The translations under genes were made by a program, and so were the position numbers. Shown here one piece after another: positions 1 to 64,000 of a stretch of 64,000 nt of DNA (position 1 is its first letter; each line of letters opens with the position of its first letter). The notes under the pieces were generated by a model. The model made no database searches. It was given only the letters and a program-made list of their open reading frames with translations, and was not told where the DNA came from. This DNA comes from an uncultured Rikenellaceae bacterium (GTDB lineage: Bacteria > Bacteroidota > Bacteroidia > Bacteroidales > Rikenellaceae): NCBI GenBank assembly GCA_944415565.1, contig CALYBQ010000013.1, positions 1 to 64,000 on the forward strand, in the 5' to 3' direction.

Positions 1-835
1 TCTTTTCTTCATCAGAAAAGAGAAAGCCAATGCTTCGGGCAAGGCCCCGATCTATGTCCGCCTGACCATCGACTGACAGCTCTGCCAGTTCAGCACGAAA
101 AGCGACGTTAGCATGAAACTCTGGGACGCAAAAAGCAATCGTGCCCTGGGACGCACCGAAGAAGCCTCCAGTGTAAATTCCTATCTCGACTTTTTCCGGA
201 AGAATTTGCTCGAAAGTTACCAGGAACTATACAGATACACAGACCTGGTCACTCCCGATGCCGTCCGGGATAAATTCTTGGGCAAAGAAGAGAAAACGAC
301 CACGCTGTTGGGTATGTTCTCCGACTTTATCGCCAAGCAGGAAAAACTTATCGGCGTCGACATCACCCAATCCACTTTCAACAAATTCAGCCTAACCTAT
401 CGTCGGCTCGGGGAATTTATGGCCGAGAAGATGAAAAAGAAGGATATTCCTATCTATTCAGTCGATCACAATTTTGTCAGCGACTTCCACACCTATCTGA
501 AGGTAGATAAAAAACTTTCGATCAACTCGTCCGAGAAGCTGATGCGTATCTTCAAACGCATCACCACCTTCGCATTCAAGACCGGGCAGGCTAAATGCGA
601 CCCGTTCGCCCTCTATACGATCAAGAAGGAAAAGACCCGGCGCGGTTTTCTGACCGAAGACGAGTTCGCCCGGTTCTACCACTTCCAGACCTCCAACAAA
701 CGGTTGCAGCGTGTACGCGACATCTTCGTGTTCGCCTGCCTGACGGGCATGGACTACTCGACGCTCTCATCCTTCAGTGACGAGCATATTATCCGGAAAC
801 GGACAGGCACGTTCATTCATATCTCTCGCGTTTAG
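1..835 (+). pseudogene. Decayed tyrosine recombinase (integrase)
   Basis: Reading frame 2 opens at the left edge with FFIRKEKANASGKAPIYVRL, the arm-DNA-binding start typical of Bacteroidetes tyrosine recombinases. It meets an in-frame TGA at 74-76 and then continues in the same frame through the core-binding SAM-like domain (about 190-560) into the first part of the catalytic domain (FACLTGMDYSTL near 725-765). The frame ends at 835 after HISRV, well before the HxxR box and the nucleophilic Tyr. A nonsense codon plus a lost catalytic C-terminus make it a dead integrase, the end of a mobile element lying mostly to the left. An ATG at 113 could restart a 240-residue fragment, but this would have no recombinase active site. 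Confidence 0.75.
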
Positions 836-853
836 GCAATAATTAAAACCGGG

Positions 854-869
854 GGCGGCGACAGCCGCC
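854..869 (+). promoter_or_regulatory. GC hairpin in leader of the 84-aa ORF
   Basis: GGCGGC-GACA-GCCGCC forms a 6-bp perfect stem with a 4-base loop, ending 14 bases before the ATG at 884. A near-identical hairpin precedes the next ORF at 1145-1160. Placement right in front of two start codons suggests a translational or RNA-processing signal rather than a terminator, since no T-tract follows. Confidence 0.5.
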
Positions 870-883
870 ATAACACCGATACC

Positions 884-1138
884 ATGAAAACAGACAGGAA
901 TAACCAGAACCCGACCCAAGAAATCCGGCAGAACGGGCGAACCGTACTCCGGTCGGATTGCGAATTGTTGCTCCCGATGATTTTCAACAACCTTACGGGA
1001 CGCAACATCCCGGATGCCCAAGAGTATAACGATTATATCGAGTGCATCGCCATCCGGGATATGGGCTTTGCCTGCGGGGAAATAGAACTTGTCAAAAACG
1101 GAGAGGTTATAGCTAAAGGACTTATTACTAAGAAATAA
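884..1138 (+). CDS. Small hypothetical mobile-element protein, 84 aa
   Basis: I do not recognise the family. The predicted protein is acidic-to-neutral, with no signal peptide or membrane segment, and reads as a compact soluble domain (core around DCELLLPMIFNNLTG and YNDYIECIAIRDMG). It follows the broken integrase and precedes two further small ORFs in the same direction, so it is probably accessory cargo of the same integrated element. A GC hairpin stands just upstream of the start. Composition matches the neighbouring element genes. The reading frame is intact; function is unknown. Confidence 0.5.
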   Translation: MKTDRNNQNPTQEIRQNGRTVLRSDCELLLPMIFNNLTGRNIPDAQEYNDYIECIAIRDMGFACGEIELVKNGEVIAKGLITKK

Positions 1139-1144
1139 AATCTG

Positions 1145-1160
1145 GGCGGCAATAGCCGCC
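1145..1160 (+). promoter_or_regulatory. GC hairpin in leader of the 62-aa ORF
   Basis: GGCGGC-AATA-GCCGCC, 6-bp perfect stem and 4-base loop, ends 12 bases before the ATG at 1173. Stem sequence, loop size and distance to the start match the hairpin at 854-869, so the two leaders carry the same element. Confidence 0.5.
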
Positions 1161-1172
1161 GTTCCAACAATT

Positions 1173-1361
1173 ATGAAAAATCAAAAGCAAAACGAAAAAA
1201 CGGCAAGGGCGTATGCCGTCCTTGCCCAACTCAAAACCCGCTACCGGGTAAGAATCTGCGGGGACGACCGCACGGCGGTCGTAACATCCGAATACAACAT
1301 GGCGGGCGTTCGCGAATGGCTGGAAAAGCACACGGACATCGAAACCTTAAAAACGGCATAG
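1173..1361 (+). CDS. Small hypothetical mobile-element protein, 62 aa
   Basis: A basic 62-residue protein of unknown function, with Lys/Gln-rich start and a middle stretch RVRICGDDRTAVVTSEYN that looks like a small beta-rich domain ending in a helix. No transmembrane or export signal is visible. It is preceded by the same leader hairpin as the 84-aa ORF and followed after three bases by the 226-aa ORF, so the pair is very likely co-translated. Small ORFs like these are common in Bacteroidetes conjugative elements, but I cannot name the family. Confidence 0.45.
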   Translation: MKNQKQNEKTARAYAVLAQLKTRYRVRICGDDRTAVVTSEYNMAGVREWLEKHTDIETLKTA

Positions 1362-1364
1362 GCG

Positions 1365-2045
1365 ATGGCACATGAGAGAATAGACGACTGGATACAGGCG
1401 GCCAAAGACCTCGCCCGTGCAGAACGGGAACTGCAAATCGACCATTGGGTATATATTACTATCGAGTACCGCGAGGACGACCCTCGAAAGGTCGTCCTGC
1501 ACAAAATAGACATTCCCCGCAGGATGCTCGACCGCTGGCAGTGGCTCGTCGATTGGCGCAAGGCCAAATACGTTTGCCGATACCCCCGAAAGGGCGTGCA
1601 GGTCTATTATTGTTACTACGACAAGCGGACGGGCTTGCAGACTGGCTTCGGCTCCCTGCTTTCGCGCGTGGCGGCGGCAAAGGCGCAGATCACCAAGACC
1701 GAGCGCAGAATAACGGAATATGTGGACTACATGACCCATAACGACCTGTTCTTCGACCCGTCAACGGACGAGCGGTTGCTCTGCGCCAAAGAGAAATTGA
1801 CGCAGAAAAGAGGCAACTATGCCGAACTGTGCGCCCTCTTGCAGCGAGAGGTAGAGAAGCACCGGGCCAATCCCGGTATCTATAAACTATTCATCGGATT
1901 CCGCAATCTGGGTGAGTTTGCGAGCATCCCACAGGCCCGGCAATTCGCACGGGAAAGCGGAGAAACAGGAACGTTCAGCCTGATCGGCGACCGTTACCGG
2001 GATAGCTGGTACCAGCCGGCGGATGTTGCTCGTTCGAGAAATTAG
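1365..2045 (+). CDS. Hypothetical mobile-element protein, 226 aa
   Basis: Soluble, highly charged protein of 226 residues. The first third is an amphipathic start plus an IDHWVYITIEY beta segment; the middle is rich in Trp, Arg and Tyr (DRWQWLVDWRKAKYVCRYPR); the C-terminal half is a predicted helical, coiled-coil-like region (about 95-165). No catalytic motif is recognisable. It begins three bases after the stop of the 62-aa ORF and uses similar codons, so it belongs to the same element remnant. Function unknown; a DNA- or RNA-contacting role would be only a guess from its basic charge. Confidence 0.5.
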   Translation: MAHERIDDWIQAAKDLARAERELQIDHWVYITIEYREDDPRKVVLHKIDIPRRMLDRWQWLVDWRKAKYVCRYPRKGVQVYYCYYDKRTGLQTGFGSLLSRVAAAKAQITKTERRITEYVDYMTHNDLFFDPSTDERLLCAKEKLTQKRGNYAELCALLQREVEKHRANPGIYKLFIGFRNLGEFASIPQARQFARESGETGTFSLIGDRYRDSWYQPADVARSRN

Positions 2046-2128
2046 CTACAAAAAACAGGCTGTGCATATATCATCGGTGTTATATGCTCCATAGCCGCTA
2101 ATAGAGAACGACAAAACCAGTTTGTAAA

Positions 2129-2154
2129 AAAGGCAGTGCGTTAGCACTGCCTTT
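2129..2154 (-). terminator. Rho-independent terminator of hc1 (possibly bidirectional)
   Basis: AAAGGCAGTGC-GTTA-GCACTGCCTTT is an 11-bp perfect stem with a 4-base loop. On the minus strand it is followed by a run of Ts and lies 22 bases beyond the hc1 stop; on the plus strand a weaker T-rich stretch follows, so it may also end readthrough from the 226-aa ORF. Confidence 0.8.
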
Positions 2155-2176
2155 ACTTTTAGGAGTTAGCCTTGGA

Positions 2177-2350
2177 TTATTTGTTGGCTTCGAGCGAGAT
2201 TTTTCTGAACTCTTTAAGGAGTTTTTCGAGTTCGAGGCTCGCTTTACGAGCGCGAGTACCTGCTGCTTTGTTGCCTTTTTCCATTTGGAGTGTAGCGTCA
2301 GCCTTGAACGCGGCGATCTTTTCTTCGATCTGTGCTGTCAGTTTTTTCAT
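2177..2350 (-). CDS. Histone H1-like protein Hc1, 57 aa
   Basis: Small Lys/Arg-rich DNA-binding protein of the Hc1 family found throughout Bacteroidetes. The sequence shows the family pattern: a charged N-terminal helix, then NKAAGTRARKASLELEKL and a final FRKISLEANK. The family is thought to compact DNA in the nucleoid. A longer in-frame start exists at 2452, but the start at 2350 gives the usual family length and lies downstream of a good -7 box at 2380-2387, so the upstream ATG would not be on the transcript. A strong terminator follows immediately. Confidence 0.85.
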   Translation of the reverse strand: MKKLTAQIEEKIAAFKADATLQMEKGNKAAGTRARKASLELEKLLKEFRKISLEANK

Positions 2351-2379
2351 AGTCTTCGAGTAAAAAAGTAGTGATCGTA

Positions 2380-2387
2380 CAAATATA
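2380..2387 (-). promoter_or_regulatory. -7 box of hc1 (TATATTTG)
   Basis: On the minus strand TATATTTG fits the Bacteroidetes TAnnTTTG -7 element and lies about 30 bases upstream of the hc1 ATG. No clear -33 TTTG is seen. Confidence 0.5.
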
Positions 2388-2667
2388 TGCGAAACGGGCG
2401 GATTTTTCATCCATTCCGATATATGTATATAACTTTTGCCTCGGTTTGTCAAGGGTGCAATTTTTAAATATACCTATAAATAGTGCTATTTCCGATAGGG
2501 TAGCTGTTTTGATGATGTGCTTTAATTCGAAAGTTATTGTTAACTTATAGAGATTGACTCAAAACTTAGGCGATGATTGAACAGAAAAAGCGCTTATCCT
2601 GCAAAAGAAGTCTGTTTTTACATGTTTTTCAATGTAATATTCTGACCATTTTGGTATCTCAGTCCAC

Positions 2668-2779
2668 TGTTAAGAAAATTATGTAGCAATATATTGTGAA
2701 ACAATGTGTTGCGTCTTACTTGTTAAGGTGAGTTATTCGCCTAAATGTTCATTATAAATCTTGCATATCTCTAAATTTG
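2668..2779 (+). promoter_or_regulatory. Promoter and shared two-box operator of the secretion operon
   Basis: TGTTAAGAAAATT begins at 2668 and TGTTAAGG at 2721, start-to-start 53 bp, with GTGTTGCGTCTTACT just before the second box. A -7 box TAAATTTG lies at 2772-2779, about 59 bases before the first gene. No TTTG sits 19-21 bases upstream of the -7 box, which suggests an activator is needed. The same two boxes with the same 53-bp spacing occur before both RHS operons. The rest of the 2388-2667 gap shows nothing I can identify. Confidence 0.75.
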
Positions 2780-2837
2780 TTCATAGAGATAACACACCGT
2801 TTTTACAAGTTATCCATACCCAAAACTTAATTGTTGA

Positions 2838-3464
2838 ATGATAAAACTCGATTCGGGGAATAAGATCTGCCGGGTTCTTGAGATTGTCGTTCTGCTCGCC
2901 GTTCTTGTGCTGGTTGTCGTATTCGCAGACCATGAATACTGGGCTTTGTTCCTATTGTTGCTGGTTAGTCTGGCAGCTCTGGTCTTTTTCGTTGAATATT
3001 GTAACCGACTTGCAGCAAAGGAGAGGAAGAGCCGGGCGGAACTTCAGGAGAGACGGCTTTTGCTGTTCCGCAAATTAGTAGATCATTCATATGAGCAGCA
3101 AGGCAATACCGCTGTTTTTTATAAGAAGTTCTGTGAAGAGATCAATATCCGAAACCTTCGAAAATATCAGCTTATCGACCGTGAGCTGAAAGTTCCGACA
3201 GGTAGTGTGGGGTTTGGGGAAAGCGGCAAGTTGTCTTCGGAAGATTACGAGTTTCTCCATCTGGCCCGCGCGGGCTTTACCAATCGGGAGTTGAGCATGA
3301 TCTTCGGTTTGACCAATTCCCAGTCTGTCTATGTCAAGCGGCATAGGATAAAGGCGAAACTCGGTACCGGGTCTGTTCCTGCCGTGATGGCAGAAGCGTT
3401 AAAAGCGAAAGAAGAGGTCAGGCAACGGGAGAAAGCTTCGGATTTGATAAATGTCGTGTCCTGA
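2838..3464 (+). CDS. Membrane-anchored HTH (LuxR-like) regulator, first gene of the secretion operon
   Basis: 208 residues. Two adjacent hydrophobic segments (about 11-30 and 33-53) should place it in the inner membrane with the rest in the cytoplasm. Residues about 132-180 form a LuxR/GerE-like helix-turn-helix: LSSEDYEFLHLARAGFTNRE followed by a recognition helix in SQSVYVKRHRIKAKL. Bacteroidetes carry similar membrane-bound HTH proteins with TPR sensors; this one lacks TPRs. It heads the T2SS-like operon, with the shared two-box promoter directly upstream. I infer, without proof, that it binds those boxes and thus controls this operon and the two RHS operons. Confidence 0.75.
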   Translation: MIKLDSGNKICRVLEIVVLLAVLVLVVVFADHEYWALFLLLLVSLAALVFFVEYCNRLAAKERKSRAELQERRLLLFRKLVDHSYEQQGNTAVFYKKFCEEINIRNLRKYQLIDRELKVPTGSVGFGESGKLSSEDYEFLHLARAGFTNRELSMIFGLTNSQSVYVKRHRIKAKLGTGSVPAVMAEALKAKEEVRQREKASDLINVVS

Positions 3465-3495
3465 AAGAATAGTGATTTTAAACCAACATACCGTT

Positions 3496-3906
3496 ATGAA
3501 AAAAGATACTAATGTCCGCTTAAAGGCCTTTTCGTTGCCCGAGATACTCGTTGTGCTCGTTATCGTTGGTATTCTGGTCCTTATAGCGTTACCGAACCTG
3601 ATGCCTTTGATCTCGAAAGCGAAGAGTACGGAGGCGCAGCAGCAGCTCGTCTTTTTGCATACTCTTCAGAAGAATAACTTTTACACCTACTCGCGTTACT
3701 CGGAGTCGTTGGACGAGCTTGGTTTCGAGCAGCAGCCATTGGTGACTGACGGCGGTACGGCTAACTACCTTATCGAGATTGTGGAGGCAGATGCCCGCGG
3801 TTTCAGGGCTACGGCTACTTCCGTTGTCGATTTCAACGGCGACGGTGTGTATAATGTCTGGGAGATCGACCAGGATAAGCAACTGAAAGAGACCGTCAAG
3901 GATTGA
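3496..3906 (+). CDS. gspG: Major pseudopilin, GspG-like
   Basis: 136 residues from the ATG at 3496, chosen because it gives a short prepilin leader; a start at 3451 would overlap the previous gene and lengthen the leader. The prepilin site is KA|FSLPEILVVLVIVGILVLIALP, with Glu5 of the mature protein, the class III signal cut by the neighbouring peptidase. The hydrophobic helix is followed by a small alpha/beta domain. Residues about 112-123, DFNGDGVYNVWE, match an EF-hand-like calcium loop, recalling the calcium site of GspG major pseudopilins though the motif itself is different. It would polymerise into the pseudopilus. Confidence 0.85.
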   Translation: MKKDTNVRLKAFSLPEILVVLVIVGILVLIALPNLMPLISKAKSTEAQQQLVFLHTLQKNNFYTYSRYSESLDELGFEQQPLVTDGGTANYLIEIVEADARGFRATATSVVDFNGDGVYNVWEIDQDKQLKETVKD

Positions 3907-3907
3907 T

Positions 3908-4387
3908 ATGGACATGGCCTGTTATGAACTGTTGCTGCTTGTGCCGTTGACGGTTATGACCGTCAGCGACTACCGTCACCGCGAGGTCGGCCTTATGTGG
4001 CTGGCGCTCCTTGCCGCGGGGAGTACCTCTGTGGCCTGGCTCCGCGGCGGCGCAGGCTACATGCTGCATAATGCGGCATTCAATCTGGCCCTGCTGCTCT
4101 ATCTGTTTTTCGGTGTCGTCCTGTACCTGCGGCTCCGTTACAGGAGATGGTGCAATCCGTTCAAAATACACCTGGGCTGGGGCGATATTATTTTTTTCGT
4201 ATCCGTCGCCCCGTTCTTCGGTTTGCGCGGTTTTCTGCTGCTGCTTCTTGCCTCGTGCCTTGCCGGCCTGGTGCTGTGGTTGGTTCAGCGGACTTGTGCT
4301 TCGGGCAGGCATACTACCGTTCCGCTGGTTTCTGCCGGCAGCGTGGTGTTCGGTACCTATTTGATCTATATAAATCTGCTGTCATGA
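3908..4387 (+). CDS. gspO: Prepilin peptidase (A24), catalytic domain only
   Basis: 159-residue polytopic inner-membrane aspartyl peptidase that should cut the leaders of the operon's pseudopilins. Both A24 aspartates are visible: D21 in VSDYRHREV and D93 in the GWGD motif. Length fits a stand-alone catalytic domain without the N-terminal cysteine-rich methyltransferase domain of classical PilD/GspO, so N-methylation of the pilins is not explained by this gene. It begins two bases after the gspG stop and its own stop overlaps the ATG of gspE. Confidence 0.85.
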   Translation: MDMACYELLLLVPLTVMTVSDYRHREVGLMWLALLAAGSTSVAWLRGGAGYMLHNAAFNLALLLYLFFGVVLYLRLRYRRWCNPFKIHLGWGDIIFFVSVAPFFGLRGFLLLLLASCLAGLVLWLVQRTCASGRHTTVPLVSAGSVVFGTYLIYINLLS

Positions 4388-5811
4388 CCATGCCTGCCCG
4401 CATACCTACGGAGGTGATCCAGTGCTTCACGCCGTCCCAGGCGTGGGAGTATATGCTCGTGCCCAAGAGTGTGGACGGCTCGGCGATGGAGTGTTACGGT
4501 GACGAGGATCGGGACTACTCCGAGCAATTGGTAGAACTACAGGTACTGTACGATATCCGGGCGAGTGTGTGCCCGGTGAGCGCCCAAACCCTTCAGAAGC
4601 TGCTCACTCAATATTACAGGGCCGAGGATGGGCGCGGCAACTCCCAAACTCGTTCCATAACCGAGATAGGTTCCGGGCAGGGTTTCCTGCGCGGGCTGAT
4701 CGACGAAGCGTTCGAGAGCTATGCGAGCGATATCCATATCGAGGCCTATGAGGAGCAGTGCCGCATACGCTTTAGGATCGACGGAAAGCTGATCGAACGT
4801 TACGTGGTGGCTAAGGCTAACTACGCCGCCCTTATCAATCAGATCAAGATACTCGCGAATCTGGATATTTCCGAGAAGCGGCTTCCGCAGGACGGGCGTA
4901 TCCTGTTCAATCAGGACGGCAACAAGTTCGATTTGCGTGTATCATCCCTGCCTACGATCTATGGGGAGAAGATCGTGCTCAGGCTTTTGACCAGACATAT
5001 CGAGTTGCTTGAACTTGAGAACCTCGGGTTCAATGAACGCCAGTTGTCGGACTATTGTTCTGCCATCGCTAAACCGCACGGTCTGGTTCTGATCTGCGGT
5101 CCTACGGGGTCGGGCAAAAGTACGACGCTCTACGCGACGCTTCGCCGGCTGAACGGGGAGACGGGTAATATCATGACGATAGAGGACCCGGTAGAGTATA
5201 CGCTCGAAGGCGTTAACCAAGTGCAGTTGAAAGAGGAGATAGGCTTGACCTTTACCAATGCCTTGCGTGCTTTCCTGCGCCAGGATCCCGACATCATCAT
5301 GCTCGGGGAGATCCGTGACGCCGATACGGCCCAGATGGCCATACGCAGTGCACTGACGGGCCACATGCTCTTCTCCACGATCCATACCAACAGTGCATGG
5401 GGCAGCGTGTCGCGACTGATGGACATGGGGATACATCCGTACCTTATTTCGGACACGCTTGTCATGTGCGTTGCCCAAAGGCTCGTTCGTAACCTGTGTC
5501 CCGATTGCCAGAAGGCGGAACCCGTGACGCCGGAGATCAGGGAATGCCTGGGCCGTGACCTTGCCGTTGAAACACACTATGTCCCGCATGGGTGCGAAAA
5601 GTGCTACTATACCGGGTATCGTGGGCGACGGGCGATATATGAGGTTATCTCTGTGGATCGGGAACTGGCCGCTGCGATCCGTGACAATGCTACCGATGTG
5701 GAGACCCATCTCAAATCCCGTGGGATCGTCACCTTGAAGCAGGCCGCTATAGATATGTTTACCGAGGGAGCGACCTCGTTCGCCGAGATACTGCCTATAA
5801 TAAACGCATGA
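4384..5811 (+). CDS. gspE: Secretion ATPase GspE/PilB family
   Basis: 475 residues from the ATG at 4384, which overlaps the upstream stop as ATGA; an upstream in-frame ATG at 4147 lies inside gspO and is rejected. Cytoplasmic hexameric ATPase that powers pseudopilus assembly. Seen: N2 domain start (SYASDIHIE, near 113), Walker A GPTGSGKS (about 239-246), Asp box around TIEDPVEYT, Walker B region IIMLGEIRD, His box TGHMLFSTIHTN, and the tetracysteine zinc site (CPDC and GCEKC). All catalytic elements are intact. The N1 region is short compared with PilB. Confidence 0.93.
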   Translation: MTMPARIPTEVIQCFTPSQAWEYMLVPKSVDGSAMECYGDEDRDYSEQLVELQVLYDIRASVCPVSAQTLQKLLTQYYRAEDGRGNSQTRSITEIGSGQGFLRGLIDEAFESYASDIHIEAYEEQCRIRFRIDGKLIERYVVAKANYAALINQIKILANLDISEKRLPQDGRILFNQDGNKFDLRVSSLPTIYGEKIVLRLLTRHIELLELENLGFNERQLSDYCSAIAKPHGLVLICGPTGSGKSTTLYATLRRLNGETGNIMTIEDPVEYTLEGVNQVQLKEEIGLTFTNALRAFLRQDPDIIMLGEIRDADTAQMAIRSALTGHMLFSTIHTNSAWGSVSRLMDMGIHPYLISDTLVMCVAQRLVRNLCPDCQKAEPVTPEIRECLGRDLAVETHYVPHGCEKCYYTGYRGRRAIYEVISVDRELAAAIRDNATDVETHLKSRGIVTLKQAAIDMFTEGATSFAEILPIINA

Positions 5812-7730
5812 AAAATAACGTGCTTATGAGATATTTATACATTGTATTGCTATTTATCGCTTCGTTGCAGGCGGTAGCGGCCCAGGATAGGGCGGCTTAC
5901 GACAGCGTCCGGTATGCCGGTATAGAGCGGAAGCTGCAACAGGTGGTCGAAGCTGACTCCACCTATCTCGAAGATGTGGATATTTCGGTGGGTAAGCTTC
6001 CGCTGTCGGATATGCTGCGTAATGTTGCCAAGATCGCGGCCGTGAACCTTACTGTGAAAGGGGCCGAGAATACGATGGTGACGTGCAACTTCTCGCGAGC
6101 CAAGATAACGGACCTGATCTTTTTCCTGTGCCGCGAATACGACCTGGATATAGACGTCGTGGGCAACATAGTGGCGATACGCCCAGCTGCTCCGATGCCG
6201 GATAAGCCTAAGATACCCTATGTATCTTATTCCCCGAAGGATAAGAGCGTCGATTACGACCTGAACGGGGACAAACTGATAGATGTTATCAAGAAGTTTG
6301 CGGATGAGGCCAAGATCAATATCGTCGCCCCGACGTCGATGTATTCTACTCTTGTTTCGGGTTATGTCAGTAAGATGCCACTCGATGAGGCTGTCTCGAC
6401 GCTTGCCTCGATCAACGGTATCGAGGCGGCTAAGGCGGAGAGGGGTGTTTGGGAGTTTTCGCCTGCGGTCTCCGCCGCATCTCAGGACGGCAGGGGCGGT
6501 GGAGCTTCGGCTCCGGTTTTTACCCGGCGTACTCAATTCGCTCCGAACCAGGTTATGGTCGACAGTATGGGGTTGGTTACGGTGCAGGTCGGGCGCGGGA
6601 ACATACAGGACATAGTTACGGAGCTCTGCGTCCAACAGGGTTTGAACTACTTCTTCCTCTCGCCGATGACCCAGCAAACGAGCGTCTATGTCCGAGGGGT
6701 TTCGTTCCAGACGATCCTGGGTGTGCTGTTCGCCGGAACTTCGTATAGCTATTACGAGGAGAGCGGCATCTATTTTTTCGGCGACGGTTCGAAAAGCAAG
6801 GGCATCTCGGGCGTTAAGGTCATACCCATGATTAACCGGTCGGTGAACAAGGTCGAGGAGCTGATCCCCGAGTCCTTGAAAACGGGAGTTCAGCTCAAGA
6901 CGTTCGTAGACCAGAACAGCATCATCGCTGCCGGCGACCACAGGCTGATAGGTCGTATCGAAACCTTTCTGCGGAGCATAGACGAACGAGTGCCTCTTGT
7001 CACGATCGAGGTCATCATCGCCGACGTCACCAAATCCAATATCATGGAGACCGGCATCGAGATGGGGCTTGGCGACCCTCCGGCTAAGACATCGGGGACT
7101 CTGTCGCCCGGTCTGTCGCTCAATATGAATGCCCAGACCGTGAACAACCTCATCAGCAGTTTCAACGGTTTCGGATCTATCAATCTCGGGCGCGTAACTC
7201 CCGATTTCTATATGAGCCTCCAGTTCTTGGAGGAGAACGGTACGATCACGCTCCATTCGACCCCGAAGCTGTCGACGCTGAACGGCCATGAGGCCAACCT
7301 GAAAAGCGGGCAGAAGCGCTACTATAAGGAGATCACCAATACGATAGTCGGCTCGAATAATCCTATTACCAACGAGAGCTACCAGTGGAAGAACATAGAG
7401 GCGAACCTGAGCGTCAAGATCACGCCGTTCGTTAGCAAGAACCGGGATATTACACTCGACATCGAAATCGAACAGAGTGAGTTCGTAGAAACTACTACCG
7501 ACGGGGAGCCTCCCGGAACGGCTACCCGCACGTTCAAGTCCCAGATCAGGGTGCAGAATGAGGAGATGGTGCTGCTGGGCGGCATCGACCGCAATTCACA
7601 TAACAAGACTGCCAGCGGCCTTCCGTTCATTGCCCGCGTACCTGTTCTTAAATGGTTATTCGGTAAATCGAAGAACAATAAGGTGGACCAGCGGCTCAAT
7701 GTCTTTATAAAACCGACATTGGTAGACTGA
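5808..7730 (+). CDS. gspD: Outer-membrane secretin, GspD/PilQ family
   Basis: 640 residues with a Sec signal peptide (hydrophobic LYIVLLFIASLQAVAA, cut near residue 25). A STN/N0-like domain follows (about 56-120), then N1-like modules, and a C-terminal secretin domain from about 390 (VPLVTIEVIIADV) to the end, finishing with the expected SGLPFIARVPVLKWLF and NVFIKPTLVD strands. It would form the outer-membrane gate of the system. Start overlaps the gspE stop by four bases, and its TGA overlaps the next ATG. No lipobox is present on the secretin itself, so a pilotin or another route would be needed for insertion. Confidence 0.92.
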   Translation: MKNNVLMRYLYIVLLFIASLQAVAAQDRAAYDSVRYAGIERKLQQVVEADSTYLEDVDISVGKLPLSDMLRNVAKIAAVNLTVKGAENTMVTCNFSRAKITDLIFFLCREYDLDIDVVGNIVAIRPAAPMPDKPKIPYVSYSPKDKSVDYDLNGDKLIDVIKKFADEAKINIVAPTSMYSTLVSGYVSKMPLDEAVSTLASINGIEAAKAERGVWEFSPAVSAASQDGRGGGASAPVFTRRTQFAPNQVMVDSMGLVTVQVGRGNIQDIVTELCVQQGLNYFFLSPMTQQTSVYVRGVSFQTILGVLFAGTSYSYYEESGIYFFGDGSKSKGISGVKVIPMINRSVNKVEELIPESLKTGVQLKTFVDQNSIIAAGDHRLIGRIETFLRSIDERVPLVTIEVIIADVTKSNIMETGIEMGLGDPPAKTSGTLSPGLSLNMNAQTVNNLISSFNGFGSINLGRVTPDFYMSLQFLEENGTITLHSTPKLSTLNGHEANLKSGQKRYYKEITNTIVGSNNPITNESYQWKNIEANLSVKITPFVSKNRDITLDIEIEQSEFVETTTDGEPPGTATRTFKSQIRVQNEEMVLLGGIDRNSHNKTASGLPFIARVPVLKWLFGKSKNNKVDQRLNVFIKPTLVD

Positions 7731-8722
7731 TGGCGCTGCTGGGTAAAATATTGGACAGGGTGAATGTCCTTGTTGTCGATTACCGGGATGGGGAGCATTA
7801 TTCGGCCACGCTGATGCGCTACCGCCGGAAGGACGGCAAGGCGGAATGTGAGTTTACACGTACGGCCGGAGATGCGGACGATCTGGCTGGCGACCGGAAA
7901 AACTATCCGGTGGTTGTGGTTCTGACCGGTTACGGGGTTATATGTAAGGAGGCAGATAAGACGCCTGACATAGTCCGGAAGGTTACTGCCCCCGATAGCG
8001 GGTTCGTGTATAGCGAGGAGGGTGGACGAATATGTTTTGTCCGCCGCGCACAGGTTTCGGCTGTACTGGACAAGGTCGCGGGTAGTAAGAGCCATGCCGT
8101 CGGCGTGGAGTGCTCCGACTTGGCGGGGAAGGACGACAGCATGCCGGCGGCAGCGGCCGACCGCTATTTCTCTGATATGGGTGTGGGGACATTGTTGCGT
8201 CCTACGCAGAAGGGGTCTGTCTTGTGCCGCATGCTTGCTGTCAGGGCCCGTCTTTATGTGTTGTGTGCTCTTTTGCTCCTTGCTGGTGTAAATGCCGCAT
8301 GGAAACCGTCGGTGAGGACGGAGTATGAGGGTGCGCGGGCCGAGTTGGAACTGTTGAAGGAGCGTCAGGGGGCAGTATCGACCGCATCGCGTCAAAAGGC
8401 CGAGGCTCTGGAGATGTTCAAAAGCGATATGCCGCTGCCCGTCTCTTTGCTTTGCGACCGTGCAGCCATGGCGTTACCCGGCGATATGGGGCTTACGGCT
8501 ATGGCTGTGTGCCCGCCTGTAAAGAGGATAGAGAACGGGAAAATCCCCGAGTTCAGAGACGGTCTGGTCACGATAGACGGTCACGCTCTAAGGTCGTCGG
8601 ACGTACTTGCGTATGTAACCGGACTGGAAGAGGTGCTTACTCAGGCTTCGGTAAATCTCGCTACGCTCGAATACGATAAGGATAACGGACGGTACGTGTT
8701 TGCGATAAATGTCGGCTTATGA
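7730..8722 (+). CDS. GspL/PilN-like assembly platform protein
   Basis: 330 residues: a cytoplasmic N-terminal part of about 165 residues without an obvious actin-like ATP motif, one transmembrane helix near 171-190 (LYVLCALLLLAGV), a coiled-coil stretch after it (EYEGARAELELLKERQ), and a periplasmic alpha/beta domain at the C-terminus. This is the layout of GspL and PilM/PilN fusions, and its place between secretin and the GspM-like gene fits. Sequence identity to GspL is not evident by eye, so the call rests on topology and operon position. Confidence 0.6.
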   Translation: MALLGKILDRVNVLVVDYRDGEHYSATLMRYRRKDGKAECEFTRTAGDADDLAGDRKNYPVVVVLTGYGVICKEADKTPDIVRKVTAPDSGFVYSEEGGRICFVRRAQVSAVLDKVAGSKSHAVGVECSDLAGKDDSMPAAAADRYFSDMGVGTLLRPTQKGSVLCRMLAVRARLYVLCALLLLAGVNAAWKPSVRTEYEGARAELELLKERQGAVSTASRQKAEALEMFKSDMPLPVSLLCDRAAMALPGDMGLTAMAVCPPVKRIENGKIPEFRDGLVTIDGHALRSSDVLAYVTGLEEVLTQASVNLATLEYDKDNGRYVFAINVGL

Positions 8723-9225
8723 AAGGTAATAGGAATTACAGGGGCTTGATAAGCCTTGCCGGGCTGCTGATACTGGCTCCGGTCATAACTTACAGGCTGA
8801 CGCTGTCCGATACCGTAGGGATGTGGAGCTCTGCCAGAAAGCTGCGTGGGGAGATCGAGAACAGGCTGGCCGCAGCTCCGGCGGAGGGGCAGGTCGTTGC
8901 GGTGGTTTTCGACGGGAAGGATGTGATCCAGAACGGAGAGCTGATAACCGAGTTGGAGCGCTTGGGAGCACTGAAGGGGCTGTCTGTCGAGAGGTATGTA
9001 CCCACTACGGCAGAGGAGAGCAGAGGACTGCATATCCGAACGGCAGAGATAGGGTTGAACGGCCCGTATGAACAGGTGCTTCGGGCGATACGGGTAATAG
9101 AGGAGAGGATGCCGGCGTGTAAGGTCTCTTCGGTTACGTTCAGGGGGGTGAGGGCACGACAGACGGGAGCGGTGCATTTGCAGACTACGATCATAGTACA
9201 ACAATTAACCGATAAACAGATATGA
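8719..9225 (+). CDS. GspM/PilO-like inner-membrane protein
   Basis: 168 residues: short cytoplasmic start, one membrane helix (about 9-25, GLISLAGLLILAPVITYRL), a helical linker and a periplasmic ferredoxin-like domain. GspM and PilO have just this shape and pair with GspL or PilN. The start overlaps the previous stop by four bases, so the two are translationally coupled. Assignment is by architecture and position; there is no diagnostic motif. Confidence 0.6.
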   Translation: MKGNRNYRGLISLAGLLILAPVITYRLTLSDTVGMWSSARKLRGEIENRLAAAPAEGQVVAVVFDGKDVIQNGELITELERLGALKGLSVERYVPTTAEESRGLHIRTAEIGLNGPYEQVLRAIRVIEERMPACKVSSVTFRGVRARQTGAVHLQTTIIVQQLTDKQI

Positions 9226-9659
9226 GAAAGATTATTGTTTTGTTCGCTTTATCCTCTCTTTTGCTCTCGTGCGAGGACATATTCGAGGAAGACCTTTCGC
9301 ACGAGGAGGTTCGTATCATTGCTCCCGCGGATGGGGTCAGCGTAGATGCGGGTACGGTTATGTTCCTGTGGGAGGAGGTTCCCGGAGCGACGTCGTACCG
9401 TATCACGGTGGTGTCGCCCGAGTTCGAGGATGCCGGGATCGTCGTGGGCGACGAATTGCTTAGGAACGACTCTGTGACCCACCACCGCAGCTATGCCTGC
9501 GACCTGGCCCCGGGGGATTACCAGTGGAGTATTTCGGCCCTTAATTCGGCATATTCGACACCGCGCAGGATTTCGAGCCTGCATGTGAACGATACTCCCG
9601 AGGAGCCTGAAACAGGAGGGGAGGATGAGGAAACGCAGGAGATCGGACGCCGGCCATGA
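9222..9659 (+). CDS. Lipoprotein with fibronectin-like domain inside the secretion operon
   Basis: 145 residues. The signal peptide ends in a lipobox (LLLSC, Cys17). The mature part holds one beta-sandwich of fibronectin/SusE type: IIAPADGVSVDAGTVMFLWE, then VPGATSYRITV and DYQWSISALN, followed by an acidic low-complexity tail rich in Glu and Thr. It overlaps both neighbours by four bases, so it is a true member of the operon. By position it could act as the pilotin that helps the secretin into the outer membrane, or as a surface factor; the fold differs from known pilotins. Confidence 0.7.
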   Translation: MRKIIVLFALSSLLLSCEDIFEEDLSHEEVRIIAPADGVSVDAGTVMFLWEEVPGATSYRITVVSPEFEDAGIVVGDELLRNDSVTHHRSYACDLAPGDYQWSISALNSAYSTPRRISSLHVNDTPEEPETGGEDEETQEIGRRP

Positions 9660-10126
9660 AATCGAAGTGGACGACATATATCCTGCTTTTTGTCGCCTGT
9701 GCCGTGTGGGGAGGTATAGCGTGGCGTCTTCTGTCGCCCAAACCGGGAGCGACGGCCGAAGCCGTACGCCGCGAAACGAAACCTGCACCGGTAGAGAAGT
9801 CCGATACGCTCTGCTTGTCTTATCCCGACCCTTTTCTCGGTAAGGAGTTGAAAAGGGCCGTGCCGCCGGTGGTGAAGAAGAACGTTACCGTCTCGAATAC
9901 TGCTGCCGGAGCAAAACCCGTGAAGCCGCCGGCGACGCATAAGGTAAGGTTTGTCGGCTGCATCAGTAAGGAGGGTGTGCCTTATTGCCTGGCCGAGATA
10001 GATGGCAGGTTCGTGTCTTTGGCTGAAGGGGAGAGTGAGGATGATTACAAGCTGGTGAAGATATACGGTGATTCGGTGCTGTTCGCAAAGGATAAAGATC
10101 GTTTCACTGTCGCGCTGGCGCAGTAA
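9656..10126 (+). CDS. GspC/PilP-like inner-membrane connector
   Basis: 156 residues with an N-terminal anchor (TYILLFVACAVWGGIAWRLL), a Pro/Lys-rich linker, and a C-terminal beta domain (about 98-155: HKVRFVGCISKEGVPYCLAE, then SEDDYKLVKIYGDSVLF). This is the plan of the GspC homology region and of PilP, which link the inner-membrane platform to the secretin N0 domain. The pattern of a short strand, a YCLAEIDG turn and a V/K-rich closing pair supports this. Start overlaps the lipoprotein stop as ATGA. Confidence 0.65.
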   Translation: MKSKWTTYILLFVACAVWGGIAWRLLSPKPGATAEAVRRETKPAPVEKSDTLCLSYPDPFLGKELKRAVPPVVKKNVTVSNTAAGAKPVKPPATHKVRFVGCISKEGVPYCLAEIDGRFVSLAEGESEDDYKLVKIYGDSVLFAKDKDRFTVALAQ

Positions 10127-10139
10127 AAAGTATGGCGGC

Positions 10140-11351
10140 ATGAAGAGGGGCATGATCAAAGGAGGTGCGTTGGCGACGGTACTTGTGGTAGTGACGTTGA
10201 TGCTGTTGGTGTCGTTGTCACTGATGTCGCTGTGGAGCGCCGATTTCATGCTGTTCTCGAAAATGAATTATGTACGTCGCCAGAGGGCCAATATAGAGTC
10301 GTTGTTCGTGCTGTATTCACACGATCCGGAGATATTGGGCCGGGATACGGCAAGGACGGTGACGCTGTTCGATACGGTGCCGGGGAGCACCATGTCGGTT
10401 AACCGGAAACTGTGGGGGCTTTACGAGATCGTTTCTGTCGCATCGGAATGTGGAAAAGTGCGGCAGTCGCGCCTGATGGGGACGGGGGAGCCGTATAAGG
10501 AGCGGTGTAGTTTCTGGTATCGTGACGATAGGTCTTCTTTGACTCTGACCGGGAACAGCAATATCCGAGGGCGGATGTTGCTGCCGCAGAACGGATTGGT
10601 TTACGGGCAGATGCAGTCGGTCTTCTTTTCGGGGGAGCGGGTGGAGGCAGAAGCTATAGGACAAAGCGGCAGGGAGATGCCCGTAGTATCGGCGGACGTG
10701 GCGAAGCATATAAAAGAGTTGCAGGATATGTCCGCCGAAGTGTACGTTGCGACCGCCGAAGACAGCCTTAACGTCGGATTTACACACGGTACTCATGTGT
10801 TTTGTCCCGATGGCGGCACGATCTCGAATTGCAGCCTGTCCGGGAATATCATAGCTGTCGGAGACAGCATCTATGTAGACCGGTCTGCGAGCCTGCACGA
10901 TATCCTGATCGTCGGGAATAGTGTGAGTGTAGGGGACGGCTTTTGCGGGTCGCTTCAGGTCTTCGCCCGTGATACGGTGTTGGTCGGCAGCGATGTCTTG
11001 CTCGAATATCCGTCGGGGGTATATTCCCGATGTTATGCCGGGATAGGGGCACGGACACAGGTTAACGGCTATGTGATAGTCGATTACACGGACGATGTCG
11101 ACCTGAAACGCCCGAACGGACGGATGGCCCGCAGCTCGGTGGTCAGGGGATTGTTGTGGAACTCCGGGATCATGCAGCTACAGGGTATAGTGACGGGGGC
11201 GGCATTCCTGAACAAGGGAGTCTATTACGCCCCGCACGGTTACTACCAGAATATGCTCTACGACGCTACGATATTGGAGAATGCGGATGTCGCCTATCCT
11301 CTTTGGATGGATGGCGGCAGGCAAAGAAAGGTTGTGAAATGGGTAAATTGA
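10140..11351 (+). CDS. GspK/PilX-like minor pseudopilin with beta-helix-like body
   Basis: 403 residues from the ATG at 10140; an earlier in-frame start at 10068 lies inside the previous gene. The N-terminus MIKGGALATVLVVVTLMLLV is a type III-like leader with helix but lacks the Glu5 of classical pilins, a feature known for GspK. The body contains repeated short strands with S/T-G-N patterns (LTLTGNSNIRG, then ISNCSLSGNIIAVGDSIYV, SLHDILIVGNSVSVGDG), suggesting a right-handed beta-helix. Likely sits at or near the pseudopilus tip. The role is inferred from position, size and leader. Confidence 0.6.
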   Translation: MKRGMIKGGALATVLVVVTLMLLVSLSLMSLWSADFMLFSKMNYVRRQRANIESLFVLYSHDPEILGRDTARTVTLFDTVPGSTMSVNRKLWGLYEIVSVASECGKVRQSRLMGTGEPYKERCSFWYRDDRSSLTLTGNSNIRGRMLLPQNGLVYGQMQSVFFSGERVEAEAIGQSGREMPVVSADVAKHIKELQDMSAEVYVATAEDSLNVGFTHGTHVFCPDGGTISNCSLSGNIIAVGDSIYVDRSASLHDILIVGNSVSVGDGFCGSLQVFARDTVLVGSDVLLEYPSGVYSRCYAGIGARTQVNGYVIVDYTDDVDLKRPNGRMARSSVVRGLLWNSGIMQLQGIVTGAAFLNKGVYYAPHGYYQNMLYDATILENADVAYPLWMDGGRQRKVVKWVN

Positions 11352-11713
11352 TCGCATGGAACGGTGTCCGTCTGCCGGGCAGCACGCTGCTCGAGACCAT
11401 TGTGGCATCGGTGATATTCCTGTCGGTGTTCGCGGTGTCGCTGGAAACGATGTCGCGGATGGTCGCCTCGCCGCGGGATACGGGTATTATGGTGGAGGTC
11501 GATCACCGGCTGAATGAGTGCTTCCGGAAATACTCCTCTCCGCTATATGCGGCCGGAGAGTATGAGCAGGAATATCCGTGGGGTACGATCCATATCGCGT
11601 TATCGCGGTATAAGGAGTACGACAGGCTGCGGCATATATATCTGCGGGCCGTGGTCGAAGACAGCCGCATGACGATCGGGTTCGATCATGTTATTATGCT
11701 TGACGATGAGTAG
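11339..11713 (+). CDS. GspI-like minor pseudopilin
   Basis: 124 residues from the ATG at 11339, which overlaps the end of the GspK-like gene. Prepilin site PG|STLLETIVASVIFLSVF with Glu5; the small domain after the helix matches the size of GspI/PilV. It would join K and J in the pseudopilus tip complex. Longer in-frame starts lie inside the previous gene and would bury the leader. Confidence 0.75.
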   Translation: MGKLIAWNGVRLPGSTLLETIVASVIFLSVFAVSLETMSRMVASPRDTGIMVEVDHRLNECFRKYSSPLYAAGEYEQEYPWGTIHIALSRYKEYDRLRHIYLRAVVEDSRMTIGFDHVIMLDDE

Positions 11714-12209
11714 GAAACAAGGAACTCTCAGTGGCATGACCATGCCGGAACTGCTCGTGACTATGATAGTTTCGGGAGTGGTCTTTATGGCTGTCATGGA
11801 GGGGTTCGGGTTGTTCCGCAGATATGCCGAGGGAGTGGCAGGGACGATCTCTGAAAATATGGAACTGTACGACGGCTACTACCTGCTGGGAGAACTGGTC
11901 GCCGGAGCCGACAGTCTGGTTTGCCGATACGGCAGGGCCGACGCTTACTCTTCGGGAGTGTATGCCGCTTCGATCTCGGTTGCCGATTCTGCTTTGGTTG
12001 TGCGAAAGGGGCAGGTAAGCGATACGTTGTTTCGCCATGCATCTATCGAATGGCCTGAATTGGACGAGGACGGACATGCCGATTCTTTGACAGTAAACAT
12101 CGCATGTCGGGATGAAACGCTCGTTTTCGGCTTTCGGGTGAACGCTCCGGTCGGCGACCTGTTGCGGGAGTCGGTTGAAGAAACGGAGAAAAACTATCTG
12201 TATGAGTAA
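11706..12209 (+). CDS. GspJ-like minor pseudopilin
   Basis: 167 residues from the ATG at 11706, overlapping the previous stop by eight bases. The leader SG|MTMPELLVTMIVSGVVF has the Gly(-1) and Glu5 of class III signals. The C-terminal beta-rich domain (LVVRKGQVSDTLFRHASIEW, ETLVFGFRV) resembles GspJ/PilW. With GspG, GspI and GspK-like proteins it completes a pseudopilin set; no GspH was found. Confidence 0.75.
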   Translation: MSRKQGTLSGMTMPELLVTMIVSGVVFMAVMEGFGLFRRYAEGVAGTISENMELYDGYYLLGELVAGADSLVCRYGRADAYSSGVYAASISVADSALVVRKGQVSDTLFRHASIEWPELDEDGHADSLTVNIACRDETLVFGFRVNAPVGDLLRESVEETEKNYLYE

Positions 12210-13275
12210 TTTTCAGAATCTACCGTCGGCTTTGACCGATAAGAAGATGAGCAGTGCGAAAAAGGAGCTTTTGTTCTCCGAGTTGGGGTCGCTGCTCTCA
12301 TCCGGTCTGGATTTTTCCAGCGCTTTCCTTTTGCTGATCTCGGGTGAGAAGAACGACAAGCAACGCCGGATGTTGAAGAAGATCTATGATCACATAGTAG
12401 CCGGGGGCTCGCTGGCCGATGCTCTCAAACGGACTGGATGTTTTTCTGAACTGGATACGGGAGTTGTGCGTATCGGGGAGGAGACCGGACGGTTGAACGA
12501 GGCGATGGATTTCCTTACTGACTATTGTCACAAGAAGGTGGCACAGAAGCGTATGGTCAGTTCTGCTGTCAGCTATCCGTGCGTGATACTGGGTACGGCA
12601 GTCGTTGTGGTAATCTTCATGCTGTCGGTGATCGTTCCGATGTTCGAACAGGTCTATGCCCGTATGGGCGGTGAACTGCCTGCGATGACCCGGGGTATAA
12701 TAGCATTGTCGCAGCAGTTCCCGAAATATGCGGCGATATTCCTTGTGGTTTCGTTATGTGCGGGGGGGCTGCTTTATTTGCGGCGGGAATCAGATGGCGT
12801 TAGGTCGGCTGCATCCTCGCTGCTTTTGAAGCTGCCTGTCGTCGGCAGCATACTGCGGAAGAACTATCAGGCCCATTTCTGCAAACTGCTCTATCTGGTT
12901 ACCAGTTCGGGGATACCGCTTTTGTACGGTATCGGTATGCTCCGGTCGATCATCACGTTTTATCCTTATAATCGATCTTTTATGGCGATCACCGCGGATA
13001 TAGAACGCGGCGGTATGCTGACGCGGACATTGGTCCGCTTTCCGGACATCTATGATAAGAAACTGGTTGCGCTATTGAGCGTGGGGGAGGAGACGAACCG
13101 CCTGCCGCAAATGCTGCTGAAACAGAGCGATGACCTGACCCGCGAACTTGAACATAGCCTGAAACAGTTGGGGACGATGCTGGAACCGGTACTGATAGTT
13201 CTCATCGGCGGTCTCGTTGCCGTGATCATGGTGTCGATGTACTTGCCCATGTTCCAGATGGGGAACAACTTTTAG
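12202..13275 (+). CDS. gspF: Inner-membrane platform protein GspF/PilC
   Basis: 357 residues from the ATG at 12202, which overlaps the previous stop; an upstream ATG at 12175 lies inside the GspJ-like gene. Two homologous GspF halves are visible, each with a cytoplasmic helical domain holding a G-E-E-TG/TNRL-type motif (RIGEETGRLNEAMDFL near 95-115; LSVGEETNRLPQML near 293-308) followed by membrane helices (about 142-162, 177-198 and 333-352). It couples GspE to the pseudopilus. It is the last gene of the operon; no strong terminator follows. Confidence 0.93.
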   Translation: MSNFQNLPSALTDKKMSSAKKELLFSELGSLLSSGLDFSSAFLLLISGEKNDKQRRMLKKIYDHIVAGGSLADALKRTGCFSELDTGVVRIGEETGRLNEAMDFLTDYCHKKVAQKRMVSSAVSYPCVILGTAVVVVIFMLSVIVPMFEQVYARMGGELPAMTRGIIALSQQFPKYAAIFLVVSLCAGGLLYLRRESDGVRSAASSLLLKLPVVGSILRKNYQAHFCKLLYLVTSSGIPLLYGIGMLRSIITFYPYNRSFMAITADIERGGMLTRTLVRFPDIYDKKLVALLSVGEETNRLPQMLLKQSDDLTRELEHSLKQLGTMLEPVLIVLIGGLVAVIMVSMYLPMFQMGNNF

Positions 13276-13370
13276 GTTGCCTGTTGGAGGGAAATCCCTG
13301 ATTTTTGCCATTCACAATGTGTAATCTCACTACATGATCTATTATGGTTGATGTTGTAATGTGTTGATTG

Positions 13371-13510
13371 TCAGTGTGCTGCCTTTTTGCGTTTTTGTGT
13401 TAAGAAAATTGTTGGTTAACGTTCAGATAATCAGTGTGATGCGTTCTGCTTGTTAAGGTCTGTTTTGTGGCCATTCCATGAAAATATACACTGTCTCTAA
13501 TATAAATTTG
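13371..13510 (+). promoter_or_regulatory. Promoter and shared two-box operator of RHS operon 1
   Basis: TGTTAAGAAAATT at 13398 and TTGTTAAGGT with TGTTAAG at 13451 lie 53 bp apart, as before the secretion operon. TCAGTGTGNTG occurs at 13371 and again at 13431, 60 bp apart. The -7 box TAAATTTG is at 13503-13510, 52 bp after the second box; no spaced TTTG -33 is visible. The block from about 13365 to 13465 is nearly identical to 24032-24132. Confidence 0.75.
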
Positions 13511-13546
13511 GGTAAACCTATTTTCTAATTTAAAACAGGATCGGCC

Positions 13547-16500
13547 ATGAAAAGATTATTACGACGGTGGTTAATAGCTTGTGTGTTATTGACCGGATTA
13601 AGTATTAGTTCTGTCAATGCACAGGGGCGAGGCATTGACAACCTATCCGGTAAACTTGATCCCGGAACTTTGTCTTCGTTATCAAATTCTAATGTTACTC
13701 CTTCTGTAGATAAGTATACAGGTAGATTAATGTTGACGATCCCATTGTATACTATAACTACTAATGACGGCTTTTCTCTTCCGATTTCTTTGAATTATAA
13801 TGCTTCCGGGCATAGAGTTGCAGATTATTCTTCAGAAGCTGGCTTGGGATGGGATTTGAGTTATTCGTGTAAGGTTACGCGTATTAGAATGGGGAGTTTC
13901 ATGGATAACGATATCATATGGGGCTATAAGTGGATGGATGATTATATTGATCTCATTAGTAATAAAAGTGCTCAGGGGCGAATTAATGATTTTAAATATA
14001 GTAGTAAGGAACAGATGGACACCGAGGCTGATATTTATCAATTTGAGATCCCCGGAGCGTCAGGTTTCTTTTTTAGAGCTGCCGATGGCAAATACTATAC
14101 AATCCCATATTCTCCAATTAAAATTAAAACCGGGGTGCAATCGAGACCTGAAGGCAGCACTGATCCCGCTTTTATCTATTTTATGCTTACGGATGCAAAT
14201 GGGTATACATATCATTTCGGAGAAGTACCAGAGGCGTCCGTTCTTGGTGAATATCGGGCAAAATCTAGACCAAAACCAGGAGGCTCAGGAACCGAGAAGC
14301 CCTATTTGCCGGATCATGAGACTCCAATGATCTGGTTGCCTGTACGTATTACCAACAATGGAGCTAATATTATATCCTTTACTTATGAATCAGATCCTAA
14401 CCAATTGATCGGTAGTTATAATATGCGTTATCAGCATTTGGATACCGATGAGCCATGGAATCAATGGGATGTAGGTAAAGATTTGTATTTGTATAGTCCT
14501 AAAAGAATTTCTAAAATAACGTGGGGAGATGATAAAAATAGTGTTGAGTTTAACTATAAAAGTGTAAAGGCGGATGATCGTGATATGAAGCTTTATAGCA
14601 GTATAGATGTAAACTTACACTCAGCCCATGCGAACCGCAAAACTTTTTCATTCATCTTATCTCATTCTACGTTTCAATCAGGCAGACCGAAACTGGATAA
14701 AATTGAAACAGAATACGACAATGATTTATCCACATTGGTAAGTTTTGGTTATGAGGAGGAAGTGAATCTTCCCAAACGCAGTGGTTATGATTATGATTAT
14801 TGGGGCTATTATAATGGAGCTAACAATAATGGGTATGAACCTGAGCATATTACTTATGATGCATCGGGGAATGAAATCTATGTGTCAGGGGCAAGCCGTG
14901 AGCCAAACTTCCAGTATACGGTAGCGAACATACTGAAGAAGGTTATATATCCGACAGGAGGGTTTCTGCAATTTCAATATGAACCACATACGGCGACAGC
15001 TGTTGTTAAAGGACAATATGTTGATAATCTTGTTTTTGGAGGAGTTAGGATCAAAGCGGTTCAACAATATTCAGATGCTTATCATTTAGTATCAGAGAAG
15101 CGTTATTCCTATACGTCAGAAGGATCAACTAACTCTTGCGGAATAGGGTATAAATATCCGGATAAATATGCGAAACAAGAAGTTGGATCGTATAAGGGTG
15201 GTTGGTATTCTGTTTTCCAAAATTACCACTATAAATTGACAGATTACAATGGTGCTGCAGTTGTGTATCCGCGTGTTACCGAACATTATTCTAACGGATC
15301 GTATTCCGTTACTGAATATTATTCGTATGAAGATTTTTCCGATTTGCCAGCGAAACCATTTGAGGGAGCACGATATAATACCAATTGTGGAGAATATTAT
15401 AATCTGGAAAAAAACGATATGCGCGTTGATTTGGAAGGTGCGTATCCTCCTACACCATTTTTCTGGGCGAGAGGTATGGAAAAATCTGTGACCTCATATT
15501 CTGCAGATGGGGAACAGGTTTCAAAAGTGACTAATCAATATGAACTGCTTGGGGCACCAAAGGCCACATTGACCGGCCTTATTTTTGATGCTCGTTATCC
15601 GGAAGAGACAGATTATTCTGACGAGGTCAGCTATTATTGGGGGATTGGTGCGCGTATAGGTACCTATAAATGGATATCTCAGGCGATAGCATTAACAAAG
15701 ACGATCCAGGAGCAAGGACCGTATAATCTGAGAACAGAAATCTCGTATGAATACGATACTATAACAACACTTCCAATTAAGACGGTAACGGTCAATGCTA
15801 ATAACGATAGAATAGAAGAAAGGGTTAAGTATAATTTCGATTATGCTGATATTCAAAACAATGATACGTCTGCGTTTGCATCTGCAATGCTATTCTATAA
15901 AAATCAACACATCTTTCAGCCTGTAGAACAATATGTTATCAAGAATGGTAAAGTTGTAAGCGGAGAAGTCTTGACATTTACCGAAAATTGGGCGATAAGA
16001 GGGGAGACACCAAGTTATGAGGGTGCTAAATATGTTCCGCATAAGAAGTTTCAGCTTTTTGCGTCGGAACCGATAAGCGATTATCAAGAAACATATTATG
16101 ATGCCAATGGATTCCACATGGATCCAAGATATGAAGAAGTAGAGGCGTACGAATCATATGATGGGCATAATAGGGTTCTGACGGTAACTCGTCCGTATGG
16201 ATATAAAAAGTCCTATATCTATGAACACAATCAAATCGTAGCGGAGGTTGAAAATGCTGCTCATTATATAGTTGAGTGGACACCAGATCATTTGGCAAAT
16301 AAACGACATGCTAATCAGGTGTATTATTCTGGCTTTGAGATATTACCGTACGATTTTTATGATATCCTTCAAACGGATAAAGCAAAGTCAGGAGAAATAG
16401 TGGGGTTGTACTCGTTCTTTTTGAATTTTGATGATTTTGCTAATGGTACCTATGTAATCTCGTATTGGGTTAGTAAAGATTTTGGAGAAACATGGGAGGA

Positions 16501-16783
16501 GCATGTCGATCACTTTGAGGTTACGGATGATATGACTGATAAAATGTATTCTTTTCATATGGAGGATGCAGATCATTGGTTCGATGAGGTCCGGGTTATG
16601 CCTTTAGGGGCAAAGATGAAAACCTATGCCTTTAATCCTTTGTTCGGTGTGTGTTCCGAGATTGATGTAAACGGTCGAGGTTCACATCGGCGATACGATA
16701 GTCAGGGACGCTTAGTGAAAATTATGAATAATGACTGGGATGTTCTTAAAGAGTACGAATACAACATTGTGACTAAAAATTAA
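13547..16783 (+). CDS. Secreted YD-repeat/RHS cap-like protein 1
   Basis: 1078 residues with a Sec signal peptide (cut near VNA-QG, residue 26). The N-terminal half follows the SpvB/TcdB-like plan of secreted YD-repeat proteins: DKYTGRLMLTIPLYTI, SLPISLNYNASGHRV and EAGLGWDLSYS. Many Tyr/Asp strand repeats follow. Near the end comes a beta-sandwich-like module (SYWVSKDFGETWEE, then WFDEVRVMP) and a few YD repeats (RRYDSQGRLVKI). There is no RHS core and no toxin domain; these are in the next gene, 11 bases downstream. I infer that the two proteins pair like TcB and TcC. Visibly AT-richer than the secretion operon. Confidence 0.8.
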   Translation: MKRLLRRWLIACVLLTGLSISSVNAQGRGIDNLSGKLDPGTLSSLSNSNVTPSVDKYTGRLMLTIPLYTITTNDGFSLPISLNYNASGHRVADYSSEAGLGWDLSYSCKVTRIRMGSFMDNDIIWGYKWMDDYIDLISNKSAQGRINDFKYSSKEQMDTEADIYQFEIPGASGFFFRAADGKYYTIPYSPIKIKTGVQSRPEGSTDPAFIYFMLTDANGYTYHFGEVPEASVLGEYRAKSRPKPGGSGTEKPYLPDHETPMIWLPVRITNNGANIISFTYESDPNQLIGSYNMRYQHLDTDEPWNQWDVGKDLYLYSPKRISKITWGDDKNSVEFNYKSVKADDRDMKLYSSIDVNLHSAHANRKTFSFILSHSTFQSGRPKLDKIETEYDNDLSTLVSFGYEEEVNLPKRSGYDYDYWGYYNGANNNGYEPEHITYDASGNEIYVSGASREPNFQYTVANILKKVIYPTGGFLQFQYEPHTATAVVKGQYVDNLVFGGVRIKAVQQYSDAYHLVSEKRYSYTSEGSTNSCGIGYKYPDKYAKQEVGSYKGGWYSVFQNYHYKLTDYNGAAVVYPRVTEHYSNGSYSVTEYYSYEDFSDLPAKPFEGARYNTNCGEYYNLEKNDMRVDLEGAYPPTPFFWARGMEKSVTSYSADGEQVSKVTNQYELLGAPKATLTGLIFDARYPEETDYSDEVSYYWGIGARIGTYKWISQAIALTKTIQEQGPYNLRTEISYEYDTITTLPIKTVTVNANNDRIEERVKYNFDYADIQNNDTSAFASAMLFYKNQHIFQPVEQYVIKNGKVVSGEVLTFTENWAIRGETPSYEGAKYVPHKKFQLFASEPISDYQETYYDANGFHMDPRYEEVEAYESYDGHNRVLTVTRPYGYKKSYIYEHNQIVAEVENAAHYIVEWTPDHLANKRHANQVYYSGFEILPYDFYDILQTDKAKSGEIVGLYSFFLNFDDFANGTYVISYWVSKDFGETWEEHVDHFEVTDDMTDKMYSFHMEDADHWFDEVRVMPLGAKMKTYAFNPLFGVCSEIDVNGRGSHRRYDSQGRLVKIMNNDWDVLKEYEYNIVTKN

Positions 16784-16794
16784 AACTGATCGTC

Positions 16795-19700
16795 ATGAAA
16801 AAGATAATATTGATCCTTAGTTTGTTGCTTTGTTTATACGGGAATAAGGCGTATGGAGTTTGGGATGATGACCTTGGGGAGGTCACAGAGATTACGATTC
16901 CACATGTAAATAATATATATAGAGATGGCGGCGCTTCTATGCATGATACAAAAATTGATGTATTAGATTCCGTAGTCATGGTCAGATTAGGTTTTGGGGC
17001 TATTGATAAGGAACCAGATCCTACTGTCGTTGAAAGAGATATTAAAAATGCTTTAGATGAGGCTGGAACATGGGTTAGGGCAGGTTCTGTGACGGTTGTT
17101 CAATACAAAAATTCTGCTTCTGGGTACATATTATTAGCGTTATCCAGAGAAGGACGGTCAGGTGTAGTATGTTTAAAAGCCGCAGGTGTAGGTAATAAGG
17201 TTTTTTTGGGGCCTATCCCGTTTGAAACGCTACAGTTAGAGCAAAAATGTTTAATCTCTGAAAGTTGGATCAATGAACTCGAGCTTCATTCTCCCACATT
17301 GATTGAGGGAAGGCGGTACACATTAAGGAGTATTAACGAATTTGGAGAGGTTAGTGAAGAGACATTTCAATACAGTCCTGTTGAAGGTTATCCTAAAACA
17401 TATATCAAAACGCTTTATGAGCCGCATATAGGGGATAATTATCAGTTGATAATGCATTCCTATATTCCTGATGTCGGTGAGATGGAGTCGAATATCTGTT
17501 ATGCAGGAGTGGATTGGCCAAACTTGTCATTGGTAGAGCTTGATCCTCCCGGCGACTATAATCTAAATAGTTCCGGCCTTGATACCTTAAAACGTAGATA
17601 TGTTCAAGAGGATGGTTCGGAATTTACACCGGCCCAATTGGCTAGGATTGAGTCAATACTGTACGAATTCAATAACCAGGGTGAAGATACGTATAGTGAA
17701 TTTATGCAAATGAGTGGATCGTATGATCCGGATTCAAGGGTTTACACTGTTAATATTTTCGGTTTATTTCCCAATTACTATGACGATATTCAAGGCTTTT
17801 GTCTGTGGTTTAATAAGGACGGTTATACATGGACTGGATTCTCAGGTAACGAACCATTTAACGAAGAAGTTCGTATTTGTAAGGTAGAGGGTATTGAGTT
17901 GACAGAGCCTTATGTCCGTCAGGCATTAAAGGTTTCGAATATTCAGCCAGGTCTTCAGTATCAGCTAAATCGCAGCGGAGGGTTTGCTCGTATTGTAAGA
18001 CCTAAGATAGGGGAAACGGATCTTATTTTCGATAATTTGTTTGCTGAAGGGACTTATACTGTACAAGTTATTAGTCCTAGCTACAGATATGTAAATATGG
18101 ATGGAAGTGTTTTTGTCGATTTTGGGGTACAACCGTTTGAAATAATAGGTGAAGAATTGACAGAACCTTATAAAAGAAGTATAATCCGATTATCTGGAGC
18201 TCAAACAGGTGTAACATATAAACTGTATCGAGACGGGGAATTTGTGGACGAAAAGATGGCTTGGTCAGACGAAGACGAGATATATTTTGATGATCTTACA
18301 TTAAGTGGAATTTATACCATAAAGGGAGTTGTAGGAGAGTCTGAAGCCGATATGTTGGGTAGTTATACAATAGGGTTCGATATTATTCCATTTAAAGTTC
18401 AGGGCGATCTGGTAAACGAATCGACCGGAACAGTAACTGTTTTAGGTTCTCAAAGCACGGTAACATATCAGTTGTATTGCAATGGAGATTATCTTAAGGG
18501 AATCAAGGCTACTTCTGATTCGGGTAACATAGTATTCGATAATCTTACACGAAATGGAATTTACACAGTTAAGGGCGTACAAGGGGTAAATGAACAAGAT
18601 ATGATAGGAAGCTATCAATTGTCCATATTGAATGTATCAAAAGATAAGAATTACGTTTTGGTCCATTCTTATAATGGAGATCAAACCAGAACGTCTGATA
18701 TTTCTTATTTAGACGAGTTTGAACGAGTATTGCAAACCATCAGTATCAATGCTGTGCCTCAGACATTTGATAAAGATATTATTTCCTATACTGTGTATGA
18801 TGTAATGGGACGCTCGGATTCTATCTCATTTATGCCGTATGTGGGATCAGGTGCAGGAAAATATCATGGAACGGTCTCCAGCGAGCAATGGGCTTATTAT
18901 CAATCGGCTTTCCCCGGAGATATAGATGCCGATTATGCATATTCTATGAAAGAATACGATAATTCTCCATTAGGCATTCTTATGAAACAAAGTGGCGTAG
19001 GCTATAATAACAGTATGGCTCAACATCCTGTTCAGTACAATTATCGCTTAAACAATGCAGCAGATCAGGTCAAGAAGTTTATTTTCAATGCCGAAACGAA
19101 AACTGTCGGATATAGTGAATTTTATGCTGCTAATACCTTGACGGTGAGTGAAACGGCTACACTTAATTTGTCTGAAAGTGAGGCGGTTGCTTCGTGTGAG
19201 TTCTCTGATGCTGCGGGGCAACTTGTAGCGTCTCGGGTTAAGTATGGAAATGGAGAGATACAAACGACCTATTATGTCTATGATGAGTTGGGACGACAAC
19301 GTTATATTATTCCAGCTATTCAGGAAGCAATGATGACAGTTAATTCAAATTATGATTATGACGATTTATCTGATTATTGCTATTATAATGATGAGTATGA
19401 CAAATATGGCCATGTCATTAAACAATATGTACCCGGAGCGGATTATACCCTGAGCCTTTATGATAAGAGAGGGCGTTTGGTAATGAGTCAATCAGGTAAT
19501 TTAAGGGGGGATGGAACTGCCGAGAATCAAAGGTGGGCGTTTACGAAATATGATGAGCGTGATAGGCCTGTTATGACTGGGATTTTGACAGGAGGAACAT
19601 ATCAGGAACATTATGATGCGATCAATTCCATGACCATATTTGGGGAATATATGGGTGGAAATTTTCACCGATATACCAATCAATGCTATCCTACAAATGT

Positions 19701-22293
19701 ATCAGAGGAAGATGTGTTGACTGTGTCATATTATGATGATTATAAGTGGAAGGTAGATGATACATATAGTTTCTCAGAGGCTGATGCATTAGGTCAAGAG
19801 CGTATGCACTCACATATTTTTTCGCTACAGACTGGGGCAAAGACAAAGGTATTGGGAATCGATGAAGATGTTTGGTTGACTTCTGCGATATATTATGATG
19901 AAAAATATCGGAAAATACAAATTGTCAGTGATCTGTATCCTTCGGGTAAGGAAATCGTATCGAATAAACACAATTGGGGTGGAGATGTTGTACAGACTAA
20001 GGTAAAGCAGACAACTGATGCCGGAACTTACGAGTACAACAAATGGTTCGATATAGATAATCGTGGCAGGCTTTTAGCCGTACGGCAGCAGATTGTCGGT
20101 GATCCGCGTGGAGAGATTACCATCGCGTCCTACGAATATGACGATATGGGAGTGATGATTGCCAAGTCTGTTCATGACGGTCTTGATACTACACGGTATG
20201 AGCATACACTACCAGGCGTACAAATTGCTTCTACGTCTAATGATTTTTCTTACCGTCTTGGGTTCGACCGAGGAGTAATTGAAGGGCAGCCTGTACGGCA
20301 TGACGGTCTGCTAAGTCATGTTATATGGGAGAGTTCGCAGACCGGCACCAAAGGATATACTTTAAGTTATGATAAAAGAGGACAAATGACTGCAGCAGAC
20401 CTGCTTGTGCAAAACAATGGAGTCTGGACACCCACATCTAGTTTCGCTGAAAAAGGTATTTCATATGACAATAACGGTAATATCCTTTCAGTCCAACGTA
20501 CGGATGTAACTGGAAACATGATGCATGATATCTCATATAATTACGACGGCAACGTGCTGACCTCGCTCTCTATGGGTGACGGAAGCACCACGGATGCTTT
20601 TGTTTATGATGCGAATGGTAATATGACATATGACGGTAATACTGGCGTGGGAATCGAATATAACGAGTTGAATTTACCCGTGCGAATATTTGACGGAACA
20701 AACGAGATTCGTTATATTTACAACGCAGTTGGAGAGAAACTCGCCTCTGTAACCGGAAGTTCCTTGACTTACTACCGCAGTGTAATGGTTTACACCAAAT
20801 CGGACAACGGGCCTCAACAACTCGTACATATGTTCCAACCAGAAGGTATAGTTCGATATAACGCAGGGAGTACAGAAGATCCATATACGTATTCGTATTT
20901 CAAGACTGACCATTTGGGCAGCACGAGAATGGTTTTAGCGGCCGTTTGGGATGCAGACCAGAATGATTACACTATGAATGTCGAACAGGCTACCGATTAC
21001 TATCCTTTCGGCCTGGCGCACGAGTTGAATGACCTAGGCATTAATAAGTATCTTTTTAGCGGCAAGGAGCTTCAGGATGTAGCAATTGGCTCAATGGGTC
21101 TGCTAGGGATGTATGACTTCGGATCACGCTACTACAACCCGTACCTGGGCCGTTGGTTCGGTATCGACCCGGCATTGCAGATGACTAATCCGTATATTTA
21201 CTGCGGCAACAATCCAATGACGTATGTAGATCCCGACGGTGAATGGTTCTTTACTATATTAAGTGGCATTATTCCTGGGTTACAACCATTTTTGCCAGCG
21301 GCCATACAACTCGATATGTCTTGGATGAAAGGAGGATTTCAATCCGCGGCGGCCGGTGGTTCATTCTGGCAAGGTGCAGGCAAAGGATTAGCCAGTGGAG
21401 CAGCAGGGGTAGGGGCATCATTCCTTACAGCAGGGGTTGGCAATTTATTCGGTCATGGTCTTGGCAGCTGGGGTACAGAATTGTTGCGTGCTGGCGCCCA
21501 CGGCTTAATAGGTGGGGGCATGAGTACCTTAAACGGTAATAACTTTTGGCAAGGCTTTGGAACAAATGCTATATCTTCGTTTGCAGGGAGTGGTTTGTCT
21601 GCTTTGGGGATGTCTAATAAGTTCTTGCCTTATACAATGGGTGGAATAGGAGCATTATCAGCCTACGGTTTTGGTGGAGACCCACTAAATGGTTTTTGGC
21701 AAGGATACGGCATTGGCCGATGGAATCATACAGGCTCAGGTACGGATGACGATCCATATGTGTTGGATGAGGCGGTAGTAGAAGTACAAGGATATTATGT
21801 GTTGAAAGATATGGCTCCTTACAATGATTTGATTGGTAATATTGGAGTTGGACTGGCAAATGATAGAGGAAATTATGGGTTTACTAAAAATTGGCGGCTC
21901 AGGTACTATTCCGTTACCCCGACAGGTCATGTATTCAGAGGTAATCAATATATGAAGGTCTATAGTGTTGCCAAGGCAGGTAAGATGCTAGGTAAAGCCT
22001 CAGGATGGGTAGGAATTGGATTAGGTGCTTATGAAATTGGAACTACATATCAGATGGAAGGAGAATTTGGTTATAATTCCCAACTTGCGACCGTAGAACT
22101 TGCAGGAGGTAGCGCAGGTGGATGGGCAGGAGCTTATCTCGGAGCTAAAGCAGGGGCTTTGGCTGGAACCCATGTTTATCCTGGTCCCGGAACATTAATC
22201 GGAGGTATTGTTGGCGGAGTAATCGGTGGATTTGCCGGTAGTTGGGGAGGATCTGCAGCCGGAGGAGCCGTTTATAAAGGAGTCGTAAAATAG
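16795..22293 (+). CDS. Secreted RHS-core protein with glycine-zipper C-terminal toxin-like domain
   Basis: 1832 residues. Sec signal (cut near residue 22, before VWDDDLGEV). N-terminal 600 residues carry three related beta-sandwich repeats with LTEPY motifs; about 620-750 is the DUF6443-like segment; then YD/RHS repeats lead to the RHS core (DHLGSTRMVL near 1372; SRYYNPYLGRWFGIDPA; DPDG at 1480-1483). The variable C-terminus of about 350 residues is Gly/Ala-rich with hydrophobic zipper stretches (GGSAGGWAGAYLGAKAGA, IGGIVGGVIGGFAG), suggesting membrane insertion. No nuclease or peptidase motif was seen. The immunity candidate follows six bases later. Confidence 0.85.
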   Translation: MKKIILILSLLLCLYGNKAYGVWDDDLGEVTEITIPHVNNIYRDGGASMHDTKIDVLDSVVMVRLGFGAIDKEPDPTVVERDIKNALDEAGTWVRAGSVTVVQYKNSASGYILLALSREGRSGVVCLKAAGVGNKVFLGPIPFETLQLEQKCLISESWINELELHSPTLIEGRRYTLRSINEFGEVSEETFQYSPVEGYPKTYIKTLYEPHIGDNYQLIMHSYIPDVGEMESNICYAGVDWPNLSLVELDPPGDYNLNSSGLDTLKRRYVQEDGSEFTPAQLARIESILYEFNNQGEDTYSEFMQMSGSYDPDSRVYTVNIFGLFPNYYDDIQGFCLWFNKDGYTWTGFSGNEPFNEEVRICKVEGIELTEPYVRQALKVSNIQPGLQYQLNRSGGFARIVRPKIGETDLIFDNLFAEGTYTVQVISPSYRYVNMDGSVFVDFGVQPFEIIGEELTEPYKRSIIRLSGAQTGVTYKLYRDGEFVDEKMAWSDEDEIYFDDLTLSGIYTIKGVVGESEADMLGSYTIGFDIIPFKVQGDLVNESTGTVTVLGSQSTVTYQLYCNGDYLKGIKATSDSGNIVFDNLTRNGIYTVKGVQGVNEQDMIGSYQLSILNVSKDKNYVLVHSYNGDQTRTSDISYLDEFERVLQTISINAVPQTFDKDIISYTVYDVMGRSDSISFMPYVGSGAGKYHGTVSSEQWAYYQSAFPGDIDADYAYSMKEYDNSPLGILMKQSGVGYNNSMAQHPVQYNYRLNNAADQVKKFIFNAETKTVGYSEFYAANTLTVSETATLNLSESEAVASCEFSDAAGQLVASRVKYGNGEIQTTYYVYDELGRQRYIIPAIQEAMMTVNSNYDYDDLSDYCYYNDEYDKYGHVIKQYVPGADYTLSLYDKRGRLVMSQSGNLRGDGTAENQRWAFTKYDERDRPVMTGILTGGTYQEHYDAINSMTIFGEYMGGNFHRYTNQCYPTNVSEEDVLTVSYYDDYKWKVDDTYSFSEADALGQERMHSHIFSLQTGAKTKVLGIDEDVWLTSAIYYDEKYRKIQIVSDLYPSGKEIVSNKHNWGGDVVQTKVKQTTDAGTYEYNKWFDIDNRGRLLAVRQQIVGDPRGEITIASYEYDDMGVMIAKSVHDGLDTTRYEHTLPGVQIASTSNDFSYRLGFDRGVIEGQPVRHDGLLSHVIWESSQTGTKGYTLSYDKRGQMTAADLLVQNNGVWTPTSSFAEKGISYDNNGNILSVQRTDVTGNMMHDISYNYDGNVLTSLSMGDGSTTDAFVYDANGNMTYDGNTGVGIEYNELNLPVRIFDGTNEIRYIYNAVGEKLASVTGSSLTYYRSVMVYTKSDNGPQQLVHMFQPEGIVRYNAGSTEDPYTYSYFKTDHLGSTRMVLAAVWDADQNDYTMNVEQATDYYPFGLAHELNDLGINKYLFSGKELQDVAIGSMGLLGMYDFGSRYYNPYLGRWFGIDPALQMTNPYIYCGNNPMTYVDPDGEWFFTILSGIIPGLQPFLPAAIQLDMSWMKGGFQSAAAGGSFWQGAGKGLASGAAGVGASFLTAGVGNLFGHGLGSWGTELLRAGAHGLIGGGMSTLNGNNFWQGFGTNAISSFAGSGLSALGMSNKFLPYTMGGIGALSAYGFGGDPLNGFWQGYGIGRWNHTGSGTDDDPYVLDEAVVEVQGYYVLKDMAPYNDLIGNIGVGLANDRGNYGFTKNWRLRYYSVTPTGHVFRGNQYMKVYSVAKAGKMLGKASGWVGIGLGAYEIGTTYQMEGEFGYNSQLATVELAGGSAGGWAGAYLGAKAGALAGTHVYPGPGTLIGGIVGGVIGGFAGSWGGSAAGGAVYKGVVK

Positions 22294-22299
22294 AAAAGT

Positions 22300-22833
22300 A
22301 TGGAAAGATTTTGGAATATAATCCATTATTTTATGTATAAAGCGGATTATAAGTTGCATATGTTATACGGTAAAATAGATCCTTTCAGTTTGTTACTAAA
22401 ACTGTTATATCGTATTCCCGCATTTAAAAGATATTCGGAAAAAAGAGGAGCTACGCTCAGAGTCATCGATGATGGTGTCGATAAGGTTTTTAAAAATCCA
22501 TCTTATGGTTTGAGTGTAACGTTTGCTGGGATATATATTGTTATTTTTCCGATGTTATTTTTTATAGGGTTGCATAATATCATTTCAGTATTAACGAACA
22601 CTTTATCTCCGCAATATGTACAGTTATTTTCTATTTGCAGTATTTTTTATTTCGGTATTCCATTGCTTGTAAGTCACTTATTTATTTTTCGACATGATAA
22701 ATATTTAAAATATTTTAAGGAGTTTGACCGCAAGCCAAAACAATGGCATGTGAAATATGGACGAATTAGTTTAGCGGTATGTCTAATACCATTCGTCGTT
22801 CTAATTCTGAGTTTTGTTTTGGGTTTGAAATAG
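22300..22833 (+). CDS. Polytopic membrane protein, candidate immunity to RHS toxin 1
   Basis: 177 residues with three clear membrane helices (about 70-95, 107-131 and 156-176) after a basic cytoplasmic region; no Sec signal, no enzyme motif. It starts six bases after the stop of the RHS-core gene and ends at a strong terminator, so it is the last gene of that operon. Inner-membrane immunity proteins are the rule for pore-forming toxins, which fits the glycine-zipper toxin end upstream. Function is inferred from position and topology only. Confidence 0.6.
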   Translation: MERFWNIIHYFMYKADYKLHMLYGKIDPFSLLLKLLYRIPAFKRYSEKRGATLRVIDDGVDKVFKNPSYGLSVTFAGIYIVIFPMLFFIGLHNIISVLTNTLSPQYVQLFSICSIFYFGIPLLVSHLFIFRHDKYLKYFKEFDRKPKQWHVKYGRISLAVCLIPFVVLILSFVLGLK

Positions 22834-22850
22834 CTGCTTAGTATAGGTGG

Positions 22851-22885
22851 AAAAGACGGCACAGTTTTGTTTTGTGCCGTCTTTT
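22851..22885 (+). terminator. Rho-independent terminator of RHS operon 1
   Basis: AAAAGACGGCACA and TGTGCCGTCTTTT form a 13-bp perfect stem around a 9-base loop, followed by more Ts, 17 bases after the candidate immunity gene. Confidence 0.85.
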
Positions 22886-22928
22886 TTATCTTCAACATAT
22901 TACATCATTGTATCAATTCAATTAGATG

Positions 22929-23054
22929 TTAATATGCTTTGTATTTTTTTCGTTTCTTTGTCGGGGGAACATACTGTTCGTTCCACGACTCCGGACGAGT
23001 GGCCTCGTCGAGTAGGTCTGCGATAATGTCGATTCCGTCAAAGCTTGTGGATTG
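22929..23054 (-). pseudogene. C-terminal remnant of an unknown gene
   Basis: On the minus strand a GC-richer frame reads TSFDGIDIIADLLDEATRPE, then SWNEQYVPPTKKRKKYKAY and a TAA at 22929-22931. Upstream it runs into a stop within a few codons and has no start. It looks like the intact tail of a larger gene left by deletion. I do not recognise the family. Confidence 0.4.
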
Positions 23055-23087
23055 GGGAATTCAAACTTCCGGGCAATAGTTGAATTT

Positions 23088-23261
23088 ATGAAAGTTATTG
23101 TTCTAGTTTTTTTTATCGTAAATGCTGTAGCACATTTAGCATTTTTTTTTAAATCAGATAGTGATACTCCATTTAGAGGGAACGATTTGTTGTGGGGGGT
23201 AGTTTCTGTTTTGGGCGTCATATTTGTGATTATTGATTTTTTTGTCCCTTTTATTGAATGA
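23088..23261 (+). CDS. Small two-helix membrane protein
   Basis: 57 residues from the ATG at 23088 (an ATG at 23052 in the same frame adds 12 residues but overlaps the remnant on the other strand). Two hydrophobic helices (VIVLVFFIVNAVAHLAFFF and LLWGVVSVLGVIFVIIDFF) flank a short polar loop. It lies just beyond the terminator of RHS operon 1 and could be a leftover second immunity gene, as orphan immunity genes often accumulate downstream of RHS toxins. No other evidence supports this. Confidence 0.4.
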   Translation: MKVIVLVFFIVNAVAHLAFFFKSDSDTPFRGNDLLWGVVSVLGVIFVIIDFFVPFIE

Positions 23262-23458
23262 CCATAATAAAGTAATTAAGCCATTATTTGTGCATTTTGG
23301 CAGGTAGGGATTTATATCAATTTTATAAATTCTCTCGTTCCACGCTTGTTTTATGTTTGCAAACTGCTATATGTAATTAGCTTTTCGATAATATCCGTAG
23401 TATTTGTAGCATTGCTATTTTTGGTATAGTTGATTTGACGCATTATATAGTATGAACT

Positions 23459-23488
23459 CCATCCCGTTGGCCTAAGTTGACGGGATGG
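23459..23488. terminator. Hairpin in the spacer between RHS operons
   Basis: CCATCCCGT and ACGGGATGG form a 9-bp perfect stem with a 12-base loop and a short T-rich tail on the plus strand. No clear gene ends just before it, so it may be the terminator of a lost gene. The surrounding stretch 23262-23600 is AT-rich and shows no gene. Confidence 0.4.
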
Positions 23489-23627
23489 TTTGTATTTGAA
23501 TAGTATTTCGGATTCATTATTCTATAAATTGGGCTAAATGTGAATCGCTATTTTTCGTTTCATTTTGTTGATACACTCTATTTTGTGGTATTATATGGCT
23601 CTTTATACTTCCCTTTGGGTAAAATGT

Positions 23628-23877
23628 ATACAGCAACTGTCAACAACTATTGCAGGCGTATCGAATGCAATAAAAGAGCGTTATGCCGCTCTATCTGATA
23701 ATGATGGTTTGCCGCGAAGCCGGCGATATGACAGGAGCCCGTTCTGTGGCATCGGAGATCGTCGGAAAACAAGCAAAGGTCAACACGCCAGAGGTTGACA
23801 GAATCAGGCAAACAGCAATGGATCTGTTGGGAGATGTCGATGATTATGGGGAGTCTTTAATTCACGATACTCATTGA
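23628..23877 (+). pseudogene. Frameshifted gene fragment of unknown family
   Basis: One frame gives IAGVSNAIKERYAALSDNDG up to about 23706; a second frame continues with CREAGDMTGARSVASEIVG and NTPEVDRIRQTAMDLLGD to the stop at 23875-23877. Read across a frameshift near 23705 the two pieces form one plausible helical domain, with composition closer to the host than to the RHS genes. No start codon for the joined product is visible. Family unknown. Confidence 0.4.
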
Positions 23878-24037
23878 TCGGTACCCTGACAGATATGTTA
23901 TTTCTGTCAGCTGTTCTTGCTGCATGTCGGTAAATGTCGTGCTTATCGGCAGGTGATACTTGTCTTTTTTCTCTGGTTTTTACCTCCAATTCTACTTCGC
24001 TACTTGTTGTAGTGTGTGTTTGTAATGCCATTGATTA

Positions 24038-24177
24038 TCAGTGTGCTGCCTTTTTGCGTTTTTGTGTTAAGAAAATTGTTAGCTAATGTTCGGATAATCA
24101 GTGTGATACGTTCTGTTTGTTAAGGTCTGTTTTCATGTCAAAGTAGAGGTTGATATGCTTAGTCTAATATAATTTTG
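24038..24177 (+). promoter_or_regulatory. Promoter and shared two-box operator of RHS operon 2
   Basis: TGTTAAGAAAATT at 24065 and TGTTAAGG at 24118, 53 bp apart. TCAGTGTGNT occurs at 24038 and 24098, 60 bp apart. -7 box TAATTTTG at 24170-24177, 52 bp after the second box. A TTG at 24150-24152 is only 17 bases away, shorter than the usual 19-21. Spacing and sequence are the same as before RHS operon 1 and the secretion operon. Confidence 0.75.
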
Positions 24178-24222
24178 GAAAAGACACAATAGTGTGTTGC
24201 TGAATACCTAAAACCTAACTCT

Positions 24223-27200
24223 ATGAAAAGACTAAGACATTATTTGTTTCCGGTATTGCTACTACCGTTGATTACCGGGGGAACGCTTTGGGGGCAGGAT
24301 GATTCCGAAGCCCCCGATAAGATTTTTGATAAAGGTGGGGTTGACAATAAAAACAAGATCGTAGCAAATGTCAATTCTAATGTCAATATGTATACAGGGC
24401 AGGCTAATATATCAATTCCTATCGCTCAAATTGAAGCTGATGGTCTTACTATACCATTAACCTTGTCATATAATACAGGAGGTCTTAAGGTTGGCGACGT
24501 TTCTGGTCTTGTCGGGCTGGGTTGGAATTTCTCTACAGGAGTATTGGTGTCACGTAGCTTAGCTGGGCCCAAGTCGGATTTCTGGCTAACTCAGGGGTAT
24601 GTTGCTATGCGTGGAGATTCTCAAGAGCGATGGGATGACTTGAAGAAAACACTTCTTAGCAAAGGTAAAGATAGATTGGAGTATTGGACATTTACCTTCC
24701 AAAAACAAGATGGCCAGCCAGATATTTGTTCGTTTGAAATACCAGGGGCGTCAGGTATTTTTGTATTTGGTCGAGATGGTAAGACATATACGATTCCAGA
24801 TAAAAATATTAAGATAGAATATCTGGATCAATTTGGTGAAGCCATAAAGATTACAGATCCCAATGGCTATGAATATTATTTTGGATCCCTGTATAAAAAT
24901 CCCAATAGCCGCATAATCGTTGGAGACTATTTGGAAGCGTCGATTTGGTGGGATAACGAGCATGTGACTACATGGCATCCTATCAAAATTGTCAAAGACG
25001 GGAAGGATATAGTTACATATGAATACGAGGCAGGAGAGTCATATCGACATTATGTTTATGATAAGGTGTATTCCGTCAAGTATACATCCCGAGATGGTTC
25101 CATTTCAGGTCCAGACATAGATGACAGTGATGTAATGAGGAACGATGTAAATATAGTATCTCCGAAATATGTCAAAACTATCAGAACAGAAAATATGGTG
25201 ATCTCATTTTCCTACGATGCAACAACACGGCATGATGTTGAGAATATGAGATTGCTGAAAAGTATCGAGATTACAGATAAAAATAATGGTCTGAAAACAC
25301 AATCCGTCTTTTTTAATTACAGTGCTTTTTTCAATGGAGCGCCAAAGTTGAAAAATATCACAGGTCAAGTACGTGATTCTAAAATTAAAACACTGTATGT
25401 ATTCGACTATGAAGAATCGGTTAACCTTCCAGAACGGGATAGTCCGTCATATGATTACTGGGGGTATTATAACGGTGCCGCAAATGAAAATCGTTGCCCG
25501 AGTTTTACCGCTGTCGATTCCGTGACGTTGTTGCGTTTTTCTTATACAGGTGCGGATAGGGAACCTAATTTTCAATACACCAAGGCTAATGTTTTACAAA
25601 GGATTAGGTATCAAAATGGTGGATATACTGAGTTCGAGTATGAACCGCATATCACCGCTGATAATAAAATAATTGGAGGATTACGCACAAAATCAGTTGC
25701 CACATATGATGAATTTGGGCGAGTGGCTTCGTCGGTCAAATATGAGTATAATGATCTGGCCACGAAACAATCGAGTGGACAATGTTTTCGCTATCCTGAC
25801 CCGAGTCCAATAGTATCATCTAGACAATATATTGGAGCCCCATTGATTAATACTTTTGTAACAATCCAATATCAGGTAAATGAAAGATACCCTTTCCCTT
25901 TATTTGATTTTAACGGGGCTGCGATCGTATATCCCATGGCTCAGGAGATTTATGCCAATAATAGCTATAAAAATGTAAGTTTTTATAGCTATAGTGATTT
26001 CCCTGACAAGAAAGCTGATATATGGATTATCGGGGCTCATGATCAGAAAGACCATGCACAGCGAGATTATAGGCAAGTTCCTGCTACTTCGTATTGGTGG
26101 GCGCGTGGTATGGTGAAGTCTAATGAAATATATAATGCGTACAATGGGCTCGAAAGCAGGGAGACGTTCATTTATGAACTTGATGATGAACCGAAAAATG
26201 TATTTGTTAATCGTATTCCATTCATGACTATGGGGGGAATGGCAGCGTATTTTCAGGAGGAGAAAGAGTATGGCCGTTTTCAGTTTAAAGTAGGAATGTT
26301 CCAGACTATTTCGCAGGGTATTAAACTTAAAACCCACATTGTTGAACGAAGTAGATATAATAGAGGATATACCAAAAATTACACATATCATCCGGATTAT
26401 GGTGTACCTACTTGTATAGTTCAACAAGATAGTGTTAATACTATCGAAACTCATATCAAATACCCGTTTGATTTTGCAGTACCGGATAATAATGTAGACG
26501 AGTTATCGCCAGAAGTAACTGCTATTTTGAATATGCAAGACCGAGGGATATTTGTCCCTATTGAAACATATATCAAGAGAAATGGTAAGGTGGTTAAGGG
26601 GCAAGTGTCAACGTTTAAGCATGTTACACAATCTGATTATAAAACGACGGGAGTTAAATTGTGGCAAACATATGATCTTGTTATTAATAATCCGATAACT
26701 GATTATTCAGAAGCAGCTATTGAAAATGGAGATTTTAATATTGATGACAGATATGTCGTGGTACAAAAATCAGCCCATTATGATGGCAATGGTAATCTAA
26801 CGAATATTTATACTCCTCGCACTGCGAAAAATAGCTCCTACATATACGATAAGTATCGGAACCCAATAGCAGAAATAAGTAATGCTGTGTATGCTGAACC
26901 GGAATACCATGCCAGTGAAATTGTTGTGAAGAGCACAGAAACACCTGGTTTTGATGGTTATACCTTTAAGATTGATGTTCCAAGTAAAAGAGAGGTGGGT
27001 ATTTTAATTACTCATTACTCGTACGATGAGGTTTCAGATGATCCTGCACAACGTAAGCATATGGTGCGTATAACGAATTATGATGTGTTCCCGTCACCTG
27101 GTTATATTGATATAGAGGCAGTCTGTGGTATTACCAAATATATCGAATTGGAGGCAGGCCAATATAGTATAACACCTTATGGATCATCGACCTGTGGTTT

Positions 27201-27723
27201 TAGGGAAGGGCCTGTGTATGCCAGCTATTACGATGGAGAAACGGTTTATAATAAAGAGAATCAGATTTACTATACAAGTTTCGAGAATGATAATTCAACG
27301 GTAGGGATTGTTGATTCGGTAAACGCTAAAACCGGGTCAGCGGTAATGACGCGCCAATTGAATATCGATATGCGGAATTTCAAGCCGGGCAAATATAAAC
27401 TGAGCTATTGGAAAAGTAATGATAGTGGTAATAGCTGGGTAAAAGTAACAGAGGCTTTGACAGTCGGTAATTCTACTGAGGAATATACTATAGGACAGAA
27501 TGAAAACCTCGGTTATTGGATAGATGAGGTGAGGATATACCCTGAAAATGCCCGTATGACAACCATGACATATATCCCAGATCAAGGAAAGACCTCTCAG
27601 ATGGATCATAATGGAAAGGTTCAATATTGGGAATATGATGAGATGGGGCGACCATCAAAAATTCTGAATAACGAGCGAGAGGTGTTGCGTGAATTCGAAT
27701 ACCATGAATTAGAGATAAATTAA
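24223..27723 (+). CDS. Secreted YD-repeat/RHS cap-like protein 2
   Basis: 1166 residues, paralogue of the 1078-residue protein at 13547. Sec signal peptide cut near LWG-QD (residue 24). Same landmarks: VNMYTGQANISIPIAQI, LTLSYNTGGLKVGDV and VGLGWNFSTG; GASGIFVFGRDGKTYTIPD; a YWGYYNGA motif; and near the end SYWKSNDSGNSWVKV, WIDEVRIYPENARMTTMTY and a terminal YEYHE. It carries an insertion before the last module (about 925-1010). No core or toxin domain is present; these follow in the next gene after 20 bases. Secreted partner of the second RHS protein by inference. Confidence 0.8.
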   Translation: MKRLRHYLFPVLLLPLITGGTLWGQDDSEAPDKIFDKGGVDNKNKIVANVNSNVNMYTGQANISIPIAQIEADGLTIPLTLSYNTGGLKVGDVSGLVGLGWNFSTGVLVSRSLAGPKSDFWLTQGYVAMRGDSQERWDDLKKTLLSKGKDRLEYWTFTFQKQDGQPDICSFEIPGASGIFVFGRDGKTYTIPDKNIKIEYLDQFGEAIKITDPNGYEYYFGSLYKNPNSRIIVGDYLEASIWWDNEHVTTWHPIKIVKDGKDIVTYEYEAGESYRHYVYDKVYSVKYTSRDGSISGPDIDDSDVMRNDVNIVSPKYVKTIRTENMVISFSYDATTRHDVENMRLLKSIEITDKNNGLKTQSVFFNYSAFFNGAPKLKNITGQVRDSKIKTLYVFDYEESVNLPERDSPSYDYWGYYNGAANENRCPSFTAVDSVTLLRFSYTGADREPNFQYTKANVLQRIRYQNGGYTEFEYEPHITADNKIIGGLRTKSVATYDEFGRVASSVKYEYNDLATKQSSGQCFRYPDPSPIVSSRQYIGAPLINTFVTIQYQVNERYPFPLFDFNGAAIVYPMAQEIYANNSYKNVSFYSYSDFPDKKADIWIIGAHDQKDHAQRDYRQVPATSYWWARGMVKSNEIYNAYNGLESRETFIYELDDEPKNVFVNRIPFMTMGGMAAYFQEEKEYGRFQFKVGMFQTISQGIKLKTHIVERSRYNRGYTKNYTYHPDYGVPTCIVQQDSVNTIETHIKYPFDFAVPDNNVDELSPEVTAILNMQDRGIFVPIETYIKRNGKVVKGQVSTFKHVTQSDYKTTGVKLWQTYDLVINNPITDYSEAAIENGDFNIDDRYVVVQKSAHYDGNGNLTNIYTPRTAKNSSYIYDKYRNPIAEISNAVYAEPEYHASEIVVKSTETPGFDGYTFKIDVPSKREVGILITHYSYDEVSDDPAQRKHMVRITNYDVFPSPGYIDIEAVCGITKYIELEAGQYSITPYGSSTCGFREGPVYASYYDGETVYNKENQIYYTSFENDNSTVGIVDSVNAKTGSAVMTRQLNIDMRNFKPGKYKLSYWKSNDSGNSWVKVTEALTVGNSTEEYTIGQNENLGYWIDEVRIYPENARMTTMTYIPDQGKTSQMDHNGKVQYWEYDEMGRPSKILNNEREVLREFEYHELEIN

Positions 27724-27743
27724 TCACCTGCAAAGTCAATAAT

Positions 27744-30700
27744 ATGAAAAAGATAATATTCTTGCTGAGTATATTTCTCAGCTTGTCTGGGTCTACAGCA
27801 TTTGCTGTTTGGGATGACACCTTCGGGGAAATGATGGAAGTGAATATACCGCATATATCATCTTTTGCTGATAGTCAAGGAGTGGCATTAGATGAGATTA
27901 AACTGGATGTGGGGGCAAAATTTAATAGTCTTACGATAAAGTATAAGGGATTGTTGGATGAGTCATCAACTCTGTCGGAATCGTCTATACAGGTTGCAAT
28001 CGGAGAAGCATTACAAAGCGCAGGAGTATCATGGTTAGTGGTTAAATCATTTAGGAAAAGTACAGATGTCGGCTTAATCACATTTGATTTAAATATTACA
28101 GATACATCCTTGCCGGTACTGCTTAGAACAGCAAATGGGTCTGTATATAAAATTGGGATTGTGCCAATACTGATAAAATTAACGGTGGACAAACCTCAAG
28201 CTTTGCCGGATGAAGATCTTGTGTTTATGGCATCGAATCTTCGTCCCGGCAGGAATTATACCCTTCAAGTTGTGCAGGCTTCTACTGGAGATCCAGAGTG
28301 GATTAATTTTAGATACGATGGTTCTGAGAATCGAGGTAATGGCTTTGTAGCAAGGACGAAAATGCAAGGTGAAGCAGAATACCAACTTGTTATGGACGAA
28401 TCTTTCTTGGCAAGTGGTAACTCTGTGAAATCTAATATTTGTGAAACCCGGTTGGCTTGGCCGTTTTATTCTCTTATAGAAACTACAGAAGACGCTTCAA
28501 CCACAATAAGTAGTGATGGTTATACACTACAGGCAATACGACGGTATCGGCAGGAAAATAATGCGCCTTTTACTCCACAGCAGCAATATATCATGGAGCG
28601 TGTTTGTAAAATGTACGGTCATGAGAAATATAATTGGTTGAATAGAGAACTTACGGTGGTGCCGATATATGATGCTGAGGATAATGAGTATGTACTTACA
28701 ATGACCGCCACTCCTAATGCCTCTTGGGATCCTATATATTTTAATCTGGCATTGGACGAGAATGCTCCATTTATCATGCAGGAAGGAGGATTTGAAGTGT
28801 ACGATTGGTGCACTGTGGAAGGAGAAAAATTGACGGAGCCTTATGAAAGGCATCGTATCTCGGTATCTGGAGTCCAACAAGGGGTGACATATATATTATA
28901 CAAGGATTATACGCCTGTTCGTTCGCTCGTATGTACAGAGAATGAAGCTGCGGGAATGTTGTATTTCGATAATATCAATGCCAATGGAGAGTATACGGTG
29001 GCAGCGTCATGTTCCGGTAATGAGTGGTCTTTATCTGGCAGCTATACTGTTTCAGATGCTATTGGGGTAGGGCTTACTCCATCATATTCTCATAATTTTC
29101 AAATCGTACATGATTATGTGGAGCCTGATGTTAAAAATAGTTCCATTGTTTATAGCGATGCTTTGGGACGACAGCTGCAATCAATCGAGGTAAATGCTAC
29201 ACCTGACGGCAAAGATATAGTGAGTTTTGTTGAATACGATAATATGGGGCGCAAGGATGCACAAGTATATTTACCGTTTGCCGGCGACCAGAATGGGCTG
29301 TTTTATGTTGAGACGGATCCGTCATATACAAATGAGTCATTTTCCGGTTTAACGTATATGCAGGAATCATATTGGACCTCTTGTGCTGGTTGGGAAGGCT
29401 CCTATGCCTACACAGAGAAAGTCTATGACCAGTCTCCACTCGGTGTAGTTTTACAAACAAATGGGTTGGGGCAAAATGCTCATTCATGTCCATTGAAATA
29501 CAGTTATGGATTTAATTCAAAAGATGAAAAGATAAAGAAATTCCAGTTTGAGGAGGCTAATAATTGTATTTGGTATCAGGAGGTATATGGTGACGGGGAA
29601 TTAACAGTAATCAGAACTAAGCAATTTACATATTCCTCGGATAGACCTCTAACTACAGAATATAAAGATAGCGAAGGCCGTTTAGTTGCCAAAAGAATGG
29701 AGTATGATAAAAACGATATTCGGACTACTTATTTTGTTTATGATGAAATGGGGCGCGAACGTTATGTTATTCCACATATTCAAGCAGAGCAGATGAATTC
29801 GAATCGGGATTATGCTTATAATGAGTTGAGTAAGTATTGTTATTATACAGAATATGATGAATTCAATAATGTTGTAAAGAAATATGTCCCGGGTGCAGAG
29901 GAAGAACTTTCTGTATATGATAAACGGGGTAGGTTAGTGTTATCCCAATCTGGCAATCTCCGTAGTCAAGGGCAATGGCTTTTTACTAAATATGATGATT
30001 TAAATCGAACAGTTATGACTGGGATTTTGTCTGGAGGTACATATGAGGAGCATTTACAGGCAGTGCAATCTCAGACTCAGTTTGGAGAAACAAGAGGAGA
30101 TGCTTTGCATGGATATACCAATAATTGTTACCCTACGGCAATAACGGCAAACGATGTATTGACGGTGTCTTATTATGACGATTACGCCTGGCTTGCAAAT
30201 GCCGATTATGAATTTTTATCTTCAGAAGGATTAAATCAACAAATGTCATCAGATATTGTGTCTATGGCAACAGGGACCAAAACGAAAGTTCTGGGGATTG
30301 ATGAAAACCGTTGGCTGACATCTGTAGTCTATTATGATGATAAATATAATACAATTCAGACAATTACAGAACTATTTCCATCAGGCAAGGAGATCACATC
30401 AAATTTACATGATTGGTCTGGTAAAGTAATTCAAACTAAGGTTAAGCAAATAAGTGGCGCGGGAACTCACGAATATAATAAATGGTTCGATTATGATTCA
30501 CGAGGCCGATTGTTATCCATCAGACAACATATTACAGGTGATCCACGAGGAGAAGTCGTTATTGCTTCGTATGATTATGACGATATGGATCAGGTCGTTT
30601 CTAAATCGGTTCATAATGGATTGGATGAGACCAGCTTTGAATATTCTGTAGAAGGACATCAGATTGCTTCAGTGTCAAAAGATTTTACATATAATGTCGA

Positions 30701-32498
30701 ATTTGATTACCAAGTAACAGATGTAGTTAGTTATGAAGATGTTCGGTATGCAGGTAATATCAAACGATTATCATGGAAAGATTCCGACGGGATCGAAAAA
30801 TCATATTTGTTCGATTATGATAAATCCAATCAAATGATAGCTGCGAATATGTACGATAAGGTTGGCGGAAGTTGGACGCTATCTAACAAATTTGCAGAAA
30901 AAGGAATATCGTATGACAAGAATGGTAATATACTCACTATGTTGCGGACAGATGTCAATGGTAATCCTATGTATGATATTGAATACCTCTATCAAGGTAA
31001 TCAATTGTATTCGTTAAAGCTGAATGGAGAGCAGATTGATAGGCCCTTCAATTATGATGCTAACGGCAATATGATTTATGATGGACATACAGGGGTTTCT
31101 ATAAAATACAATATTTTGAATCTGCCTGAAGAGATTTCTGTTGATAATAACGAAAAGATTAGGTATATTTACAATGCAAGCGGAACAAAGCTCGCAACTG
31201 ATGTAGACGGTTATTTGACCTATTATCGTACTGTAATGGTATATAATAAGCCGTTGGGAGGTTCGGAGCAATTGGCTCATATGATACAACCTGAAGGTAT
31301 TGTTCAATACAATAGTACTAAGTCTGACTATACGTATAAATATTTCAAGGCAGATTTGTTGGGTAGTACTAGGGCTGTTTTAGCTGCTAATTGGGATGGC
31401 GTAACCAGCAAGTATTCTATGGATGTCGAACAGTCAACAGCTTACTATCCATTTGGCTTGGCTCATGAGCTCAATGATCTTGGCGTCAATAAATATCTGT
31501 TCAGTGGCAAGGAAATCCAGGATGCCAATATTGGCTCTGGGATATTAGGGTTATATGATTTCGGCTCACGTTATTACAACCCATTTTTGGGTCGTTGGTT
31601 CAATATTGATCCGGCACTACAGATGACTAATCCATATGTTTATTGTGGTAATAATCCGGCGATGTATGTAGATCCGGATGGGGAGTTTTTCTCTTTCTTT
31701 GTTGGATTCTTTAAAGGACTGTTTAAAGGGGAAAATCCATTTAAAACAGGCTGGACTCACCAAATGAATACCTTTAAAATATTGGGAGGTATGTTTATAG
31801 GAGAGAGTTTTTGGGATGTATTGAGTAAATGGACTTGGGAATTACCACAGCATATTGCTGGAGTTATCGGAGGATATGGCGTTAATTTAATCGGGGATGT
31901 AAAAGTAGATTATTGGGGTGGCGCAACTACTATAGCCCATCAGGGTGGAAAAGCATGGGGTGGTTTTACACTTGGAAGTTATATACAGGGAGATTACACC
32001 CTTGAGGCGGACCCTAACAATACATTGTTCCAGCATGAGTATGGACATTATCTACAGAGCAAAGCAAGCGGGCCGCTATATTTGGCGAAATATGCAATAC
32101 CGAGCCTATATGATGCAGCAAAAGATAATGTAGGGACGCATTGGGCTCATCCGACGGAACAGGATGCTAATGCTAGGGCTTTGAAATATTTTGAAAAAAG
32201 GTATCCGGGGTTTGCGGAATCGCGTACGTGGGAAAATGAGTACGGTTGGGATCATGGGAGCAATAAGATAATAGGCTATGAGCCGGGAAGAGATGGCGGC
32301 TACCACAACCCCGAAAATCAGAGAGCATTGAAAAACGCCAAGTTGAAGGCATACGGCAATGTTTGGGATGTGTTTGCTTCCTATTTATCTTATGGGTTGT
32401 TGCCTCTCCAAACATTTGTAATCGCTTTGCCCTATGAACACAATTACAGGAAAATGAAAGAGGAGAATTTGCAGATTAGCAGAAATATAGTTCGTTAA
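27744..32498 (+). CDS. Secreted RHS-core protein with HEYGH zinc-peptidase-like toxin domain
   Basis: 1584 residues, paralogue of the protein at 16795 but with fewer N-terminal beta repeats. Sec signal precedes VWDDTFGEMMEVNIPH, matching VWDDDLGEVTEITIPH of the first copy. DUF6443-like and RHS repeats lead to the core (YYPFGLAHELNDLGVNKYLF, SRYYNPFLGRWFNIDPA, DPDG at 1310-1313). The C-terminal 271 residues are unrelated to the first copy and contain HEYGH (1431-1435) with a possible third ligand E1472 in TEQDANARA, the HExxH...E layout of zinc metallopeptidases. Likely a polymorphic toxin; target unknown. Confidence 0.85.
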   Translation: MKKIIFLLSIFLSLSGSTAFAVWDDTFGEMMEVNIPHISSFADSQGVALDEIKLDVGAKFNSLTIKYKGLLDESSTLSESSIQVAIGEALQSAGVSWLVVKSFRKSTDVGLITFDLNITDTSLPVLLRTANGSVYKIGIVPILIKLTVDKPQALPDEDLVFMASNLRPGRNYTLQVVQASTGDPEWINFRYDGSENRGNGFVARTKMQGEAEYQLVMDESFLASGNSVKSNICETRLAWPFYSLIETTEDASTTISSDGYTLQAIRRYRQENNAPFTPQQQYIMERVCKMYGHEKYNWLNRELTVVPIYDAEDNEYVLTMTATPNASWDPIYFNLALDENAPFIMQEGGFEVYDWCTVEGEKLTEPYERHRISVSGVQQGVTYILYKDYTPVRSLVCTENEAAGMLYFDNINANGEYTVAASCSGNEWSLSGSYTVSDAIGVGLTPSYSHNFQIVHDYVEPDVKNSSIVYSDALGRQLQSIEVNATPDGKDIVSFVEYDNMGRKDAQVYLPFAGDQNGLFYVETDPSYTNESFSGLTYMQESYWTSCAGWEGSYAYTEKVYDQSPLGVVLQTNGLGQNAHSCPLKYSYGFNSKDEKIKKFQFEEANNCIWYQEVYGDGELTVIRTKQFTYSSDRPLTTEYKDSEGRLVAKRMEYDKNDIRTTYFVYDEMGRERYVIPHIQAEQMNSNRDYAYNELSKYCYYTEYDEFNNVVKKYVPGAEEELSVYDKRGRLVLSQSGNLRSQGQWLFTKYDDLNRTVMTGILSGGTYEEHLQAVQSQTQFGETRGDALHGYTNNCYPTAITANDVLTVSYYDDYAWLANADYEFLSSEGLNQQMSSDIVSMATGTKTKVLGIDENRWLTSVVYYDDKYNTIQTITELFPSGKEITSNLHDWSGKVIQTKVKQISGAGTHEYNKWFDYDSRGRLLSIRQHITGDPRGEVVIASYDYDDMDQVVSKSVHNGLDETSFEYSVEGHQIASVSKDFTYNVEFDYQVTDVVSYEDVRYAGNIKRLSWKDSDGIEKSYLFDYDKSNQMIAANMYDKVGGSWTLSNKFAEKGISYDKNGNILTMLRTDVNGNPMYDIEYLYQGNQLYSLKLNGEQIDRPFNYDANGNMIYDGHTGVSIKYNILNLPEEISVDNNEKIRYIYNASGTKLATDVDGYLTYYRTVMVYNKPLGGSEQLAHMIQPEGIVQYNSTKSDYTYKYFKADLLGSTRAVLAANWDGVTSKYSMDVEQSTAYYPFGLAHELNDLGVNKYLFSGKEIQDANIGSGILGLYDFGSRYYNPFLGRWFNIDPALQMTNPYVYCGNNPAMYVDPDGEFFSFFVGFFKGLFKGENPFKTGWTHQMNTFKILGGMFIGESFWDVLSKWTWELPQHIAGVIGGYGVNLIGDVKVDYWGGATTIAHQGGKAWGGFTLGSYIQGDYTLEADPNNTLFQHEYGHYLQSKASGPLYLAKYAIPSLYDAAKDNVGTHWAHPTEQDANARALKYFEKRYPGFAESRTWENEYGWDHGSNKIIGYEPGRDGGYHNPENQRALKNAKLKAYGNVWDVFASYLSYGLLPLQTFVIALPYEHNYRKMKEENLQISRNIVR

Positions 32499-32513
32499 CT
32501 AATTTTTATTTAT

Positions 32514-32966
32514 ATGAAAAGAATCTTGTTGTTAAGCGTTGCTGTAATGAGTATGGCATTTTCGTGTACTCCAAAAGAAAGTGAGACTTTTCATCAGCAT
32601 GTAAAAGTTACAAATAATGCGGAGTATCCTGTGTATGTTGCTTTTGACTATCTTTATCAAGATGTGCCAGAGCCTGAATATCCATGGAATCCACAGGAAA
32701 ATAAAGTAGGTGGTATTGGAAAGCTTGATAGTAAAATCAACTCTGGAGAAACGAGTACAAAAGCAATTTGCACTATACGTTCAACTGATTCCATAGAGGG
32801 ACTAATGATAGGTCGAAAAATGAAGGTTTTCTTCATTGATGCTGTTGCCTATGATCAGATTCTGATAGGTGATCCATTGCAAGATGAACTTTTACTTGAC
32901 AGCCGGGTTTATACTCTTGAAGACTTGAGAGTATTAAATTTTCATGTTCAATATCCGTTAGAATAA
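32514..32966 (+). CDS. Lipoprotein, candidate immunity to RHS toxin 2
   Basis: 150 residues with a signal peptide and lipobox (MAFSC, Cys18). The mature part is beta-rich (HVKVTNNAEYPVYVAFDYLY) with no enzyme motif. Starts 15 bases after the stop of the HEYGH RHS gene and is the last gene of that operon. A periplasm-facing or surface lipoprotein could neutralise a toxin acting outside the cytoplasm, as known for some peptidase and cell-wall toxins, but no direct evidence is in the sequence. Confidence 0.6.
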   Translation: MKRILLLSVAVMSMAFSCTPKESETFHQHVKVTNNAEYPVYVAFDYLYQDVPEPEYPWNPQENKVGGIGKLDSKINSGETSTKAICTIRSTDSIEGLMIGRKMKVFFIDAVAYDQILIGDPLQDELLLDSRVYTLEDLRVLNFHVQYPLE

Positions 32967-32971
32967 CTTTC

Positions 32972-33015
32972 ATATTATCAATGTCCAGACATTAATGTCT
33001 GGACATTGATAATAT
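32972..33015. terminator. Perfect 44-bp palindrome after RHS operon 2
   Basis: Two 22-base arms, centred on ATTAAT at 32991-32996, pair perfectly with no spacer. It begins five bases after the lipoprotein stop, so it probably ends RHS operon 2, although no T-tract follows. A second perfect 18-bp palindrome lies at 33078-33095 (TATACTCTA-TAGAGTATA). The rest of 33016-33380 is AT-rich without a recognisable gene. Confidence 0.5.
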
Positions 33016-33380
33016 ATTGTAATGCTTTCATTGTGATAGTCATTATGCTTAATGAGGGATTTTTCTTGCGCTAATACTATACTCTATAGAGTATAATAAG
33101 ATATCTGATCAATTATTTGTTGTCGTTTTAGAACCAAATTATTTGTATTTGTGGGACTAACCTTAGAGTAATATAGGCTAATTCCCAAAATGCACAAAGA
33201 GGTGACTTTCTTAGAATCAGCACAAAAATATTATTATATCAGTATCGTGGTTTATTATCACTCTAAAGCATCAACACTGCTGTATCTATATGTATTCATA
33301 TATTTTTTTGCAAAACAGAAATATGCAATAAATTCGGTAATCCGTTTCATGTCATAACTAAACTCATTTTCTCAAATTAA

Positions 33381-34027
33381 CCATTATTGAGGATCGGGAT
33401 GTTGTTGGAGAAGATATGGTAGATGATCGTCAATATTGGTTCTGTCGATCAATTAATGATGAAAAACGTTATTATATCGAGAAGCATGTCGGTGACGATA
33501 AATTTAAGAAAGAATATCTTACGCCGATAGATACATTGGTTCTGAATTTCAATTACACCGATATTGCTGAATTATATCGTATCGACAATATGGAGTATAT
33601 CAATATCCACGGGGAATTGTATAGCGATACTAATCCTATGATTTTCGGATATGGCGATGAGCTTGACGACCACTATAAAGAGATCGAAAAATTGCAGGAT
33701 AATGATTTTCTAGAGCATATAAAATCAGTGCGTTATCTGGAAACCGATAATTACCGTAAACTGTTAAGTTTTGTCGAATCCGAGCCCTATCAGATATTTG
33801 TCATGGGACATTCCTGCGGAAATTCTGACAGGACCTTACTCAATACGTTATTCGAACACCGCAACTGTTTTTCCATCAAGGTGTTCTATCATCAACTCGA
33901 TGATGATTCAGATAATTACAATGATCTTGTTCGTAACATTTCCCGCAACTTCAACGACAAACAAAATATGCGTGATGTGGTGGTGAATCATTCGTTAAGT
34001 TCACCGCTCGTTCCTTGTGTTAAATAA
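33381..34027 (+). pseudogene. N-terminally truncated AbiH-family phage-defence gene
   Basis: The reading frame is open from about 33359, after a stop, with a first ATG at 33416 (203 residues). It shows the C-terminal landmarks of the AbiH abortive-infection family: LVLNFNYTDI, INIHGELY, GYGDELDDHY and VMGHSCGNSDRTLLNTLFEH. Full AbiH proteins have another 100-200 residues at the N-terminus beginning with a NGFD-type nucleotide-binding start, which is absent here and not found in the AT-rich sequence upstream. Most likely an inactivated remnant, though a short product could be made. Confidence 0.75.
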
Positions 34028-34074
34028 TATCGATAATTCATATATTTACGTTCCGAATACTAATTTATACTCTT

Positions 34075-35121
34075 ATGGTCGAGACCCTGCGTACATACAG
34101 CCAACAACTGGCCGAACCTGTTTTCGACGATGCCTGCGATCTGGTCGCCTATATGGGGGCGGTGCAGGCACAAGATATGTCGATGTCGAAATGGGCGCTG
34201 GGGCTTCGCTTGTGCCGGCCATCGCTCGCGGCGGTTCAGGAGGCCGTCGATTCGGGCCGTATCGTGCGCACACATATACTGCGTCCGACATGGCACTATG
34301 TAGCGGCGTCCGATGTACGGTGGATGCTCGGGCTCTCGGGACGGCGCATCCGCGCGGCATTCCTGAGCTATGGGAAGCAGATGGCGCTGGATGAACGATA
34401 CATTTCGCGGTTCTACGATGCCATTGGCGCGCTGCTCACGGGTAGCGATGGACTGACCACGCAGGAGATAATCGAGGGTGTATCTGCGGCGGGTGTGGCG
34501 TGCGATGCCGACCGTGCACGTTTGATGCTCGGCTTGGCCGAAGCCGACGGGATAGTGTGCAACGGCCGGGAGCGCGACCGCAAATACACGTTCGCCCTGC
34601 TCGACGAGCGTGTGCCGGCCGTGCCCGGCCTGTCGAAAGAGGAGGCGCTGGCGTTGCTTGCCCGTAAATATTTCCAGAGCCACAGCCCTGCATCGGAGGA
34701 CGATTTCGTGTGGTGGTCGGGACTGCCCGTCACGGAAGCGAAACAGGCGGTCAGGTCGATCGGGAATGAACTCATCTCCGACCGTTACGAGGGCGAACGG
34801 CTGTTCGTTCACGAATCGTGTATCCCTGCGAATGGGGCTGCCGGTGTGGTGCATCTGCTGCCGCCATACGACGAGTACCTGATAAGCTATAAAGACCGCA
34901 CCCATGTGCTCGATCCGAAACATAGCGCCAAGGCACATAATAATTTCGGCATCTTCCAGCCGGTCGTGTTTCAGGACGGCAAGATAGTGGGCAACTGGAA
35001 GAAAAAGGCGAAAAAGGGCGGCGTTGAGATAGAGACCGTGCCTTTCTGCACTAAGAACCGGATCAGCGTTCGGAAACTCAAGGCGGCTGTCGACCGCTAC
35101 CGGGGTTTTCTCGAGGGCTGA
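34075..35121 (+). CDS. Winged-helix DNA-binding protein, HTH_42 / AlkZ-like
   Basis: 348 residues, no signal or membrane part. It carries the landmarks of the HTH_42 family: VQAQDMSMSKWALGLR near residues 29-45, RTHILRPTWHYVAASDVRWM near 64-85, then PASEDDFVWWSGL, and a C-terminal LPPYDEYLISYKDR. AlkZ and YcaQ of this family are DNA glycosylases that repair bulky or crosslinked adducts with a Q-x-Q or Q-x-D type site; here the QAQD at that place keeps it. Composition is GC-rich like the host genome. The glycosylase activity is inferred from family. Confidence 0.75.
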   Translation: MVETLRTYSQQLAEPVFDDACDLVAYMGAVQAQDMSMSKWALGLRLCRPSLAAVQEAVDSGRIVRTHILRPTWHYVAASDVRWMLGLSGRRIRAAFLSYGKQMALDERYISRFYDAIGALLTGSDGLTTQEIIEGVSAAGVACDADRARLMLGLAEADGIVCNGRERDRKYTFALLDERVPAVPGLSKEEALALLARKYFQSHSPASEDDFVWWSGLPVTEAKQAVRSIGNELISDRYEGERLFVHESCIPANGAAGVVHLLPPYDEYLISYKDRTHVLDPKHSAKAHNNFGIFQPVVFQDGKIVGNWKKKAKKGGVEIETVPFCTKNRISVRKLKAAVDRYRGFLEG

Positions 35122-35210
35122 GGTGACGGGTGCGGACTAGGGTTGCGTTGTCGCGTGCATATTGTCGTGTTTGATGGCTTTGCTTGTAGGAATGGTCATT
35201 ATTCCAGCAG

Positions 35211-35300
35211 TCACAATTTGCGTGCGTATTCCATTGCTTCGATTATGTTGCCGGCATCCACTTTCTGCATGATGTTCTGGCGATGTTTATTGACCGGGGG
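35211..35300 (-). pseudogene. LuxR-type HTH remnant
   Basis: On the minus strand the frame ending at the TGA at 35211 reads VNKHRQNIMQKVDAGNIIEA followed by MEYARKL and stop, the end of a LuxR/response-regulator HTH. Upstream the frame loses similarity and hits a stop about 17 codons earlier, so only the recognition helix and tail survive. The remaining gap to 35665 shows no other gene. Confidence 0.6.
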
Positions 35301-35665
35301 TATGCTTGCGGGTAATTTGTCGGAACCCAAATATAACTTTGATATACCAAATTAAACTGATAGGTGGGGTATTCCCATGTTTTTTTGTTTAGGTGATTAT
35401 GAATTCGCGACAATATGATGAGTGAATGTCAGAGAATCACATTCTGACATTCGAAGGCACTTGAGGGCATTATGTAAGTTATGCTCTTTTATGTTTTTCT
35501 TCAATAAGTTCTGGTTATTTTGTAGAACAACCAGAACGTGTGCTTGGAAGAGGTATAAAAGTTTTGAGAAATCGGAATGATTACACCGACAAGAATCTTG
35601 ATTGCCACAATACTGCATAGGAAATATGATGACTATTTCCGTGTCAAATTTGTTAATCAAAGTCT

Positions 35666-36991
35666 TTATTTAGACTTCGTTTTACGAGGCCATCTGTTAG
35701 ATGTCTTTCTAACGAGATCTTTTTTTATGGCTATGACAGCCGTTTTCCCATGCTGTAAAATGTCTTTTATTATCTCTTCAATTAATAATGACTGATTAGG
35801 ATTCGTCCCAATCCATCCTCCTTCAATGATTATTTTAAATGCCGTGTTGTCAAAATAGCGGCCGACATTGTCGTAAGTGATCCCTCTGCCGCCATTCTTT
35901 CCATATATACATTGATCCTTTTCAAGCATTTTAATGTAATCAAGAGGAATATACATCCCGGGACACAATCCGGCATCGTCAGGTTTAAAATCCAACCGCT
36001 GGCATATCTTAATGAAAAACGGTGCTTCGCTTATTCTATAATGGTCGATCGTATTATCCCCCTGTGTCGCTTTGATTTTGTCATAGATCGCCTCCATGCG
36101 GGATATCTCCTCCGAAAGCTGTTTGTCGGGAAGCCGAAAACGATAACAATCATTTTCTTTCTCCATCACTTTATATTGTATCATAACGAAACACCTGAAA
36201 TTTTCATTAAAATAAATCAAATCAGTTCCCATAAGTTCTTCTAAAGGTAGTCTATTAGCTAATAAGACCGTGAGACGGGTTTCTTCATTTTTAAAAACAG
36301 ACGACGAAAACTTTGTTGATTTAAGCAGGTTGAATCCGGGCATATTGTTCAGATCATTGAGGATCATTTGGTCTTCACGAAGTCTTGCATGCTCTAAACC
36401 ATCTAAAAACGAGACGGGTCCATCAGATTCTTTGTAGTCCCAACCAAGAGCACTGTCCCTGTCTATTCCTGCTATATTCATTGCGGTCAATACTGCTTGT
36501 TGCTGCTCTGCCAAAGAATTTTGAACCGACGAAGAAAGGCGCTTAATGCGGGAAGCTCTTTCTTGAGTGTACTTTTCAAGAATTTGGACGGTGTCGGGTG
36601 CTTTAAGAAGGAATTCTGTAAGGAACTCGTCAAATGATTTGTCTCTTAATAATCCTCCTGTCCTGATTTTCAGAGCTATCTTGTATCTGACTTTTGAAGA
36701 GACTTTATCTATGATGGATCTGATGTTACATGGCTCTTGTAGTGAATATATCTTTTCGATATTCATTTTGCTTAGGTCCGTCCCAGCCCGTTCTCCTCTG
36801 GTTCCCATTCCAATATGAGTGATATTTTCGGCATCATTGACAATAAAACATACCAATGGAGTATTCCGGGGATGCTTAAAGTCGGGAACAGGCTCCACAA
36901 ATCTATTATAAAGGTTGTAATGTAATGATACGTATCGCTCGTTAGATAGTCTTATAATGTACCCAGCTACTTTTGCCATGTCGGAGTTCAT
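35666..36991 (-). CDS. Unassigned protein with possible PD-(D/E)XK nuclease motif, 441 aa
   Basis: I do not recognise the family. 441 residues, soluble and charged, AT-rich compared with the flanking genes. The N-terminal third is alpha/beta (VKVAGYIIR-like start, CFIVNDAENITHIGMGTRGE), the middle helical (about 120-215). Residues 251-274 read EELMGTDLIYFNENFR then CFVMIQYK: an acidic pair, D257 and Q272-Y-K274, the spacing seen in PD-(D/E)XK nucleases with a QxK variant. A basic tail closes it. Beside an AbiH remnant, a defence nuclease is a reasonable guess. A second ATG four codons in could be the true start. Confidence 0.55.
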   Translation of the reverse strand: MNSDMAKVAGYIIRLSNERYVSLHYNLYNRFVEPVPDFKHPRNTPLVCFIVNDAENITHIGMGTRGERAGTDLSKMNIEKIYSLQEPCNIRSIIDKVSSKVRYKIALKIRTGGLLRDKSFDEFLTEFLLKAPDTVQILEKYTQERASRIKRLSSSVQNSLAEQQQAVLTAMNIAGIDRDSALGWDYKESDGPVSFLDGLEHARLREDQMILNDLNNMPGFNLLKSTKFSSSVFKNEETRLTVLLANRLPLEELMGTDLIYFNENFRCFVMIQYKVMEKENDCYRFRLPDKQLSEEISRMEAIYDKIKATQGDNTIDHYRISEAPFFIKICQRLDFKPDDAGLCPGMYIPLDYIKMLEKDQCIYGKNGGRGITYDNVGRYFDNTAFKIIIEGGWIGTNPNQSLLIEEIIKDILQHGKTAVIAIKKDLVRKTSNRWPRKTKSK

Positions 36992-37348
36992 TGATTTATG
37001 TCAATAAAAATAGCAAAAGTTCGGGAAATATGAAAGTTATATTAAGTGGATCGTCGTTTAGATATTCTTCTTTTGTAAACACAAAAAATATGGTTAATAG
37101 CTTGATGTAATATGATTTTCGTTCCCTTTGTAATGAATTACCGCACATGGAGAATGGGAGCTATTTGACTGCTTGAAAATATGTCGCGATTTTGATGTTA
37201 ATATCTTGAAATATAGTTGTCTGTGATTTGGTTATTTGAATGTAGTGCGAATGTGTTGGCGACAATATTTGCCTGCAATCGCATAGGCAACTGCATGCGT
37301 TTCATTGTTTGTGATTGTTAAAATGGAATATTTTATGATGCATATTGC

Positions 37349-37379
37349 TTGGAAAACCTCCTTGTATTATGTATATTTG
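37349..37379 (+). promoter_or_regulatory. Promoter of the fimbrillin lipoprotein
   Basis: TTG at 37349-37351 (within CTTGG), 20 bases, then TATATTTG at 37372-37379 matches the Bacteroidetes -33/-7 promoter. It leaves a leader of about 85 bases before the ATG at 37472. The rest of 36992-37348 is AT-rich with no recognisable gene. Confidence 0.55.
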
Positions 37380-37471
37380 ATTCTATAAATATTCTGTTTA
37401 GTTTGATGGGGTCTTTTCTTGTTGCTTTTCTGGGCAGAATAGAGATGTGGTCTAACTTAGATATAATGTTT

Positions 37472-38443
37472 ATGAAAAGAATCATACCGGTGGGCATGAC
37501 GGTGGCGTGCTTGTTGGCAGCGTGTGGAAGCAAGAGTAATATGCCAGAGCCGTCGTTCGGGCAAGTTCCGATAGCTATATCGGCGGGAGTGAACAATATA
37601 TTGGGCCGCTCGGACGTATCGAGCTTCCCGAATGCCGTAGGCGATGCGGCGCAGGTCTCCATTATCGCTTGCAAAAGTACCGGGGCCGATTGGTCTGATT
37701 TGTATATAAACCATGCTATCGCGAATGTAGGGCCGGCCGCCTCGGGGTATTCGCTCAGTTGGGCCGAAGGCCACAGCCAGTTCTGGCCATCCAACGGGGA
37801 GGCATTGACGTTCATGGCTTATAGTCCGATTACGGTCGGCGGCAGCGGGATCGCGTTGAGTGTGGCTCTCTCCGACGCTACTCCCGACGTTCTTGTGGCA
37901 TCGACCACAGACGGGACAACTCCTATCACGGGCATGAAGTCGGGAGCGGGACAAACTCCGTCGAGCATCAATTTCCTGTTCGAGCATATACTCAGCCAGT
38001 TGCAGGTGAAGATAAAGAACACGGACGGCGGCACCAATATAACCAAGGTCGAGATCGTGGTGGATAAGGCTCAGTGTTCCAAAAAATTCGATATGTCGAA
38101 CGGCTTGTGGTCGCAGGCGGCTGCCGCTTCGGATAATCAGGTTTATAGCTATTCCAAAATGATGGGTTATGGGAAGAACGGGGCCGAGACAGTGAATGAA
38201 ACACCCGTGTTGCTCTTTCCGGGTACTCAGTCGCAAGTTACCATAAACGTTTACAACGGGAGCAACCTGTTCGCAAGCCGGAAAGTCGGCGATTTCCTCG
38301 ATACGGGTAATACCGCGGCATCGCTTGTGGCAGGTAAGCGTACTACGCTCATTCTTTCGGTAGCCGGAAACGAACTCTCAGGAATGACGGCCGGTGTGCA
38401 GGATTGGGGCGATTTGGGGGATTTCGAGACCACCGTAAGATAG
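37472..38443 (+). CDS. Fimbrillin-family (Mfa-like) lipoprotein
   Basis: 323 residues from the ATG at 37472; an earlier in-frame start would hide the signal. Lipobox LLAAC (Cys near 16). The mature protein is Ser/Thr/Gly-rich and beta, with marks of the Mfa_like/fimbrillin family: VPIAISAGVNN, LTFMAYSPITV, INFLFEHILSQLQVKIKN, NTAASLVAGKRTTLILSVAG and a terminal VQDWGDLGDFETTVR. The family forms pili built through lipoprotein precursors cut by gingipain-like proteases or acts as anchor and tip subunits. No partner pilus genes are adjacent. Confidence 0.8.
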   Translation: MKRIIPVGMTVACLLAACGSKSNMPEPSFGQVPIAISAGVNNILGRSDVSSFPNAVGDAAQVSIIACKSTGADWSDLYINHAIANVGPAASGYSLSWAEGHSQFWPSNGEALTFMAYSPITVGGSGIALSVALSDATPDVLVASTTDGTTPITGMKSGAGQTPSSINFLFEHILSQLQVKIKNTDGGTNITKVEIVVDKAQCSKKFDMSNGLWSQAAAASDNQVYSYSKMMGYGKNGAETVNETPVLLFPGTQSQVTINVYNGSNLFASRKVGDFLDTGNTAASLVAGKRTTLILSVAGNELSGMTAGVQDWGDLGDFETTVR

Positions 38444-38596
38444 ATCGGGTTATGTCGCGGGTACGGCAACGCACGTTTGTAGGACATGTCTCGTCGGGTT
38501 CGGCTTTACACTCAATCATGCCGGTGGAGGGTGGATAGGCCACGCACGGGTATTTCTGAGGCTTCGTACAGGGACAGCGTTGTGTAATCAAAATAT

Positions 38597-38635
38597 ATAT
38601 CGGCCGGGGGACAAAGTGAGATTCCCGACCGATAT
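38597..38635 (+). terminator. Terminator-like hairpin after the fimbrillin gene
   Basis: ATATCGGCCGGG and CCCGACCGATAT pair over 12 bases with one G-T pair, followed by TGGTTTT. It lies about 150 bases after the stop. Confidence 0.5.
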
Positions 38636-38756
38636 TGGTTTTAGCTCTTCTTGTCGGTCGCGCTGATTCGGTTTCCAAACAGTACGGATGTGTGGCGAAA
38701 TCGAGCCGTTGCCGCATGATTCTCGGGTGAAGTGTATAACGCATCCGAATTATGTG

Positions 38757-38764
38757 TAATTTTG
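38757..38764 (+). promoter_or_regulatory. -7 box of the MFS gene (TAATTTTG)
   Basis: TAATTTTG matches TAnnTTTG about 73 bases upstream of the ATG at 38837. No -33 TTTG at the usual distance. Confidence 0.4.
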
Positions 38765-38836
38765 CGGGCGTATGGCCGATGCCTCGGTGCGTATCCGCAA
38801 TCGGTGTCGGGCGATCCGTCAAATTATGTGCATTCG

Positions 38837-40036
38837 ATGAAAAAAGAGCGTCTCGTAACCCCCGGCTATTGCCTTATCATAGCGGCTAACTTCCTCCTCT
38901 ATTTCGGGTTCTACCTGCTTATGCCGGTGTTGCCTTTCTACCTGACGGAGATATTTCACACCGAGGGTACGATGATGGGACTGGCGTTGTCGTGCTATAC
39001 GATAGCGGCACTGACCATACGCCCGTTTTCCGGATACCTGCTCGATACGTTCGCACGTAAGCCTCTGTACTTGTTGGCTTACTTCGTCTTCATGTGTATT
39101 TTCGCCGGCTACATGCTGGCCGGTACGCTGATTCTGTTCGTCATGCTGCGCGTCATACACGGCGTGGCTTTCGGAACAGTTACGGTTTCTGGGAACACTC
39201 TGGTAATAGACATCACCCCCTCGGCGCGGCGCGGCGAAGCGTTGGGGTATTACGGGCTCGCCAACAATACGGCCATGTCGATAGGGCCGATGGTCGGACT
39301 CTTCATGCACGATGCCGGAATCAGCTACAATCTGCTGTTCCTATTCGCGTTGTCGTCGTGCCTGCTCGGGTTCGTGTGCGCCAATCTGGTGAAAGCGCCG
39401 GTAAAAGCCCCCGTCAAGCGCGACCCTATATCGCTCGACCGTTTCATCTTGCTGAAGGGCATTCCGGCGGGGATAGACCTTTTGCTGCTCTCGATACCTT
39501 ACGGCATGACGTCCACCTATGTGGCCATGTATGCCAAGCAGATAGGGATTACGAGCGGTAGCGGCCTGTTCTTTACGTGCATGGCCGTAGGGATGGCCGT
39601 TTCGCGTATCTTTTCCGGAAAGCAGGTGGACAAGGGACGTATAGTGACGGTCATATTGCTTGGCGGTTATCTCGTGTGCCTGTGCTTTTTCGGGTTGTCG
39701 GCCTGCAAATGGGTGATGTCGGCGATGCCCGATGCGGGGCAATACGTCTTTTATTTGATAGCCCTTTTGCTCGGCATAGGGTTCGGGACCATGTTCCCGG
39801 CGTTCAATACGCTGTTCGTCAATCTCGCACCTAACAGCCAGCGCGGTACTGCGACTTCGACGTACCTGACATCGTGGGACTTCGGAATCGGAATAGGTCT
39901 GCTGCTCGGTGGTTATATCGGGCAGCTCACTACGCTGAACACCGCATATCTCGTAGGCGGTTGTCTGGCAATCGTGTCTGTCGTATTCTTTAAGATCAAG
40001 GTCGGTCCTCATTTCGAGCGGAACAAGTTGAGGTGA
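38837..40036 (+). CDS. MFS transporter
   Basis: 399 residues from the ATG at 38837, which starts directly before a basic MKKERLVTPG segment and TM1; upstream in-frame codons lack hydrophobic character. Twelve membrane helices can be laid out in two halves. Motif A-like GYLLDTFARKPLYLL follows TM2, and the second copy in TM8-9 is SGKQVDKGRIV. It resembles drug or small-solute proton antiporters of the DHA1 type; substrate cannot be read from sequence. Convergent with the amidase gene, sharing a hairpin terminator. Confidence 0.8.
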   Translation: MKKERLVTPGYCLIIAANFLLYFGFYLLMPVLPFYLTEIFHTEGTMMGLALSCYTIAALTIRPFSGYLLDTFARKPLYLLAYFVFMCIFAGYMLAGTLILFVMLRVIHGVAFGTVTVSGNTLVIDITPSARRGEALGYYGLANNTAMSIGPMVGLFMHDAGISYNLLFLFALSSCLLGFVCANLVKAPVKAPVKRDPISLDRFILLKGIPAGIDLLLLSIPYGMTSTYVAMYAKQIGITSGSGLFFTCMAVGMAVSRIFSGKQVDKGRIVTVILLGGYLVCLCFFGLSACKWVMSAMPDAGQYVFYLIALLLGIGFGTMFPAFNTLFVNLAPNSQRGTATSTYLTSWDFGIGIGLLLGGYIGQLTTLNTAYLVGGCLAIVSVVFFKIKVGPHFERNKLR

Positions 40037-40064
40037 TTCCGTGTCTGCCATCGTGAGCGGATAT

Positions 40065-40100
40065 ACCAATACAGCGACCCGGGAAGGTCGCTGTATTGGT
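40065..40100. terminator. Shared terminator between convergent MFS and amidase genes
   Basis: ACCAATACAGCGACC and GGTCGCTGTATTGGT form a perfect 15-bp stem with loop CGGGAA, midway between the two stops. No T-tract on either side. Confidence 0.65.
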
Positions 40101-40116
40101 GCTATGTGCGGTCGTG

Positions 40117-41199
40117 TTATCTGATCTTTAGCATCTGTACAGGCTCTTCGGCGCGTTCGTCCAACGGGTGCGCTTGGTACTTGGTTTTGGTGAAGTCGAT
40201 GGATTTTAGGTCTATCCCGCGCAGCGTGCCGTTCCATGCCGTGCGGTAGTATATGGTACGGGCGGTTATGTCGGTTGCCGTAGTCCATTGCGTGGCGCTC
40301 GGAAGGCCCTCGGGTATCTCATCGGCTGCGTGCTCTATACCTATCGGAATGTCGAAGTTGTTCAATATGTGGAAACTTTGCAGGACGGTTTCACGACCTG
40401 TGGCGTATTGCGGAGCCGTTGTCTGGTAGAAAGCGGCCCTGATGAAACGCGACGGCGGCGTCACGTCGCCGGGGATGCCGAGGAATCCGCTGCCAGCGCC
40501 GAAAGCTGCTACGTTGACACCGTTCATGTTTTTGGGCGCAGCGCCGCCCGGATATAGGTTCACATAGTTGTTGAGGTTCGTAAGGTGCCACTCGAAGCCG
40601 GGAGAGTTGGTCAGAACGCCGAGGGTGTTTTCGTAAATGTGCGGAACGCCGTTTGTAATCTCGATCACTATCTGCCTGCCCGAAGTGTCGCCTACGCGCC
40701 AGTGTGCGGTCGAAGCGTCGGGGTGTATGCCTGTGACGTGGACTGTCGGTAAGGCTGCGACGACTTCCTCTACGCTGCCGAATGATGCCAGCATCCACGA
40801 CACCAACTGCAGGTCGGCAAGTGTGGACGCCTTTTTCGACTGGTCGTACTTTTCGTATTCGCCGTATCCGGGGAAATAGAATAGTCCGGCAGACAGTCCT
40901 GCTTCGTTGAGCCCTTCCACTACAAACTCTTTCAACTCGGTGGACAGTCCGACGTATCCGTATTTGGCGGTGAATTTCAGACCGTCTGTTCCGGTGGGTG
41001 TAAACGATTGCTGAACATAGCCGCGCGGGACGATGACGTATTCGCTTTTCAGTATCGAACCGCCCCATTCTATGGTTCGGGCCAATACCCGGCTGCCGTC
41101 TTTAGCCGTGAGGGTGATGCCGGTGCATGCGTCGGCCGGAGTAGCGATAGCGGCCGATACGGCACATAAAGCGGTACTGAGAAGATAACTTATTTTCAT
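40117..41199 (-). CDS. Linear amide C-N hydrolase (bile salt hydrolase / penicillin acylase family)
   Basis: 360 residues with a Sec signal peptide cut just before Cys25 (ADA|CTGITL), which becomes the N-terminal nucleophile of this Ntn-hydrolase family. Other marks: the GSRVLARTIEWG strand with the catalytic-site Arg, YVGLSTELKEF, VVEGLNEAGLSAGLFY, and LTNSPGFEWHLTNLNNY holding the conserved Asn. Periplasmic homologues in gut Bacteroidetes deconjugate bile acids; others prefer penicillin V or acyl-homoserine lactones, so the substrate is open. Confidence 0.88.
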   Translation of the reverse strand: MKISYLLSTALCAVSAAIATPADACTGITLTAKDGSRVLARTIEWGGSILKSEYVIVPRGYVQQSFTPTGTDGLKFTAKYGYVGLSTELKEFVVEGLNEAGLSAGLFYFPGYGEYEKYDQSKKASTLADLQLVSWMLASFGSVEEVVAALPTVHVTGIHPDASTAHWRVGDTSGRQIVIEITNGVPHIYENTLGVLTNSPGFEWHLTNLNNYVNLYPGGAAPKNMNGVNVAAFGAGSGFLGIPGDVTPPSRFIRAAFYQTTAPQYATGRETVLQSFHILNNFDIPIGIEHAADEIPEGLPSATQWTTATDITARTIYYRTAWNGTLRGIDLKSIDFTKTKYQAHPLDERAEEPVQMLKIR

Positions 41200-41435
41200 G
41201 ATATAGTATGGTTTTATATATCGGTTAAAGCAATAATCTTACCAAAATATTTCGAAGCGTCTGGCGGTGTCGTTTCCGGATGGCGGCGGCATCCATCAGG
41301 GGTACATAAACGGTGTTTGTTTTCTATGTGTGAGTGGCGAATGTGTGTGTCGTGTTCGGTATGTGCTGTATCTTGTTGCGAAAATATACAGCCAATAAAA
41401 ACGTGCGCGTCAGTACAATATATTTCAAACTTGTA

Positions 41436-41443
41436 TACTTTTG
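41436..41443 (+). promoter_or_regulatory. -7 box of the second MFS gene (TACTTTTG)
   Basis: TACTTTTG fits TAnnTTTG 70 bases before the ATG at 41513. The remaining divergent gap 41200-41435 shows no gene. Confidence 0.4.
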
Positions 41444-41512
41444 TGCCGTTTTGCGCCGCACTGGTGATCGTGGCCGTAAAACGATTTCAGGGGTAGATAT
41501 AACGCGCAGGTT

Positions 41513-42658
41513 ATGAAAAGGAGTCTTATCGCTTTGGCATTCGGCACTCTTGGATTGGGAATAGCCGAATTCGTGATGATGGGTATTTTGCCCGATGTGG
41601 CCCGGGATATGGGCGTCAGTATACGCGAGGCTGGGCATTTCATATCGGCCTACGCCCTCGGGGTGTGTGCCGGGGCTCCGGCTTTGATATTGGCGCGTAA
41701 ATTCCAGTTGAAGCATATTCTTTTGGCGCTGGTCGGGATCATTATTCTCGGTAATATATGTGCGGCGCTGTCTTCAGGGTATTGGATGCTGCTCGGGGCG
41801 CGTTTCGTATCGGGATTGCCTCACGGGGCCTATTTCGGAGTGGCCTCTATCGTTGCCGAACGGCTGGCCGACAAAGGGAAGGGAACGCAGGCCGTATCCA
41901 TAATGATAGCGGGAATGACCATAGCGAACCTGTTCGGTGTCCCGCTCGGGACTTCGTTGAGTACGATGATTTCGTGGCGAATAACATTCCTTATCGTCGC
42001 ATTTTGGGGACTGGCCACGATGTACGCCATATGGCGGTGGGTTCCGCATGTCGAAAAATTGCGCGATACCGGTTTCAAGGGGCAGTTCCGGTTTTTCAAG
42101 AAACCGGCCCCGTGGCTGATACTCGGAGCTACGGCATTGGGCAACGGTGGTGTATTCTGCTGGTATAGTTACATCAACCCGCTGCTTACCAACGTCGCAG
42201 GGTTCAGCGCAGAGAGCATCACGGCACTAATGATGTTGGCCGGCTTCGGAATGGTAGCGGGAAATCTTATAGGCGGAAGGCTTTCGGACCGTTTCACTCC
42301 GGGGCGTGTGGGAGCTGTCGTACAGGGTGTGATATGTGTGACGCTGCTTGCCCTATTTTTCTTTTCTGCGTCGCCGTGGGCCGCAGCCATTCTGATGACC
42401 GTCTGTACTGCCGGATTGTTCGCTGTCTCCAGTCCTGAGCAAATATCCATCATTCATGTCTCGAAAGGTGGGGAGATGTTCGGGGCGGCGTGTGTGCAGA
42501 TTGCGTTCAATATGGGCAATGCCGTTGGAGCCTATATGGGCGGTAAAGTGCTGCATTTGGGCTACGAGTATCCGGCATTGCTCGGTGTGCCTTTAGCTTT
42601 GTCCGGGTTCGTGTTGCTTACGGTATATTTCCGAAAGTACGAGCGTGAGTATAGGTAG
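41513..42658 (+). CDS. MFS transporter, AraJ-like
   Basis: 381 residues, twelve membrane helices. The start MKRSLIALAFGTLGLGIAEF, with VMMGILPDVARDMGVS and AYALGVCAGAPAL, matches the AraJ/YdhP group of DHA1 exporters; the second half has MLAGFGMVAGNLIGGRLSDR, the motif-A copy, and a conserved FAVSSPEQISII stretch. Members export sugars or nucleoside-like drugs; the substrate here is unknown. Monocistronic, with its own -7 box, followed by a convergent gene. Confidence 0.82.
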   Translation: MKRSLIALAFGTLGLGIAEFVMMGILPDVARDMGVSIREAGHFISAYALGVCAGAPALILARKFQLKHILLALVGIIILGNICAALSSGYWMLLGARFVSGLPHGAYFGVASIVAERLADKGKGTQAVSIMIAGMTIANLFGVPLGTSLSTMISWRITFLIVAFWGLATMYAIWRWVPHVEKLRDTGFKGQFRFFKKPAPWLILGATALGNGGVFCWYSYINPLLTNVAGFSAESITALMMLAGFGMVAGNLIGGRLSDRFTPGRVGAVVQGVICVTLLALFFFSASPWAAAILMTVCTAGLFAVSSPEQISIIHVSKGGEMFGAACVQIAFNMGNAVGAYMGGKVLHLGYEYPALLGVPLALSGFVLLTVYFRKYEREYR

Positions 42659-42699
42659 ATCCGTCCTCTCCTGCAAACCGTTAGGGATTTGATGTAGGT

Positions 42700-43044
42700 T
42701 TACCTGACAGGTGTGTAGTCTATCATGGACTCTTCGTCTGTGGCTTCGAGTTTGAAGATGACGGGGCGGAGTCCGTCGTTGCAACTGCATATAGCTACTC
42801 CGGGTTTGCGAATCCAGTCTCCGTAATAGAACAAGCCGTTGTTTGCCCCGTGCGCCAAGGCGAATGAATATTGGTAGATCGCTTTCCATGCCTCGTCGCA
42901 GAGACCTTCGGGTTTGGCGTAATCGGCGTAGAAGGTTTCGCCTTTGCGGTGCATAGGGCACTCTTTCAGTCCCGGTACGCCGTATTCTTCTGCCAATTCA
43001 CGGTCCAATGTCGTTTTTAGTACTGTTATCTTTACTTTTTTCAT
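42700..43044 (-). CDS. TIGR04076 family protein
   Basis: 114-residue soluble protein. Features: KKVKITVLKTTLDRELAEEY, a Cys in LKECPMHRKGETF, WKAIYQYSFALAHGANNGLF with a central Trp/His pair, and ICSCNDGLRPVIFKLEA, where CSCNDGLRPV is the family signature. Function of the family is unknown; conserved cysteines hint at metal or redox chemistry. The start lies 19 bases downstream of no clear promoter; the gene is convergent with the upstream MFS gene. Confidence 0.75.
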   Translation of the reverse strand: MKKVKITVLKTTLDRELAEEYGVPGLKECPMHRKGETFYADYAKPEGLCDEAWKAIYQYSFALAHGANNGLFYYGDWIRKPGVAICSCNDGLRPVIFKLEATDEESMIDYTPVR

Positions 43045-43090
43045 GGTGGGGTAGGTGATTAAAATGATGTGCCGATTATCTTGTGTTACA

Positions 43091-43125
43091 TTAAAAAGCG
43101 ACCTTCAATGAAGGTCGCTTTTTAA
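43091..43125 (-). terminator. Rho-independent terminator of the GH43 gene
   Basis: TTAAAAAGCGACCTT and AAGGTCGCTTTTTAA form a perfect 15-bp stem with a CAATG loop. T-runs are available in both directions; it lies 15 bases beyond the GH43 stop. Confidence 0.85.
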
Positions 43126-43139
43126 TCAGATAAGTGAAT

Positions 43140-45026
43140 TTATTGTACGTTGAATACCGGGACCAGAGACGAGCTGGACGGCACGTAATTCTCTATATAT
43201 GGCCAACCTTCGCTGTCCCACAATACGCGGTCGAGCATACCTAAACGTCCGCCGCTGACATCGTCGCCCTCTTTCACATAGCTGTGGTATATCATCCACT
43301 CAGCTCCTTCGTCGTCCTGTATGATGATGGAGTTGTGGCCGGGGCCGAACCATTTCTCGTTGTCGCCTTCCAATACGAGGGTGTAGTTATTGGTTAGCAT
43401 GTCGCGTCCTTTCTTGTTCAGATACGGGCCGAGGATGTTCTTTGAACGGCCGACCACCACTTTATACCTGCTGTTCATACCGTCGCAGCAGTTGTTGATG
43501 GAAGCGAACAGATAGTAATAGCCGTTCTTCTTATAGATGTTTGTTCCTTCGAAAGCGCTGCCGCATACTTGTTTGTTAAGGACGGGGGTGCCTCCTATAT
43601 CCCTTTTGACAGATAGTCCGTCGTCTGTGAGCTCGGTTACGAATATTCCGTTGAAACTACCGAAGAACATATAGTGTTTGCCATCGTCTTCATAGTAGAA
43701 CTGGTCGATCACGTTACGCCCGAATTCCTCGTTTGTGATAAGGGCTTTGCTGTCGGGGAACTCTCCGAGAGGACTGTCTGAAGTAGCAACGGCCGTATAA
43801 CTATTGTTTTGGTCGCCCCACTTAGCCCAAGAGAAATAGAGAACGTATTTGTCTTTTATGTATCTGATTTCCGGAGCCCAGAATGCGCCGCCGCCCGGCA
43901 GGTTGGGTTTGGTTGCGTTTTTGAATGCCGTTCTTTGGTATTCCCAGTTGACAAGGTCTTTCGATTTGTAGATGGGAACCCATTTCGTTCCGGATTGTGT
44001 GGAGTAGAGGTAGAAGTAGCCGTCGTTGGCACGTATTACGGTCGGGTCGGGAACACTCGTTTCCGTGATGATCGGGTTGCTGTACGTCCTTGCTATCTGT
44101 ATGTAGCACATTTCGTTGTCGGCCATAACGTTGTCGCTGTCTACCTCCAACGATAATGGCAGCAGATAATATTTTACGGCTAAATCCGCTTGTTTGACTG
44201 AGAACGTACCAGTGGCTTCAGCATCGTCGGAAGTGTACTGCAAGTTTCCTTCGATGGGGTCGGATACCGTGGGGAACGGCTCGAAAGTAGTGTGATACCT
44301 TTTATTATAAGCCGATACCAGTTCTGGTACATTCGACGGCACGACGAATTTGCAGGTGAAATTCCATTGGTTGGGCTGCTCTTCTCCGTCCAGCGTATAT
44401 TCGAAAACGGTCGGGACAGTTACTTCGGTGATGGCCTTATTGACGCTGACCTGTATGTTTCGTTCGGCGAATTTGACTTTCGGATAATTCAGCGATATTT
44501 CCAGAATTAAATTGTCTTTTCGTGCCGTGACTTTGTTGCTTCCGAGCTTCAGGGCGACCACATATTTTGCCTTGGTAGTTTTAAATAGGGGGAGAATTTT
44601 GGAAGGATCGAGGGTCAGGTCGATTATGCTTTCCGATGATTCGGCTTCTATGGCTATATCTTCCTGAGTTATAGAATAACACGATTGCGGCAGGAGGGTG
44701 TAGTCTTTCCTGTTCTTCGTGTTGTAGGTCTCCATTTCCGCATCGGTGAATACGCTCAAACGGGCGGTTACTTTAGATGTTTTGTCGCCGTTCCTTTGTA
44801 TGGAGATAGGGTAGGTGTATGTGCTTGTTGACGTGGACACCGTGACTTTCTGTACTCCTCTGGTCGGGAGGTAAACGTATTGGTTGGAGGGTAACTTAGG
44901 ACCACCGGAATCGCCGCCGTCGTCCGAACTGCATGATGTCGAAAGCACTAACATGCTTAACATTGAACCGAGAAGACAGCAGCGGATAACCCTATCCCTG
45001 ACTGTCGAAGTAATTTCTCTTGCCAT
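43140..45026 (-). CDS. Lipoprotein with two BT_3987-like domains and a GH43 catalytic domain
   Basis: 628 residues. Signal with lipobox LSTSC (Cys near 32). Two DUF1735/BT_3987-like beta-sandwiches follow (about 45-180 and 182-305), modules that usually sit on surface glycan-binding lipoproteins. From about 310 a GH43-type five-bladed propeller: SVPDPTVIRANDGYFYLYST with the catalytic Asp, the NVIDQFYYEDDGKHYMFFGS Asp, and GSAFEGTNIYKKNGYYYLF with the acid Glu. Likely a surface arabinan- or related furanoside-hydrolase. No SusCD pair or sensor is adjacent. Confidence 0.85.
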   Translation of the reverse strand: MAREITSTVRDRVIRCCLLGSMLSMLVLSTSCSSDDGGDSGGPKLPSNQYVYLPTRGVQKVTVSTSTSTYTYPISIQRNGDKTSKVTARLSVFTDAEMETYNTKNRKDYTLLPQSCYSITQEDIAIEAESSESIIDLTLDPSKILPLFKTTKAKYVVALKLGSNKVTARKDNLILEISLNYPKVKFAERNIQVSVNKAITEVTVPTVFEYTLDGEEQPNQWNFTCKFVVPSNVPELVSAYNKRYHTTFEPFPTVSDPIEGNLQYTSDDAEATGTFSVKQADLAVKYYLLPLSLEVDSDNVMADNEMCYIQIARTYSNPIITETSVPDPTVIRANDGYFYLYSTQSGTKWVPIYKSKDLVNWEYQRTAFKNATKPNLPGGGAFWAPEIRYIKDKYVLYFSWAKWGDQNNSYTAVATSDSPLGEFPDSKALITNEEFGRNVIDQFYYEDDGKHYMFFGSFNGIFVTELTDDGLSVKRDIGGTPVLNKQVCGSAFEGTNIYKKNGYYYLFASINNCCDGMNSRYKVVVGRSKNILGPYLNKKGRDMLTNNYTLVLEGDNEKWFGPGHNSIIIQDDEGAEWMIYHSYVKEGDDVSGGRLGMLDRVLWDSEGWPYIENYVPSSSSLVPVFNVQ

Positions 45027-45432
45027 TTGTTAGAAGTTAAAGGGTTTATAATATAAGGTGTTTTAGGTGTCGTGTCCGCTTATGTCAATAAATATAAAGA
45101 AATTCTTTTTCAAAAGCAATAACTATAGTGCGCTTTGAACGATCTGTGCATTTCGGGTGCAAAAAAGACCAATTTGTTATAATGGGAGTCGATGCAATGG
45201 GGTGTTTGCGGCAGGCATTGTAGCGTATATTTACAGATATAGAACGACTCGTCCCTCTCGGGCAGTGGGGGGGTGCCTGCAAACGCATACCGTGATTTTG
45301 GAGCGAACCGGTAAATGCACTACATTTATGTGGAATTTCCGCAGCAGCTATTGTACCGATGGGCCTGCTTGGGTCGGATCGGTTGTAACGGGCGGATGTC
45401 GGACTTGTCCGTGAAAAAATATAAATACCGAT

Positions 45433-46122
45433 ATGAAGATAGTGGTTTTTACGGGTGCTGGAATCAGCCGCGAGAGCGGTATTGCCACGTTCCGCGACAG
45501 CGACGGATTGTGGGCGAATCACCGCATAGAGGATGTGTGTACGCCGGAGGCATTGGCGCGCAACCGCAACGGCGTGATAGACTTTTACAATGTGCGCCGC
45601 CGCGAGGTGTTGTCTAAAGAGCCGAATGCCGCACACCGAGCGTTAGTCGATTTGGAGCGTAAGTTCGATGTGGAGATTATCACGCAGAATATCGACGACC
45701 TGCACGAGCGTGCCGGAAGTAGCCGTGTCACCCATCTGCACGGCGAGATTCGTAAGCTCCGCAGTTCTGTCGACGAGTTGGCTACCGTGCCTATTGAGGG
45801 CTGGGAGCAGCAATACGATGCACGTCATCCCGACGGCTCGTTACTGCGTCCGTTCGTCGTTTTTTTCGGGGAGAACGTCCCTATGCTCGACCGAGCGGTA
45901 GAGATAACCCGCACGGCCGATTTGATGATCGTGGTCGGAACGTCTCTTCAGGTGTACCCGGCTGCGTCGCTGGTGCATCGGTTGCGTCCCGGAACGCCGA
46001 TTTATATCATAGATCCGAATACGCCCGACATCCGTCTTGCCGACCTGAATATCATACGCGAGCCTGCTTCCGTTGGTGTTCCGCGGCTGGTAGGGGAGCT
46101 GTTGGCAGGTGTGGATGATTAG
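45433..46122 (+). CDS. SIR2-family NAD-dependent deacylase lacking the zinc cysteines
   Basis: 229 residues. NAD-binding marks are complete: VVFTGAGISRESGIATFRD, ITQNIDDLHERAG, catalytic His in VTHLHGEIRKL and VGTSLQVYPAASL. The class III pair is seen as Y and R in FYNVRRREV, suggesting desuccinylase-like specificity. The four zinc cysteines that normally follow the catalytic His are absent; only Cys36, away from that site, is present. This may be a zinc-free subgroup. The gap 45027-45432 in front shows no clear TAnnTTTG box or gene. Confidence 0.85.
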   Translation: MKIVVFTGAGISRESGIATFRDSDGLWANHRIEDVCTPEALARNRNGVIDFYNVRRREVLSKEPNAAHRALVDLERKFDVEIITQNIDDLHERAGSSRVTHLHGEIRKLRSSVDELATVPIEGWEQQYDARHPDGSLLRPFVVFFGENVPMLDRAVEITRTADLMIVVGTSLQVYPAASLVHRLRPGTPIYIIDPNTPDIRLADLNIIREPASVGVPRLVGELLAGVDD

Positions 46123-46303
46123 AGGGTAGCTGTCAGGTACTTTTTTCGTTGATGCTGCCTGTCGAAACTATATGTGATTTGTTTCGTCGCCCGTCTATTT
46201 GTAGGCAGTTGAGGAAAAAGTTTTTGTTTTGCAGATTGAGCTGCCTTTGGGCTATGGAAATCAAAAGCCTTGCAATGCCAATGTTGTGCCGACGGAGAAA
46301 AAG

Positions 46304-46342
46304 AAAAACCGTAAGTGATTGATTTTTCACCTACGGTTTTTT
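46304..46342 (-). terminator. Terminator downstream of tRNA-Lys
   Basis: AAAAACCGTAAGTGA and TCACCTACGGTTTTT pair over 15 bases with one mismatch around an 8-base loop; on the minus strand a T-rich run follows, ending the tRNA transcript. Confidence 0.7.
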
Positions 46343-46350
46343 GCTTTCCG

Positions 46351-46423
46351 TGATCCCGCTGGGGCTCGAACCCAGGACCCCAACATTAAAAGTGTTGTGC
46401 TCTACCAGCTGAGCTACGGAATC
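46351..46423 (-). tRNA. tRNA-Lys(TTT)
   Basis: A full cloverleaf of 73 bases on the minus strand: acceptor GATTCCG/CGGGATC with one G-T pair, D-arm AGCTCAGCTGGTAGAGC, anticodon stem CAACA/TGTTG with loop CTTTTAA and anticodon TTT at 46388-46390, T-arm with GGTTCGAGCCC, discriminator A. The 3' CCA is not encoded, in line with the CCA enzyme gene at 58493. Confidence 0.97.
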
Positions 46424-46474
46424 GTCCCTGAAAAAACTATATACAGGATGTATAATTTTTGTTTTTTCGTGGTG

Positions 46475-46505
46475 CAAAGATATGTTTCTTTTTTTATTCT
46501 GCAAA
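46475..46505 (-). promoter_or_regulatory. Promoter of tRNA-Lys
   Basis: On the minus strand TTTG (46505-46502), 19 bases, TATCTTTG (46482-46475): a full match to the Bacteroidetes -33/-7 consensus, 51 bases upstream of the tRNA. Confidence 0.7.
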
Positions 46506-46694
46506 ATAATGTCGTTTTTTTATGCTGTAATATGCCGTTTTTCTACCCGAGAATGGGCCTGTGTCGCAATTTTTCAGGCTTTGCCGCCGGAGATAAGGGC
46601 TGGTCGATAGAATTTCATAAAAAAAACGTATTTTTGCTTAGCGGTTGTGCAGACCGTTGCGTAGGATATGTGAAATTTTAAAAATAGACCAGAT

Positions 46695-47885
46695 ATGTTC
46701 AAGTTGATGATAATCGGGGCAGGCGGTGTAGGGACCGTCGTTGCACACAAAGCTGCCGCCAATCCTGTGTTTGACGAAATAGTGCTCGCGAGCAGGACCA
46801 AATCGAAAGCCGATGCGATCGCACAGGCGGTAGGCGGTGGACGTATAAAGACGGACAGCGTGGATGCCGACGAGGTGTCGCAGTTGGTGGAGCTGTTCAA
46901 CAAATATCGGCCCGACCTCGTGATAAACGTGGCGCTGCCTTATCAGGACCTTACCATTATGGATGCGTGCCTCGAATGTGGGGTCAACTATCTCGATACG
47001 GCGAATTACGAACCGAAAGATGAAGCCAAGTTCGAATATTCGTGGCAGTGGGCTTATCAGGACAGGTTCAAGAAAGCGGGACTTACGGCGATCCTCGGCT
47101 GCGGCTTCGACCCCGGAATGACTTCCATCTATACGGCATATGCGGCGAAGCATCATTTCGACGAGATACATTACCTCGACATTGTCGATTGCAATGCCGG
47201 TAATCACGGGATGGCGTTCGCTACTAATTTTAATCCGGAGATCAATATCCGTGAGGTGACGCAGAAGGGACGCTACTGGGAGAACGGCAAGTGGGTGGAG
47301 ACCGAACCTCACGAGATAAAGAAGGATCTGACCTATCCTGAGATCGGCCAACGCGATTCGTATGTCATATATCACGAGGAGCTCGAATCGCTCGTCAAGA
47401 ATTTCCCTACGATCAAGCGCGCACGTTTCTGGATGACGTTCGGACAGGAGTACCTGACACACTTGCGTGTAATACAGAATATCGGGATGGCCCGCATCGA
47501 CGAGATCGACTACAACGGCTGTAAGATAGTACCTATTCAGTTCCTCAAGGCGGTGCTTCCCGACCCGAAATCGCTCGGCGAGAATTACACCGGGCTTACT
47601 TCGATAGGTTGCCGCATCAAGGGGATCAAAGACGGCAAGGAGCGCACATATTATATATATAACAACTGCGACCACGAGAAGGCCTACGAAGAGACAGGTA
47701 CGCAGGCCGTGAGCTATACGACCGGAGTTCCGGCTGCGCTCGGGGCTGCGATGTTCGCAAAAGGATTGTGGAAGGCGCCCGGAGTGTTCAACGTCGAGGA
47801 GTTCGATCCGGATCCGTTCATGGCCGAGATAGGCAAGCAGGGACTTCCGTTCGTAGAGAAGTTTGACGTGGACCTCGAAGTGTAA
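46695..47885 (+). CDS. Carboxynorspermidine / carboxyspermidine dehydrogenase
   Basis: 396-residue saccharopine-dehydrogenase-fold enzyme: Rossmann start LMIIGAGGVGTVVAHKAA, VINVALPYQDLTIMDACLE, GVNYLDTANYEP, and ILGCGFDPGMTSIYTAYAAK. The long DIVDCNAGNHG segment and the close partner nspC point to the carboxynorspermidine dehydrogenase type rather than lysine metabolism: it condenses putrescine (or diaminopropane) with aspartate semialdehyde using NADPH. Gut Bacteroidetes make spermidine this way. nspC lies about 0.8 kb downstream with a GNAT gene between. Confidence 0.85.
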   Translation: MFKLMIIGAGGVGTVVAHKAAANPVFDEIVLASRTKSKADAIAQAVGGGRIKTDSVDADEVSQLVELFNKYRPDLVINVALPYQDLTIMDACLECGVNYLDTANYEPKDEAKFEYSWQWAYQDRFKKAGLTAILGCGFDPGMTSIYTAYAAKHHFDEIHYLDIVDCNAGNHGMAFATNFNPEINIREVTQKGRYWENGKWVETEPHEIKKDLTYPEIGQRDSYVIYHEELESLVKNFPTIKRARFWMTFGQEYLTHLRVIQNIGMARIDEIDYNGCKIVPIQFLKAVLPDPKSLGENYTGLTSIGCRIKGIKDGKERTYYIYNNCDHEKAYEETGTQAVSYTTGVPAALGAAMFAKGLWKAPGVFNVEEFDPDPFMAEIGKQGLPFVEKFDVDLEV

Positions 47886-48078
47886 GGCGTTGCCGTACAT
47901 TCGGAAGGGCATTGTCGCATCGTGTGCATATTGACCTCTAACGATTTGAGGGTGAGGAAGTGCTATATGTTCAAAGCGCTGTTCAGCGCCTAATAATCAA
48001 GTGCCGGTTATGCTGTTTCCGTTTTAGAGACAGAATCTAATACCGTTCTGTGTATAAAAATATTTGTCGGGTTGTCTG

Positions 48079-48546
48079 ATGAAATATCCTGAAATGAACA
48101 TAATGCGGTTGACCGACGGGGCCGATGCCCCGTTGGAACTGCTTTATACGGCCGATCCTTCGGTCGAGGCGGTGGACGATTATCTGACGCGGGGAGAGTG
48201 TTTCGTGGGTATGGTCGAGGGGCGGTTGGCCGGGGTTTACGTGCTGTTGCCTACACGGCCGTTCACGGCGGAACTTGTGAATGTGGCTGTCGATGAGAGA
48301 TTTCAGGGTAGGGGATACGGCAAATTGTTGGTGAACCACGCCGTTGCCGAGGCATGTAAACGGGGCTACAAGACGATTGAGGTCGGGACGGGTAATTCGG
48401 GCATGATGCAGATAGCGTTGTATCAGAAATGCGGCTTTTCCATAACGCACGTCGATGTCGATTTTTTCCGGCGTCATTACGCAAAGCCGATTTTTGAGAA
48501 CGGCATGGAGTGCCGACACATGGTGCGGCTCAGTCAGGACCTTTAG
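48079..48546 (+). CDS. GNAT-family N-acetyltransferase
   Basis: 155 residues from the ATG at 48079; a TTG at 48064 would add five residues. The acetyl-CoA loop is FQGRGYGKLLVNHAVAEA, following LVNVAVDERFQG; then TIEVGTGNSGMMQIALYQKC closes the fold. Substrate unknown. Placement between the two carboxynorspermidine genes makes a polyamine a possible acceptor, but the intergenic gaps (192 and 130 bases) argue against tight co-translation. Confidence 0.8.
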   Translation: MKYPEMNIMRLTDGADAPLELLYTADPSVEAVDDYLTRGECFVGMVEGRLAGVYVLLPTRPFTAELVNVAVDERFQGRGYGKLLVNHAVAEACKRGYKTIEVGTGNSGMMQIALYQKCGFSITHVDVDFFRRHYAKPIFENGMECRHMVRLSQDL

Positions 48547-48676
48547 TTCCGGCTCGGCATATAATAGCGGTACGGTCCTTTGAACCAGTATCGCCGCAAA
48601 CCGTGAGGACTACATGGTTATAAATACTCAAGAAAAATATAATCACGCAATAATTTAACGGGACTTGATAGATTTG

Positions 48677-49795
48677 ATGAAAATACCGTCCCCCTGTTTC
48701 GTCGCTGAGGAGAGGTTGCTGAGGCAAAATCTGTCCGCGATCAAGGATGTAGCGGAGCGGGCGGGGGTGGATATAATAGTGGCGCTCAAAGCCAATGCCA
48801 TGTGGAGCCTATTTCCCGTGATGCAGGAGTATGTGGGCGGAGCTACGGCGAGTTCGCTGTCCGAGGCGAGGCTCGTATACGAAGAGTTCGGGACTAAAGC
48901 CCACACGTATGCACCTGTGTATACCGATTCAGAGATAGACGAGATTCTGTTGTATAGCCATACCATAACTTTTAACTCAGTGGCTCAATACGAGCGGTTC
49001 GGTCCGAAATCCCGTGCACACGGCATATCGTGCGGACTTAGGATAAATCCCGGTTGGTCGCCTGTCGAAACCGACCTGTATAATCCGGCTATTCCCGGTT
49101 CGCGGCTCGGTATTCCGAAAGAGGCTTTGACGGAATTGCCTGAGGGTATAGAGGGGCTGCATTGCCACAACCTTTGCGAATCGCGTCCGGAGGACCTCGC
49201 TCGCACATTCGAGGCGTTGGAGGAGAATTTCGGCCATTTATTGCCGCGCGTCAAATGGTTGAATATGGGCGGCGGTCATCTCATGACACGTAAAGATTAC
49301 GACCGCGATGAGTTGGTACGCATACTTCAGGCTTTCAAGGCTCACCATCCCGGCCTTCATGTGATACTCGAACCCGGAAGCGCCTTCACATGGCAGACAG
49401 GCGTGCTGGTCGCAACGGTCGAGGACATAGTGGTGAACGGGGGTGTCAATACGCTGATGGTTAACGTGTCGTTCGCGTGCCATATGCCCGATTGTCTCGA
49501 AATGCCGTATAAGCCCGCCGTAACCGGTGCACATGAGCCCGCTGATGGCGAGAAGCGTTGGCGCATAGGCGGCAATAGTTGCTTGGCAGGTGATTATGTT
49601 GGCGACTGGGCGTTCGACAGGGAGCCGGAAGTGGGCGATCGGATAGTCTTCGAAGACATGATACATTATACGATGGTGAAGACTACTATGTTCAACGGCG
49701 TTTCGCATCCCTCGATAGCCATTCTGCGCGAGGACGGCAGGCTGGACGTGGTGCGCCGGTTCGGATATGAGGATTACAAGGGCCGTATGTCGTAA
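48677..49795 (+). CDS. nspC: Carboxynorspermidine decarboxylase
   Basis: 372 residues from the ATG at 48677; a TTG four codons earlier is also open but less likely. PLP-dependent fold III decarboxylase of the alanine-racemase-like group: IPSPCFVAEERLLRQN start, PLP lysine in VALKANAMWS, GISCGLRINPG, LHCHNLCE, MGGGHLMTRKDYD and ILEPGSAFTW; the active-site Cys is in GGNSCLAGDY. It removes CO2 from carboxynorspermidine or carboxyspermidine, the second step after the dehydrogenase at 46695. Confidence 0.92.
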   Translation: MKIPSPCFVAEERLLRQNLSAIKDVAERAGVDIIVALKANAMWSLFPVMQEYVGGATASSLSEARLVYEEFGTKAHTYAPVYTDSEIDEILLYSHTITFNSVAQYERFGPKSRAHGISCGLRINPGWSPVETDLYNPAIPGSRLGIPKEALTELPEGIEGLHCHNLCESRPEDLARTFEALEENFGHLLPRVKWLNMGGGHLMTRKDYDRDELVRILQAFKAHHPGLHVILEPGSAFTWQTGVLVATVEDIVVNGGVNTLMVNVSFACHMPDCLEMPYKPAVTGAHEPADGEKRWRIGGNSCLAGDYVGDWAFDREPEVGDRIVFEDMIHYTMVKTTMFNGVSHPSIAILREDGRLDVVRRFGYEDYKGRMS

Positions 49796-49825
49796 TTACA
49801 GCGGGCTTTTACGTACAAATACCCA

Positions 49826-49856
49826 TTGCCGAGTGATGGCAAAAACGGTAAATTTG
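49826..49856 (+). promoter_or_regulatory. Promoter of cysteate synthase
   Basis: TTG at 49826-49828, 20 bases, then TAAATTTG at 49849-49856, a good -33/-7 pair that leaves about 15 bases of leader before the ATG at 49876. Confidence 0.65.
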
Positions 49857-49875
49857 CCCATCTAAACCCGAACAA

Positions 49876-51186
49876 ATGAAAGATTTTACTCCGACAGAGT
49901 ACGTTTTGCAGAATGTCGCCAGCGGGCGTGAGTTCGATGACGCCGGATGGGCGTTGGACGATCCTGAATGTTGTTCCGATTCGCCTTCGCTCGTCAGGGC
50001 GCTGTACGCTAAAAAACGTATCGAAGTGGGTGACGACAGCTACGGCCTGTATAAATTTGCCGATTGGTTGCCGGTGAGCCGGATGCTTAGCGGATCTTCG
50101 GCTCCTGTGACGTATAAGAGCGAGGGGCTCGCGAAAAAACTCGGCCTCGATAATCTTTGGATAACATTCAGCGGATACTGGCCGGCCAAGGGGGCAAATA
50201 TGTCCACTTGTTCGTTCAAGGAGACGGAAGCCTATACGGTTTGCGGTCGAATGGCGCAGGACGAACAATGTGTACTCGTGGTGGCATCTGCCGGTAACAC
50301 GGCCCGCGCTTTCGCAAAGGTATGTTCCGATAACAATATTCCGCTTTTGCTCAGTGTTCCGGAGGAGAATATCGGTGCACTGTGGTTCAATGCGCCGTTG
50401 AACGACTGTGTGAAGTTGATCTGTCCGCAGAACGGCGGCGACTATTTCGATGCCATATATCTCAGCAATCTCGCGTTGAAATCGCCGAAATTCATCGCCG
50501 AGGGTGGTTGCAAGAACATTGCCCGCCGCGACGGCATGTCTACGACGGTGCTTTCGGCCGTTACCACTATCGGGCGTATTCCGGATTATTATTTCCAAGC
50601 CGTCGGAAGCGGAACCGGCGCGATCGCCGCATGGGAAGCCAATATGCGTTTTATCGAAGACGGTCGTTTCGGGGATAACAAGATGAAGCTGATAGTGTCG
50701 CAGAACGTGCCGTTCCTGCCGATGTACGAGGCGTGGAAGGCCGATTCGCGTGCGATGCTTCCTTACGACGACGATCAGGCTCGCCACGATGCCGAGACCA
50801 TAGACGCAAAGGTACTGTCTAACCGCCGTCCGCCGTGGGGCGTTCGTGGGGGACTTTACGATGCGCTCAAGGATACCGGCGGCGATGTGGTGGCTGTCAC
50901 GAACGAGGAATTGCGTGAGGCATGCCGATTGTTCAAGGAACTTGAGGGCGTGGATATATATTCGGCTGCCGGTGTCGCCACTTCGTCGCTCATCAAGGCC
51001 GTCGAGACAGGAGCCGTTGACAAGTCGAAGACTATAATGCTGAATATAACCGGCGGCGGCGAGCAGCATTTCATGGACGAACTCAAGAATAACGGCGGAA
51101 AGCTGTATAATCTGCGTCCGTCGCATGTGTTCCCGTTGGATCCGTCAGCCGAGGATGTCGTGTCCGTCGTAGAGAAGTTGTTTTAA
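49876..51186 (+). CDS. Cysteate synthase (PLP, threonine-synthase-like)
   Basis: 436 residues of PLP fold type II. PLP lysine lies in STCSFKETEAY; phosphate or cofactor contacts in VVASAGNTARAFAKV and AVGSGTGAIAAWEA; final NITGGGEQH. The overall pattern, with LYKFADWLPV and TFSGYWPAKGANM, matches cysteate synthase, a threonine-synthase paralogue that turns O-phosphoserine and sulfite into cysteate. In archaea this leads to coenzyme M; in Alistipes and Odoribacter it feeds sulfonolipid (capnine, sulfobacin) synthesis. No sulfonolipid acyltransferase is adjacent. Confidence 0.85.
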   Translation: MKDFTPTEYVLQNVASGREFDDAGWALDDPECCSDSPSLVRALYAKKRIEVGDDSYGLYKFADWLPVSRMLSGSSAPVTYKSEGLAKKLGLDNLWITFSGYWPAKGANMSTCSFKETEAYTVCGRMAQDEQCVLVVASAGNTARAFAKVCSDNNIPLLLSVPEENIGALWFNAPLNDCVKLICPQNGGDYFDAIYLSNLALKSPKFIAEGGCKNIARRDGMSTTVLSAVTTIGRIPDYYFQAVGSGTGAIAAWEANMRFIEDGRFGDNKMKLIVSQNVPFLPMYEAWKADSRAMLPYDDDQARHDAETIDAKVLSNRRPPWGVRGGLYDALKDTGGDVVAVTNEELREACRLFKELEGVDIYSAAGVATSSLIKAVETGAVDKSKTIMLNITGGGEQHFMDELKNNGGKLYNLRPSHVFPLDPSAEDVVSVVEKLF

Positions 51187-51214
51187 ATAGTTATTTGGGT
51201 AACTTTTTTAATGT

Positions 51215-52345
51215 ATGAAAAAGGTGCTGGTAATATTGTCGATTGTATGCTTGGCTTTCACGATATTTAGCGCCAATGGTGCGGAGATGGTGCACCCGGG
51301 CATGTCTCACTCCAAAACAGACTTCAAACAATTGAAGAAGCATGTTAAGTCTGAAGATGAGCCGTGGAAGTCGGCATGGCGACAACTTCTGGATTCAAAA
51401 TACGCATCTCTTAATTATCAAGGTAAGTCCCGTAGTCATATTGCGCGTGGCCCTTACAACAAGCCGGATATAGGAGGCAACGATTTTATGGACGATGGGT
51501 GTGCGGCCTACACGATGATGTTGCGATGGATCGTCGAGAAGGATGATGCTTATGCAGAAAAAGCTATTGATATTATTAATGCGTGGTCATATAAACTCGA
51601 TTCGGTGACTATGGGCGACAACAAGCTGCTGATAGGGATGGGTGGAACACAGTACCTCAATGCCGCGGAGATTCTCAAACACGTTTATAAGAAGTGGGGA
51701 AAGGATGATGTCGCTGCTTTCGAAAAAATGCTACTTGAAGTGTGGTATCCGGTAATCGAAGATTTCCAACCGACATACAACGGCAATTGGGACGCCGCTA
51801 TAGGGCGCACCATGATGTGCATAGGTATTTTTACGGACAGAGTGGATATTTTTGAGAAAGCCTATCGTCATTTATTGGAAGGCGATAGCAATGGGGCTAT
51901 CGATAATTATTTTTACCCGAATGGGCAGTGTCAGGAAAGCGGACGTGATATGACACATGTGCAGATGGGACTTGGATTTCTTACTCAGGCATGTGAGATA
52001 GCTTACAATCAGGGTTTCGATCTCTATTCGGCTTATGATAATCGTCTTGCTGCAGGGGTAGAGTATACGGCTAAATATATGCTGGGTGAGGATGTTCCAT
52101 ACGAGCAATATGTTAATTACAGGGGGAAGAAAGTGTTCGGACCTGAAATATCACCTAAAGGACGTGGTAAGTTTTCTCCTGTCTATGAGTTACCTTACCG
52201 CCACTATCATGACCGGATGGGAATGGATATGCCATATACTAAACGTGCCATCGAAAAGAGCCGCATGGAAGGGGCTAGCCGGATATTCATGTCGTGGGCG
52301 ACTTTGATGAATGCGGGGAATTTTACCGACAAATTGGCTGATTAA
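51215..52345 (+). CDS. Alginate-lyase-family polysaccharide lyase
   Basis: 376 residues with a Sec signal peptide (cut near SANG-AE). The fold is the (alpha/alpha) toroid of the alginate lyase superfamily (Pfam PF05426): GPYNKPDIGGNDFMDDGCAA, the YNGNWDAAIGRTMMCIG motif and CQESGRDMTHVQMGLGFLTQ with catalytic-region Asn, His and Arg. Exported enzyme acting on uronate-containing glycan, alginate or a host or plant analogue. The last 23 bases overlap the convergent glycosyltransferase gene. No other polysaccharide-utilisation genes are nearby. Confidence 0.85.
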   Translation: MKKVLVILSIVCLAFTIFSANGAEMVHPGMSHSKTDFKQLKKHVKSEDEPWKSAWRQLLDSKYASLNYQGKSRSHIARGPYNKPDIGGNDFMDDGCAAYTMMLRWIVEKDDAYAEKAIDIINAWSYKLDSVTMGDNKLLIGMGGTQYLNAAEILKHVYKKWGKDDVAAFEKMLLEVWYPVIEDFQPTYNGNWDAAIGRTMMCIGIFTDRVDIFEKAYRHLLEGDSNGAIDNYFYPNGQCQESGRDMTHVQMGLGFLTQACEIAYNQGFDLYSAYDNRLAAGVEYTAKYMLGEDVPYEQYVNYRGKKVFGPEISPKGRGKFSPVYELPYRHYHDRMGMDMPYTKRAIEKSRMEGASRIFMSWATLMNAGNFTDKLAD

Positions 52346-53207
52346 ATATTTTCGGCTTTGACGGCTTACTGGCTATGTTTTTGTCCAGCATGTCCAGCAG
52401 CCGGCTGTCTTTCTGCATGTCTACTTTGCGGGCGAACCACGCACCGCTGTTCACAATGGCTTCGTAATCCGAACTGTCGAGCGTTTTCGGGCTTGTCGGA
52501 CCGTCGCTCCAGTCGATATAACGGAAAATGTGGTTGACCAACCGCTCTTTGAAAGGTGAGGCGTGGAGCATTGACTGGAAAAATATCTCGTCAGGGCAGA
52601 GGGAATGGCGATAGGATTGCACGATGTGTGGATTGGCTTCGCAAAAGGCTATTATGTAGCGCACGCATTCGAGTGTCAGATTCCACCATTGCGAGCCTTT
52701 GTATAATGGATAGTACTGCTTCTGGTCGGGCAGTAGCCGAAGTACCATATTCGGGAGTATCGCCAGATACTTGTTCTTGAAGTGCACCCAGCGTTTCGTA
52801 TAGCGCATTTCGAGATGGCGGTATTGCTTGCGGTCGGTGATGACGCACGACGAACTCCCGATAAACTCCTGTCTGTATCGTTGCCGCAAAGTTTCCTCCA
52901 TTTCGTCAAGCGGGCAGATAGGGTAGTCCTGTCCGCTTATGAACAGAACGTAGCCGTAATCTTTACCCGACCCCACGATCTCTTTCAGTGAATCGATCGT
53001 AGCTTTCACCTGCGACCAATGTCCCCACTTTATGTTCGTGCGTTTGCTGACGAACTGCACTGTCGGAGCCTCGCGCCTGAATGTCTCGATGTCGGATTTC
53101 GCATCTATGTTGGCGTATATATCGAAGTCCGGATGCCTGATGGCGCTGCAAAGCCGCCCGAATTGCTCCGGGAAGCGGTGCGCGTGTATCAGGATGGCGT
53201 GCCGCAT
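52323..53207 (-). CDS. GT14-type (core-2/I-branching) glycosyltransferase
   Basis: 294 residues, cytoplasmic. HAILIHAHRFPEQFGRLCSA start, FDIYANIDAKSDIETF, YGYVLFISGQDYPI, KGSQWWNLTLECVRYI and CPDEIFFQSML with the Asp-Glu pair match beta-1,6-N-acetylglucosaminyltransferase-like GT14 proteins. Bacteria use such enzymes on capsule or LPS-type glycans; the acceptor is unknown. The gene shares a run with the thioesterase upstream (6-base gap), and its end overlaps the lyase gene. Confidence 0.8.
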   Translation of the reverse strand: MRHAILIHAHRFPEQFGRLCSAIRHPDFDIYANIDAKSDIETFRREAPTVQFVSKRTNIKWGHWSQVKATIDSLKEIVGSGKDYGYVLFISGQDYPICPLDEMEETLRQRYRQEFIGSSSCVITDRKQYRHLEMRYTKRWVHFKNKYLAILPNMVLRLLPDQKQYYPLYKGSQWWNLTLECVRYIIAFCEANPHIVQSYRHSLCPDEIFFQSMLHASPFKERLVNHIFRYIDWSDGPTSPKTLDSSDYEAIVNSGAWFARKVDMQKDSRLLDMLDKNIASKPSKPKIFNQPICR

Positions 53208-53213
53208 GGCGGG

Positions 53214-53627
53214 TTATTCCTTTTCGATGGACGCCACCAGCTTTTCACGCCATTCGTCGGGGATGGGGATAGATGTCTGGTGTTCGAAATCGTAGGTCAC
53301 CATTACCGACCGGCTTTCGGCCCTTACCTCTCCCGACGGACGTGCTATGATGCGCTGGAACAGCGTGATGCTCTTGTTGCCCACCTTTTCGACCGAGGTC
53401 TCCACGAATATGTCGTCGTCCACCCGCGTCTGTCCGAGGTAGGAGGTGTTGGTGGCGGCCGTTATGATGCTCCGGCTGTTGTAGCCGGGGCTGACGCCTA
53501 TCACTTCGGTGAAGTGCTTGTTCTTAGCCAGATCGAAGTAGTGTTGCAGGTTGACGTTGTTGACGTGCCTGAGCATGTCTATGTCCGCGAACCTGATCTG
53601 TATGTCTACCGTAGTTTTCATAATCAT
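53214..53627 (-). CDS. Acyl-CoA thioesterase, hot-dog fold
   Basis: 137 residues (an ATG two codons later at 53621 is the other start option). 4-Hydroxybenzoyl-CoA-thioesterase-like: DIQIRFADIDMLRHVNNVNL, with catalytic Asp and the HVNN helix, then YFDLAKNKHFTEV. Housekeeping thioesterase of the YbgC type; possible roles in fatty acyl-CoA turnover. Co-directional with the glycosyltransferase gene. Confidence 0.85.
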   Translation of the reverse strand: MIMKTTVDIQIRFADIDMLRHVNNVNLQHYFDLAKNKHFTEVIGVSPGYNSRSIITAATNTSYLGQTRVDDDIFVETSVEKVGNKSITLFQRIIARPSGEVRAESRSVMVTYDFEHQTSIPIPDEWREKLVASIEKE

Positions 53628-53690
53628 TGATGTATGCGAGCTGACGGCTTCGCTGCCGCCGGCATAGTGTGAATGTTCCTGGTCGGGGAT

Positions 53691-54272
53691 TTATTCCCTT
53701 ATTATCTTGATTTCCCCGTCCTTGCCGAGCATGATGATCGAGGATGCCTTTCCCGTGGCTCCTTTCTCATACGACCTCTCTACGGTAAAATCCACGCCGT
53801 TTTTTATTTCGTCGCCGATCTCGTCGAAATCGGTCGGTGTCGGTTCGCCGGAAATATTGGCCGAGGTAGACACGAGGGCGCGTCCGAACCGGCGTAACAG
53901 CGCATGGCAAAATTCGTGTTGAGGTATGCGGATACCCAACGTTCCCTCTTCCGGAATGAGGTTCTCTGCGACTCCCGATGCGTCGGGGAGTATGAGCGTC
54001 AGCGGTTTGTCTGCAAGCTCGAACAGCTGCCACGCCACTTCCGGCGCTTTGCCCACGTAACGGGCCGCCCTGTCGATCGAATCGACGAGTACGAGCATGC
54101 CCTTCTTGTCGTGTGAGCGTTTCAGTTTATATATCTTGTCTACGGCTTCGCTGTTAGTCGCGTCGCACCCTATACCCCATACCGTATCGGTAGGATAGAG
54201 TATCAGGCCGCCTTTGCGGAGTACCTCTACGGCCTTCTCGACCTGTTCTTTCATTCCCTGTGTGTTGTCCAT
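53691..54272 (-). CDS. L-threonylcarbamoyladenylate synthase (Sua5/YrdC)
   Basis: 193 residues. KAVEVLRKGGLILYPTDTVW and GIGCDATNSEAVDKIYKLKR (with the threonine/ATP-binding KxR and SxN sites) lead to LGIRIPQHEFCHALL and LVSTSANISGEPTP. It makes the threonylcarbamoyl-AMP used for t6A37 in tRNAs. No Sua5 C-terminal domain, so the short TsaC form. A -7 box at 54277-54284 sits only five bases in front of the annotated start; the ATG at 54254 (MKEQVEK) would give a leader and is the likelier start. Confidence 0.88.
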   Translation of the reverse strand: MDNTQGMKEQVEKAVEVLRKGGLILYPTDTVWGIGCDATNSEAVDKIYKLKRSHDKKGMLVLVDSIDRAARYVGKAPEVAWQLFELADKPLTLILPDASGVAENLIPEEGTLGIRIPQHEFCHALLRRFGRALVSTSANISGEPTPTDFDEIGDEIKNGVDFTVERSYEKGATGKASSIIMLGKDGEIKIIRE

Positions 54273-54276
54273 GCGG

Positions 54277-54284
54277 CAAAGTTA
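54277..54284 (-). promoter_or_regulatory. -7 box of the Sua5/TsaC gene
   Basis: On the minus strand TAACTTTG fits TAnnTTTG. Its position, almost touching the most upstream ATG, argues for translation from a downstream ATG at 54254. Confidence 0.45.
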
Positions 54285-54398
54285 ATATTTTTTGACTGGG
54301 ACTCCGTTATCGCCGGCGTTTTGTCTACATATTTATAATAGTGTGGCGTGTGCCGCCGAAAATACGGGAACAGATTTTCGATTTTTCTGCGCTTTCAC

Positions 54399-54406
54399 TA
54401 TATTTG
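54399..54406 (+). promoter_or_regulatory. -7 box of the YebC-family gene (TATATTTG)
   Basis: TATATTTG, 22 bases before the ATG at 54429; no TTTG -33 at 19-21 bases. Confidence 0.5.
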
Positions 54407-54428
54407 CAGCACCAAAATCAAAAATATT

Positions 54429-55157
54429 ATGGGAAGGGCATTTGAATATAGGAAAGCAGCCAAACTTAAACGCTGGGGCAACATGGCCCGCGTGTTTACG
54501 AAAATAGGTAAAGCCATTGAGATGGCGGTCAAAGCGGGTGGTCCCGATCCGTCGTCGAACCAGCGCCTGAGGATGCTTATACAAAATGCCAAGCATGAGA
54601 ACATGCCCAAGGACAATATCGAGAGGGCAATCAAACGTGCGATAAGCAAGGATACGAGCGATTATAAGGAGATGGTGTACGAGGGTTACGGCCCGTACGG
54701 TATCGCCATACTCGTTGAGACGGCTACCGACAATACCACGCGTACCGTGGCCAATGTCCGCAGCTATTTCAACAAACTCGGCGGTTCGCTTGGAACGAGC
54801 GGCAGCGTAAGTTTCATGTTCGACCACAAGTGTCATTTCAGGTTCAAACCTACCGAGGAGTTGGACGCTGACGAACTGGAACTGGAAATGATAGATTACG
54901 GTGTCGATGAACTTTTCATAGACGACGAGGGCAACGTGAATGCCTATGCGCCATTCGAATCCTACGGCGACGTACAGAAATATCTGGAGGACAAAGGGTT
55001 CGAGATCGTAAGCGGTGAGTTCGTACGCATCCCGACCGATACCAAAGAGGTGACGGCCGAACAGCGTGAATCTATCAACAAGTTGGTCGAAAAGCTCGAA
55101 GAGGACGACGACGTTACGAACGTCTTTACGAACATGAAGGAAGAAGAAGAGGAGTAA
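54429..55157 (+). CDS. YebC/PmpR family protein
   Basis: 242 residues from the ATG at 54429 (MGRAFEYRKAAKLKRWGNMA), the conserved YebC start; an upstream in-frame ATG lies before the promoter box. The three YebC domains are complete, with ILVETATDNTTRTVANVRSY, FNKLGGSLGTSGSVSFMF and the closing LEEDDDVTNVFTNM. Family members were called transcription regulators; recent work ties many to translation of proline-rich stretches. Monocistronic with a strong terminator. Confidence 0.93.
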   Translation: MGRAFEYRKAAKLKRWGNMARVFTKIGKAIEMAVKAGGPDPSSNQRLRMLIQNAKHENMPKDNIERAIKRAISKDTSDYKEMVYEGYGPYGIAILVETATDNTTRTVANVRSYFNKLGGSLGTSGSVSFMFDHKCHFRFKPTEELDADELELEMIDYGVDELFIDDEGNVNAYAPFESYGDVQKYLEDKGFEIVSGEFVRIPTDTKEVTAEQRESINKLVEKLEEDDDVTNVFTNMKEEEEE

Positions 55158-55178
55158 TCCTCGCATGACATAACGGAG

Positions 55179-55210
55179 AAAATAGGGGAAACCTCGGTTT
55201 CCCCTATTTT
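55179..55210 (+). terminator. Rho-independent terminator after yebC
   Basis: AAAATAGGGGAAACC and GGTTTCCCCTATTTT form a perfect 15-bp stem with a 2-base gap at the tip, followed by TG. Lies 22 bases after the stop. The following stretch to about 55430 is GC-mixed with no supported gene. Confidence 0.85.
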
Positions 55211-55439
55211 GTTGCCCGCCGCTTGCAGTTCGCCGTTTGCCGCTCTCTGTTGTCAGCCATGCTGTTGCGTGCAGGCCGGGCGGGTTGAGAAATGTTATGG
55301 TGCGGATTGGGACAGGAATATTGCCGTGTTTTCCTGTGGCGATGCGGATGCGGCAGGTCGATTGGTGTGGGGGAATGCTTTTGCGGCATGGTCTGGCGGG
55401 ATAATGCAGCTCGTTGATTGTCCGCTGTCTACAATTTTA

Positions 55440-55499
55440 TATCTTTGCATATGGGGCGACGAGGACGCTCGGATATGCGCCCGATATTTCGTATATTTG
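55440..55499 (+). promoter_or_regulatory. Two possible -7 boxes of the 231-aa lipoprotein gene
   Basis: TATCTTTG at 55440-55447 and TATATTTG at 55492-55499; the second is 20 bases before the ATG at 55520 and the first 72 bases. Neither has a clear -33 TTTG. Confidence 0.4.
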
Positions 55500-55519
55500 C
55501 GTAGCTAATAATTCGATAG

Positions 55520-56215
55520 ATGATGAAAAAGATATTTTCCGGTTATCGTTTCGCCATGGGCGTTTTCGTTTTGGCGGCGATGTCGCTCGTATGCCTGACG
55601 ACTTCGTGCGGAGGAAATAAGAACGCTAAGGTGTTCGACAAAGGGAAACTCGACGGCAATACGTACAGCAATTCGTATTTCGATTTCGGTGTGGATGTGC
55701 CGCAGGGATGGTACGTTTTCAACCGTTATGAGCTGGAGCAGGCGAGTAAGGAGTCGGCCAATGCTATTCCCAATAAGGCCGTTCGGCAGGAGTTGGAAAG
55801 GACGATGGAGCTGGAGAGCGTACCGTTGTTGGTCGCATACCAGTCGGAACCCGGGACGGTGAAAGAGTTCATTCCGAGTTTTCAGGCGGTGGCCGAGAAT
55901 CTCAGGTGGCTTCCGGACGTCAAGACAGGAGAGCATTATCTGATGCAGGCGCTTGAGACGTTCCGTGTGTCGGGCATGCAATACGAAAGCCTCGACGTGC
56001 CGGTGAATGCGGTGAAGATAGACGGCGAAGAATTCTATACCATTAAGTTGCGGGTGAACTATGGCGAATACATGGTAACGCAGGAGTGGTATTCGACAGT
56101 TCGTGACGGTTTCGCCTTGAATTTCGGGTTCACTTACGACGGGGACAATGATAAACATGCAGGAGAGATGGCAGCAATCAGAGAGAGCATCGCATTCTCT
56201 CCGAAAACGAAATAA
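55520..56215 (+). CDS. Hypothetical lipoprotein, 231 aa
   Basis: Signal peptide with lipobox LTTSC (Cys near 30). The mature part begins YSNSYFDFGVDVPQGWYVFN, a PsbP/Mog1-like beginning common in lipoproteins of unknown role, and continues as an alpha/beta domain to IRESIAFSPKTK. No enzymatic residues are apparent. Monocistronic between two terminators. Function unknown; envelope location is well supported. Confidence 0.75.
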   Translation: MMKKIFSGYRFAMGVFVLAAMSLVCLTTSCGGNKNAKVFDKGKLDGNTYSNSYFDFGVDVPQGWYVFNRYELEQASKESANAIPNKAVRQELERTMELESVPLLVAYQSEPGTVKEFIPSFQAVAENLRWLPDVKTGEHYLMQALETFRVSGMQYESLDVPVNAVKIDGEEFYTIKLRVNYGEYMVTQEWYSTVRDGFALNFGFTYDGDNDKHAGEMAAIRESIAFSPKTK

Positions 56216-56233
56216 CGTATTTGTACGTCACAT

Positions 56234-56265
56234 GCCCCGGCCTAAACAGTGCCGGGGCTTTTTTT
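56234..56265 (+). terminator. Rho-independent terminator after the lipoprotein gene
   Basis: GCCCCGGC and GCCGGGGC, 8-bp stem with a 9-base loop, followed by seven Ts, 18 bases after the stop. Confidence 0.9.
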
Positions 56266-56503
56266 GTTTTGGCGGCAGATGATGCGTTTGGCCGTCGGTT
56301 TGTGCCGGTACTATTTGCGCCTGTATTCGCGTATGGCTTTGTTTTTCCGGACGATAGATGCTCGGATGGCCTCTGAATCCGGTGCTGTGACGCACAGAAA
56401 TGCCGGAATCTGACATAATTGTAAAAAAAGATTGCTTTTCTATTGCAGAACCGAACATTTTGCTTTCCTTTGCTGATGTTATTTCTTTTAATTCAAATTT
56501 TTT

Positions 56504-56704
56504 ATGAAAGGTACAGTAAAATGGTTTGATTCAGCCAAAGGTTATGGCTTTATCACAACCGAAACAGGTAGCGACGTTTTCGTTCACTACACTGGCATTA
56601 ACAAAGAAGGTTTCCGCGGTCTCGAAGAAGGACAGAACGTCGAGTTCGAAATCTCGGAAGGCAAAAAAGGCGAACAGGCAGTAAACGTTGAAGTTGTTGC
56701 GTAA
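56504..56704 (+). CDS. Cold-shock domain protein, CspA-like
   Basis: 66-residue single cold-shock domain with RNP1 (KGYGFITTE) and RNP2 (DVFVHYT) intact, standard length for CspA. Single-stranded nucleic-acid chaperone. About 290 bases of AT-rich leader separate it from the previous terminator, as is common for cold-shock genes with structured leaders; no clear TAnnTTTG box was found in it. Confidence 0.95.
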
Positions 56705-56763
56705 GTAGCGTGGAATAGGATCTTTTAGTATAACATCATATACTCAATGTTCTTATTGACACA

Positions 56764-56789
56764 AGCGGTCTCCGTCAGGAGGCCGCTTT
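56764..56789 (+). terminator. Terminator after the cold-shock gene
   Basis: AGCGGTCTCC and GGAGGCCGCT pair over 10 bases with one G-T pair and a GTCA loop, then TTTCTGTTTG. Lies 59 bases after the stop. Confidence 0.7.
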
Positions 56790-56859
56790 CTGTTTGTCGT
56801 TTTGATTTCAAAACCCGTTGCCCTATATTTGCTCGATACGATAATATACGATTGCCGAT

Positions 56860-57237
56860 ATGGATATAATGGAGTTCCGCGAGTTCTGCCTTTCGCTGCC
56901 GCTGGCCGAGGAGACGACGCCTTTCGACGAAGATACGTTGGTCTACAAGATAGGCGGAAAGATGTTCGCATATACGGGCATGGCCGGTTTTAGATTGTTC
57001 AATGTCAAGGCCGAGCAGCATGCCATTCCGGAGCTAATGGACCGCTATCCCGAGATAGGCGATCCGGTACACATGGCCCGCGGGCATTGGGTGAGCGTGG
57101 ATACGGGCGGCGACCTTCCTGACGATTTTGTGCGGGATATGATAAGGACTTCGTACCGTCTGGTCATTGCAGGAATGACAAAAAAACAGCGGACAGAAAT
57201 ACTGTCCGCCGTAGAACAAGTTGGTTACGACCTGTGA
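56860..57237 (+). CDS. MmcQ/YjbR family protein
   Basis: 125 residues: MEFREFCLSLPLAEETTPFD, LVYKIGGKMFAYTGM, FNVKAEQHAIPELMDRYPEI and HWVSVDTGGDLPDDFVRDMI are the YjbR signature, ending in a helical tail. A double-wing fold thought to bind DNA; role unsettled. An inverted repeat (GCGGACA/TGTCCGC) within the last 60 bases could serve as part of a terminator for the convergent gene. Confidence 0.85.
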   Translation: MDIMEFREFCLSLPLAEETTPFDEDTLVYKIGGKMFAYTGMAGFRLFNVKAEQHAIPELMDRYPEIGDPVHMARGHWVSVDTGGDLPDDFVRDMIRTSYRLVIAGMTKKQRTEILSAVEQVGYDL

Positions 57238-57249
57238 ATCTCGTGAGGG

Positions 57250-58455
57250 TTATTTCCTGTGCATCTTGATAGGGGTCGTCCACGTTATGGTGCGCCACAG
57301 GCCCTCCATCGGTCCGTAATAGAACCGTTTCATCCACCAATTGCTGTAAGCTATCTGTACGCAACACAATCCGAGCGCTACGACCAGTGTCCATGCGTAG
57401 CTCATGGTCCCGGCGAGCCCGAGCCCGAAACCGTAGAACAGCGTGATGCCGAACAGTGATTGCATCATGTAGTTGGTCACGCTCATGCGTCCGACAGGTG
57501 CTATGCGGTCAAGAAGCTTTTGTGCACCTTTTCGCCTGTAATATAGGAGCGTGAGTCCGCAAATGTATATCATCATCAGGCCGAGGCTGGCGTAGCCGTT
57601 GAACAAGGTCTTACCCACCTCGAGGGCGAAACCTTCCACTCCGAATGTCGGAAGCAGCAGCACGATGCCGTAGAATACGGCGAACCAGACTGCGGCCCAC
57701 GGAAGAACCTTCTTGCTGTAACGCACCATTTTTTCAGGGTCCTTGTGTATGTGGTAGCGCCCGATAAGCATGCCGACGATGAAGAGTCCGATGAGTTGAA
57801 GATAACGGAAATTGTTGAACACCCACAGAAGTTTTGCGAGCTGGCCTTCGAAGGTGTTGAATCGAAGCACGTCGGCGAATGAGCCGTTCGTGAATATGTC
57901 GGCTGCCTTGCCGAACAGCGAATCCATGTAGGATACGAGGTAGGTCGGTTCGTTGGGTGTGTTGCTCACGAGCAACGAGACGAACGATACGATGCCGGGT
58001 ATCTGGAGGAACAGCAGTACGGCTATCGCTACGAGCCATTTTGTTCCGACACGGAACAACGGAATCAGGAACAGCCCGAGTATGGCGTAGACCATGAAGA
58101 ACTCGCCCATGTAGAACAGACCGTTTATATAGCCAAGTACGAACAGTATGGTCATGCGCCACAGGAATCTGAGCCTGAAATCGTTGCCTTTCTCCGCTTG
58201 CGAATCCATCTGCATGAAGAAGCTCAGCCCGAACAATAGCGAGAATATGGCGTAGGCCTTACCTTGGAAGAGAAAACGGAGGGTTTCCAGTACACCAGTA
58301 TCGAAGGCCTGCCAGAACGGTGACTCGACTACCGGCGAACCTACCAGATCGAATCGTTCCATGCAGTGCCATACGAGTATGCCCAATATGGCGAATCCGC
58401 GAATGGCATCGATAGAGTCTATTCTTTTCTTGGGAGTCAATACCGTGTGTGTCAT
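57250..58455 (-). CDS. DUF418 membrane protein
   Basis: 401 residues with about ten membrane helices. Start DSIDAIRGFAILGILVWHC, AIFSLLFGLSFFMQM, and LQLIGLFIVGMLIGRYH lead to the C-terminal DUF418 region (RMSVTNYMMQSLFGITLFYG, WMKRFYYGPMEGLWR). Related to acyltransferase-3-like proteins; probable transport or lipid-related role, unknown. The stop lies 12 bases from the YjbR stop on the other strand. About 37 bases separate it from the CCA gene upstream, so the two may be co-transcribed. Confidence 0.85.
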   Translation of the reverse strand: MTHTVLTPKKRIDSIDAIRGFAILGILVWHCMERFDLVGSPVVESPFWQAFDTGVLETLRFLFQGKAYAIFSLLFGLSFFMQMDSQAEKGNDFRLRFLWRMTILFVLGYINGLFYMGEFFMVYAILGLFLIPLFRVGTKWLVAIAVLLFLQIPGIVSFVSLLVSNTPNEPTYLVSYMDSLFGKAADIFTNGSFADVLRFNTFEGQLAKLLWVFNNFRYLQLIGLFIVGMLIGRYHIHKDPEKMVRYSKKVLPWAAVWFAVFYGIVLLLPTFGVEGFALEVGKTLFNGYASLGLMMIYICGLTLLYYRRKGAQKLLDRIAPVGRMSVTNYMMQSLFGITLFYGFGLGLAGTMSYAWTLVVALGLCCVQIAYSNWWMKRFYYGPMEGLWRTITWTTPIKMHRK

Positions 58456-58492
58456 AAGTGGTTGTAAGTTGTCGGATTTGGATTGTATTTTG

Positions 58493-59893
58493 TTAGTAAT
58501 CAGCTTTTTTTAATCCGGCTTCGGCAGCCAGTTTTTCCATAAGTGCGTAGGCTTCATCGTAGTCGTTGGCTATCACGCCGTCAAGTATCGCCTCTTTTAT
58601 GGCGGCCTTGATGTCCCCGACCGCACGGCACGGCGACAGCCCGTAAGTTTCCATTATGAGCTCACCGGAGATGGGCGGCTGGAAATTCCGAACCCGGTCT
58701 TTCTCCTCGATCTCGCGCATTTTCTCGCGGACCAGTTCGAAGTTCCGGAGGTAGCGTTTTACCTTCGACTCTATGCCGGAGGTGATGTCCGATTCGGCCA
58801 GCAGCATGAGCGATTCGATGTCGTCGCCTGCCTCGAACAGCAAGCGTCTTACGGCAGAATCTGTTACCGTACTTTCTACAAGGGCGATGGGGCGCAGGTG
58901 GAGGAATACCATCTTCTGCACGAACTTCATCTTTTCGTTCAGGGGCATCTTGAGCCGGCGGAAAATGTCGGGGACCATCTTCGAACCCACGACTTCGTGC
59001 CCGTGGAATGTCCATCCGGTACGTTTGTCGTAGGCTTTGGTCCTCGGTTTGCCGACGTCGTGCAGCAGCGCCGCCCACCGTAGCCACAGGTCTTGCGTCT
59101 TCGGGGCGATGTTGTCTACTACTTTCAGTGTGTGGATGAATGTGTCTTTGTGGGCGTGAGTGCCGACTTTCTCGATCCCTTTCATCGCGGTCAGCTCGGG
59201 GAATATCAGCGGCAGAAGCCCGGTCAGGTCGAGCAGCTCGAACCCTATCGACGGCATCGGCGACAACAGTATCTTGTGCATTTCGGTTACGATACGCTCC
59301 ATCGAGACTATGGAGATGCGTTCGCGGTTTCTCACTATCGCGTCGAACGTCTCCGGCTCGATGTCGAATCCCAACTGTGTGGCAAATCGTATGCCGCGTA
59401 TCATCCGCAGCGGATCGTCCGAGAAGGTTATGTCCGGATCGCACGGGGTGCGGATAGTACATTTATCCAGATCGTCCATGCCGTTGAACGGATCTACCAG
59501 CGTGCCAAAGCTGTCGGCGTTAAGGGACCACGCCATCGCGTTGATAGTGAAATCGCGGCGTTTCTGATCGTCGTCCAGCGTACCGTCCTCCACTATGGGC
59601 TTGCGCGAATCTGCGCGGTACGACTCCCGGCGAGCTCCGACGAACTCCACTTCGAGCCCTCCGGCACGCAGCATGGCGGTCCCGAAGTTCTTGAATACGG
59701 TCACGTTGGTATGGAGTTGCCGTCCGAGTTCGCGGGCCACGTCTATCCCGCTGCCTACAACGACCACGTCTATGTCGGTGCAGGGACGGTGCAGAAACCA
59801 GTCCCGCACATATCCGCCTACGACGAAGGCCCTGACTCCGAGCTTGTCGGCGATTGTTCCTATCTGTTTGAATACGGGGTTGGATAACGGCAT
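58493..59893 (-). CDS. cca: CCA tRNA nucleotidyltransferase with HD domain
   Basis: 466 residues. Class II polymerase head: [20 protein letters not shown] with the GG and DxD metal site, [18 protein letters not shown] strand, and [18 protein letters not shown]-terminal HD domain follows: [18 protein letters not shown]. It adds or repairs the CCA end, needed here because tRNA-Lys at 46351 has no encoded CCA. Full length, motif-complete; the HD part may give phosphatase activity. Confidence 0.93.
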
Positions 59894-59967
59894 GTGTAGG
59901 TGTGTTTGTTAATTTAAATATGGCCGGTGTTGTGTGCGCCGGCCATACTTGTTGAGTGTAGTTAGTA

Positions 59968-60636
59968 CTATTTTACGTATGGACGGATTACATCGGCCCA
60001 AGCCTTGTAGCCTTCACCCATGAGGTGGAGCTGGTCGTTCGAATAGTCTTTACGCAACAATCCGTTTTCGTCGGCCAGTGCAGGATGCAGGTCTATGTAG
60101 GTCACACCCTTCTGTTCGCAGTACTCTTTGATGGCCTTGTTCACGCCGGGGACTAAATCCATTTTATTTTTCAGGCGTTCGCCGACCGGCATGATGCTTT
60201 GCACGTATAGTTTCGTTTTCGGGGTTTCGGTCCCTACACGGTCGATTATTTTTTTGATGTTGTCGATGACTTGCGACGTTTCGACGGCCGTAAGGTCGTT
60301 GATGCCGATCAACAGGAATATCTTTTTAGGCTTTCCGTCGGTTACCTGATATAGGCGGTCCAAAACGCCTTGGGTCCGGTCGCCGCTGATCCCCCGGTTT
60401 TTGATTCTCGGATTGTCGAATATCTCGGCCCATTCTGCACCGTCGGTGATGCTGTTGCCGAGGAATACAATGTCTTTCGATGTGATAGGCAGTGTTTCGA
60501 ACAGGGTTTTCCTTTGGAAATAGTAGTTGCTCTGAGCCGCAAGGAGGTTGGGAACCAAAGCGATTGCGAATATAAGTGCTGTTTTAACGATCGCGATTTT
60601 AGCGAATTGTTCGGTCGAAAGTTTTATAAGTTTCAT
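59968..60636 (-). CDS. SGNH/GDSL hydrolase, copy B
   Basis: 222 residues with an N-terminal export/anchor helix (ALIFAIALVPNLLAAQ). SGNH blocks: Ser in DIVFLGNSITDG, Gly/Asn in RGISGDRTQGVLDRL, GINDL block with the Asn, and a C-terminal Asp-x-x-His (SNDQLHLMGEGYKAW). Lipase/acetylesterase type, probably removing acetyl or other esters from sugars in the periplasm. Near-paralogue of the gene at 60798 in tandem. Confidence 0.88.
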   Translation of the reverse strand: MKLIKLSTEQFAKIAIVKTALIFAIALVPNLLAAQSNYYFQRKTLFETLPITSKDIVFLGNSITDGAEWAEIFDNPRIKNRGISGDRTQGVLDRLYQVTDGKPKKIFLLIGINDLTAVETSQVIDNIKKIIDRVGTETPKTKLYVQSIMPVGERLKNKMDLVPGVNKAIKEYCEQKGVTYIDLHPALADENGLLRKDYSNDQLHLMGEGYKAWADVIRPYVK

Positions 60637-60797
60637 AAATTTTAAGAATTAGGTTGATTCCAGTTTGTTGCGATTAGTAGTTTGGGCTTAGGTGAATAGA
60701 CTCTTATATGTCCGGCGTGGTCTCGTTGCTTGCGCTGCAAAGCGTGTATTGCCTGAAAATGAGCACGGGCGGAGTCCATCCCGAAGTACCGACCAAG

Positions 60798-61493
60798 TTA
60801 TTTTTTAACGTATGGGCGCAGGATCTTAGCCCATGCCATATAACCTTCGCCGTTGAGGTGCAGACCGTCGTTTATCGTATATTCTTTCTTGAGGTAGCCC
60901 TCTTCGTCGGCAAATGCGCTGTGGATGTCGAGGTAGGTTACCCCTTTCTCTTCGCATATTTTCTTGATTGCCGGATTGGCCTTGTTGACCTCCCTGTTCT
61001 TCTCTTCGCGGTTCTTTCCTACCGGCAGGATGCTTTGGACGTAGAGTTTAGTCTTGGGCGACTCTGCCTGTATGCGTTCGATTATTGTTCGGATATTGGC
61101 GACGGCCTTGTCCGTCCTTGCCGGATCGCCGTTGAGGTCGTTGATGCCTATCAACAGGAATACCTTCTTAGGCTTTCCGCTTGTCACCTGATGAAGGCGT
61201 TCGAGTATCTGATGCGTTTGCTGGCCGCCTATGCCTCGGTTTTTGCAATGAACGTCGTTGAAAATCTCGGACCACAGTCCGCGCTCTGTGATGCTGTTCC
61301 CGAGGAATACAATGTCCTTGGAGGTGATCGGCAATACTTCGAACTGGCTTATGATGCGTTTCTCGATGTCGCTCTGTGCCGAAAGCATCTCCGGTAGGAC
61401 GATGATAGCGAGGATGAGTAGTTTCTTTGCCAGCCCTATCATGAGCAGTGTCTTTAGGGTTTTCTTGTTCGTGAAGTCTTTGAAGTTTTTCAT
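60798..61493 (-). CDS. SGNH/GDSL hydrolase, copy A
   Basis: 231 residues, same design as copy B: export helix (LLILAIIVLPEMLSAQ), VLPITSKDIVFLGNSITERG, NRGIGGQQTHQILERLHQVT, LLIGINDLNGD, KLYVQSILPVGKNREEKN and INDGLHLNGEGYMAWAKILR. The blocks of the two copies match closely, with divergence in the middle, so this is a tandem duplication rather than a recent identical repeat. Upstream of copy B on the minus strand, 161 bases apart. Confidence 0.88.
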   Translation of the reverse strand: MKNFKDFTNKKTLKTLLMIGLAKKLLILAIIVLPEMLSAQSDIEKRIISQFEVLPITSKDIVFLGNSITERGLWSEIFNDVHCKNRGIGGQQTHQILERLHQVTSGKPKKVFLLIGINDLNGDPARTDKAVANIRTIIERIQAESPKTKLYVQSILPVGKNREEKNREVNKANPAIKKICEEKGVTYLDIHSAFADEEGYLKKEYTINDGLHLNGEGYMAWAKILRPYVKK

Positions 61494-61528
61494 GGTGCTT
61501 GTTGGTAAGTTTGGGCAGTATGTGTTTC

Positions 61529-62242
61529 TTATTTCAATTCCCTGCGGTATAGTTGTATAGTGTTTTCGAGCCCGAGATACAAGGCGTCGGCAATGAGTGC
61601 GTGGCCTATCGACACTTCGAGCAATCCCGGTATCGTCCGGTTGAAATAACCTAAGTTTTCGAGATTGAGGTCGTGGCCTGCATTTATTCCGAGGCCGAGC
61701 GACTGAGCTTCTTCGGCGGCCTTCAGATACGGCGCTATCGCTTCTTCTCGTCCGGCGGCGTATTCGTTGGCATAGGCTTCGGTGTAGAACTCAATGCGGT
61801 CGGTGCCTGTCTCTTTTGCATATCGCACCATTTCGACGTCGGGGTTTAGGAATATAGAGACGCGGATGCCTTTGCTGTGGAACGTATCTACCATTTCGCG
61901 CAGGTAGCCGAGGTGTTTTTTAGTATCCCAACCGTTGTTTGAGGTTATGGCGTCCGGGGCGTCGGGAACGAGGGTGACCTGAGCCGGAACGACCTCCATC
62001 ACCAGCTTCGTGAAGCTGTCTATGGGGTTGCCTTCGATGTTGAACTCCGTGGAGAGGACTTTTTTGAGGTCGCGTACATCCTGATAGCGGATGTGGCGTT
62101 CGTCGGGGCGGGGATGCACGGTGATTCCCTGTGCTCCGAAACGTTCGCAGTCGAGCGCCGTGCGGACGACGTTTGGCAGGTCGCCGCCGCGCGAATTACG
62201 CAGCGTGGCTATTTTATTGATGTTGACGCTTAGCTTTGTCAT
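61529..62242 (-). CDS. pdxJ: Pyridoxine 5'-phosphate synthase
   Basis: 237-residue TIM barrel that joins 1-deoxyxylulose 5-phosphate and 3-amino-2-oxopropyl phosphate to pyridoxine 5'-phosphate. Seen: [39 protein letters not shown], the EGNPIDSF segment, [28 protein letters not shown] and [16 protein letters not shown]. Standard length, all active-site blocks present. Divergent from nadK, a common Bacteroidales neighbour. Confidence 0.95.
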
Positions 62243-62450
62243 AATAAAAACTTACATTTGTTGGATGCGGCGTGCGCCTTGTAGAACCGAGCGGCGCAAC
62301 CCGTGTTCAGTGCCGGCGGACTGTAATGGCGGTCGGGTGCGGGCCGAGTTTCGGCAATTCCGATGCGGAATTTGGATTGCGTCCGATTTGCACTACATTT
62401 GCCGGGTAAAACGCGGTAAAGTTATCAATTTTTTGCCATAATTCATCTAT

Positions 62451-63341
62451 ATGAAGTTATTGTTGTTCTCACGTACAGGTTCGTTCCATAAACCGGAGGA
62501 TGTCGATGCCCTGATCGCCGCGCTCGACGGGTCGGGACTGGATTATGCCGTGAACGGTGATTTCGCCGGATTCGCCGCGTCGATTACTGGACGGACTGCC
62601 GTGGCCGGAAAGCGGTACGACATGCAGGACATGGTTGTGGCGGAAGATACGATAGCTTTGAGTTACGGCGGCGACGGGACGTTCCTCGAATGTGTTAAGA
62701 CGTTGGGGCAGCACGGTATTCCGATACTCGGGGTGAACTCCGGCAGGTTGGGATTTTTGGCCAATGTGCCTAAGGACGGGTTGGCTCAGGCATTGGAGGA
62801 CATTGCGGAAGGACGGTACAAGACAGACCAGAGGACGTTGTTGAAGGTGTCGGGAGATTTTCCCGATGCGCCGTCTTATCCCTATGCGTTCAACGAATTT
62901 ACGATACAGAGGGCCGGTACGGGAATGATAGCCGTAGAGGCTTATGTCGATAACGAGATGGTGGCCACCTATTGGGGCGACGGCGTGATCCTGTCAACTC
63001 CGGCAGGCTCTACGGCCTATTCGCTCAGTGTGGGAGGACCTGTCGTGGCTCCCGAGTGCGATTGTTTCATACTCTTGCCGATCGCCCCGCACAACCTGAC
63101 GATGCGTCCTGTCGTGCTTCCTGATGCGAGCCGCATCACTTTCAGGGTCTCTTCTCGCGGGGAGAAATGCTTCGCGTCGCTTGACAGTACGAACTGGGTT
63201 GTCCCGGACGGGGCGTCGTTCGAAGTACGCAGGGCGAAAAATTCGGTTTTTTTGGTGAAGTTGCAAAATATATCGTTCTACGACACGTTAAGGAATAAAA
63301 TGATGTGGGGATTCGATCGCAGGGACGAGAAGAAAGGGTGA
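62451..63341 (+). CDS. nadK: NAD kinase
   Basis: 296 residues. GGDGT nucleotide motif in ALSYGGDGTFLECVKTLG, then ILGVNSGRLGFLANV, YWGDGVILSTPAGSTAYSLS and the closing LLPIAPHNLTMRPVVL. Makes NADP from NAD in the cytoplasm. Full length. Followed after about 95 bases by uppS in the same direction, a conserved Bacteroidales order. Confidence 0.95.
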   Translation: MKLLLFSRTGSFHKPEDVDALIAALDGSGLDYAVNGDFAGFAASITGRTAVAGKRYDMQDMVVAEDTIALSYGGDGTFLECVKTLGQHGIPILGVNSGRLGFLANVPKDGLAQALEDIAEGRYKTDQRTLLKVSGDFPDAPSYPYAFNEFTIQRAGTGMIAVEAYVDNEMVATYWGDGVILSTPAGSTAYSLSVGGPVVAPECDCFILLPIAPHNLTMRPVVLPDASRITFRVSSRGEKCFASLDSTNWVVPDGASFEVRRAKNSVFLVKLQNISFYDTLRNKMMWGFDRRDEKKG

Positions 63342-63401
63342 GAATGAACCATATTTTGAGTAAAGAACTAACCCGGTCTGGATGTTTTCGGCTATAAATG
63401 T

Positions 63402-63409
63402 TATATTTG
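63402..63409 (+). promoter_or_regulatory. -7 box of uppS (TATATTTG)
   Basis: TATATTTG, 27 bases before the uppS ATG; no consensus -33 at 19-21 bases. Confidence 0.5.
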
Positions 63410-63436
63410 CACATCCAAAAGGCTTTAACCCACATA

Positions 63437-64000
63437 ATGATTGAATATCCGAAAATACCCCGACATATTGCGATTATAATGGACGGCAACGGCCGCTGGG
63501 CTAAAAACCAGGGGCATGACCGACTTTTCGGGCATAAGAACGGGGTCGAAAGTGTCAGGAGTACCATTAACCGGTGCGCGAGTGTCGGGGTGGAGTTTCT
63601 GACCCTTTATGTTTTTTCGGCCGAGAACTGGGGGCGTCCTCAGGACGAGGTGGACGGACTTATGACGTTGTTGTGCCAGAGCGTCAGCAACGAGGTTGAC
63701 GAACTCGTGGCCAACGGTATACGCATGAGGATAATCGGCGACCGTGAGTCCATGCCCGCAGATGTGGTGTCGGCGTTGGAGTGGCTCGAAACCAGAACGG
63801 CCGGGGGTAAGAACCTCACCGTTATGATGGCTATAAACTACGGTTCGCACAACGAGATAACCCGTGCTGCGCGTTTGATAGCTGAGGAGGTGGCTGAGGG
63901 CCGCTACGGCGTGGAGGAAGTTACGTGCGAAAAGATAGCGGAACACCTGTATACCGTCGGATGTCCCGACCCGGACCTTGTGATACGCACGGGTGGCGAA
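63437..64000 (+). CDS. uppS: Isoprenyl transferase (undecaprenyl-PP synthase), partial
   Basis: 188 codons are visible before the window ends; the stop is outside. PRHIAIIMDGNGRWAKNQGH carries the Asp that binds Mg and the pyrophosphate loop, then GHKNGVESVRSTI, LTLYVFSAENWGRP, MRIIGDRESMP, AINYGSHNEITRAAR and the Cys-rich VGCPDPDLVIRTGGE just at the edge. cis-Prenyltransferase that makes undecaprenyl diphosphate for peptidoglycan and capsule carriers. No frameshift in the visible part. Confidence 0.95.
   Translation, partial: MIEYPKIPRHIAIIMDGNGRWAKNQGHDRLFGHKNGVESVRSTINRCASVGVEFLTLYVFSAENWGRPQDEVDGLMTLLCQSVSNEVDELVANGIRMRIIGDRESMPADVVSALEWLETRTAGGKNLTVMMAINYGSHNEITRAARLIAEEVAEGRYGVEEVTCEKIAEHLYTVGCPDPDLVIRTGGE

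Follow-up and report, generated by a model that had tools for sequence, protein, structure and literature searches.

What would switch on a T2SS-like operon and two RHS operons together? In the 64,000 nucleotides of DNA from an uncultured Rikenellaceae bacterium that we analysed (the window), each of these three operons is preceded by two short boxes at a fixed distance from each other. Our preferred reading, to which we give a probability of about 0.6, is that the two boxes are the operator of one dedicated activator that serves all three operons, and that this activator is likely p1 (208 amino acids), whose gene (2838-3464) comes first in the secretion operon.

Behind p1 lies the T2SS-like operon (3451..13275, identified by profile matches; all features described in the window are on the forward strand). 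It encodes a major pilin (3451-3906), a prepilin peptidase (3908-4387), a GspE-like ATPase (4147-5811, although the true start is probably later), a secretin (5808-7730), further subunits, and a GspF-like protein (12175-13275). The matching profiles are T2SSE (E = 7e-126), Secretin (5e-37), T2SSF (4e-46), and N_methyl (2e-4); Peptidase_A24 (E = 1e-4) is just below its cut-off (23.2 of 26.5 bits). Because the NCBIfam equivalog cut-offs were missed (GspE, 477.6 of 630 bits; GspD, 127.5 of 351; GspF, 223 of 424; GspG, 29 of 89), we refer to the operon as T2SS-like. RHS operon 1 (13547..22833, also from profile matches) encodes an A protein (13547-16783), an RHS protein with DUF6443 and an RHS core (16795-22293), and a small C protein (22300-22833) that may confer immunity. 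RHS operon 2 (24223..32966) likewise encodes an A protein (24223-27723), an RHS protein with DUF6443 (27744-32498), and a small C protein (32514-32966). For the C-terminal pieces of the RHS proteins, a Pfam search gave nothing at E-values of up to 1.

This neighbourhood is conserved in relatives. The secretin is present in 18 of 200 family genomes (including the genome that the window comes from) and in 1 of the remaining 68. At 16 of 20 T2SS loci from relatives, RHS genes lie within the stretch that we fetched. (The other four loci are on short contigs of 11.0, 9.0, 8.7, and 5.9 kb.) The RHS genes are often directly after the GspF-like gene or divergent from the T2SS operon, so the machine and the RHS proteins seem to be expressed jointly in more than one arrangement. 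The operons of the window are separate, and there a shared element would do this job. The conserved neighbourhood also suggests that the RHS proteins are cargo of the T2SS-like machine. In the accessible text of PMC5553014, the T2SS of Cytophaga hutchinsonii is tied to cellulose use. The window has GspD, GspE, GspF, and GspG-like genes as well, but these adjoin two-gene RHS operons.

By direct reading, box 1 (TGTTAAGAAAATT) is at 2668..2680 in the secretion promoter, at 13398..13410 in the RHS1 promoter, and at 24065..24077 in the RHS2 promoter. Box 2 (TGTTAAGGT) is at 2721, 13451, and 24118. The initial annotation described a start-to-start spacing of 53 bp, and this is exact for the TGTTAAG cores in all three promoters. 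(A small correction is that the longer word, TTGTTAAGG, begins one base upstream of the box 2 core, at 2720, 13450, and 24117.) Alignment extends box 2 to TGCG-N7-TGTTAAGGT in the secretion promoter (2710..2729) and the RHS1 promoter (13440..13459); the RHS2 promoter has TACG instead of TGCG (TACG-N7-TGTTAAGGT, 24107..24126). Predicted -7 elements lie at the distances from box 2 that were originally given: TAAATTTG at 2772..2779 (51 bp) and at 13503..13510 (52 bp), and TAATTTTG at 24170..24177 (52 bp). Each is the sole copy of TAnnTTTG between 60 bp upstream of box 1 and the start codon, and they begin 66 bp (secretion), 44 bp (RHS1), or 53 bp (RHS2) before the start codon. We also agree that a well-spaced -33 element is missing. 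There is no TTTG in the 32 bp preceding any of these -7 elements, or preceding the two -7 elements of a related genome, G034 (see below). A partial TTG lies 20 bp ahead of the start of the -7 element in the RHS2 promoter and 11 bp ahead in the secretion promoter.

The accessible text of PMC7366714 gives TAnnTTTG at -7 and TTTG at -33 as the consensus for Bacteroidota primary-sigma promoters, and reports that a motif with both elements precedes 81% of primary transcription starts in Bacteroides thetaiotaomicron. The promoters that we describe resemble this consensus in having TAnnTTTG (three of three in the window, 44-66 bp before the start codon) or a one-mismatch form of it (both G034 promoters). 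They differ in lacking a TTTG near -33; what they have upstream instead is a pair of boxes at a fixed spacing. The missing -33 element is compatible with dependence on an activator, but it does not prove it. (For Flavobacterium, the same text states that no -33 motif was identified.)

Are the boxes confined to these operons? The initial annotation had argued that a single regulon would be refuted if the pair occurred at many unrelated loci. In the bacterium's own genome, three sites match TGTTAAG-N46-TGTTAAG when one mismatch is allowed. All three are perfect matches and are the sites in the window, and a reversed control has one match. The genome as assembled (1,913,587 bases in 18 contigs, 79.9% complete) has only these three sites, and our counts of uniqueness cover this part. 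An earlier and stricter pattern, run against 200 genomes, again found the three sites only, as did an order-wide scan of 393 genomes with up to two mismatches (control matches in two genomes; the list of genomes did not include G034). A scan of 268 genomes from the family, with up to three mismatches and a spacing of 53 only, found the three sites, one site by the RHS operon of G034 (one mismatch), and matches in G208 and G162 with three mismatches each. The reversed control had matches in five genomes and reached an equal level, so we set the G208 and G162 matches down as chance. Viral contigs had no matches. In genome_contigs (84,980 species), the exact pattern occurs in six stretches of 3.4-8 kb, of which two come from Bacteroidetes MAGs and the remaining four from other phyla, and none of the six has a match to the T2SS, RHS, or p1 proteins of the window.

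G034 belongs to another genus of the same family. A single intergenic region separates its divergent T2SS and RHS operons and contains two copies of the motif, in the form GATAAGAA...GATAAG(G/A) with spacings of 53 and 54. On the RHS side, CGATAAGAATTTT at L032:14179 is followed by TGATAAGGT at 14232 (53 bp) and by TTATTTTG another 51 bp further on. In this copy, TGCG precedes box 2 at the same offset as in the window. (The only perfect TAnnTTTG on the RHS side is upstream of the boxes, which speaks against our reading.) On the T2SS side, TGATAAGAATTCT at L032:14078 is followed by TGATAAGAT at 14024 (54 bp) and, 51 bp further, by TAATTTTA; the start codon of the pilin is 37 bp past TAATTTTA. 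Both -7 octamers are one mismatch from TAnnTTTG and lie 51 bp after box 2. A broader pattern, GWTAAGAANNNT-N39-41-TGWTAAGR, has five matches in 20 whole genomes, which are the three promoters in the window and the two in G034; a reversed control has none. This pattern was drawn up after G034 was known, so it tests specificity and not discovery.

We also compared upstream regions within each of seven relatives (G166, G127, G134, G073, G034, G003, and G004). A clear signal between T2SS and RHS upstream regions was seen only in G034 (z = 5.8), and because those operons are divergent, this is partly a comparison of the intergenic region with its own reverse complement. The p1a-p1b pair of G166 has z = 37, which arises from the p1 leader plus coding sequence. 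No other upstream pair in the seven relatives was above z = 4 (the highest were 3.8 for RHS/p1a in G166, 3.5 for RHS/RHS in G127, and 3.3 for T2SS/RHS in G003). Across 25 loci from relatives, a scan for direct repeats tied to TAnnTTTG found two perfect 8-mer pairs, both at a distance of 54, and the one listed is in the G034 region. A looser scan of these loci for G(A/T)TAA pairs 52-54 apart found the two G034 pairs and 11 others (13 in all); of the 11, three have a -7-like sequence and none has the AAGAA/AAGG context. The motif form is not general for T2SS/RHS islands, as the other lineages that we searched do not have it.

Turning to the candidate regulator, p1 has two predicted membrane helices at the N terminus and a predicted LuxR/NarL-like helix-turn-helix (HTH) near the C terminus (around residues 132-176). 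Hydropathy gives two segments for this p1 and one or two for the three relatives that we computed. (The p1 reading frames of G034 and G004 start without an evident membrane segment, which speaks against our reading as well.) From the flanking charges, the C-terminal part is predicted to be on the cytoplasmic side. A sequence search of PDB with p1 gave no match. The p1 family has 12 strong matches in 11 of the 268 family genomes. All 12 adjoin T2SS or RHS genes, and 7 of the 12 were not seeds for the profile. (One p1 relative is labelled as uncultured Alistipes.) Relatives of p1 also occur in metagenomes, namely P0002 (90%) and P0003 (43%).

CadC is a membrane-localised activator of the same kind as ToxR and TcpP. 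At the N terminus these proteins have a winged helix of the OmpR type, and usually they also have a sensor domain in the periplasm. p1 may likewise sit in the membrane with its HTH in the cytoplasm. Unlike them, p1 has a predicted N-terminal membrane hairpin and almost no periplasmic part; its N terminus is hydrophobic instead of forming an OmpR-type winged helix, and its LuxR/NarL-like HTH is C-terminal. (ToxR and TcpP are inner-membrane regulators whose cytoplasmic DNA-binding domain activates promoters, according to the accessible text of PMC8546550.) The C-terminal HTH of p1 has a predicted fold similar to that of LuxR/NarL (GerE) regulators such as DosR, RcsB, and TraR. In contrast to those regulators, p1 showed no receiver or ligand-binding domain, and its score against GerE (PF00196) is 13.9 bits, which is below the Pfam cut-off of 23.5. 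In many family genomes, the p1 profile also matches the C-terminal part of longer regulators of about 550-700 amino acids. The one that we examined (L098:2182-3915) has N-terminal tetratricopeptide repeats, whereas p1 is made up of just the membrane part and the HTH. We would place p1 and the boxes among one-component activators and their operators, with an unusual build and an unusual set of targets.

Does p1 bind the boxes? The boxes could be a shared operator for some other protein, such as an unlinked one-component regulator, a response regulator, or a repressor, in which case p1 would have another role, for instance in sensing the machine. p1 and the motif do not co-occur strictly: the motif form is present in 2 of the 11 genomes with p1, and the other 9 do not have it in what was searched (for G254, this was only the 268-genome scan with a spacing of 53). 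Either operator and regulator diverge together, or the boxes are bound by a protein other than p1. On the other hand, p1 is encoded immediately after one of the three elements, and the proteins strongly related to it come from T2SS/RHS islands. Both genomes with the motif have p1 inside the island, even though the p1 of G034 is only about 31% identical to that of the window. Also, a promiscuous regulator should have more sites than the three in this genome. We consider an unlinked binder to be somewhat unlikely.

Another explanation is that a promoter cassette was duplicated or gene-converted. The RHS2 copy would derive from the RHS1 copy, the secretion copy would have partly decayed, and the spacing would reflect descent and not function. 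The upstream regions of the two RHS operons are identical at 97 of 108 positions (13363..13470 and 24030..24137) with fairly sharp edges, and parts of their RHS B genes match at 66-72% DNA identity, as expected from copying. (Past the 108-bp core, about 30 bp match poorly, and the match is renewed around the -7 box.) But the A genes, which are directly downstream of the elements, have no DNA match to each other at E = 1e-3, while the promoter cores are 90% identical. Furthermore, the secretion copy matches the RHS1 copy at 42 and the RHS2 copy at 41 of the 61 positions from box to box, and this identity is concentrated in the boxes and in a TGTG-x-TGCG block just upstream of box 2, plus scattered bases. 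This bears out the original description of a match confined to the boxes and some flanking bases, as against about 100 bp for the RHS pair. When the 116-bp RHS1 element served as the query of a BLAST-type search, the best matches were the element itself and the RHS2 copy (E = 5e-39); four further pieces, two from the secretion copy and two from elsewhere, had E = 0.19 or worse.

To estimate how often such a resemblance arises by chance, we shuffled the secretion upstream region alone, with its dinucleotides preserved. The best three-way match over 61 bp has 40 positions, as compared to a mean of 28.0 in the shuffles (standard deviation 1.4, maximum 36, n = 5000). A pair of TGTTAAG words at exactly 53 bp arose in 1 of 20000 shuffles. 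A common word of at least 13 bases arose in 5 of 5000, so the shared 13-mer alone is weaker evidence. Also at odds with a copied cassette, G034 retains the order of the boxes, their spacing, and the distance to the -7 box amid otherwise different sequence, which points to selection. A copied cassette seems quite improbable to us.

We give very little credence to the idea that the element is a recombination site, the end of an invertible promoter, or an RNA element. Bacteroidales do use invertible promoters, as described in the accessible literature, but these boxes are direct and not inverted repeats, and they are upstream of the predicted -7 box. As single-stranded DNA, the RHS1 element folds no better than shuffled sequences do (z = 0.58), and positions 1-34000 of the window contain nothing that reaches the threshold of an Rfam family.

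We return to a dedicated activator, likely p1. The proposal of one activator and one regulon, which was already in the initial annotation, is supported: the pair occurs nowhere else in the genome as assembled, all five matches to the broader form in 20 genomes precede T2SS or RHS operons, and a candidate gene heads the secretion operon. In the mechanism that we propose from these sequence features, p1 would bind each box. With about five helical turns between the boxes, both bound units would share one face of the DNA. Counting from the predicted -7 box, the proximal unit would be near -60 and the distal unit near -112. A position near -60 is one that we take to be a class I-like activator site, and the proximal unit may aid the primary sigma factor of Bacteroidota at these promoters, which have a -7 box and lack a good -33 box. 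Since boxes also precede its own gene, p1 as the binder would form a self-amplifying circuit that switches the machine and the RHS proteins on together. We read the element as a dedicated, likely self-activating, operator module. A bolder version is that p1 represents a new class of minimal LuxR-type activators tethered to the membrane, which, from their place in the inner membrane, would sense the assembly or export state of the machine and, via a rigid 53-bp two-box operator, license the expression of RHS toxins only once the machine is in place. We think that this full scenario is unlikely.

The initial annotation knew of no described motif of this kind. Similarly, our literature searches, which were aimed at this combination and drew largely on papers outside of subscriptions, gave no description of the two-box motif, of p1, or of RHS proteins with a Bacteroidota T2SS.

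To our knowledge, the RHS proteins of Bacteroidota often have no known export route, and we know of few operators in this lineage. If our preferred reading is true, then this bacterium has a regulon that is defined by sequence, for which p1 can be named as the candidate regulator and the operator can be tested, and p1 introduces a small family of island-linked regulators. A regulon that links a T2SS-like machine to two-gene RHS operons would give a handle on which machine exports RHS proteins, and when.

The window begins at the start of the contig, and an integrase-like gene (positions 113-835; a SAM-like domain is the only domain found) and a DUF7688 gene occupy the region at 1-1138. It is possible that these two genes mark the edge of a mobile island. 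Shortly 3' of the second RHS operon (RHS2), the window encodes an AbiH-like protein (33416-34027), which was identified by a Pfam profile match that is restricted to the later part of the profile (119-257 of 260).

The promoters of both RHS operons contain an additional direct repeat, TCAGTGTG(C/A)TGC or a close form, immediately 5' of each of the two boxes. As read from the sequence, its copies lie at 13371 and 13431 in the promoter of the first operon (RHS1), with equivalents in RHS2. (This 60-bp spacing is out of step with the 53-bp spacing of the boxes.) The small third genes of these operons (22300-22833 in RHS1 and 32514-32966 in RHS2) had no match in a Pfam search. Judged by eye, one of the encoded proteins is membrane-like and the other is lipoprotein-like. 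Possibly, they are immunity proteins.

Among the relatives, the T2SS locus occurs twice in G057 (L037 and L038) and twice in G254 (L121 and L122), and the secretin scores of the two copies are equal. In G057, the RHS neighbours of the two copies are not alike.

In G073 and G166, the leaders of p1, the candidate regulator, have an inverted repeat in common (CTGTTTATCCT...AACAG(A/G)TA(A/G)ACAG; L036:1080-1152, and upstream of p1 in L089 and L090). It lies immediately 5' of the start codon. The G073 leader is predicted to fold as RNA better than shuffled sequences do (z = -2.7). The repeat may reflect control of the regulator at the RNA level.

Finally, the major pilin (3451-3906) is far better conserved than the other subunits of the T2SS-like operon: the figure is 71-84% for the pilin in local alignments to relatives, versus 23-67% for the others. 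This sequence conservation suggests that the surface of the major pilin is constrained and shared.
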